This document shows, one piece after another, positions 1 through 36,954 of a stretch of 36,954 nt of DNA (its first letter is position 1; each line of letters starts with the position of its first letter). The notes beneath the pieces were generated by a model. It worked only from the letters and a program-made list of their open reading frames with translations. It was not told the origin of the DNA and made no database searches. This DNA comes from an uncultured Eubacteriales bacterium (lineage in GTDB: Bacteria; Bacillota; Clostridia; Christensenellales; CAG-917), in the NCBI GenBank assembly GCA_900322215.1, contig ONYW01000013.1, positions 32,600 to 69,553 on the forward strand. Reading direction: 5' to 3'. The position numbers and the translations under genes are program-made.

Positions 1-2
1 GG

Positions 3-350
3 GTGCGGCGCAAAATGCAGTCAAACGTGCAAACTTTGCTGCTTACGACCGCGCAAGGCGTGTTCAAAATCTCCGTGGACGACATCCTCTATATAGAGAT
101 GCAACGCCACTACGTGAACTATCACCTCTCAAACAGACAAATATCCTTTTTCGGCTCGCTGTCGGAGGAGGAGAAGAAACTCCCCGCAAGCAACTTCGCC
201 CGTTGCAACAGCGGATATATCGTCAACCTTGCAAGAGTGGACAAGGTGCAGGACGGCTGCGTGTATATCGGCGGAGACTGCCTCCCTATCTCGCGAAGCA
301 AAAAAGCGAGTTTTATGCAAAGCCTTTTTGCCTTTATTGAACACAACTGA
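3..350 (+). CDS. LytTR-domain response regulator, C-terminal part (5' truncated by window edge)
   Basis: The visible 115 residues are almost entirely a LytTR DNA-binding domain. They contain the beta-strand pattern VDDILYIEMQRHYVNYHL, a central FARCNSGYIVNL segment, and the closing DCLPISRSKK strand typical of AgrA/LytR-type regulators. In this family a CheY-like receiver domain normally precedes LytTR. The frame is open to the window edge, so the receiver is presumably upstream; the GTG at position 3 is not claimed as the true start. The TGA stop shares its last base with the ATG of the following sensor kinase, which indicates translational coupling. Expected role: phosphorylation-controlled binding to promoter direct repeats, under control of the partner kinase. 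The target genes are not visible. Confidence 0.85.
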   Translation: MRRKMQSNVQTLLLTTAQGVFKISVDDILYIEMQRHYVNYHLSNRQISFFGSLSEEEKKLPASNFARCNSGYIVNLARVDKVQDGCVYIGGDCLPISRSKKASFMQSLFAFIEHN

Positions 351-1714
351 TGGACAGACAACTGCTTGCTATGCTACTCTCTATGTTCTTGACGAACGCA
401 CTCGGTCTCTTCGTTTACGGCGGGATTTTTGCGTACTCTTTCAAGCGCAGAAGGTATTTTGTTCTTCGGGTTGTCGGCGCAATTCTTGCAATCGGCGGAA
501 TCGCCACAGGCATGGCGTTTGGAGCACACGCCGCGTTCGTGACAGGCTGGGGGGTGAGCCTCGAACATGTCGAAGAGATGCGAATCGTCGCAAATCTCAT
601 GGCTCTCCTCATGAGTACGGGCGCACTGTTTTTTGCCTACAAGGAAAAACCGAGTCTCATTCTCTTTGCCGTCGTCGCCGCAAGCGCAAGCCATTCGATT
701 GCCGCCAATCTATATGAGTGTATAACGACGGCGACCAATATAAACAGCGTATATTTCACTATATACAACGGCTATGAACCGCTGAGTTTTGTGCTGTACT
801 ATGCGATTCATATCAGCACTATCCTTGTCGTATACTTTCTGCTTGCGCGCGTTTTTGCAAAAGCCGGCAAGTTGTTTGACAAAAAAAACAACAGTTCGAT
901 AATCGGCGCATTCGTCATTTATTCCTATATAATCGTAGCAATTCAAGGTTGCCAAGTGTTCAACAACCACTTTAACGGGAGCAATCTTGACGCTTTGCCG
1001 CTCATGTTCAACGGCATAATGATTATTGTAGACGTGTTCTTTATCTTCTGCCAACGCTTCCTGCTCGTATGGGCAAAAACCTCGCAGGAGAAGGAAGAGG
1101 CGGAGCGCTTTTTCGAGAGTTATAAAAAGCAGACGGAAGCGCAACTTGCGAACATGGAACTTATCAACATAAAGTGCCATGATATGAAGCATCAACTTCG
1201 CTCAATGCTCGAAAAACAGAGCGTGGACGAAGAGTTTATCAAAGAGGCGCAGGACGTCATTTCGGTCTATGACTCGCAGGTGAAGACGGGCAACGACGCG
1301 CTCGACCTGCTCCTCACGCAAAAGTCGCTCGCTTGCAGCGCAACGAAGACGGAACTTACCGTGATGATAGACGGCGAAGCGCTGAGTTTTATGTCCGCGC
1401 AGGACATAAACTCTTTCTTCGGCAACGCGATAGACAACGCGCTCGAATATCTCACTCGCGTGCCGGAAAAGAACAGATTTATCCGCATTTCCTCAAAAAA
1501 GGTCGGCGAAATGATGTCTATCCGCATAGAAAACTACTGCACCAACGACATAACCTTTAACAAGAGCGGATTGCCACAAACGACAAAAGAGGACAACGGC
1601 TACCACGGTTTCGGCACAAAGAGCATACAAATGGTTGCGAGAAAGTATTCGGGCGACGCGTCGTTTGAAAGAGAGGACGATTTGTTTGTCATGACGGCGT
1701 ATTTCGTCGTATAG
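350..1714 (+). CDS. AgrC-like GHKL sensor histidine kinase
   Basis: A 454-residue membrane sensor kinase. The first ~240 residues hold about six hydrophobic segments (roughly 5-27, 40-60, 80-112, 145-168, 183-202, 218-240), forming the sensor part. A short coiled linker (about 243-270) leads to the phosphoacceptor motif KCHDMKHQ, with His277 the likely phosphorylated residue. The ATP-binding domain is HATPase_c_5/GHKL type, with N-box Asn359/Asn363 in GNAIDNALEYL and a G-box around GYHGFGTKS (417-425). It partners the LytTR regulator just upstream, overlapping it by one base. Kinases of this class often sense peptides, but no agrD-like peptide or agrB transporter gene is visible, so the ligand is unknown. 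A strong terminator follows 52 bases after the stop. Confidence 0.9.
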   Translation: MDRQLLAMLLSMFLTNALGLFVYGGIFAYSFKRRRYFVLRVVGAILAIGGIATGMAFGAHAAFVTGWGVSLEHVEEMRIVANLMALLMSTGALFFAYKEKPSLILFAVVAASASHSIAANLYECITTATNINSVYFTIYNGYEPLSFVLYYAIHISTILVVYFLLARVFAKAGKLFDKKNNSSIIGAFVIYSYIIVAIQGCQVFNNHFNGSNLDALPLMFNGIMIIVDVFFIFCQRFLLVWAKTSQEKEEAERFFESYKKQTEAQLANMELINIKCHDMKHQLRSMLEKQSVDEEFIKEAQDVISVYDSQVKTGNDALDLLLTQKSLACSATKTELTVMIDGEALSFMSAQDINSFFGNAIDNALEYLTRVPEKNRFIRISSKKVGEMMSIRIENYCTNDITFNKSGLPQTTKEDNGYHGFGTKSIQMVARKYSGDASFEREDDLFVMTAYFVV

Positions 1715-1766
1715 CCCGTTCGCGGAAAAGTTTTGCAAATTAAGTAAAGTTTTTGACAAAAAACGA

Positions 1767-1795
1767 GACAGGCATATCACCCGCCTGTCTTTTTT
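1767..1795 (+). terminator. Rho-independent terminator of the two-component pair
   Basis: A perfect 7-bp stem GACAGGC/GCCTGTC (1767-1773 with 1783-1789) is followed by six T residues. It lies 52 bases after the kinase stop codon and should end the regulator-kinase transcript. Confidence 0.85.
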
Positions 1796-1826
1796 ATTAT
1801 ACTTTGCACGCTACCCCTCCAAAGGG

Positions 1827-1920
1827 TGCGACGCGGTCGCACAAATTGCTCTCTCTCAGGAATTTGCAAAAAATCCCTCTCATCTCAGAATTCCAGTCGT
1901 TTGGCTGGAATTCTTTATTT
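1827..1920 (+). other. Hairpin-rich leader region between kinase and spmA
   Basis: The 239-base gap from 1715 to 1953 holds the kinase terminator and two further perfect hairpins. One is TGCGAC/GTCGCA at 1827-1841 with a 3-base loop. The other is a 9-bp stem GAATTCCAG/CTGGAATTC at 1888-1913, followed by TTTATTT. The second has the shape of an intrinsic terminator or attenuator and ends 33 bases before the proposed spmA start. No obvious ribosome binding site is seen before spmA. I see no small gene here. Confidence 0.6.
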
Positions 1921-1953
1921 CATAGAAACGCTTCCCTCTTAATACACTTAAAT

Positions 1954-2598
1954 ATGAACGCTGTCTTCACCCTCATTGCGCTTGCGTCGCTCATCGCTCT
2001 CACGATAGTGTCGCCCGAAACGGCTTTCCTTACCATGATAAGCGGAGTGCGAAACGCAATTCTTCTCATGCTCAAACTTGCGGCTATCTATACCGTTTGG
2101 CTCGGCGTGCTCAAAATGATGGAAAAAACAAAAATCGACAAGGCGCTATCTCGCCTGCTCCGCCCTATCGTAAAACGCCTCTTCAAAAACGAGAGCGACG
2201 AGGCATACGACTACGTGTCCGTCAACCTCGCTTCAAACATGCTCGGTATGGGCGGTGCGGCAACCCCCGCCGGCATAAAGGCGATAGGCGCGATGAATGC
2301 GGACGGAGAGAGGGCGACGGACAACATGATTTTGCTTGTCGTCATCAACGCAACTTCGATTCAACTCATCCCGGCGACCGTCATATCCATTCGCGCGGCG
2401 GCAGGAAGCGCAAACTCCGCAAACATATTTTTGCCGACGCTTATCGCAACTTTCGTTTCTACCGCGACAGGAGTCGTTTTGTGCAAAATCTTGTCATTAA
2501 AATCCGAGAAAACAACACAACACGCAGTTAAACACCGCAGTTCAAACGGTTTAACAGGCGTTTTTGCAAATACGCAGGGGAAAAAGGCGAAACGATGA
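1954..2598 (+). CDS. spmA: Spore maturation protein A
   Basis: A 214-residue membrane protein matching the SpmA family (nucleoside-recognition/Gate fold; B. subtilis SpmA is about 196 residues). Diagnostic segments are NMLGMGGAATPAGIKA (95-110) and NATSIQLIPATVISIR (132-147). SpmA acts with SpmB in the forespore/mother-cell membranes during core dehydration, affecting spore heat resistance; this is family knowledge. The ATG at 1954 is chosen because it gives the usual SpmA N-terminus. The same frame is open further upstream to 1753, but that stretch runs through the terminator hairpins and does not resemble the family. No clear Shine-Dalgarno sequence precedes the ATG, which is odd. The C-terminal ~30 residues are a polar tail longer than usual. 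It overlaps spmB by four bases. Confidence 0.92.
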   Translation: MNAVFTLIALASLIALTIVSPETAFLTMISGVRNAILLMLKLAAIYTVWLGVLKMMEKTKIDKALSRLLRPIVKRLFKNESDEAYDYVSVNLASNMLGMGGAATPAGIKAIGAMNADGERATDNMILLVVINATSIQLIPATVISIRAAAGSANSANIFLPTLIATFVSTATGVVLCKILSLKSEKTTQHAVKHRSSNGLTGVFANTQGKKAKR

Positions 2599-3101
2599 GC
2601 GTCTATATCCTCCCCGTTCTCGCCATACTGCTGATAATCGTATGCGCCTTCAAAAGAGTCAAGGTGTACGACTGCTTTTTGGACGGCGGCAAAGACGCGC
2701 TTGCCCTCATAAAAACGATATTCCCCTATATAGCGACGATATTTATCGGCGTAGAACTCTTTTCGGCAAGCGGACTGTCCGCAAAACTTGCAGATCTCCT
2801 CTCCGTACCCTTGTCCTATCTCGGCATTCCGAAGGAGATATGCGAACTCATCTTGCTCGTACCGCTCTCGGGCAACGGAACTATCGCCTTGCTTGAAAAG
2901 ATCATCACGGAATGCGGAGTAGACTCCTACCCCGCCCGCTGCGCCGCCTGCATCGCGGGAGGATCCGAGACCGTCTTCTATATCTCCGCGGTCTACTTCT
3001 CCGCATCAAAAATAAAAAAACTTCGCTATGCCATTCCCGTCTCCCTCTTTTGCACTCTACTTGGCACGGTTGTGGCATGCCTGCTGTGCAGGCTTTTTTG
3101 A
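2595..3101 (+). CDS. spmB: Spore maturation protein B
   Basis: A 168-residue integral membrane protein of the SpmB family (B. subtilis about 178 residues). Recognisable motifs are VPLSGNGTIALL (89-100), matching the family's RPLSGSGAL-like segment, and GGSETVFYISAVYF (122-135). Hydrophobic segments lie at about 4-18, 41-58, 83-100 and 145-165. The ATG at 2595 overlaps the spmA stop (ATGA arrangement), so the two proteins are translationally coupled and are expected to work together in spore core dehydration. Its last codons are also part of a terminator hairpin. The pair is the best evidence in the window that the host, or its recent ancestor, forms endospores. Confidence 0.93.
   Translation: MSVYILPVLAILLIIVCAFKRVKVYDCFLDGGKDALALIKTIFPYIATIFIGVELFSASGLSAKLADLLSVPLSYLGIPKEICELILLVPLSGNGTIALLEKIITECGVDSYPARCAACIAGGSETVFYISAVYFSASKIKKLRYAIPVSLFCTLLGTVVACLLCRLF
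3079..3099 (+). terminator. Terminator embedded in the 3' end of spmB
   Basis: A perfect 6-bp stem GCCTGC/GCAGGC with loop TGT is followed by T6. The run of T overlaps the first base of the spmB stop codon, so the coding 3' end doubles as the terminator. Confidence 0.8.
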
Positions 3102-3163
3102 GCTCCTCGCTTTTGTCGAAAGTAAACGACTTCTCTAAAAAGTATGTGTTAAGAAAACCCGAA

Positions 3164-3360
3164 ATGAAGCATTCCCATCTCCTTCGTATGGTTCTTCCCA
3201 CCGCGCCTGTACCGAACACAAGTCAAAATGCTTAGTTTATGGGAAACAATATTGTCGCATTTTGACCTTGCTATTCTCTACAAGACTTTATACCCGCTCC
3301 GGGAAGCACCGTCGGTGCCCTCAAAGCTATCGTGCTCTCATTATGCCACGCCTCTTTGGG
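3164..3360. repeat. Dispersed structured repeat, copy A
   Basis: This gene-free stretch aligns with 36636-36885 over most of its length, in the same orientation. Shared blocks include TCTCCTTCGTATGG, CCACCGCG, CGAACACAAGTC, TCGCATT, GCTAT-CTCT-CAAGA and CTCGCTCCGGG-like sequence. Near its centre is a 10-bp stem, GTCAAAATGC (3222-3231) with GCATTTTGAC (3257-3266), closing a 25-base loop. The other copy has GTCCCAATGC/GCATTGGGAC at the same place, so two A-T pairs have become C-G pairs with pairing kept. A second small hairpin, GCACC/GGTGC, lies at 3306-3318. The element may be a structured RNA, a miniature mobile element, or both. The transcribed strand is unknown. Short open frames inside it are treated as spurious. 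Confidence 0.7.
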
Positions 3361-3370
3361 CGAAAAAGAA

Positions 3371-3560
3371 CGGAGCCTCGCCGTCGAGGCGTACTGTGTA
3401 TCAGTCGGGACACACTCACACGGACCTCGCCCTGCGAGGTCGAGTCGCCTCCGACTTCGGTGTTGCCGAGGGCATCCACCTCGTTCGCTTTGGCTACCAA
3501 CAGTTCACTGGACTGTTGGCTTAACGCGTCGCGCCGTTGCGACTCCAATTCCGTCTTCGA
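3371..3560. other. Cluster of perfect hairpins, no gene
   Basis: A GC-rich gene-free block made of successive short perfect inverted repeats. They are GCCTCG/CGAGGC (3375-3390), GACCTCGC/GCGAGGTC (3423-3441), AGTCG/CGACT (3443-3456), CCAACAGT/ACTGTTGG (3497-3519) and GTCGC/GCGAC (3528-3543). A direct repeat GTCTTCGAA flanks a small palindrome further on (about 3553-3592). Several short frames cross it, but none has a ribosome binding site or recognisable product. It directly follows repeat copy A and may be part of the same unit, although copy B shows a different hairpin at the matching place. Confidence 0.5.
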
Positions 3561-3604
3561 AAGAGTGAGTTAGAACTCCAGCAGGTCTTCGAACTTGCAA
3601 ACGT

Positions 3605-3945
3605 TAAAAATCGTGTGATTTAGATGAGATGCGCGAAAGAGCCCGTTTGTGAGAGATGAACGGGCACGTCGTGCCTTTGTTATTACATTTATTATTTAAA
3701 ACCGCGTGATTTAGATGAAGAACAAGAAAGAGCCCGCCTGTGACGGAGGAGCGTACTTGGTCGTACGTGACTCCCGAGCAGACGGGCTTTGACAATACTA
3801 TTCGCTAAATTGTGCGGTTGGTAAAACCGCGTGAGTGAGATGAATAACAAGGAAACACCCCCTTGGGGCAATCCTAATGTACAAGACGTACATGAATTGA
3901 ACCAAGGGGGTGTTGACAAAGTTAGTCGCTCACTCACGCGGTTTT
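3605..3945. repeat. Three tandem inverted-repeat units with a conserved outer stem
   Basis: Units start near 3605, 3697 and 3822 with related sequence of the form AAAaCCGCGTGAtTtAGATGA. Unit 3 has a perfect 17-bp outer stem, AAAACCGCGTGAGTGAG (3823-3839) with CTCACTCACGCGGTTTT (3929-3945). Inside it are a 13-bp inner stem (3854-3866 with 3902-3914) and an apical TGTAC/GTACA hairpin. Unit 2 has a 15-pair outer stem (3700-3714 with 3805-3819), three of the pairs being G-U if read as RNA. It also has a different inner stem and a CGTAC/GTACG apex. Two T-A pairs of unit 2 are G-C pairs in unit 3. Unit 1 keeps the left arm and an inner GCCCGTT/AACGGGC stem but lacks the right arm. The array sits between convergent spmB and the DUF1858 gene, and its right arm overlaps that gene's stop codon by two bases. 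A bidirectional terminator role is plausible. Confidence 0.75.
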
Positions 3946-4141
3946 ATGCAATAATTTCGTTCAAACGTCTTACCAAATCATCAGGATCGATACCGTGAAC
4001 CGCTGCGGCTTGTTCGAGCGTTTCGCCGTGGGCTGCGAGGCAACCGAGGCAGTGCATACCGCTGTCGAAGAGAACTTGTGCAAGTTCGTTTGCTTTTTCT
4101 TGATTCAATATGTCGATAATGAGCATATCCTTTGTTATCAT
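3944..4141 (-). CDS. DUF1858 / hybrid-cluster-protein-associated disulfide domain protein
   Basis: A 65-residue protein consisting of one DUF1858 domain. The N-terminus MITKDMLIIDIL is followed by a short helix and the motif SGMHCLGC, giving the redox CxxC pair Cys31 and Cys34. A second helical stretch with DPDDLVRRLNEII closes the protein. The length is typical. The family is thought to be redox-active and is often found near hybrid-cluster protein, although no such gene is present here. A good ribosome binding site (GGAGG, eight bases before the ATG) supports the start. It lies 54 bases downstream of the zinc-ribbon membrane protein gene and may be the last gene of that unit. Its stop codon overlaps the long inverted repeat downstream. 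Confidence 0.85.
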   Translation of the reverse strand: MITKDMLIIDILNQEKANELAQVLFDSGMHCLGCLAAHGETLEQAAAVHGIDPDDLVRRLNEIIA

Positions 4142-4195
4142 ATTTGTATCCTCCGAATTTTATTTTTTTTGGTGTGGCATTGCCTTGCCACGAGG

Positions 4196-5263
4196 TTAGT
4201 CTCTCAAGAAGTACCAAGCGACAACAAGCCCTGCTATCGCCGCGATAATGAGGAAAGTTGTGATTGCAACTTTGAGCGGAGACTTAGGCGCTGTGCCCGT
4301 CGCCTTGCCTGTACGCGCGTTGACCAAGAATCTATAGAGTTTCTCCTTGAATTTGTATCCGCAAATCCAAAGCGGGAGAAGCGTATAGCGGAATTTTACG
4401 TTTGAAAACGTCGTCTTTACGTTGAGGTAGTCCACGTGATCGGGCGAATACTTCAAGGTTATGTCACTCCGTATTCTGTTGTCCATCTCGCTCTTCGCGG
4501 TGACGAACGAATCGTCGAGGGAGGTGTCGTATCTCTCTGCGGAAAAACCCGCGAGGTATTCCCTTGTGTAGGCGGTGGCATTGTCCATGTCGTAAGGCAA
4601 AATCTTGTTGAGTTCGTCTTGGCGGATTTGCGTGGACGCTTCAACCATAGTATTTTCAAAAGACCTGCTATATTTTCCGCTGACGCGGTACCACTCTATA
4701 TAATGTTCCGTCTTCGGACCGTCTTTTGTTTGCACCGTACGCGTCTTATCGTCGCCGAAGCGACCTTCGTACGTAGAATACGTGTCCGAGTCAAACGCAA
4801 ACGACGGAATGTACAAGCCGTTGAAGTTGTCAACCGTAAAATTCTTTTTGAGTTTGCTCGGTGCGAAGAACTTCTTTCTTATCCACTTTTTGCCTGCGTC
4901 GACCGCAGTGTCCTTTGTGAGCGCGAACGGGAGTACGCTGTCGGGTTTGAGACCCTTCATATCCTCGAGTTTCACAACGTTCGTGCCACCGCAGAATGGG
5001 CACTTCACCGCCGTCGTAAAGCCGTGGATTTCAGTCTCTCCTCCACAGTTCGGGCACTTGTAGACGTCGCCGTCAACGGTGACGCCGCCCGCGTGGCGTT
5101 CGCTCTCGAAGTCGCGGATATGCGGAACGCGCTTGACAATGTCGCGCCCCTCGGAGCAATACGGACAAAGAAGGCGTTGAGAAGCGGGGTCAAACACCAT
5201 GTCCGCCCCGCAAGATTTGCATTTGATAACGTCAGCGACGTTATATTTGAATGTGTCCGCCAT
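4196..5263 (-). CDS. Double zinc-ribbon, tail-anchored membrane protein (YdjG-like)
   Basis: A 355-residue protein annotated in many Clostridia as a TFIIB-type zinc-ribbon-containing protein. Eight cysteines form two zinc ribbons: Cys15/Cys18 with Cys33/Cys36, and Cys70/Cys73 with Cys88/Cys91. A long soluble region (about 100-325) rich in beta-type segments such as YIPSFAFDSDTYSTYEG follows. One C-terminal transmembrane helix (about 331-352) leaves only a few residues after it. The ATG lies three bases after the upstream SPFH gene's stop, so translation is probably coupled. In B. subtilis a zinc-ribbon membrane protein (YdjG) and an SPFH protein (YdjI) work together to localise PspA at the membrane. 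This pair looks similar, but no pspA is visible in the window, so the specific role is inferred. Confidence 0.8.
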   Translation of the reverse strand: MADTFKYNVADVIKCKSCGADMVFDPASQRLLCPYCSEGRDIVKRVPHIRDFESERHAGGVTVDGDVYKCPNCGGETEIHGFTTAVKCPFCGGTNVVKLEDMKGLKPDSVLPFALTKDTAVDAGKKWIRKKFFAPSKLKKNFTVDNFNGLYIPSFAFDSDTYSTYEGRFGDDKTRTVQTKDGPKTEHYIEWYRVSGKYSRSFENTMVEASTQIRQDELNKILPYDMDNATAYTREYLAGFSAERYDTSLDDSFVTAKSEMDNRIRSDITLKYSPDHVDYLNVKTTFSNVKFRYTLLPLWICGYKFKEKLYRFLVNARTGKATGTAPKSPLKVAITTFLIIAAIAGLVVAWYFLRD

Positions 5264-5266
5264 GGT

Positions 5267-6388
5267 TTATTTGAGTTTCTCTCCGCAGTTCGGGCAGAAC
5301 TTCACCCCACCGCTGACCTGTGTTCCGCACTTTTTGCAAACCAACTGCATTTTTTCTCCGCAATGCGGGCAGAACTTTGCGTTTGCGTCAATTTGGTTTC
5401 CACATTTCGGGCAAGCGACCGTGTCATGTTGCTCGCCGAGTTTTTCTCCGCACTCAGGGCAGAATTTTGCGCCTTGCTTTACGGACGCACCGCACTTCGG
5501 GCACTTTGTTTGCGGAGCCATAGCACCGTCAAGACCGCCGGCAAATTGTCTGCCGATCGTCGCGCCTGCCGTGAGTCCCATACCCATAGACGCAAAGGCG
5601 CCTGCCGCACCATTGCCGTTCTTTGCCGCGTCGCGCATGGCTCCTACCGCCTCATACTGCGCATATTGGTCCATTGCGCCGCTAAACACACCGAGCGTCG
5701 TGCGCTTGTCCATCGCTTGTTCGACAGCCTCGGGAAGTTTCAAATTGCGAATGAGAATTTGGTCGATGTCAAGACCGAGAGCCTTGAATCTTGCCGCCGC
5801 TTTGTTGCGCGCCGTATCGCCGAGTTCAAGATAGTTCGCCGCAAGGTCGAGCGCAGGGATTTGGCACTCGCCGATGAGGTCGGTAAGTTCGGCGAGGACG
5901 ATGCTTCTCAAATGTTCTTGAATGTCCTCCGTCTTTAACGAATGAATCGTGCCGAAGCACTCTCTCATAAAGAGTTCGGGATTTGCAACGTGGAAAGAAT
6001 ATTCGCCGTGCCCGGAGATTCTTATCATACCGAAGTCCTTGTCTCTCATCATGACCGGATTTGGCGTACCCCATTTCATCTGCGTGAACTGGCGGAGATT
6101 GACGAAGTAGACGTCGATGACTTTCGGATTTTCAAAAGCGTATTTCCAGTTTGCGAGCGCGGTAAGGATCGGGGTTGAACCCTCTTCCAATTTCCAGTTG
6201 CCCTCCGTAAATACGTCGCAGACAGAGCCGCGGTAGACGAAAATCGCCGCTTGTGACGGGCGAACGATAAGTTCGGATCCTTTCATGATGGCATATCTGT
6301 CATCACATGCGAATTTTTGAACAAGAGTATTTCTTGATTGATCTTCCCATTCGATAACTTTGAGAAGTTGTCTTTTAAACAAACCCAT
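5267..6388 (-). CDS. SPFH-domain protein with three C-terminal zinc ribbons (YdjI-like)
   Basis: A 373-residue cytosolic, membrane-associated scaffold-type protein. Residues about 1-225 form the SPFH (stomatin/flotillin-like) part, starting MGLFKRQLLKVIEW and including MRDKDFGMIRISGHGEYSF. A Gly/Ala/Met-rich linker (about 235-292) follows. Three zinc ribbons end the protein: Cys296/299/310/313, Cys326/329/340/343 and Cys351/354/365/368. The start at 6388 is chosen over a more upstream ATG because GGAGG lies just before it and the protein then begins with the family N-terminus. It is 70 bases downstream of the giant lipoprotein gene and 3 bases upstream of the zinc-ribbon membrane protein gene. 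Likely role, from YdjI: organising a membrane-stress complex. The number of ribbons suggests several protein contacts. Confidence 0.88.
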   Translation of the reverse strand: MGLFKRQLLKVIEWEDQSRNTLVQKFACDDRYAIMKGSELIVRPSQAAIFVYRGSVCDVFTEGNWKLEEGSTPILTALANWKYAFENPKVIDVYFVNLRQFTQMKWGTPNPVMMRDKDFGMIRISGHGEYSFHVANPELFMRECFGTIHSLKTEDIQEHLRSIVLAELTDLIGECQIPALDLAANYLELGDTARNKAAARFKALGLDIDQILIRNLKLPEAVEQAMDKRTTLGVFSGAMDQYAQYEAVGAMRDAAKNGNGAAGAFASMGMGLTAGATIGRQFAGGLDGAMAPQTKCPKCGASVKQGAKFCPECGEKLGEQHDTVACPKCGNQIDANAKFCPHCGEKMQLVCKKCGTQVSGGVKFCPNCGEKLK

Positions 6389-6421
6389 TTTTGTTGTTTC
6401 CTCCAAATGTAAAGCGCTTGT

Positions 6422-6441
6422 GGGGCGTATCGCTACGCCCC
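6422..6441 (-). promoter_or_regulatory. Strong hairpin between the giant gene and the SPFH gene, without T-tract
   Basis: GGGGCGTA (6422-6429) pairs perfectly with TACGCCCC (6434-6441) around a 4-base loop. It is the only structure in the 70-base gap. On the minus strand no run of T follows, so it is not a standard terminator. It may stabilise or process the mRNA, or separate expression of the giant gene from that of the small genes. No promoter-like sequence is evident between it and the SPFH start. Confidence 0.55.
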
Positions 6442-6458
6442 GCGCGTTGTTTATTTTG

Positions 6459-9400
6459 TTATGCGTTACGCGTGACAGTATATGTCGTTGTCGTAACTTG
6501 TTGTGCCGCAGGCACTTCGACGCCGTTTGCGTCCTTGACCGTTGTGACGATGTTGCCGTTCTTGTCAACGACCACGCCGACGTATGCTTTGAGTTTGTAC
6601 ACGATCTTTCTGCCCGCTACGGACGGAACCGCCACCGTGCTGCCGTTGCTTGAGAGCGTCACGTTGTAGGTCGCGACAGGCGTCGAGCCGTTTGCCGCAT
6701 AGACCGTTGCCGTACCTGCCCAAGCGATAGGCACCGACTTAGAGTTTATAGTCGCTTTCGTCGGGAGCGTCGCCGCCGTGCCGGATATCGTGCCGACAGC
6801 AGACGTTGCTTGCGCCGCCGTGATTGCCGTCGTGTCAACGACTGCCAACTTCACCGTGATTCTCTCTTGGTTGGAGAATTGGATCGTTGCTTCCTTGCCG
6901 TTGCCCTCGGACGTTATTCCGCTTGCCTCGACCTTCCAGGTGAGTGCCGTCGGCAACGTCACGATGACGTAGGAGAAGGTCTTCTGATAGTTCGTCACGT
7001 TCGGCGTGCTGTTATAAGACACCTTGCCGTCCGTCACGTTCGGATAGTAGACGTTGAACGTTGCCGTGTAGCTCGTCGGCAAGTTGAGCGTTGAGCCCAT
7101 GTACGGATTGATTGTGTAAGACGTCGCCGCGTTGCTGTTTGAAACGTTCGTCGTGTAGCCCGTAGACGCAATCTTGTTGAGTTCCATCTTTTGGACCTTG
7201 AACGGAATGTCAAGTTTTTGCGCCACGCCGTCTTCGCCCTTCAAGATTGCCGTAACGTTGGTGATACCGCCTTGATAGTTCGGACGGAAGGTCGAGAAGC
7301 TCCATTCGAGCTTGCCTTGACCTGTCGTCGGCGTGCCTGTCGTGTACGTCTTGTTGTTGCCGTTCAGCGTGTTCGGCATTGTCGGTGTGACGTAGTTGTA
7401 CGGGTTGACGTATGTCGAAGACTTGATATAGCCGGGTCTATCCGTATTGTTGACAAGGTTCGTCACGATAGAGTCAACCGAGCAGTTGTCGACGATGACG
7501 TTCATTCTGACCTTTTGCTCGCCGACTTCGTTTATTGTGCCGTCCGCTCTTGCATAGTCATACTCGCCGCTTCCGTTGATGACCGCAACCGCCGTGAAAC
7601 TGCCGCCTGCGTAGTTCACCGACACACCGCTGAAGTCCCAATCGATGTTGACTTCTTTCATCGTGCCGTCGGAGAGCGTAATCACCGCACTTGTCGGGAA
7701 GTATCTATAGCCGAGTTCATCGTGGCTGAGCAGTTCGTATGCGTTTTCGCCGACTATCTTGTAGAGACCGTTCTCGTCCTCGACGTACTTGCCGTCGTCC
7801 GTCAAAGCGTATCTTTCACCCGTGAATCTCTTCTCGAAGAACTTGCCCTTGACGTCCGTATTGAACGGATCGATCCAGAAGTTGTTGTCCGCCGACTTGT
7901 AGAACTTGCCCGCGTCGCCCGAGAGTTGCGTTGACGTGAAGCTGATAGAGGACGCCTTGGCGTTCATGATGCGGATAGGAACGTTCAGTGTGAGTTCGCT
8001 CCTGTTCGGATCGTCGTCCGCAGTTCTCACCGTGACCGACGTGTAGACCGTGCCACCTCTATAGCCGTAGGCAACGCCCGTATGATCCCAAGTTGCATTG
8101 AGCGTTTGCTCCGTGACGTAGACGAACACGTAGTCGCCGTTGTCGTCGCGATCATACATCTTTGTGCCTTGGACAGGTGAATATCTGTACGGTTTTACAT
8201 AGTGCGTGCCGCTTTCGCCGTCTTTGAGGACGAATTGGTTGTTCTCCCAGTCGTACTCATAAGCCATGTGACCGTCTGCGCTGTAGAGTTTGAAGTCTTC
8301 GGTTGCATATTCTTCCGCACTTGGATCGTCGTTGTATTCGCCGAGCGCGTAGTAGATGGCGTGGATTCTCATCCATTCAGCGTACGTTGCGTCGCCCGCT
8401 TCGCCCTTTTCGAGCCACTTGCTATACTTGATGAATTGTCCGCCGACATAATATGTGATCGTGTCTGCAAATTGACCGCCGAAGACGGAGTCTTCTTCAT
8501 CCGCGTACGGGTTGAAGTTGTAGATGTATCTGTTTGTCGTCGTCTCGTCTTCGTATGCGAGCGTCGTATTGTTGAGGTTGAGAGCATTCGGACGAATGAC
8601 AAGTTCGACCTCGAGCGTTCTGACGATAAATCTATCTTCGTCGTCGCCGCCCATGAGAGGATCGTTTTCAGGATCTCCGCTCCATACGTTCAGCTTGATC
8701 GTGCGTCTCGTCGTAGAGCTTGCGGAGATATCGCCGTAATCCGGTATGTTCTCGTATGTGAGTGCGTACGAGATACGTTCGCCGTCTTCGTTTCCGAACG
8801 TGAAGTTGATTTGTCTTGGCAAACCGTCAACCGCTCTATATGCGAACTGGTTCTCGAAGATGAATTGCGTCGGATATTGTCCCGCTTTCTTCGTGAAGAC
8901 GATTTCAAAGAACTCACCGCTCAGCGTGCGGTAGGTGTCGGTGATCGTCGCCGACTTGCTGCCGTCCGTGTAGAGGTATTCCCAATCGCTGTCCGCTTCG
9001 TCCTCAGGATCGAAGTCAGTGTCATAAATCGTACGATTTGCAATCGTGACAGGGATCGTGACGTTTTGGACAACCTTAATACCGTCCGCGCGCACGTAGG
9101 TCGCGGTCGTCGTGAACAAATAGTTGCTCTCTTGGTTCTTGAGGAGCGTCGCAACGCCCGACCAGTCGATCGTCACCGCAAATTCGTTCGTCTCCGTATT
9201 ATCTTTGAACGTCGTGATATGGAGTCCCGCTTCGTTCGCAGCTATGAGTCTGTCGATGTTGTTTTCGAGGAACGGATCGATGAATACCGTGCGGAAATCG
9301 CTTTCCTTCACGTACTTAGCCGTTCTGTCAAGGATATAGACCTTTTCGACGAGAGTCTCCGTGAGAGTCTCGTCCTTGCCGCCGTTGTAGGAGAACGTGA

Positions 9401-12400
9401 CCGTTATGTCTCTCACCTTGCCGAAGTACTTGCTTGCCGACGTGTAGAAGTCTGACGGCAATTCGTATCTTCCGAGGACTTCGACGACGTCGCCGTTTGC
9501 ATTGACGAGGCTCGTCATAGTGCCGGATGTGAAGAACGTGCCCTCTTCGCCGTACGTGTCGATCGTGAGGTATTCACCCTCTTCCTTGACAAAGCCGCTT
9601 ATCGACGTGCCCTCAATCGTCAAGTTGACAGGTACGTCAACCGTGAGATACTCGTTGGAGACCGTGAGAATTACGTCGCCCGAATAACCGTCCTTGCCGT
9701 ACGTAACGTTCCAGAAGTACGTGACAGGAACTTCTTCTTCGTCGACGAGCACTTTGCCTTCTCTCGGCAAGCCTTCAAAGAATTTGTCCGTCGTGAGAAC
9801 GAAGGATACGTCTCTGTTGTTGGTTCTGAATCCTTCAGCCGTTCTGAAATCGAATTGATCCAAAACCGTGAATCTGACTTCCGACTTCCAGCCTGCGGCC
9901 TTCATGTCGCCGCCGACGTATGCGTTTCTTACAAACTCGCCCGCGCGAATCTCTTCATCGGTCGGCAAACTGTCGTTGTCCCAAACGACGGAGACTTGCT
10001 CCGCACTACCTGTTGAATACGTGACTGTTGCCGTCGTTGGATATCTGAATTCCTTGAACGGTTTGTACTCGGTTTCAAGACCGTTGAGAACGATTCTGTC
10101 AACGCTCATGTCATAGTTCGTGACGTAGATCCTTGCCGTATAGTCTTCCGTTTCAAACTTCGTGCCGTCAAAGAAGTGATACGTTCTTTCGACGTAACTC
10201 TCGTTTCCGCTTCTATTCGCGTTCAGTTCTTCAAGCGTCGGAGCGGAGGTGTTTGTCCACGTGATTTCCGTCGCTACGCCGTTCAACTGTCCGGAAACCG
10301 TCGCGAACGTTGCTGAGGCAGGAAGTCTCCACGCTTTGAGTTCGTCAAACGTGAGCGTAAGCGCCGTTGCAGGAACGTTTTGACCGCTGATTTCGAGCGT
10401 CGAATCTGCGCTGAGCGCTGTGACTGTCGTGAGCGTGTAGTTTGGCGTATGAACAGGTATTGCGACTTCTTGTCCGCCGATGTGGCCTGTGAGAGTCGTT
10501 TGTTCGCCTTCTATCATGTCTCTTATGAGCACTCTTACGTCTTGCAAGTATGCGACGTACGACTCGCCGTCTGCAAGTTCAACGAGAACCGCCGTGCCGT
10601 TGACTGCGTCGCCCCACTTGCCGATCTTGAAGTAATCGTCAGGATTTACGACGTAGTTGAGCGGATCGATGCCGTAGACCGTATTGTTTACCGCATGGGT
10701 TTGCGCATAGACAGTACCCGTGTAGTAATCTTTGTTCAAGAGTTTGTCGCCGAGCGTTGTGACAAGCGCTTCGCCGTCCTTCGTGCTGTAAATATCCGCA
10801 CCGTTCAAAGACGGATCGTAGAAGAACTTGACGCCTGTTATCGTCTGTTGTTCGACGACGAGTTTGAGCGTGATCGTTTGAGGTATATCGTTGCCGTTTG
10901 AATCCTTCGGGCATGCTATTGCGTTGCCTGCGCCGTCGAGGACTCTCGCTTGAACTTGTGCATAGAACGTACCGCCCCTATAGATGTCGCTTGCTTCAAG
11001 TCTTGTCTTTGCGTTTTGTTCCTTGAAGTATTTGAGCGTCGTCCAGTCAGGCACCATTTCGTGCACCATACCGCCGCCGAACGATACACCGCCGATTACG
11101 TCGTACTTTGCGTACCACTCAGGGTTGAACACGTCTTCGTGCGCGATGTTGATCGTCGTCGGTTGTTGTTTGAGCGCGTTTATCGTGATCGGCACGTAAA
11201 CGACTTGCTTTCCGCTGTACGCCGTACCTATCGTAAGTTCAGCATAGAGTCTCGCACCGCGGTAGCCGCTATAAGTGATATCGCTGTCTTTGAGTCCGTT
11301 TGCGTATGCGTTGATATAATCGCCGCTGACGTAGTAGTACGGTGCGGAGATAGAAATCATAGATGAGTCAACGCTCTTGGAGACGGTCTCTCTGTCCTCA
11401 CCCTTGAAGATGAGTTGGCTGATAGCGAACGAATCACCGCTTATGCTCGCCGACGAATACGGGTCGAAGACGAGTGCCGTCTTCAAACTGTCGTAGACGT
11501 ATGGCTTCACGTGTACTCTCACCGTATACGCTTGCGCGATATGATCTGCGTCCGCATATTCGGTCGAACCGCTTCCGACAAAGCCTGCGCTACTCGATGA
11601 CGATCCGCCGCCGAGGAGTCCGCCGAGGAGTCCGGAAGAACCGGAGCCTGCGTTTTCGTAGGTAACGACCTTGAATACGTCGCCACCGACGTATGCCGTG
11701 ACGTTCACGTCAAGTCCCTTGTAGAAGTTGACGTTGCCTTCCTTGTCTTTGCCGAGTGCCTCGATAGCCTTTTTAAGTGCCGTGAGATCCCATCTTACGG
11801 ACATATTGTTGATCTTTGTGCCCGAGGTCGTCGTGCCGCTGACCGTCTTGATGCTTTCAATGTAGTTCACAAGGTCGGACTGTTCAGCAGTCATGCCGAG
11901 AGCGTCGAGGTTTGCAAGAGACTTGATAGTCTCGCCGTTTGCAAAGCCGAACTTCGCTATTGTCGCGATCTCATAGTTGACCGTTTGGATTTCAACACTG
12001 CCTTCGCAGGTCGGTGCCAAGCCCCATTGATATGAGTAGCCGACCGTGAGCTTGCCACTGCCGTCGACAGCACCCTTCCAGTCATACTTGTAGTCGCCCG
12101 TATTCCATGTGATTGTGCCTGTCGGATACAGTTTGCCTGTCGGCAACTTGTTGCTATCAACGAGCATATACTCAACCTCAACGCCTTGTGCATTTGCCTT
12201 CTTGACTTTGACAGGTTCGCCGTTTTCATCAAGAACGAGTGCCGCTGTGTAGGCAATTGATTCGGTTGGATTCTTTGAATTGTAGTTTGCCGCAGTGATA
12301 CCCGCTGCCATAAGCGCAGCACCCGGCGTTACTGTTGCGAACACTCTCTTACCGCCTTCATTGAAGGTGAGTTGGACAAGATCCGGCAACTTGTTGCCAA

Positions 12401-12780
12401 ACGTCTTTGACGTGTCTTCGTTGAAGTCGACTGTTATCTTCTTCGCATCCCACTTGCTTGTCGCAGCGTTATATTCGTACGCCTTGATGTCGGTGACAGC
12501 CTTGCCGTTTGTCACGTAGACAGGGATTGCATAGACAACTGTGTTGAGCGCATAACCATACACATAGCCTGCAAGTCTCTGCGGTTCGTCTGTGTCGATT
12601 GGTTGAGGCGTGAGGTCAACGGACGCCGCGTCCCAAACGATCATAGTACCGCGAGCCATACCCGTGTAATCGCCGCTCTGCGTATAGTAGGAGTGCAACT
12701 CTGTGCTTGACACGTATCTGACGTCTACAAATTGCGGGAAGAGACCTGCGTTGAAGAAGGAGCTGTCTCTGAGTTCGAAG
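6459..12780 (-). repeat. C-terminal array of about 13 Ig-like (Big_4-like) repeats
   Basis: Residues ~6,400-8,506 repeat a pattern: a D/N-P-Y/F segment, a P-T/S-x-A-x-V strand, then a V/I-x-W-D/N/S strand, then Y-x-GG and alternating strands. This fits bacterial Ig-like domain group 4; the clearest copy reads YPTTATVTYSTG followed by VSVVWD (near 9,985-10,040). Tryptophan strands lie near nucleotides 12,635, 12,110, 11,790, 11,045, 10,260, 9,980, 9,715, 9,165, 8,085, 7,645, 7,295, 6,935 and 6,722. The YxGG strand recurs as YRGGTFY, YRGGTVY, YAGGSF and YQGGI. In surface proteins such domains usually serve as stalks. Here they are at the end farthest from the lipid anchor and stop without any sorting signal. 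Confidence 0.7.
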
Positions 12781-15700
12781 TCAGAGCCTGCGCCGCCGAC
12801 AAGTCTACCCGTTCTCCTTGCAGGGTCATCGATGATGATTGAGGTTGGAGCCTCGACTTGAGACGAGAGTTCTGCAATTTGTGCGGATTCGTCAAATGCA
12901 AGCATACCCTTCTTGACAGATGTGTCAACTGTGCCAAGCGGATCGATACGCAAGAACCAGCTGTCCCAAGAATCGGTGATACTTGATGTAGTTCCTGTAG
13001 GTTGAGCACCATAACTTGCACTTGGAGCTTTATTATACAACATTCCAGTGCCTGCACCATTCTTCTTGCAGTTGATCATAATTTCGATTGCTTGCACACC
13101 CGGAAGCATCGTGTAGGACGAGTTGAGCCCATAGTTTGACGGGTTAGGTTGTAAGTCAATGTAGAGGTTGATATTTGGATTGATCGTACCGCTTGCAAAT
13201 GGGATCGGCAGGAGCGTATTGATAAGAGCAGACATGTTTTGAATAACATCACCTACGAAGAATGAAATTATTCCATAGCCAGCCAAACCTTGAATTGCAC
13301 CAAGCATATCTTTTATCATTGGCATAGCAATAATTTGAAGAACATATTTCTCTAATGTAAAGCTTATACCTCTCACATATGGTTCCATATATGCAACCAT
13401 TTTTTGTACGCTTCCTGTACCAGCTTTATATTGCTTATAACGAGTATTCAATCCGTCAAGTATATTTGTTACAGTCGTATCAATGGTTTTTGCTGAGCTT
13501 ACGTCTGCAAAATATGGCAAATCGCCATTATCAGTTTCACCATCCAATTCATCTATTTGTTCTCTAAACATGTTAAGAACAAGTGTATAGACCATCAACA
13601 ATAACTCATTAAACGGATCCTTGTTGAGCTCAATATGAGCGGAAACAAAACGATTAGCGTTTGCCACAGCTCCCATTCCACTATAATATGGGTAATAATT
13701 GTTGTTGTTGAAGAGATCCAACGACACGCTCTTAACGAGGTTTTCAAGATTAAGCGGATAACTATAGGAAACAGTTGTCTTATTCCCTTCCTTTACCGTA
13801 TGTTTGATACCGTCAATAGTTTCAGTTGTTGTGGTGGTTGTGCCTGATGAATATGGAGGATATGACCACGTGGCGTCATCACCATCATCGCCCTTTGTGA
13901 GCGGGAAGAGGCTATCTATGAATGACGGATCGTCTTCAAGACCAAGAGGAGTAAGGGCGTTAACAACAAGATCTACTACCCACCCCATAATACCAGAACC
14001 ACTATCGGCTATATTAAGGTCGGAAATATAAAGATTGTTTGATCCAATATACAATGCTGCCCAATATGGATTGCTCATGCTAGAGCCATAGTTGGATGTC
14101 GTCTTTGGATGCTTTGCCTTCAAGTCAACAGCCAACATGTATCCTTTATTTGTGCCATTTTTATCAATCTCTTTATACTGCCTATTCAAAGTAAGTTGAA
14201 CTTCTGTTACTTCATTGTGCGCAACTACATCACTCTTGCTTGTGCCTGAAATAGCTGACCAAATTCGTTTGTCTATATGCAAGAACAAGCCAGGATTCAA
14301 GTTGTCGAGGACATTTTGAATGAGGCTGAACAAACCGGACGTCTTGGAATACGTGACGCCTGCATAGCCTGAATTGACTTCGTTTGCGAGTGATTCTTCG
14401 TCAAGGAAGCCACTGCCAAAGCCGAGTTCGATTGGTTTGATCTTGATATTCGCCGCCGTGCCGACCGTGTCGAGAAGTGCGTTCAAGTTGACTTCGTTGA
14501 GGTTGCCGCCATCCGAGATGAGTGAGAGTTCGACGGATTGCAAATCCGGCAAATCGAATGGCAAATCAAGATTCAAGAGACCGATTGCAAAGCCGAGCAA
14601 ACTCTTGTCGAACGTGACTGACGTTCTGCCGTTTTCAAGTGCGATCTCAAGGAAGAGTGATTCTGCCGTTGCCGCTTCGTCCGCTGCGGAAACCGCGTCT
14701 GCCGCAGTTGCAGCCTCTGCCACAAGTCCGCCCGGCGTTGCGCCAAGCAAGCCTGCGAGGCCTTGGAACTTGATCTTGCCAAGTCCCATACCCGTAAGGT
14801 CAAGGAAGATTGCGTCAGAATAGATGCCTGTCTCCACTTCTGTGATTTGATAGCCAAGCTCTTTGTGGTTGCTGTCTTGTTTGAGTCTCGAAGAACCGAG
14901 ATAGTAGATCTTTGCAAACGTAGAGTTGATTGGCTCGCCCATTTCGATGTCGAGAGCAAGATCGCTGAACAAGATACCTGAAATACCATACTTCAAGATT
15001 GCCGGCAAGTTGATGTTTGCTTTGAGGTCGATGAAGATTTCGATCGGCGTGCTTGTGAACGTAAAGTTGAATTCCGCCGTTGTGAACTTGTATTCGCCTT
15101 CTTCATCTTCGACATAAGACATTGCATACTTGGTGAGTGTTGTATTTCCCATTTGTGCTTCGGTAAGGCGAGTACCTGTTGCGGTGTAACAACCCGCAGG
15201 ATCTTCTGTGAACACTTGCTTATAACGTTTGCCACTGTATGTCTCGTTTGCTCCAATCTTTGAGTATGCGCCGACAGGGCCCACACCTGAAAGGAGTGTG
15301 CCAAGCGTGTTTTCGAGCCAGCCGAAGATGCTCTTCTCATAGAGACCGTCGCCCGCGCCCTTCTTGTGGTTTTCGGAAGTCATTGTGATGCTGAGACCGA
15401 GTTGCAAGCCGATCGTGTCGAGTTTGACTTCGAGTTCGCCACCGCCGACGAGACCGCCCTTGGACGCATCGGAAGTGATAGCCTCCGCATAAGTTGACGC
15501 GTCAAAGTCTGCAGGGATACAACCAGGATCCGACTTCGTGAGTTTGAGACGCGGTATGGACAAGCACGCATAGAAGCCGTCGCTGAATCTAAGGTTGAGG
15601 CTCAAGTGCGTACCGCCGTTCTTGTCATACCAGAAGCAGTCAGCGGAATCGCTGTAAGTCGTCTCCTCATAACGTCTTGCGGACGCGTTGTACAAATAGT

Positions 15701-18700
15701 ATTTTCCGCCTGCCGCATCGTAAGACGCCTTGTCGAACGACGCATGTTGGACGGACAAATACGTATCCGTCGTCGTTGCTTTGAGCATGAGATCGCCGAT
15801 ATCCGGGATGAGGTTCTTTTGCTCTTTTCCGCGGATAGCCATGATCTTCTTGTAGACCGCATTGATGACGTCGGCGTTGATTTGGAGCAATAGTCTTCTC
15901 GGGTTGACGCGGAGCAAGACGTACGGGAGATCCATCATCGTATCTTCGATCTCCGCGATTTCGCTCGCGCCTGCCGTCAGAGCCTCGCTTGCGTCGGTCG
16001 CCTGAACGAGACCGCTCAAAGCCTCCGCCACGAGTTTGTTGATACCGAGGTTCGTGATAGAGATCTTTGCGGTTGAACCAAGCACTTCGCTGAGGTCAAG
16101 GTATGCGTTGTCGTTTTGTATATATGCGCCAAGGAGAACCTTCTTGCCGCCGTCTGCTTCCGCACGGTTGAGGATGAGTTCGATAGCCGCGTTGAGCGTA
16201 AACTTGTCGCCCTCTTCCGTAAGGTTGAATTTGTTGTTTGCGATGTACGCCTTTATGTTGAGCGTGACGAAGTCGCGGTCGCTATAACCAAGCTCGTTGA
16301 CGATGTTGAGTCTGAGCGTAGAGCCTGAGATCGCGCTGTTCGGAGCGACGAGACCGAGCACGAGGTCGAGGATCTCGCTGAGGTCGATGATGTTTGCGTC
16401 GCCCGCTTGACCGCTACCGTAGATGTCGACGCCTATCGAGAGGTCGATAGCAAAGTGAGCGTCTTCAAACTTGACGAACTCGTCGGAGATATCAACGCCG
16501 TCCTTTGTCATCATAGTCTCGTGAGCCGTGCCGTAAGAGAACGGCTTGTTGATGTCCGCGGTGAGGCCGTACATGCTCATGCCGAGGTTGAAGTCGCCGA
16601 GTTTGAGGTATTTGCCGTCGGCGGCGATTTCAAACACAGGCTCTTCTTGTTCGTCGAGTCCCGCAAACTTGTAGGAGTCGCCCGCCCATTCAGGATATGC
16701 GAAGGTCTTGAGCGCATACTCTTCGGTCGAGACAACGACGTTGCCACCCGCAAAATAGATGCCCTCTTGACTTGCCGTGATATTCTCACCGTAGCCCGGC
16801 TTGACTTCCGTGCCGTCCGCGCCGTACTTCGCATTGTAATCGGCAACCGAGAGGTTGTACTCTTTGCCGACAACCCAACCGAAGTTGAGGTCGATGGTCG
16901 GAGCCGTGCCGTAGAAGTTGACGGTTATACCCGACGTATTTCTGTCGTTCGTCGTTCTCAAGTGCGGCAGGAGCGCGATGATGTCCATAAGGTCTTCGTT
17001 GCCGCTGCCGACCAGGAGTTCGATAACGCCGTTCATGAGATTTTGGTCAAGGCCGATCGTGATAAAGTCGTCGGCGATGAGAAGTCTACCGATGATAGCG
17101 TTGATGATATTCCAAATATTTGCAGGAAGCACGCCGGTAGACGTGATTTCTTCGTCTTCTGCGGCAAGCGCTTCCGTAGAAGCGGACGTGAGACCGCCGA
17201 GGAGACCGCTGAGACGAGAGATAAGGTTTTCGATATCGACGTCTTCGACAAGACCGTAGGAGAAGTAATCGCCGAGTCCGACGATTTCGCCGATTTCTTT
17301 CATGTCGATATAACCGTTGAGTTTTCCGCCCTCTTTGACGAGGTTGCCCTCGGCGTCGTATTCGTCGTCGGTGACCTCGATCCAAAGTCTTGCGTGCGCC
17401 TTATCTTCGCCGTGGAAGTTGGTGTTGTAGAGGATTTCCGCATACACTTTCGTTCCTTTGAGTGCGGAGACGAGGTTGAAGCCTTCCTCGCTTGTGAAGG
17501 ATGCGAGCAAGTTGCCGACGTTGATGTAGAGGTGGAGTGCGATATCGAGACCTATCGTGCTCTCGAAGGACGTATTGTCGTTGTTCAAGGACGTTGCAAG
17601 GAAGTAGACCGTCTCCGCGATATTGCTGTCGCCGATAAATTCAGTCATAATTCTTGACCAGTTGATGACGTCTTTGAGTTTGAGACCGAGGTCCATATTC
17701 GCGTTGAGTTCGATAGTTTCAAACGTATCGAAGCCCGCAAGCAACGACTTGACGTCGAGTCCCGCTCCGCTCGTGAGCGAATTTATGACGTCGCCGACGT
17801 TGAGCGCACCGACTTTCGTATAGTCCGTAAAGTCTTGAACCGCCTTGTAGACAGGGATAGACGGAGCAATTCTGTCCGCTTCGTTCTTATCCGTAAATCC
17901 GTCGCCGTCGAAGTCGACAGGATAGCAAGTCATACCGCGCAACGTGAGAGGTGTGCCGCTCTTGAGTTCGTCAGGAGCGTCTGTCTCTTCGACGTATTGC
18001 AAACTCGCTTCCGTCGGGATGCTCTTTACGCCGTCGATTATGATGATTCTCGGATCGTTCTCTTCGATTTCCAATTCGGTTGCCTCGCGGAATTCCGCCG
18101 TAAAGCCGATGAGTTGGAGTTTCGTGACGTATTCGAGTCTGCCGTTCTCGCTTGCGTTGACGATATAGAGCGGTCCCGTGTAGTCGTGGAACGTTCTTGT
18201 AGACACGATATCTCTATAGAGTCTGCTGCCGAACATAACGTTGCCGTCGGCGTCATAGAGGAAGCCGTTGTATTGTGGTTGATGCGTTGAGCCGTAAGCA
18301 TATCTCGCGCTTGCTTGAACAGGCACGAACGCTTTCTCGCTCAAGGAGAATCTTTCAAACGCTCCGTTGTAGGTGCCGTGTTCTTGTTCGTACTCTTCAA
18401 CGTTCACGTAGCCTTTGTCCACGCCGTTCTTTGCGTAGGCTCCGCCCGTTTGATCGTTGTAGTAGTTCGCATAGTAGAAGATATAGCTCGGATCGTTTTG
18501 ATTTTGTCTTGCGCGGAAGTCTTCTTCTCTGCCGAATTCAATGGAAGAAGAGAGCGCGTCGCCGTTGAGTCCGTAGATTTGGAGTTTGACGTCAAGCATC
18601 GGCACCGTGCCCTTCTCGTTGTAGAGCAAGAGACCGAGCGTCAAATCGTACGGATTGAGCGTTTGCTTGAGGTAGATCTTCGCGTTCGGAAGCATTTCGA

Positions 18701-21700
18701 GGATGTTCTCCGCGTCAGGTGCGAGTTCCGCAACGACGACTTTCAAGAAGTTCGTCGAGAGTTCGAGCGCGAGCGCGTTCGTGAAGATGCTGATATAGAG
18801 TGCCGCGTCGTCAGGATCTTGATAGACCGTTTCTTCTGCCGCAAGAGCGTCGGAAGCAGTGCCTGCAAGCAAGTTGCCGACAAGACCGTTGATGACGTCC
18901 TCAACAGAGTATGCGCTGAGGTCGACGTACATCTTTCCGCCGTTGCCGAGGAGCCAGCTGAGGTCGATATAGAGACCTGCGTTGCCCGTGTCGTGGTCGT
19001 TGGAGTAGTAGATGCCAAGCACGTGAGTGAGAGAGCCGTAGTAGCGCTTTGCGGTGCTGTTCTTTCTCTCCTCTTCCGTCAAGAACTCATAGTCCTCGAC
19101 AGGTGTGGTCGCAGGATTCGTCTTGAGGTCTTGTTGTCTGCCCCAAGCGTCTATTGCGAGGTCGAGGTCGCGGACGATGACGTTGAAGGACGGCGTGAAG
19201 TTGATCTCGAAACTCATGTTGAGTTTGATTTCAAAGAAGATTTCCATCTTCGTGTCTTCCTTGACTTGGAAGTAGCCGTTCATCGTGCCGAGGATTCCGC
19301 TGAGAACTTCGTTCAAAGGCTCGTTTACGCCGTTGTAGTCCTCGCCGAGCGCGCTGTTTGCCCAGACGTAGAGCGCACCGCTCTTTCTGAGTTCTTGCAC
19401 TTCGTCTCTGTCATACACTTGAACGTAATCGCCGTGGAAGTATTTGAAGCTGATTGAAGAAAGGATTGCCCATTCGTCGTTGGTGATATCCGCGCTTGCG
19501 TCTTTGAAGATATCCGTTGCGTGCGATGTGTTGTAGAGATCTTGATAGTTGTCATACTCAAAGTACATCTTGCCGCCTTCGATAGCGATTCTTCCCGAGA
19601 GTTTGAGGGCAACGTAGAAGATGTCGTCCGTGTCGATATACTCGTCGTATGCGTAGTCGGCATATTCCGCGGACTTGAAGTCAGGAACTTTGACGATGCT
19701 CTCTTGTACGTCGCGCACGAAGTAGGAAGACGGATCTTGATACTCCGCGGACTGTGCCTCTTCGACCGTCAAGAGACGCTTGCCGTCGAGGTCGTACTTC
19801 GTGAGTCTATACACGAACGCGCGTTGCACTTTGAAGTAGCCTTCACCCGGAATGCTGATGAAGTATTCCTTGTGTTCGTCGCCGGTTGCGGCGATGCCCG
19901 CCATATAGTCGACGACCGTGCCGACCGGGTTGTACTTGTTGCTGCTGTCCTTCGTGCAGAGTGACGTGCCGTCGATGACGTAGTAGTCGTTCTTATACTC
20001 GTAGTAGCGCGGATTTGCGTCATACTTTGCGGAGTCGAAGGTGCCTGATGTGTAGTAATCTTCTTTCCATTGATAGAGTTTGTCTTCTTCTCTGTCGGCA
20101 GCCGTCATGAGTTCTTGCTCTTGCGTCGTGTAGCGTGCCGCGATAGGTGCTTCGACGCCGCTCAAGAGTGCCTCTGCGCCCGTGACGTACTTGAATTCGT
20201 CCGCGCCGAATTTCGGCATATAGATGTTGACTGCAAGTTCGTAGTTCCAGAGATAGAGTTGCAAGCCGATGAGCGGATTGCGCTTGTCAAGAACTTTGAC
20301 GCTGTACACCTTGTCGATGCCGTATTCTTCGATGGATTTGGTTTCCGCACCGTCCGCGATATAGAGCTGCGGGAAGGAGACGCCGTAGAGGTTATAGAGT
20401 TCGGCGTTTCTTTCGACGGATCTGAGTTGCGCCGTCGTTGCGTTCAAATAGTTGACGTAATTGCCGCCCACTTTGACGTATGTATCTATGATGCTGATGT
20501 TGTAATATTTCTTTTCTCCTGCAAGGACAGCCTTGTCGTACGCCTTTCTCGTAGAGGCGGTCATATCCGTCTTGAGGATATATGCGCCGTCTTCGTCTTT
20601 CCAGTACATACCGCCGTTCACGTCGGAGATTTCTTCGACGGTGAATCTATATCTCGTAGAGTTGAGCAACTGCTCTACTTCCGCGATAGCCTTATCCCAT
20701 TCGATTTTAAGCTCTGGCTTGATAGCAGGATCGGTCTCTGTATCATATGCGTTTTTCGTTTCTACGACTTCCGCAAGGAGATCCTCCGTCGAGAGATATG
20801 CGTATCTGTGGTTGTCCGCATAAATCTTGAGTTCAGGCTTGTTGACAAACTTGTCGCTGTCGAATTGGAATGAGAAGTCTTCGCCGCCAATGAGTTTTAA
20901 GATGCTGTTGATATAGTCGGGTTGCAACATCACCGCAATATAGGACGAAGTCATTCTTATTGCGTAGATGAACATCTTGAGATATCCGCTCACCGTGTCG
21001 TCAACGAGCGGGAGGCTGAGTCCGCCGGAACTCTCCTCTTCGTCCGCGACAGCCGCGTCGCTCGAAGTGAAACTCGAGATGAGGTTCGGCAAGTTTGCGA
21101 CGAGGGCTCTCATGGATTTGCTGTTGATTACGATACTTGGCAAATTGAAGTAGCTGAGGTCGATATAGATACCGCCGTTGTCGCGTTTATACTTGCCGAG
21201 TTCGTTCTTGTAGCAGTAAGAAGAGTCGTAGGCATAACGCGTACCCGCATAGTTCGGATCCGTGTTGTAGACATAGTCTGTGCCGTTATGGATATAACTG
21301 CCCTTGCTATTCTCATAATAGTGGTCATATCTGAATTCAGGCGCGACGTAGTCGTCGTCCTCAACCAAGAATTCGTTGTCGGTCATAAGTTCGTACGTAC
21401 CGCCGACGAGGTAGATACCGAAGATGGTGTGAGGCTCGGACTCTTCGCCGTTTTGAGTCGTGATGACTGCCGAGATGCTGATATAACTTGCAATGTCGAG
21501 GACGATGTCAAGCACCTTGTCGAGGCTGATGCCACCGTCAAGGAGTCCCTTAATGCCGTCGATGAGCATGTTCACGTACGTGACTGCGGAGAGGTCGCCC
21601 TCCGTGCCGAAGTCCATACGCGTACGCACGGAGTTCATGAGTGCGGCGAGTTGGATATCGACTGTGAGCGTGAGCCAGAACTTGCGGTTTACGTCTTTGC

Positions 21701-24700
21701 CGCTATCGGATTTCGCGCTGATGAGAGCGATGATTTCGTCCGCGCTGAGTCCCGGCAAGAAGTATTCGATGACTTCCGCAAGGTCGATATCGTTGTCTGC
21801 GTCCGCCGTCTTCGTCTTGAGGCTCGCGTCGATCTCTATCGTTTCGGTGAGGCTGACGCGGTCAAGGTCGTTAAGGCTCGTGTACTCTTCGAAGTCTTCT
21901 TCTGTGAGTGCGTAGTTTCTTGAATTGATAAATTGTACATCAAGATTGCGGATGCCGAGGACAAGCTTCAAGTCGATGTCATATTTGCCGCCGTCAGCCA
22001 CGAACGCCTTGTTAACGGCGTCACCGCCGACGTACGTGTAGATGATGTCGTCGCTGTCGAGGGCTATGCCCGTTCCGTAAACAGGTTTGCCGTTCACGTC
22101 GAGGTCGAGCACTTGCTTCTTCATGAGGTTGCCGCCGTCGAGGTAAACTTCGTATCTTGCGTATTTTTCCGTCACGGAGTCGGTCGGCGTGATCGCGCGG
22201 AAGTATTGTCCGTTGTCCGCCGAGATATAATAGCCGTTTGCGGAAGTTTCAAATACATAGTATTTGAATTTTCTATCTTTCTCTTGTTGTTCGAGATCGG
22301 ATTTGACTGCAGCCGCAATAGAACTGTTGGTGTTACTGCCGAGATAGTTGTATCTGTCACCCGTGATCGTCAAGCCGACCGCCGCTTCGAGGTCGATACC
22401 ATCCGCGGTGTTGAGGTTGATTGCAAGGTTGCCGTCGATAGCCGTGTAGATGATGGATTCGAGGTCGATATTCGTGAGGTCGGAAATGAGTCCGATGATA
22501 TAGTCGAACATCTTGTCGCCGATACCGATTGCGAGGTTGTTCTTGCTGATGAGGAATGCGACCGCAAGTTCTTTGTTGCTGAAGTCGATACCGTTTTCGT
22601 CAGCCGTCAATGCTTCGGCGCTTGTCATACCGACTTCGTCCCAGTCGATGAGAATATCTTGTCCGAGAATCTCGTAGAGGATATCCTTGATGTTGAGACC
22701 GCTTATCGCGAGTTTCGGCAAGTTGAGGAAGTCTTCGCCGTCGATATAGAGCGAGTTGTTGAGGTAGTAGAGACCGAGCCACTTTGACTCATAGCCCGTT
22801 TCGGTAACGGCAAAGAGTTCCGCCGTAAGTTCCGAATTCGTGACGTCGTACATGTCGAGCATCAAACTGAAGTCGAGACGGAATTTTGCGGAAGAATAGT
22901 GTTTCGCCGTGTTCGGAGCCTCGAAGACTATACCGCCGATGTCGCCCAAGATATTGTGCAAAATCGTACCGAAGTCAAACGTGCTTTCCGTGATGGAGAA
23001 GTCGAGGTCAATGGAGAACGCGACCTTGATGATCGTATCATAGAACGGGTTGGTGCTGAGGTCTTCCGTGCGAGCGATAGACTCAGGATCGAGCGCGTCA
23101 TAGAGGTGCTCTTCGCCGTGTTCGTCGATATAGGTGTGCGCCTTGCCGTCTCTGATATAGTCAGGAAGCAAAGTTTGTCCCGCGCCAAAGCCGAAGGAGA
23201 GTCCGCCGACCTCAAAGCCGAGTTCCATTGCGCCGATTTCTATGTTGAGACCGACAAAGAATTCGTCAAGTCTTGAATAGTACTTGATAGAACGATAGTA
23301 CTCGCCCGCCGTGTCTTTGACATAACCGGACTTTCTCACACGCAAGCTCATAACTTTATAGTAAGAGCCGTTGTACTTGATTGCGTTCTCTATTTCAGGT
23401 TCGCCTTCTTCGGCGACGAGGAATTTGTTGTTTTCGTTTACGATATAGTCTTCACCGACTTTGTGGTAGAGCCTGTAAATCGTAATCGGAAGATATCTTA
23501 TACCGCGAATATCGACTTCCGCGTATTCACCGTTCACGTTGTCGATCGTGTCATAGTTCTCTTCGGCGAAATAAGAATATCTATCGTTCTTGTACTCGTC
23601 CGTGTCAAAGAGCGCTCTGAAATCGTCGTCTTCGATGTCCTCGATCTTTGAGTAGACTTCTTCGCCGTGTTGTACGCCGAGGGAGATGTCGAATTTGTCA
23701 AAGACTTCCTCGATAGAGCCGAGATCCGGGAAGATGGACGAGAGGAGAAGCGCGATGACCGAGCGCGTGATTTGGATTTGAAGCGCCGTGTCGCTGTACA
23801 CTATTGCGATGATAGCGTCACGAAGCACGTCTTGCTCCGTATCCGCCGCCGTTTGAGCCTCTTGCTTGTCGCCGTTAAAGAGATTCTTGACCGTGTCGAT
23901 GAGTCCCTTGCCCTTTTCGAGAACGATGGAGACGAGGTCCATAAAGTTGTCTATTCTCGAATAGTTTTCCGCGACGCCGACAATGCCCGTTGCGTCAAGA
24001 TAGAGCGAGCCGTTGTGCAAATAGATACCGCCAAGGACTTTGTCCTTGCCGTCGATCTTCTTGAAGTTGTTGCGTTCGTCGATGGCGATGAGTTCGAGAG
24101 CGAGTTCTATCTTGTTGAAATCGCTGTCGAGAATAGAGCCGTGCGCTCCGCTCTTGTCGATGAGTCCTGCGAGGTTGATGGACGCGAGGTCGAGATTGAC
24201 CGCGAGTTTGAATCCGATACCGCTGTTGAACTCGGACATAGTTTGGAGTTCGATGAGCATATCGCCGAGGAGGTTGCCGACGAGTGAGCCGAGGTTGTAG
24301 CTCTCCGCGCCCGTCGTGTTGAAATGCAAGAGACCGGAGACGCTGAGCGAGATGTTCTGATCCGCATAGGAATCGAGATCCGTTCTCGTATAGACCTTTG
24401 TGCCTTCGGCGAGGAGTTCGCCCTTCTCCGCACTATATCTATTGTTCACGCCTGCGCCTGCGTACGCGATGTATGCGTCTTTGTCTTTATCGAATTGATA
24501 TTCGCCGTTGTCGTTTTGGACAAATTCTATCGCAAAGACTTGTTCGCCTTCCTTCATCGCATAACCGCGAGTGTAGCGGCTGACGTCGGAGGCTACTGTT
24601 TCGTCCTGCATAATCGGACGGAAGGTCTTGTTCTTGAAGATGTAGTCACCGTTTGCGTCCTCGGTGAACGTATAGTAGAATTTGTTTTCCGCAAGGTCGG

Positions 24701-27700
24701 TTTCCTCTTCGTATACGCTGTCGAACACGCCGTTTACGGTGTTGAGTATGTTGTCGATATATTCGTCAAGGCTGATAAAGTCGAGTCTGTCGCCCATCGG
24801 AACGAGGCTCTCGGAAGTTTGAATACTCTCAAACTTGAGTCCGAGGTTGAGACCGAGTTTGATATCGACTTTGTACGTCTTGTCTTCCGCGCCGTCAGGA
24901 GCGTTGACGTCTTCCTTGTTCGCAAGAGCGAACAGGAGTCTCAAAGACCACATGTCAGGCGCGTAAGTCTCGGCAAACGAATCGTCGTCGAAGTCGATGA
25001 AGATACCGCTTTGCGTATCGTCAAGCACGCTCGACTCAAAGAAGACGTCGTCTCCCATGATGAGAGAGAGCAAGTCGTTGACGAGATTTGACGCAAAGAA
25101 GATGCTGAAATCTTTGACCTTGTAGAGCATCGGACTCTTTGCCCACTTCTCCGCTTGAAGTCTGATTCTCGTGATAACGGAGTTGATGATTTGCATGAGT
25201 CCCGAGACATCTTGGAAGTTTGCCGTGAGTCTGTCGATGAATCCCGGTTCTTGAGCCTCTTCGTCAGCGGATGCGAGTGCGTCCTTGACCGTGTCGACCA
25301 AACCTCCGACGGACAACTTGAACGTGGAGAGGTCGAGCCCGAGCAAATCGAAGATAGGTTGAACTTCTATCTTGATCTTTTCGCTGCCGATGCCCGAGAG
25401 ATCCATAAAGAGTTCGCCGTCCGCAAAGTAGATACCGACTTTTGCGTGTTCGTTTGCAGGCTTGTTTTGCTCGTAGTCGAAGTCCATTTCGACTTTGAGT
25501 TCAAGCGCGTCAAGCACGCTCGTGCCTGTGATTTCTATCTCGGTAATTTCTCTGAGGTCACCGGTGTTCGGATCGAAGAGACCGAGTTTTTCAAGGTCTA
25601 CTCTTATGCCGATTTCAATGAGGAAACCGTCGTCGATAGCGGAGTCGAGAAACACGCTGAGTCCGAGGTGGTTGAGAAGCGTACCGACCGTGAGAGAACC
25701 GTCCGTCTCTGCCGAAACGAAGTTCTCGCCGCCAAAGCGTACGACAGGAAGTGCCGTTGCCAACACGCTTGAGAGCGCAGGCAATTTGAGGAGTTGTTCG
25801 ATGAGTTCGTCATAGGAGAATCCGCTTCTTACGTAGTGACCGTTCGGATCCTTGACAAATCTGCCGTCGTGCGCGTTCTTTGAATACCTTTCGTCCGCGG
25901 AATAGTTGACGAGAGTCTCTTCGCTGACGAGTTCATACGTCGCGCACGCGCTGTAATCGACGATGAGAGCAAGGTTGACCGTGATGACGTGGTTGTCCGC
26001 TTGCTCCGCAAAGTGGTTAATATACTCGCCGTTATTATTCTTATAGAATTCATCGGCGTTGTAACTGTATTTTTGACCTGTGTACGTTTCGCCGTCTTCA
26101 AGTTCAACATAGCCTTCGCCTTCAACATATTTGAAGTTGCCGTTATCCGTCGGATAGTAGTGACTATATCTGTCATTGCCTGTTGAATCGCCGTCAAAAC
26201 CGATATAATCCTTTCTATCTATTGCGGATTTGAGTTTTTTGGAGATTGCGCCCGCCGTAACGCTTTTACTGCCCGTCGCGATACCGATGTCCGTAATTCT
26301 CACTGCGAGTGCAAGAAGGTTGCTGTCGAGGTCGACATTGATTTCGATAGGATCGAGGCTCATATCCGCTTCGAGAGCGAGGTCGAGACCGAATTCGGAG
26401 ATGATGTCGGTTATAGACTTGCCGTTCGTCACTTCGGAGTTGCCCGCGAGTGCCGCGATGAGACCGATGATGACGTTTTCCGTGACGAGCAAACCGAGTT
26501 TGCCGTTCGCGATGTTGAGAGCGATTTCAAATTGCTCTTCCGCATCCTCTTCGGCGGACGTCACAGCCTCGGCGTCTTCGCCGATTCTGCCCATAAGTCC
26601 TACTATCAAATTGCAAATTCTATCGGATATATCCGTATTTCTTACGAATATCGCCTGCTCGGACAATTTGCCCATATCCACGTACGTGTCGGAACCTTTG
26701 ATATAGAAGCCCGCGATGATTTCATCCGTTATCGTATTCAAAAGTTCGATGACGATTTCCGTGCTTTCGGGATTGTTGAGCGCGAGGTTCGCGCCGAAGG
26801 ACAAGCCGAGACCGTATGTAATATCGTTTTCTTTCGGGAATTCGATGCCGAGTTTGAGCCCGAGATCCGCGATGAGAACGTCGATATACTTTTCAAGGCG
26901 GATTTCTTCCTCTTGGTGCTTGAGCGTAAAGTCGAGGTCAAGCGCCATATTGAGGGAGAGTTGGTCGAGTTTGTCGACGGTCATATAGTTGGACTTGTTG
27001 AACGTCGACGGCAAAACGCTTTCGTTTCCGCCAATTTCAAGTTTAAGGCTTGAGAGATTTATTGCAAACTTGACAGGATCGATGCCAAGGCTCAAATTGA
27101 GCGCGTACTTCCAGAAGAACTCGAAGTAACTCGTTTCAGGATCGATCGCAACAAATTTGTCCGCGGGGATTTGCTTGCCTGTGAGCATGTTGACAAGCAT
27201 AACGACGAGGCTTTGTGCAAAACTGAGTTTGAAGCCTTGTTGATCCGCGTCGATACTATAAATGATTCCGCCGAGCGCACCCTTGAGCGTGTCGAGAATG
27301 CTTGGCAAATCGATATTGTCGAGAAGTCCGGAGGTTGTCGCCTCTTTCTTTTGGTTGTTGCCGACGAGCGAGAGCAGGCTGTCTATCAAGGACGAGAGAT
27401 TGAGGTTGTCGATCGCCATGTGGAAATCGTCCTTCAAGTCGAGGTAGAGCGTGCTCGTGCCGTTTTCGCCCGCAATGAGTCTCACGACGAGAACCGTCGC
27501 TTTGTTTCTTTCCGCTTGCGTCGTCATTGCGTCGACGTTTTCGATAGCCGTGTTGTAAAGTTCTATCGCAAGGTCGGAGTGAGAAAGGATATAGCCGATG
27601 TCAAGCAAGGACTTCGCGACGTACATAGTCGTGCCCGCTTCCACCTTTGTCGGATCGACTTTTATGAAGTTCTCGCCGACTTTGACGTACACTTTCACGT

Positions 27701-30700
27701 CGCCTTCGAGACCTGCGACATTCTTGAGTTCTTCAAGCGGAATGCCGTCCGGCAAATATTCCTTGACGTACTTGACGCCGTCGTACGTCTCTCTCTCCTC
27801 CGCCGTGAGGAGTTTGTATTCGGCTTTTACGAGTTTGTAAACTTCGGTGTAGGCAGGATTGTCCACCGCGAGTTCATTAAACACCGTGTTCGCCGTCAAA
27901 TTGACAGGAACGTCAGGGTTGAGTCTTGCCTTCAACGCGATACGGAAACCGAAGTCTCTCGCGACGTCCGTCGGAATGTTGTATTGAAGCAAGAGTTCGC
28001 CGATGAAGGAATAGAGCGCAGGATTGTCTTCCGCATTGAGGAAGTTCGTGATCCATTCGCCGACTGACCATTCGTCGTTACCTGCAACCGCGCCGAGCGA
28101 AATCGTGCCTTTGAGTTCGGCAAAAATGCTCGGAATGACGATATCTTTGCTTTCGTTGAAGAGCGTAATCTCGTCAAATCCGCCGTGTACGGAGTCCGCA
28201 AGCACGTATTCGGAGACGGAGAACACCTTCGGTACGTCGTTTTCAAGGATGACGTTGCCGTCCTTGTCGTAGATCGTACGTTTGATCTTGAGTCCGTTCA
28301 GGCTGTTGACGATGCTGACGTTCACGTCGTCGCCGACATAGATCGTCGCCGCGCCGATGTATTGAGCGTTTTCATTGTAGATAGCGCCCGTAAATTCAAA
28401 CATTCTGTTGTTGTGCTCTTCGAGGTTGTCCCATGCGAAGTTGAGATATGCGATAGCGTTGTTCGTGTCGATGCCGAACACTCTGAAGATCGCCTCCGTG
28501 ATACCTCTCGTCACTTCGACTTTTACGCTGTCGGACATGATGAAGGTGAGGACCTTGAAGAGAATCGCTTGTTTTGCAGCCGTTTGAGTCTCCTCGTCCG
28601 CGCTGGCAAGAGCGTCGGCTGCCGAATACGCCACGTCGTTGACCTTGACGTTGACGTCCTTCATGAGGAGATTAAGAATGAGCGCATAGAGGTCGATATC
28701 CGTCGAGACCTTTGTGATACCGAAGTGCTCGCCGTCGATATAGAGCGTACCGCCCGTATAGTAGATGCCAAGCAAGACTTCTTCGTTTTGACCGAACTTA
28801 GAGCCGGAGAGTTCAATGAGAAGTTCGCTGACGTTGTCGTAGGTGTTGATAGATTCCGCACCGAACAAATAGTCGATGACAGGCTTTAAGTCGAGATCAG
28901 CCGCGACTCTCATCTTATAGTTGAAAGTCATACGGTCGTTGAACGTGAACGGAACGACGACTTCTTCGCCGTTGTTGCCGAGAATAAAGTCGGATTTGCC
29001 TTCGTCGCCGTCAAAGTCGAAGCCGAGAGCGAGGTCTACCGAGACGTAAGGAGCGTCCAAAACGTTCGTGAAATCTTCGGGCTCTTCCGGAGCGAGGTCT
29101 ACGTCCACAAGACCGCCCTTGAAACCGTCGAGGGAGATCGTGAAGTCCATATTGCTGCCGACAGCGAGCCAAATTTCAAATTGCAAATCTTTGAGGTCGA
29201 GGCTGTCCGGAACCGCAAGACGGATACCGCCGTTTGCGTCGTCGCTTGCAAACTTGATGTCAATGCCGTTTAGACCGATCATCGACAAGAGGTTGTCGAT
29301 AAGTCCCGCCGCAAGTCCGATTTCGATAAATCCGTCCGTAACCGTAATTTTGCCGAGCGCGCCCGCGATAATCGCCATGATGTCGATATTGCCGAGGTCG
29401 ATGCCGAGCAGTCCGCCGCCGTCTTCAGCGGAGAGCGCGTCGCTTGACTCCGCTTCACCGCCGATGAGTCCCATTATGTCGGAGAGTTTGATCTTGACCT
29501 TTTGCACGCCGATAAAGAGGACCGAAAGGTCGATATAGATATAGCCGTCGGAGAGGCAAATATAGACGAGTTGCTCGCCGTCCGTCGCCTTGTTGACGGT
29601 AAGTCTGATTTGAGAATTGAGAAGCGTATCGAGCGTCAAGCCCGTCGAGAGGTCGATACTCGCGTCAAGGTTGACTTTGAGTCCGCCTTGAATATTGCCG
29701 AGCGTAAGCAAAACGTTTGCGACCATGCCTTCCAAGAAGTCGTCCGCAATGCCGAGTTTGCCGAGTTCGATATTCACTTCACCGAGCGCGCCCTCAAGCG
29801 TTTGGAGATCGAGTGTGAGCCCCGTGGAGAGAGAAATATTGAATTTGGTTATATCGAGCGTGCCGTCTTCGAGGATCGGGAGATACTCGTTGTCCTTGTA
29901 GACTACGTTGTTGATCTTTGTCGTGAACGTCTCTTTGTCGAGGATCGTTCCGAATTGCATTTGTCCCGCGAGATCGAGGGATACGAGAGGCTCTTCAACG
30001 CCGAAACCGATGTTGAGAGAGAGCGTCTTCGGCTTCGTTACGCCTTGGTTTGCAAAGGCGAGGTCGATGTTTGTGAGAGGCACTTTGATGCCCGCGTTGT
30101 CGCCCGTGAGGACAAGCGACAAGATAGCGTCGATAACCGCCTGCGTGATGCCGACTTTGACTTCCGTGATATTGAAGATGTCGCCGTCCATGCTGATATC
30201 AATGCAGTCGATGATCATATTGATGAGCGTGAGCGTATCCACCTTTTGCTCGTCATCGGCGGAAGAAATGCCGTTGTGCGGAATGATGATCTCGTTGTCC
30301 GCGATTGCGGATTGAAGCGCTTCGCTCGTGTTTTGGAAGATGGAGAGGTTGTTGATAGTGTCGACAATGAGTGTTCCGACTTTGTCAAAGAGTCCGTCGA
30401 CAATAGAATTGAGGTTGATGTTTTCAACCTTCAGCTTTGCGCCGACAAAGTCGCCGCCCGCGATAGAGTTTTCGTTCGGAACGCCTGTGAAAATACCGCT
30501 CGCGTCGATATAAATCGCGTTCTTTGAGCCTATATAGTAGATGGAAAGTGCGGTCGTGCCGTCTTCAGAACGGAGTTCCGCAACGATTTGAGTCTTTGCG
30601 TTGTCACGAGTGTTTATAGTGCCTTGCAGGACAAAGGACAGACTGAACGTGCCCTTGTTGAAGTTGATTTCCTTTGCGAACAGCGGGAGGAGGCTGTTGT

Positions 30701-31979
30701 AGAGGTCTTCGCTCAAATACTTCGTGAGGAGGTTTTCGATAAGGTTGCCGAAAGAGCCGACCACGTTGCCAATCGTGACCGTCTTTGTGATGGCGTTGAT
30801 GTTGATGTCCACTCTTGCGTCGAACGTGAGGATGGAGAATTCCTCGATATTTGCAAGACCTTGAGAATATTTTTCGTTGACGATCGCCTTGACGTCCAAA
30901 TCGGGAGCGCCGGCAAAAGTCGCTCTCGTAAAGCCGAGATTTATGCCGATTTCGTTTTGGAACAAACCGTATTTCGCAATAACTTCGTCCCTGCCGAAAG
31001 AGTTGAGGTTGAAGTCGATATCCGCGTCGATACCCGAAAGTTTGTCGTCGATAATATCCGCTTGGAGGTAGAGCGCCATACCGCTAAGTGCGCTGATCTT
31101 TCTAAGGTCGATATTGAGGACTTTCTCTACAAGTACGAAAATATCTTCGGGGATTAAGCTTTGAACAAGCGGCAAAAGACTTGCGATGAGTGAAAGATCG
31201 CAAGGGATTTGAAGTGCTTTATGCCCTTCGCCATAATCTACGAGACGGCTCTTGTTCGCACCGAAGAGGAAGTTGACGATGAGGTCTTCGAGAGAGACAT
31301 TGACGGCGTCGATTCCCGCAAATTGCTTGAGAAGAGCGCCGATGTTCATACCGAAGATCTTGTCCCAAAGGAGGTCGGAAATGCCGATCCTGTCAACGAT
31401 GTTGTTGAGTCTCGACATGAGAGCGGTAAGGTCGATATCGCTCGTCTTCACCGCATGCGCGCCTTTGGAGAGTCCGCCGAGGTCGATGACTATCTGTTCT
31501 TCGACATAATAGAGACTGAGCACGGGGCCGGTGGCGTCTTGAATCACTTCGACGGTGCCGTCCGGCAAAACGTTTGTCGTCGCTCTCGTCAGTTCGATGA
31601 GAAGTTTCGACGAATCGCCCTGCGTCCTGTCGTATTGAGTGTCGATACTGCCTGCGATACGGAGAACGTATTGAGCGTTGTATGTATCCTTGGCAAAACC
31701 GAAGTCAAGCGACGTGTCAAAGTTGAGCCACCTTGCGTCCTTGCCTTGAGCAGACGCGTTGAGTGCCGCCGCTTTGAGCATATCCCACGCTTCTTGCGAA
31801 CCGATGTTCGTCGAATTCTCTTCGACGTTATCACTCGGGTCGACAGGTTGAACCGGGTTGTCTATGATAGACCCGTTGCCGCTTCCTGAATGGTTGGAAG
31901 GGTTACATGCCGCAAGACCGACGACCATAATGACCACCAGTACGAGTAGCAAGATAATTGGCAATTTTTGCTTTTTCAT
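6459..31979 (-). CDS. Giant repetitive lipoprotein (8,506 residues)
   Basis: One uninterrupted frame of 25.5 kb encodes a protein of roughly 0.9 MDa. The start at 31979 has GGAGGAG just before the ATG and gives a signal peptide beginning MKKQKLPIILLL. This ends in the lipobox LAAC with Cys25 as the lipidated residue; a Ser/Gly/Asn-rich spacer follows to about residue 50. Residues ~50-6,250 hold about 15 diverged modules (described separately). Residues ~6,400-8,506 are about 13 Ig-like repeats. There is no second transmembrane segment, LPxTG motif, catalytic domain or recognisable toxin domain. It should be anchored by its N-terminus on the outer face of the membrane and extend into or beyond the wall. 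A consensus promoter and a hairpin leader precede it. The function is unknown. Surface adhesin, envelope spacer and lipid-handling protein are the candidates. Confidence 0.9.
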   Translation of the reverse strand: MKKQKLPIILLLVLVVIMVVGLAACNPSNHSGSGNGSIIDNPVQPVDPSDNVEENSTNIGSQEAWDMLKAAALNASAQGKDARWLNFDTSLDFGFAKDTYNAQYVLRIAGSIDTQYDRTQGDSSKLLIELTRATTNVLPDGTVEVIQDATGPVLSLYYVEEQIVIDLGGLSKGAHAVKTSDIDLTALMSRLNNIVDRIGISDLLWDKIFGMNIGALLKQFAGIDAVNVSLEDLIVNFLFGANKSRLVDYGEGHKALQIPCDLSLIASLLPLVQSLIPEDIFVLVEKVLNIDLRKISALSGMALYLQADIIDDKLSGIDADIDFNLNSFGRDEVIAKYGLFQNEIGINLGFTRATFAGAPDLDVKAIVNEKYSQGLANIEEFSILTFDARVDININAITKTVTIGNVVGSFGNLIENLLTKYLSEDLYNSLLPLFAKEINFNKGTFSLSFVLQGTINTRDNAKTQIVAELRSEDGTTALSIYYIGSKNAIYIDASGIFTGVPNENSIAGGDFVGAKLKVENINLNSIVDGLFDKVGTLIVDTINNLSIFQNTSEALQSAIADNEIIIPHNGISSADDEQKVDTLTLINMIIDCIDISMDGDIFNITEVKVGITQAVIDAILSLVLTGDNAGIKVPLTNIDLAFANQGVTKPKTLSLNIGFGVEEPLVSLDLAGQMQFGTILDKETFTTKINNVVYKDNEYLPILEDGTLDITKFNISLSTGLTLDLQTLEGALGEVNIELGKLGIADDFLEGMVANVLLTLGNIQGGLKVNLDASIDLSTGLTLDTLLNSQIRLTVNKATDGEQLVYICLSDGYIYIDLSVLFIGVQKVKIKLSDIMGLIGGEAESSDALSAEDGGGLLGIDLGNIDIMAIIAGALGKITVTDGFIEIGLAAGLIDNLLSMIGLNGIDIKFASDDANGGIRLAVPDSLDLKDLQFEIWLAVGSNMDFTISLDGFKGGLVDVDLAPEEPEDFTNVLDAPYVSVDLALGFDFDGDEGKSDFILGNNGEEVVVPFTFNDRMTFNYKMRVAADLDLKPVIDYLFGAESINTYDNVSELLIELSGSKFGQNEEVLLGIYYTGGTLYIDGEHFGITKVSTDIDLYALILNLLMKDVNVKVNDVAYSAADALASADEETQTAAKQAILFKVLTFIMSDSVKVEVTRGITEAIFRVFGIDTNNAIAYLNFAWDNLEEHNNRMFEFTGAIYNENAQYIGAATIYVGDDVNVSIVNSLNGLKIKRTIYDKDGNVILENDVPKVFSVSEYVLADSVHGGFDEITLFNESKDIVIPSIFAELKGTISLGAVAGNDEWSVGEWITNFLNAEDNPALYSFIGELLLQYNIPTDVARDFGFRIALKARLNPDVPVNLTANTVFNELAVDNPAYTEVYKLVKAEYKLLTAEERETYDGVKYVKEYLPDGIPLEELKNVAGLEGDVKVYVKVGENFIKVDPTKVEAGTTMYVAKSLLDIGYILSHSDLAIELYNTAIENVDAMTTQAERNKATVLVVRLIAGENGTSTLYLDLKDDFHMAIDNLNLSSLIDSLLSLVGNNQKKEATTSGLLDNIDLPSILDTLKGALGGIIYSIDADQQGFKLSFAQSLVVMLVNMLTGKQIPADKFVAIDPETSYFEFFWKYALNLSLGIDPVKFAINLSSLKLEIGGNESVLPSTFNKSNYMTVDKLDQLSLNMALDLDFTLKHQEEEIRLEKYIDVLIADLGLKLGIEFPKENDITYGLGLSFGANLALNNPESTEIVIELLNTITDEIIAGFYIKGSDTYVDMGKLSEQAIFVRNTDISDRICNLIVGLMGRIGEDAEAVTSAEEDAEEQFEIALNIANGKLGLLVTENVIIGLIAALAGNSEVTNGKSITDIISEFGLDLALEADMSLDPIEINVDLDSNLLALAVRITDIGIATGSKSVTAGAISKKLKSAIDRKDYIGFDGDSTGNDRYSHYYPTDNGNFKYVEGEGYVELEDGETYTGQKYSYNADEFYKNNNGEYINHFAEQADNHVITVNLALIVDYSACATYELVSEETLVNYSADERYSKNAHDGRFVKDPNGHYVRSGFSYDELIEQLLKLPALSSVLATALPVVRFGGENFVSAETDGSLTVGTLLNHLGLSVFLDSAIDDGFLIEIGIRVDLEKLGLFDPNTGDLREITEIEITGTSVLDALELKVEMDFDYEQNKPANEHAKVGIYFADGELFMDLSGIGSEKIKIEVQPIFDLLGLDLSTFKLSVGGLVDTVKDALASADEEAQEPGFIDRLTANFQDVSGLMQIINSVITRIRLQAEKWAKSPMLYKVKDFSIFFASNLVNDLLSLIMGDDVFFESSVLDDTQSGIFIDFDDDSFAETYAPDMWSLRLLFALANKEDVNAPDGAEDKTYKVDIKLGLNLGLKFESIQTSESLVPMGDRLDFISLDEYIDNILNTVNGVFDSVYEEETDLAENKFYYTFTEDANGDYIFKNKTFRPIMQDETVASDVSRYTRGYAMKEGEQVFAIEFVQNDNGEYQFDKDKDAYIAYAGAGVNNRYSAEKGELLAEGTKVYTRTDLDSYADQNISLSVSGLLHFNTTGAESYNLGSLVGNLLGDMLIELQTMSEFNSGIGFKLAVNLDLASINLAGLIDKSGAHGSILDSDFNKIELALELIAIDERNNFKKIDGKDKVLGGIYLHNGSLYLDATGIVGVAENYSRIDNFMDLVSIVLEKGKGLIDTVKNLFNGDKQEAQTAADTEQDVLRDAIIAIVYSDTALQIQITRSVIALLLSSIFPDLGSIEEVFDKFDISLGVQHGEEVYSKIEDIEDDDFRALFDTDEYKNDRYSYFAEENYDTIDNVNGEYAEVDIRGIRYLPITIYRLYHKVGEDYIVNENNKFLVAEEGEPEIENAIKYNGSYYKVMSLRVRKSGYVKDTAGEYYRSIKYYSRLDEFFVGLNIEIGAMELGFEVGGLSFGFGAGQTLLPDYIRDGKAHTYIDEHGEEHLYDALDPESIARTEDLSTNPFYDTIIKVAFSIDLDFSITESTFDFGTILHNILGDIGGIVFEAPNTAKHYSSAKFRLDFSLMLDMYDVTNSELTAELFAVTETGYESKWLGLYYLNNSLYIDGEDFLNLPKLAISGLNIKDILYEILGQDILIDWDEVGMTSAEALTADENGIDFSNKELAVAFLISKNNLAIGIGDKMFDYIIGLISDLTNIDLESIIYTAIDGNLAINLNTADGIDLEAAVGLTITGDRYNYLGSNTNSSIAAAVKSDLEQQEKDRKFKYYVFETSANGYYISADNGQYFRAITPTDSVTEKYARYEVYLDGGNLMKKQVLDLDVNGKPVYGTGIALDSDDIIYTYVGGDAVNKAFVADGGKYDIDLKLVLGIRNLDVQFINSRNYALTEEDFEEYTSLNDLDRVSLTETIEIDASLKTKTADADNDIDLAEVIEYFLPGLSADEIIALISAKSDSGKDVNRKFWLTLTVDIQLAALMNSVRTRMDFGTEGDLSAVTYVNMLIDGIKGLLDGGISLDKVLDIVLDIASYISISAVITTQNGEESEPHTIFGIYLVGGTYELMTDNEFLVEDDDYVAPEFRYDHYYENSKGSYIHNGTDYVYNTDPNYAGTRYAYDSSYCYKNELGKYKRDNGGIYIDLSYFNLPSIVINSKSMRALVANLPNLISSFTSSDAAVADEEESSGGLSLPLVDDTVSGYLKMFIYAIRMTSSYIAVMLQPDYINSILKLIGGEDFSFQFDSDKFVNKPELKIYADNHRYAYLSTEDLLAEVVETKNAYDTETDPAIKPELKIEWDKAIAEVEQLLNSTRYRFTVEEISDVNGGMYWKDEDGAYILKTDMTASTRKAYDKAVLAGEKKYYNISIIDTYVKVGGNYVNYLNATTAQLRSVERNAELYNLYGVSFPQLYIADGAETKSIEEYGIDKVYSVKVLDKRNPLIGLQLYLWNYELAVNIYMPKFGADEFKYVTGAEALLSGVEAPIAARYTTQEQELMTAADREEDKLYQWKEDYYTSGTFDSAKYDANPRYYEYKNDYYVIDGTSLCTKDSSNKYNPVGTVVDYMAGIAATGDEHKEYFISIPGEGYFKVQRAFVYRLTKYDLDGKRLLTVEEAQSAEYQDPSSYFVRDVQESIVKVPDFKSAEYADYAYDEYIDTDDIFYVALKLSGRIAIEGGKMYFEYDNYQDLYNTSHATDIFKDASADITNDEWAILSSISFKYFHGDYVQVYDRDEVQELRKSGALYVWANSALGEDYNGVNEPLNEVLSGILGTMNGYFQVKEDTKMEIFFEIKLNMSFEINFTPSFNVIVRDLDLAIDAWGRQQDLKTNPATTPVEDYEFLTEEERKNSTAKRYYGSLTHVLGIYYSNDHDTGNAGLYIDLSWLLGNGGKMYVDLSAYSVEDVINGLVGNLLAGTASDALAAEETVYQDPDDAALYISIFTNALALELSTNFLKVVVAELAPDAENILEMLPNAKIYLKQTLNPYDLTLGLLLYNEKGTVPMLDVKLQIYGLNGDALSSSIEFGREEDFRARQNQNDPSYIFYYANYYNDQTGGAYAKNGVDKGYVNVEEYEQEHGTYNGAFERFSLSEKAFVPVQASARYAYGSTHQPQYNGFLYDADGNVMFGSRLYRDIVSTRTFHDYTGPLYIVNASENGRLEYVTKLQLIGFTAEFREATELEIEENDPRIIIIDGVKSIPTEASLQYVEETDAPDELKSGTPLTLRGMTCYPVDFDGDGFTDKNEADRIAPSIPVYKAVQDFTDYTKVGALNVGDVINSLTSGAGLDVKSLLAGFDTFETIELNANMDLGLKLKDVINWSRIMTEFIGDSNIAETVYFLATSLNNDNTSFESTIGLDIALHLYINVGNLLASFTSEEGFNLVSALKGTKVYAEILYNTNFHGEDKAHARLWIEVTDDEYDAEGNLVKEGGKLNGYIDMKEIGEIVGLGDYFSYGLVEDVDIENLISRLSGLLGGLTSASTEALAAEDEEITSTGVLPANIWNIINAIIGRLLIADDFITIGLDQNLMNGVIELLVGSGNEDLMDIIALLPHLRTTNDRNTSGITVNFYGTAPTIDLNFGWVVGKEYNLSVADYNAKYGADGTEVKPGYGENITASQEGIYFAGGNVVVSTEEYALKTFAYPEWAGDSYKFAGLDEQEEPVFEIAADGKYLKLGDFNLGMSMYGLTADINKPFSYGTAHETMMTKDGVDISDEFVKFEDAHFAIDLSIGVDIYGSGQAGDANIIDLSEILDLVLGLVAPNSAISGSTLRLNIVNELGYSDRDFVTLNIKAYIANNKFNLTEEGDKFTLNAAIELILNRAEADGGKKVLLGAYIQNDNAYLDLSEVLGSTAKISITNLGINKLVAEALSGLVQATDASEALTAGASEIAEIEDTMMDLPYVLLRVNPRRLLLQINADVINAVYKKIMAIRGKEQKNLIPDIGDLMLKATTTDTYLSVQHASFDKASYDAAGGKYYLYNASARRYEETTYSDSADCFWYDKNGGTHLSLNLRFSDGFYACLSIPRLKLTKSDPGCIPADFDASTYAEAITSDASKGGLVGGGELEVKLDTIGLQLGLSITMTSENHKKGAGDGLYEKSIFGWLENTLGTLLSGVGPVGAYSKIGANETYSGKRYKQVFTEDPAGCYTATGTRLTEAQMGNTTLTKYAMSYVEDEEGEYKFTTAEFNFTFTSTPIEIFIDLKANINLPAILKYGISGILFSDLALDIEMGEPINSTFAKIYYLGSSRLKQDSNHKELGYQITEVETGIYSDAIFLDLTGMGLGKIKFQGLAGLLGATPGGLVAEAATAADAVSAADEAATAESLFLEIALENGRTSVTFDKSLLGFAIGLLNLDLPFDLPDLQSVELSLISDGGNLNEVNLNALLDTVGTAANIKIKPIELGFGSGFLDEESLANEVNSGYAGVTYSKTSGLFSLIQNVLDNLNPGLFLHIDKRIWSAISGTSKSDVVAHNEVTEVQLTLNRQYKEIDKNGTNKGYMLAVDLKAKHPKTTSNYGSSMSNPYWAALYIGSNNLYISDLNIADSGSGIMGWVVDLVVNALTPLGLEDDPSFIDSLFPLTKGDDGDDATWSYPPYSSGTTTTTTETIDGIKHTVKEGNKTTVSYSYPLNLENLVKSVSLDLFNNNNYYPYYSGMGAVANANRFVSAHIELNKDPFNELLLMVYTLVLNMFREQIDELDGETDNGDLPYFADVSSAKTIDTTVTNILDGLNTRYKQYKAGTGSVQKMVAYMEPYVRGISFTLEKYVLQIIAMPMIKDMLGAIQGLAGYGIISFFVGDVIQNMSALINTLLPIPFASGTINPNINLYIDLQPNPSNYGLNSSYTMLPGVQAIEIMINCKKNGAGTGMLYNKAPSASYGAQPTGTTSSITDSWDSWFLRIDPLGTVDTSVKKGMLAFDESAQIAELSSQVEAPTSIIIDDPARRTGRLVGGAGSDFELRDSSFFNAGLFPQFVDVRYVSSTELHSYYTQSGDYTGMARGTMIVWDAASVDLTPQPIDTDEPQRLAGYVYGYALNTVVYAIPVYVTNGKAVTDIKAYEYNAATSKWDAKKITVDFNEDTSKTFGNKLPDLVQLTFNEGGKRVFATVTPGAALMAAGITAANYNSKNPTESIAYTAALVLDENGEPVKVKKANAQGVEVEYMLVDSNKLPTGKLYPTGTITWNTGDYKYDWKGAVDGSGKLTVGYSYQWGLAPTCEGSVEIQTVNYEIATIAKFGFANGETIKSLANLDALGMTAEQSDLVNYIESIKTVSGTTTSGTKINNMSVRWDLTALKKAIEALGKDKEGNVNFYKGLDVNVTAYVGGDVFKVVTYENAGSGSSGLLGGLLGGGSSSSSAGFVGSGSTEYADADHIAQAYTVRVHVKPYVYDSLKTALVFDPYSSASISGDSFAISQLIFKGEDRETVSKSVDSSMISISAPYYYVSGDYINAYANGLKDSDITYSGYRGARLYAELTIGTAYSGKQVVYVPITINALKQQPTTINIAHEDVFNPEWYAKYDVIGGVSFGGGMVHEMVPDWTTLKYFKEQNAKTRLEASDIYRGGTFYAQVQARVLDGAGNAIACPKDSNGNDIPQTITLKLVVEQQTITGVKFFYDPSLNGADIYSTKDGEALVTTLGDKLLNKDYYTGTVYAQTHAVNNTVYGIDPLNYVVNPDDYFKIGKWGDAVNGTAVLVELADGESYVAYLQDVRVLIRDMIEGEQTTLTGHIGGQEVAIPVHTPNYTLTTVTALSADSTLEISGQNVPATALTLTFDELKAWRLPASATFATVSGQLNGVATEITWTNTSAPTLEELNANRSGNESYVERTYHFFDGTKFETEDYTARIYVTNYDMSVDRIVLNGLETEYKPFKEFRYPTTATVTYSTGSAEQVSVVWDNDSLPTDEEIRAGEFVRNAYVGGDMKAAGWKSEVRFTVLDQFDFRTAEGFRTNNRDVSFVLTTDKFFEGLPREGKVLVDEEEVPVTYFWNVTYGKDGYSGDVILTVSNEYLTVDVPVNLTIEGTSISGFVKEEGEYLTIDTYGEEGTFFTSGTMTSLVNANGDVVEVLGRYELPSDFYTSASKYFGKVRDITVTFSYNGGKDETLTETLVEKVYILDRTAKYVKESDFRTVFIDPFLENNIDRLIAANEAGLHITTFKDNTETNEFAVTIDWSGVATLLKNQESNYLFTTTATYVRADGIKVVQNVTIPVTIANRTIYDTDFDPEDEADSDWEYLYTDGSKSATITDTYRTLSGEFFEIVFTKKAGQYPTQFIFENQFAYRAVDGLPRQINFTFGNEDGERISYALTYENIPDYGDISASSTTRRTIKLNVWSGDPENDPLMGGDDEDRFIVRTLEVELVIRPNALNLNNTTLAYEDETTTNRYIYNFNPYADEEDSVFGGQFADTITYYVGGQFIKYSKWLEKGEAGDATYAEWMRIHAIYYALGEYNDDPSAEEYATEDFKLYSADGHMAYEYDWENNQFVLKDGESGTHYVKPYRYSPVQGTKMYDRDDNGDYVFVYVTEQTLNATWDHTGVAYGYRGGTVYTSVTVRTADDDPNRSELTLNVPIRIMNAKASSISFTSTQLSGDAGKFYKSADNNFWIDPFNTDVKGKFFEKRFTGERYALTDDGKYVEDENGLYKIVGENAYELLSHDELGYRYFPTSAVITLSDGTMKEVNIDWDFSGVSVNYAGGSFTAVAVINGSGEYDYARADGTINEVGEQKVRMNVIVDNCSVDSIVTNLVNNTDRPGYIKSSTYVNPYNYVTPTMPNTLNGNNKTYTTGTPTTGQGKLEWSFSTFRPNYQGGITNVTAILKGEDGVAQKLDIPFKVQKMELNKIASTGYTTNVSNSNAATSYTINPYMGSTLNLPTSYTATFNVYYPNVTDGKVSYNSTPNVTNYQKTFSYVIVTLPTALTWKVEASGITSEGNGKEATIQFSNQERITVKLAVVDTTAITAAQATSAVGTISGTAATLPTKATINSKSVPIAWAGTATVYAANGSTPVATYNVTLSSNGSTVAVPSVAGRKIVYKLKAYVGVVVDKNGNIVTTVKDANGVEVPAAQQVTTTTYTVTRNA
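13230..31830 (-). repeat. About 15 tandem LppX/LolA-like beta modules inside the giant lipoprotein
   Basis: Each module contains a beta-hairpin motif close to GIYYxxGxLYIDLSxxGxxKI. It is preceded by a pattern like LDxVSLxxxIxID and followed by a helix, usually an acidic linker, then a second half with long alternating strands (LxLxLxF). The motif falls near residues 161, 491, 812, 1079, 1514, 1764, 2191, 2657, 3079, 3606, 4336, 4891, 5292, 5727 and 5984, a mean spacing of about 415. The clearest examples are GIYYTGGTLYIDGE (near 28,745), GLYYLNNSLYIDGE (near 22,745) and GIYFADGELFMDLSG (near 25,410). The motif resembles the YxxxGxxYxxLxG strands of single-domain lipoproteins such as LppX/LprG, which hold lipid in a half-barrel. 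That family link is inference from pattern only. Modules are too diverged to show long DNA repeats. Confidence 0.75.
13240..14260 (-). other. AT-rich island within the giant gene (module 15)
   Basis: By hand count, sample lines here are about 30-45% G+C, against about 53% in a line sampled near 28,700. Codons shift to A/T-ending forms. The frame is uninterrupted, and the stretch covers residues ~5,907-6,247, the last and least typical beta module before the Ig-like array. A different history for this segment, such as recombination or transfer, is plausible. Confidence 0.6.
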
Positions 31980-31994
31980 AATCTCCTCCATGCT

Positions 31995-32019
31995 CATACG
32001 CACGTATAATGCGCGTATG
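31995..32019 (-). promoter_or_regulatory. Leader hairpin or operator dyad before the giant gene
   Basis: CATACGCAC (31995-32003) and GCGCGTATG (32011-32019) form a 9-bp stem with one G-U pair in the transcript and a 7-base AT loop. It lies between the predicted transcription start and the ribosome binding site, a few bases before GGAGGAG. It could control translation initiation or mRNA stability. As DNA it could instead be a repressor site just downstream of the promoter. Confidence 0.55.
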
Positions 32020-32040
32020 TGCAGATTATTACACACAATA

Positions 32041-32068
32041 ATTATATCACGCCTGTATCAAAAGTCAA
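32041..32068 (-). promoter_or_regulatory. Strong sigma-A promoter of the giant lipoprotein gene
   Basis: On the minus strand TTGACT (32063-32068) is followed by a 16-base spacer and a consensus TATAAT (32041-32046). TGA immediately before it gives an extended -10 (TGn). Transcription should start near 32034, leaving a leader of about 55 bases. This is the best promoter match in the window. Confidence 0.8.
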
Positions 32069-32177
32069 TACCCAATATAATATTCCGCCTCTCCGCAAGA
32101 TATGGTGTATTCACCGCAAATTGCCACTACGTATTGCGCATTTTCCACCTTTAACAGCAATAGGCTCAATCGGTTTC

Positions 32178-32214
32178 AAAAAAATTTTTTAATTTTTTCC
32201 AAAAATATTTTTTG
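32178..32214. other. A/T-tract region between divergent promoters
   Basis: Runs of A and T (A7, T6, T6, A5, T6) make an AT-rich, probably curved stretch between the two divergent promoters. It may act as an UP-element-like or bending region. There is no gene in 32069-32236. Confidence 0.35.
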
Positions 32215-32236
32215 CCCGTTCTCTCACAAGATTACG

Positions 32237-32266
32237 TTGACTAATCCGCCCCTTTCATGCTACACT
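32237..32266 (+). promoter_or_regulatory. Promoter placing transcription start at the acyltransferase ATG
   Basis: TTGACT (32237-32242), an 18-base spacer and TACACT (32261-32266). The ATG at 32273 lies seven bases after the -10 box, where transcription would normally start, and no ribosome binding site is present. This suggests a leaderless mRNA. Confidence 0.5.
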
Positions 32267-32272
32267 CGTTTT

Positions 32273-33247
32273 ATGGAACAAGAAGAGCAAATCTCCCGCG
32301 AAGAATCCGCTGAAATCGCGCAAAATACCGCGTTAGATAGCAAAAATCAGCAGGTTCAGGAGGAGAAACAAAAACCAAAAAAAGAACGCAAGCCCCGCGT
32401 GTGGGAAATCGACTTTCTCCGCGGTTTTTGCGTTTGCCTTATGGTGCTCGACCACCTCACTATGCTGGTGGCGGGCTTTTTTGCGCCGATGTGGTACGGC
32501 TATGACATGGCTCTTTGGGACGGATTTTCAAAGTTTTGCGACCTGTGGTTTTACAACAGTCTCGCAAGGCGGGTGATCCACCCCATCGTCCTCTTTGTCT
32601 TCTTCGCGATATCGGGAATATCCTGTTCTTTCTCCCGCTCGAATTTGAAGCGCGGAGGGCTGCTTGCCGCCGTCGCGATGCTTTACACCCTCGTCACCTA
32701 CGGCGCGCAAACGCTCGTCTTCGAGGACACGGAAGTGCTGCATACAGGCAGCGTGTTCGTCTCCTTCGGAGTGCTTCATTTCCTCGCGTTTTGCATACTT
32801 CTGTATGCAATTATCCTGCTTGCGACAAGCAAACTCAAACGTCAAAAGTGGGTAGTTGCGGGCATCAGCGGTGCGATAATCGTAGTGGTCGTTTGCCTGT
32901 ATTTCTTCTACACTCCGCCCGCGAACACTCCGAAATTCTTCGGCATCGTCTTCCCGCCGAAGGACATTCACGGCAATCTTACGGCATTCTATTCGCAAGG
33001 CGAAATCTCACCCGGCGACTTGTTCAGCATTATTCCTTATTCAGCATTCTTCTTCGCAGGCACTTTGCTTGCCCCTCTCATATACCCGACGCGCCGTTCG
33101 CTGTTGCCGAAGCTGGGCGGAAAATGGCACACCCCGTTCACATTCGTCGGACGATACGCTCTCTATTTTTACCTCGGGCACATCCTCGTCCTCGCAGGGA
33201 TTTTAGAACTCGTCACGCTTGTCTTGACAGGCAGTTTCGGCATGTAA
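32273..33247 (+). CDS. HGSNAT-like (DUF1624) multi-pass membrane acyltransferase
   Basis: A 324-residue protein. A charged Glu/Gln/Lys-rich cytosolic tail (1-40) precedes the family signature RVWEIDFLRGFCVCLMVLDH (42-61), which matches the start of the heparan-alpha-glucosaminide N-acetyltransferase catalytic domain. About seven hydrophobic segments follow (roughly 47-70, 101-120, 127-147, 162-184, 193-213, 251-271, 289-317). His61, His169 and His303 (LGH) are candidate functional histidines. In eukaryotes this fold transfers acetyl groups across a membrane to a sugar; the bacterial substrate is unknown, with a cell-envelope glycan as the likely target. It is a single-gene unit diverging from the giant lipoprotein gene. 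It has no Shine-Dalgarno sequence, and a promoter ends just before the ATG. A bidirectional terminator follows immediately. Confidence 0.83.
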   Translation: MEQEEQISREESAEIAQNTALDSKNQQVQEEKQKPKKERKPRVWEIDFLRGFCVCLMVLDHLTMLVAGFFAPMWYGYDMALWDGFSKFCDLWFYNSLARRVIHPIVLFVFFAISGISCSFSRSNLKRGGLLAAVAMLYTLVTYGAQTLVFEDTEVLHTGSVFVSFGVLHFLAFCILLYAIILLATSKLKRQKWVVAGISGAIIVVVVCLYFFYTPPANTPKFFGIVFPPKDIHGNLTAFYSQGEISPGDLFSIIPYSAFFFAGTLLAPLIYPTRRSLLPKLGGKWHTPFTFVGRYALYFYLGHILVLAGILELVTLVLTGSFGM

Positions 33248-33249
33248 AA

Positions 33250-33286
33250 AGCCACATGATATCCGTGTGGCTCTTTTTGTTTTTTT
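33250..33286. terminator. Bidirectional terminator between convergent genes
   Basis: AGCCACA (33250-33256) pairs with TGTGGCT (33266-33272). T-rich sequence follows on the plus strand (CTTTTTGTTTTTTT) and TTTTT follows on the minus strand. It therefore serves both the acyltransferase gene and the convergent PH-domain gene. Confidence 0.85.
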
Positions 33287-33302
33287 CGGCATTCTAACCG
33301 CT

Positions 33303-33881
33303 TTATTTGTTTGTATAACCCATCAAAGAAATCTTGATTTTTTTGTCGTTAGAGGTCTTGTTGTAGTTCATTTGTTTCATGATACGGCGAGTCAAACGGT
33401 CGGCTGCGACGATGCCCTTTATATTGTACGGCTTTTCCGCGTCGGAAATTATGCTGACGTCACCCGTATGCACGAGGCGTTGCAACAGGCGTTGCCTGCT
33501 CTCGACGATTCTTATCTCGGAGAGCGGAATGATGGCGTTTTGCACGTCGAATACGCCGTATCTCACGACGACTTTGTCCTCGGTCAGTATAAGTTCTTTG
33601 CTATACAGCGATATCGCCTGCAATATGACGAGCAAAAGCACGAACCCGGCACAGCCGAGTATCGCCCATTTGAGTCCGACAAAATATTTCTCCTCGGCAA
33701 TAGCCCAACCGAACTTTTCGTTTGCAAAATTTATAAGTTGCGAGCCGAATATCCAAAGAACCGCAATAATTCCGCCAAGCACGAGAGCGATGATAAGTTG
33801 TCTCGCAAACACCCAAGACGAAAACTTGGCTTTTGCGACGATACGTTCGGATTTAGAATACTTTCTTTCCAGCGTTTTCAT
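33303..33881 (-). CDS. Bacterial PH-domain (YdbT/DUF304-like) membrane protein
   Basis: A 192-residue protein with two transmembrane helices (about 26-48 and 71-92), followed by a bacterial PH domain (about 93-172). The PH part contains SKELILTEDKVVVRYGVFD, the IPLSEIRIVESRQ strand and VSIISDAEKPYNIKGI, which are typical of the bPH_2 family. The basic N-terminus suggests both termini face the cytoplasm. Function is generally unknown; such proteins are membrane-associated. AAGGAG four bases before the ATG supports the start. It lies 14 bases after the stop of the GH127-like gene, whose TAG overlaps the ribosome binding region, so the two are co-transcribed. Confidence 0.82.
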   Translation of the reverse strand: MKTLERKYSKSERIVAKAKFSSWVFARQLIIALVLGGIIAVLWIFGSQLINFANEKFGWAIAEEKYFVGLKWAILGCAGFVLLLVILQAISLYSKELILTEDKVVVRYGVFDVQNAIIPLSEIRIVESRQRLLQRLVHTGDVSIISDAEKPYNIKGIVAADRLTRRIMKQMNYNKTSNDKKIKISLMGYTNK

Positions 33882-33895
33882 AAAACTCCTTCTCC

Positions 33896-35845
33896 CTATT
33901 TAAGGCATTTAGGGAATTCCGCGATTCTGAGCAGCGTACACCCGACGGGAATATACGCGCGTTCAAGGCTCTCCTCCGAATAATCGGGTTTTTTCGGTAT
34001 TTCGGCAAAGCCGTTCACGTCGTAGTCCCAGTTGGCGATGTTCTTTGACCGTATGAGCAACTCGAACGGTGGCACGTCAAACGAAAACGGACGCTCGCCT
34101 ATTTCGTGTACTACGGTGCGCTCGGGCTCGAACAAAGTTCTCACTCCTCCGCTCGCCTTTCTTGCGAGTATCGGCGACACCGAAAAGCGTTTTACAAAGT
34201 TGATATAGAACACTCTCCTGTCCTCCGCGCTGACCTTTATGTCGGCGGGGACTTTTTCGCTCATGAGGAGATTGCCCTTGTAGAGACTCACACAGCCTCT
34301 TCTCGTCTCCTCGGCGACGAGAGGAATGTCCATCTTTATCATGAACGTACTGCCCGTTTTCAGCACGCATTTTACGGAAATTTGCTTTGTTCCGCTCGCG
34401 ACGACCTGTCCTCCCGAAATGAGTTGTATCGTTGTGTGTTTCGGCGCGCGGAAGTTGATTTTGACTTCGGGTTCTCCGTCAACGTTGTCGACTCTGAACG
34501 CGACGGTGTTCCTGAACGGGTAGCCCGTGCGTTCCGTCACCGTCATGTGACAGCCCGCCACGCGAATGTCCATCTTGCACGGAGTGTAGGTGAGGAAGTT
34601 GATTTCTTCGTTTTTTATCATGCACGCCGTTTGCAAATAGAGCGGATATGCCGACAGCACCGCAACGGAGCCTCTCGTGAGTTTTTTCGTGTAGAAGGCG
34701 TTGTCTTCTTCGGCATACGGCAACTTGCGCTGTACGGACGCCTCAATTTGGTTGACGAGCACGAGGTCTTGAACAGCCGAGCAGTCGTCGAAGGTCGCGG
34801 ACGGTATCACGTTGAAGACTATGCGTTCAAGAAGGTCCATAAGCGCATAATCCCCCGTCTCTTTCACGACTTCGACAAGAGATTCTATCATTTCCACCGC
34901 GGCAAGCACGTCGACAGCGTCCGTGGCGGACGCCGCTCCGAGTCTCGGCGAGCAAGCGAACATACCCATCGCCGTACCGTGGTAGCGCGTGAGCGAGGAC
35001 ACGAGTTTTAAAGACAGGTGCTTGAGTTCGTCATCGCCGATAAATCTACCGTAGACGGCGGGATATTTGACTGCCTTTGCAAGATTTACGCCGTCCGTCT
35101 CGACAAGCACTTGGTGTGCCTTTTTGCGCCACTCCTTGTCAACCAAATCATGGTCGAAAGGCTTGAGTTTTGCCGCAAGTTTGTACGGCTCGTATGCGGC
35201 GACTTTTTTGAGAGTCCGCTTTGCCGCGCTCGGTCTCACGTACTTATAGTACGAACTCTTGTATGGGAACTTTGCGGAAAGTTTGAACCAGTCGTTTGAC
35301 GTATCGCGAAGTCTCTCCCCGAGGTCTTGCAACCATTCGAGGTCGGTCTCGCGGTAGAGTGCCTCTATTGCTGGAATTTCTTCGAGCAAGCGCGCGCGGG
35401 AGTCAAACCAACACGGAGACACCGCATAGGTGTTGAATTGGTTTTTGAAAAACTTTTTGAGGAAAGGAAGAATCCTTTCGTCTCCCGTATATTCGTGATA
35501 GGTGACGAGCGCCTTTATAGCTTCTATCTTCGGAGTGAGCGATCTCGTCTCTTTCGGGCCGAAATCTCCGCCTTCGTTTGCGGAATTAAAAATCGGCGTG
35601 AGCAGGCTGTACGCTTTGTCTTTAAGATTCTTGTCGTCGAGTGCGGCGGCAAGCAGGACGAGCCCGCGCACGTACCTTGGCAAAAATTCTCCGTTCAGCC
35701 ACTCGCCCGATTTGACAAGACCGGAAAGCGCGCCGAGTCTCTTTTGAAGCGAATACATCGACTGTATCTCCTTTTCGATCCAGCCCTCGGGACGAATTGC
35801 GCCAAGAGGCAGTTTTTTCAAGTTTTTGTCAACCGATTTTGCCAA
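33896..35845 (-). CDS. GH127/DUF1680-like protein lacking catalytic cysteines (probable pseudoenzyme)
   Basis: A 649-residue protein with the layout of the beta-L-arabinofuranosidase family. It has an LPLGAIRPEGWI start (12-23), WLNGEFLPRYVRGLVLLA (49-65), the alpha/alpha-barrel helices, KETGD followed by LLERIVFN (328-345), and C-terminal beta domains with GYPFRNTVAFRV. In the active family, zinc and the nucleophile involve an E-x-C motif 18 residues before TGD and a later Cys-Cys pair. At those places this protein has Asp312-Val-Leu314 and a KKLTRGSV stretch (387-394), so the zinc ligands and nucleophile appear absent. No signal peptide is seen, so it is probably cytoplasmic. The start is TTG, with AGGTG five bases before it. 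It may bind a sugar or have changed chemistry; the alignment is by eye. Confidence 0.78.
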   Translation of the reverse strand: MAKSVDKNLKKLPLGAIRPEGWIEKEIQSMYSLQKRLGALSGLVKSGEWLNGEFLPRYVRGLVLLAAALDDKNLKDKAYSLLTPIFNSANEGGDFGPKETRSLTPKIEAIKALVTYHEYTGDERILPFLKKFFKNQFNTYAVSPCWFDSRARLLEEIPAIEALYRETDLEWLQDLGERLRDTSNDWFKLSAKFPYKSSYYKYVRPSAAKRTLKKVAAYEPYKLAAKLKPFDHDLVDKEWRKKAHQVLVETDGVNLAKAVKYPAVYGRFIGDDELKHLSLKLVSSLTRYHGTAMGMFACSPRLGAASATDAVDVLAAVEMIESLVEVVKETGDYALMDLLERIVFNVIPSATFDDCSAVQDLVLVNQIEASVQRKLPYAEEDNAFYTKKLTRGSVAVLSAYPLYLQTACMIKNEEINFLTYTPCKMDIRVAGCHMTVTERTGYPFRNTVAFRVDNVDGEPEVKINFRAPKHTTIQLISGGQVVASGTKQISVKCVLKTGSTFMIKMDIPLVAEETRRGCVSLYKGNLLMSEKVPADIKVSAEDRRVFYINFVKRFSVSPILARKASGGVRTLFEPERTVVHEIGERPFSFDVPPFELLIRSKNIANWDYDVNGFAEIPKKPDYSEESLERAYIPVGCTLLRIAEFPKCLK

Positions 35846-35944
35846 TTTTTCACCTGTCTTAATTTGTTGTTTCTTTTTGTTTTATTTGCAAAACAAAGAT
35901 TTTACACGCACGATTTTGCAAGATAAAGTGCTTGTTGTGCGATT

Positions 35945-36586
35945 TTATTTGTATCGTTTTTCTTTGCGCATGTCGCCTACGGTCTTTTTTTGCATCTCGC
36001 CGGCTTTGAAGTTCGTGACTCTTACGCTATAGTTTTTCGCGATATGTCTGCGCGATATATACTCCGCGAGCGACACGAGGCTGATGACGAGTTTTACAAC
36101 GCCGACTATTGCGTTGCCGACAAAGATAAAACCGCGTTTGAAGTCAAACTTCTCCCCGCTTTCCCAAATACCCACCATGGTGATCGCGGTGAGCACCAAA
36201 AACGCGAGATTTGTGAGCGCCTTAAAAATCTTTATCGCCTTGCCGTACGCCTTCATGCTCGCACTGCTTTCCGGGTGCTTGTATATGACGGCGCAAAGAA
36301 TGATAAACGCAAACACGTACGCGATGAGCAAAGCGAGAATGACGTAGGATATCGTCCCCTCAACCCAGTTTTTCGCAAGCAATACGGACGTCGTGATTAT
36401 TGCAAACACCGTGGATATAATCGTCCAAACAATGTCAAAGCGTCGCAGGTGTTTGTCCTTTTTTGCGAACTCCCTTTCGACCTGCGCCCGTGCGTTCATA
36501 ATTTCGTCCTCGGTATACTTTGCCGAAAGCGCACTGCTCTCGTGCACCCTATACGAAGACGGCGAAAACTTGGCCTTTTTGCTCAT
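35945..36586 (-). CDS. Uncharacterised four-helix membrane protein
   Basis: A 213-residue protein I do not recognise. A charged, Lys/Glu-rich N-terminus (1-50) with coiled-coil-like TEDEIMNARAQVEREFAKKD precedes four hydrophobic segments (about 52-70, 78-102, 123-141, 153-175). A basic C-terminal tail follows, ending KKTVGDMRKEKRYK. Both termini are probably cytoplasmic. It is the first gene of a minus-strand unit with the GH127-like and PH-domain genes, separated from the next by 99 bases. The start is the first ATG giving the charged N-terminus; its ribosome binding site is weak. The structured repeat copy B lies just upstream, in what could be its leader. Confidence 0.7.
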   Translation of the reverse strand: MSKKAKFSPSSYRVHESSALSAKYTEDEIMNARAQVEREFAKKDKHLRRFDIVWTIISTVFAIITTSVLLAKNWVEGTISYVILALLIAYVFAFIILCAVIYKHPESSASMKAYGKAIKIFKALTNLAFLVLTAITMVGIWESGEKFDFKRGFIFVGNAIVGVVKLVISLVSLAEYISRRHIAKNYSVRVTNFKAGEMQKKTVGDMRKEKRYK

Positions 36587-36635
36587 AGGTGTTGTGTTTC
36601 TCTCTTATGCTACTGGCTATCGCTGTGAAACCTTA

Positions 36636-36909
36636 ATGAAGTTACCTTTCTCCTTCGTATGGGCTGACGTCGTTCAACCCTAAATGCAACACCCCTTCCT
36701 GCTCCGCCAGTTTTCCCCACCGCGGAACCTATCGAACACAAGTCCCAATGCTCTAAGGAACAAACAGGACTGGTCGCATTGGGACGTTGCTATCCTCTGC
36801 AAGAGTGTATTACTCGCTCCGGGGACACCAAGTCGGCGCTCTAAAATCAGGTTTCCTCTATTCTTTGCCACTTCGCCTTTGGGACGCTCCGCAACAGAAT
36901 GTCCCAAAG
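36636..36909. repeat. Dispersed structured repeat, copy B
   Basis: Homologous to 3164-3360 in the same orientation, with an extra ~30-base insertion near 36665-36700. The central stem is GTCCCAATGC (36742-36751) with GCATTGGGAC (36776-36785), closing a 24-base loop. It differs from copy A by two compensatory A-T to C-G changes. After the homologous block ends, a perfect 9-bp stem CTTTGGGAC/GTCCCAAAG (36877-36885 with 36901-36909) follows. The element continues towards the window edge, with no gene visible in 36587-36954. On the minus strand it lies directly upstream of the four-helix membrane protein gene. Confidence 0.7.
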
Positions 36910-36954
36910 TCTCGTACTGAGTGCAGACCGAGGCACTCCAGGGACTCCGCCTTG

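Follow-up and report, generated by a model that had tools for sequence, protein, structure and literature searches.

Does a 25.5-kb open reading frame in an uncultured Eubacteriales bacterium encode one intact giant lipoprotein, and what would the cell do with it? The 36,954-nucleotide stretch of DNA analyzed here (the window) carries a gene that had been predicted from its letters to encode a lipoprotein of unusual size. The protein consists of 14 divergent copies of one ~250-residue domain (aa 52-5839) followed by Ig-like repeats, and this architecture is what the original prediction missed. The features of the locus are collected in Table 1.

The giant gene and its signals

The frame (6459-31979, minus strand) runs without interruption from an ATG to a single terminal stop, and translation gives 8,506 residues, as had been claimed. 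A mechanical list of open reading frames extends it to a GTG at 32036 (8,525 aa). The ATG at 31979 is taken as the start because GGAGGAG ends 3 bases before it, in agreement with the predicted ribosome-binding site. The claimed promoter is a near-consensus sequence with 11 of 12 matches at 32068-32041; the call is a consensus match only, and 4 sites with 9 or more matches occur in 401 bases compared to a mean of 1.4 in shuffles. The giant gene takes up 1.6% of the 1.59-Mb, 65-contig genome, which is 94% complete. The mature protein has a computed mass of 932 kDa and a computed pI of 4.4.

The signal peptide has a basic N terminus and a hydrophobic stretch that ends in LAAC. The textbook lipobox with Cys25 of the original prediction was thus found, and it classes the protein as a signal peptidase II-type lipoprotein. 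A lipobox is also present in all ten homologues fetched first. The search pattern misplaced the site in two of these ten, and again in several of the 22 examined later; no lipobox was reported in two family proteins whose start is cut off. The giant protein had no match to an LPXTG-like motif. Seven stretches past the signal peptide reach the hydropathy cut-off of 1.6 (1.61-1.97 compared to 3.2 for the signal peptide). All seven fall within repeat domains and are probably buried domain elements and not membrane segments. Omp85 had no match in the bacterium's own genome, compared to matches in 7 of 14 control genomes. The lack of an Omp85 protein in the genome makes one membrane probable, and the host bacterium is thus probably single-membraned.

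Table 1. Features of the giant lipoprotein locus, in window coordinates.
Feature	Position	Strand	Evidence
Giant lipoprotein gene, 8,506 aa	6459..31979	-	Frame, translation, homologues in other genomes
Promoter-like site TTGACT-16-TATAAT, TG before second hexamer	32041..32068	-	11/12 consensus matches
Ribosome-binding site GGAGGAG	31983..31989	-	Read from sequence
Lipoprotein signal peptide, aa 1-24, lipobox before Cys25	31908..31979	-	Translation; relatives alike
Repeat domain 1, aa 52-305	31065..31826	-	Iterated HMM
Repeat domain 2, aa 378-660	30000..30848	-	Iterated HMM
Repeat domain 3, aa 714-928	29196..29840	-	Iterated HMM
Repeat domain 4, aa 978-1181	28437..29048	-	Iterated HMM; AlphaFold2 aa 905-1215, mean pLDDT 53
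Repeat domain 5, aa 1319-1636	27072..28025	-	Iterated HMM
Repeat domain 6, aa 1665-1879	26343..26987	-	Iterated HMM
Repeat domain 7, aa 2087-2333	24981..25721	-	Iterated HMM
Repeat domain 8, aa 2540-2780	23640..24362	-	Iterated HMM; AlphaFold2 aa 2528-2795, mean pLDDT 52
Repeat domain 9, aa 2973-3196	22392..23063	-	Iterated HMM
Repeat domain 10, aa 3362-3729	20793..21896	-	Iterated HMM
Repeat domain 11, aa 4203-4453	18621..19373	-	Iterated HMM
Repeat domain 12, aa 4749-5023	16911..17735	-	Iterated HMM
Repeat domain 13, aa 5176-5412	15744..16454	-	Iterated HMM
Repeat domain 14, aa 5628-5839	14463..15098	-	Iterated HMM
Ig-like repeat region, ~100-aa units, aa 6712-8293	7101..11846	-	8 matches at E < 0.05
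Downstream gene, SPFH/Band_7_1 domain and zinc ribbons	5267..6388	-	Neighbor-frame scan

Homologues support an intact gene

A search with aa 1-1420 identified relatives in 28 of 61 genomes, the bacterium's own included, and the giant frame is therefore not a product of chance. These relatives are distributed as 28 of 37 genomes in the same family and 0 of 24 in other families of the order. The ten homologues that were fetched whole have open frames of 7,263-10,465 aa, contain no N, and are colinear with the window protein. They share 27-68% identity with it, and conservation is even along the length. A profile (A1) built from the block with the strongest conservation matched 33 of 44 family genomes, own included, and 22 of the 26 near-complete ones. 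The 33 genomes gave 22 closed frames, 10 frames cut by contig ends, and one with an N-run (G006). Against the closest relative, each 1000-codon block has a dN of 0.16-0.36; dS was measurable in two of nine blocks, at 2.1 and 4.0, and lies beyond measure in the remaining seven.

An assembly artefact or a decaying gene has a probability close to nil. The bacterium's own genome is available only as a 65-contig assembly, which leaves room for an artefact, but closed frames of 6,203-10,465 aa were found in 22 genomes, own included, and the first ten fetched are colinear. The low dN against very high dS argues against decay. Misassembly of shorter genes, the outcome that would have overturned the single intact gene, is excluded as far as sequence allows by the colinear frames in other assemblies.

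Eleven of the 44 family genomes lack an A1 match, four of them among the 26 near-complete genomes; one of the eleven, G031, did match in the earlier search with aa 1-1420. A second search of the eleven with aa 2841-4260, run without a positive control, gave 0 of 11. To judge by these genomes, in which absence is indistinguishable from an assembly gap, the giant gene may be dispensable. A contig of an uncultured Bacilli bacterium (Reindeer_2_mag_150; L009, 9878-11083) matches aa 987-1347 at 93% up to the contig end. No match before aa 987 was reported on this contig, though 10 kb of sequence is present there, and the discontinuity is either a chimeric contig or a real rearrangement.

Fourteen copies of one domain

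The repeat domain was found with an iterated HMM of 252 positions. BLAST of the giant protein against itself gave weak matches, the best at about 1e-6, and profile-profile self-comparison gave many more internal matches. The sole find of Tandem Repeats Finder inside the gene was a 27-base run, a near-empty result that is expected because the repeats are old. The 22 closed family proteins have 14 copies in 20 cases and 15 in two (E < 1e-3). All 33 family proteins together have 14 copies in 24, 15 in two (G028 and G064), and 9-13 in seven, and all seven of the latter are truncated by contig ends. The E-values of the repeat HMM are not independent because the HMM was trained on the same proteins. 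Decoys made by reversing and by shuffling 40 proteins gave 0 domains below 1e-3, and the reversed set gave 19 weak matches below 0.1 with a best value of 0.0012. Profile A6, built from the window's own 14 copies, was compared with the whole genome and gave 14 matches. All are within the giant gene, and thus no second such gene was seen in the genome.

Each copy has its own identity. The filtered alignment retains the full set of 14 copies for 21 genomes. In these, same-position copies share a mean identity of 0.325, compared to 0.164 for copies from different positions (highest 0.197). The positional counterpart is the closest on average for 14 of 14 copies. Copies at the same position are most alike, and therefore the duplications predate the family and the copies are not homogenizing each other.

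The domains are separated by linkers of 28-473 aa. Family-wide, the linkers contain 8.0% Tyr compared to 3.9% in the domains, and Leu plus Ile make up 21.8% of the domains. Linkers between 15099 and 26342 of the window hold inserts rich in Tyr, in which the pattern D/N-x-G-x-Y ... R/K-Y recurs, 1-15 times per protein in the eight proteins scanned; these inserts might bind glycans. The domains share a loop, Ser/Ala-Asp/Glu-Ala-Leu-x-Ala-acidic, with Ala1123 at 28611-28613 and counterparts in the 13 other copies. The loop Ala is one of two alignment columns identical across the 14 copies. No internal symmetry was found in the repeat domain.

A possible fold with one-sided strands

Two AlphaFold2 models were calculated from alignments of window sequences only, with the low confidence listed in Table 1. 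The second model (aa 2528-2795) has the order strand, helix, strands, helices, strand, helix, strand. The first model agrees with it in the core only, which consists of a long strand, a short helix, four strands, and a helix. Coevolution was analyzed in 438 domain rows (effective number 385-403) against column-permuted controls. An antiparallel ladder at model positions 102/119 scored 18.8 compared to 12.3 for the highest of three nulls. Helix A (~38) pairs with helix D (~214) with a ladder score of 12.9 and a single-pair z of 5.8, against null maxima of 4.8 and 4.6. Other pairings and the rest of the sheet order did not rise above the column-permuted controls.

In the strands, hydrophobic columns alternate with polar ones (b1, 0.77/0.11; b2, 0.15/0.79; b7, 0.17/0.95). 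Twenty windows exceed 0.5, and the highest of 200 permutations is 13. Fold searches with the low-confidence models gave no significant match, and absence from these lists excludes no family. Lol-type (LolA, LolB) and TULIP-type entries recur among the insignificant rows amid many unrelated folds, and we treat this recurrence as a lead only to a possible fold.

Searches of Pfam, NCBIfam, and PDB sequences gave no credible match to the repeat domain. Within aa 1-7100, neither Pfam nor NCBIfam had a family at E 1 or lower. Profile searches of PDB sequences returned nothing at E 5 for A1 and A2, and one row at E 1 for A6. The best PHROGs row at E up to 0.1 was 0.041 and carried no function. Pfam on 11 A2 members returned chance-level rows, DUF3531 (E 0.072) and Staphostatin_A (E 0.14), and no lipid-binding family. 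DUF6612 (PF20316) was considered and rejected: it had 0 matches in the bacterium's own genome, and the hhalign probability was 0.1 in a comparison with six fetched and aligned matches, of which one was below the cut-off.

The C-terminal tail is Ig-like

The tail contains about eight related Ig-like repeats. Big_4 (PF07532) matches aa 7311-7336 with a whole-piece E of 1.5e-6 and 28.1 bits compared to the Pfam cut-off of 22.1. The original prediction held that the protein has none of the domains of peptide synthetases, polyketide synthases, or secreted adhesins. For the synthetases and synthases this was borne out: searches of the whole protein, divided into six pieces, against Pfam and NCBIfam at E up to 1 gave no condensation, adenylation, ketosynthase, or carrier domain. 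For adhesins it was not, as the Big_4 tail is adhesin-like.

Occurrence in six families of the order

The repeat domain occurs in six families of one order, in frames of up to 12,531 aa. In samples of 298 genomes of the order, profile A2 matched 67 (families f1, f5, f7, f16, and f24) and profile A6 matched 75, with 20 in f1 and 55 in f5, f7, f13, f16, and f24. Closed frames from other families measure 12,531 (G173), 9,118 (G042), 10,486 (G293), and 10,553 aa (G124); each has a lipobox, and they contain 13, 19, 20, and 20 domain matches, respectively (E < 0.05). Ig-like repeats are listed for the first three. The stretches from G185 and G040 terminate within the giant gene. The frames listed for family f5 are mostly 1,667-3,415 aa with one of 7,109 aa, and contig ends may have truncated them. 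One short f5 relative measures 1,817 aa when read from the first start codon; it carries a lipobox, three detected domain copies, and a Big_4 match of 21.0 bits, just under the 22.1 cut-off. This three-copy relative (L085, 2343-11778, in G040) adjoins a surface-type protein of 1,326 aa that contains an MBG_3 domain.

Neither a class sample nor a phylum sample yielded a match beyond the order. At E 1e-4 or lower, A2 matched 2 of 391 genomes of the class sample, and these two belong to family f1; A6 matched 1 of 398 genomes of the phylum sample at 1e-3, the bacterium's own. No relative was found in 19 and 46 candidate stretches of viral contigs. For the giants of other families (the four closed ones and a partial one), Pfam on ten of their 1000-aa pieces gave a best row of E 0.019, and NCBIfam on the short relative and five pieces gave a best row of E 0.024.

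Neighboring genes

The genes around the giant gene indicated no function for it. An SPFH/Band_7_1 protein followed by a zinc-ribbon protein lies directly downstream (4196-6388, minus strand), and the SPFH gene is possibly cotranscribed with the giant gene. By clustering, an SPFH-like gene follows the giant gene in 4 of 10 other genomes, and it is not beside it in every relative; a similar SPFH and zinc-ribbon pair follows it in G010, G026, and G030. A GC-rich 11-pair hairpin at 6419-6444 lies between the two genes and is terminator-like on the plus strand only. An upstream acyltransferase-like gene clusters in 7 of 11 genomes, all of the same genus. Two adjacent short proteins at 1753-3101 resemble the Gate domain (nucleoside recognition), both below the Pfam cut-off.

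Discussion

The original prediction that no such giant lipoprotein family had been described agrees with the literature of one open-access collection, where a giant lipoprotein with this domain and array was not found; given the scope of that collection, this is not proof. Titles listed there for "giant lipoprotein" concern blood lipids and metabolic or vascular disease, and the combination of Christensenellales, lipoprotein, and surface protein had no hit. Giant surface proteins of bacteria are typically built of repeats and differ in length. The tail resembles the Ig-like surface proteins with Big_4 in its C-terminal ~100-aa repeats and in a Pfam match over the cut-off, but Ig-like units make up only about the last fifth of the giant protein and the 14-domain array is something else. 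Lol/LppX lipoproteins, TULIP proteins, and bridge-like lipid-transfer proteins combine an amphipathic antiparallel sheet with helices around a hydrophobic groove, and the bridge-like ones are tandem. The modeled array would share the amphipathic antiparallel sheet, the helices, the tandem domains, and possibly a groove; in contrast, there is no significant sequence or fold match to the Lol/LppX and TULIP proteins and no match to their Pfam models.

Giant surface proteins are already known (PMC11573180, PMC12863079). Apilactobacillus kunkeei, with a 1.5-Mb genome, is reported to have extracellular Giant1-5 proteins of 3,000-8,000 aa with long imperfect internal repeats (PMC12863079). There they are described as encoded by five consecutive genes, with a Sec/SP1 signal peptide and DUF5776 at the C terminus; their repeats are either alpha-helical or of the beta-sheet type, and Giant1-4 have a beta-solenoid close to the N terminus. 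The likeness to this description lies in giant size, imperfect internal repeats, and a small genome. The window protein differs in its lipobox, the one gene seen, 14 copies of another domain, and the Ig-like tail, and it has no Pfam match to DUF5776. A UniProt survey of huge bacterial proteins counts surface proteins as one of two main groups (PMC11573180), and the size above 5,000 aa is shared with them. The word lipoprotein occurs 0 times in the main text of that survey, and the repeat domain here has no Pfam match.

The gene, frame, lipobox, array, and tail are read from the sequence and would place the giant protein on the surface; its export, lipidation, extension, and binding we infer. 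The most likely reading, at about even odds, is that the giant lipoprotein is a stalk of set length that is anchored in the membrane and crosses the wall. Once exported, the protein would receive a lipid on its N-terminal cysteine, which would fix that residue in the cytoplasmic membrane's outer leaflet. With a lipidated N terminus outside that membrane and only one membrane, the chain would have to run outward, and the 14 compact domains with their variable, often Tyr-rich linkers would extend through the wall. The typical size of a domain is 4-5 nm, which would give a 14-domain chain on the order of 100 nm, exceeding the thickness of the wall. The Ig-like tail would be the distal part and would contact other cells, the host, or a substrate; Ig-like domains alone do not prove adhesion. 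The near-fixed copy number and the identity of each copy argue that the stalk would not be a loose repeat that shrinks and grows, and its length or position-specific contacts seem to matter. Several observations count against a stalk. Adhesin stalks usually vary in repeat number, unlike the near-constant number here, and the one-sided hydrophobic strands exceed the needs of a mere spacer. The seven hydropathic stretches, the family genomes that lack an A1 match, and the weak domain matches in reversed proteins also weigh against it.

These strands and the fixed identity of each copy are why a less likely reading is kept as the main, tentative alternative, in which each of the 14 domains would carry a hydrophobic ligand, in the manner of LolA/LolB, LppX, or TULIP proteins, on one lipid-anchored chain. 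They would take up, store, or pass on lipids across the wall, be these fatty acids, bile acids, sterols, or lipids of the cell itself. The sharp hydrophobic/polar alternation, the Leu plus Ile content, the strand and helix order of the second model, matched by the first in the core only, and the LolB, LolA, or TULIP entries among the weak fold rows are consistent with carriers. It is improbable that 14 specialized lipid-binding domains stand in a fixed row as a lipid conduit that hands hydrophobic molecules through the wall; this conduit would start at a cytoplasmic-membrane anchor in a single-membrane cell, transfer to or from another surface, and amount to a cell-wall version of the bridge-like transfer of lipids. 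A coat or matrix protein, layered in many copies on the wall and not reaching a partner, would suit the size, the acidic pI, the Tyr-rich linkers, and the one such gene seen in the genome. The Pfam scan of the giant protein gave no SLH or other wall-binding domain and four of the 26 near-complete family genomes gave no match, and a coat is accordingly given little weight. Most doubtful of these readings is a polyprotein precursor from which small proteins would be released by cleavage within each domain's flexible loop, rich in Ala and acidic residues. The invariant loop Ala speaks for cutting, but no protease family was found in the ten neighboring frames scanned, and the loop lies between helices inside the modeled domain, so a cut would nick the domain and not free it.

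The bacterium spends 1.6% of a small genome on a chain whose domain number and order are kept across at least six genera, counted from closed proteins with 14 copies. The 1,817-aa relative with three detected domains makes the system open to bench work, and the giant lipoprotein is a clear case in which to ask what a bacterium gains by holding a protein of 8,500 aa to a set length.
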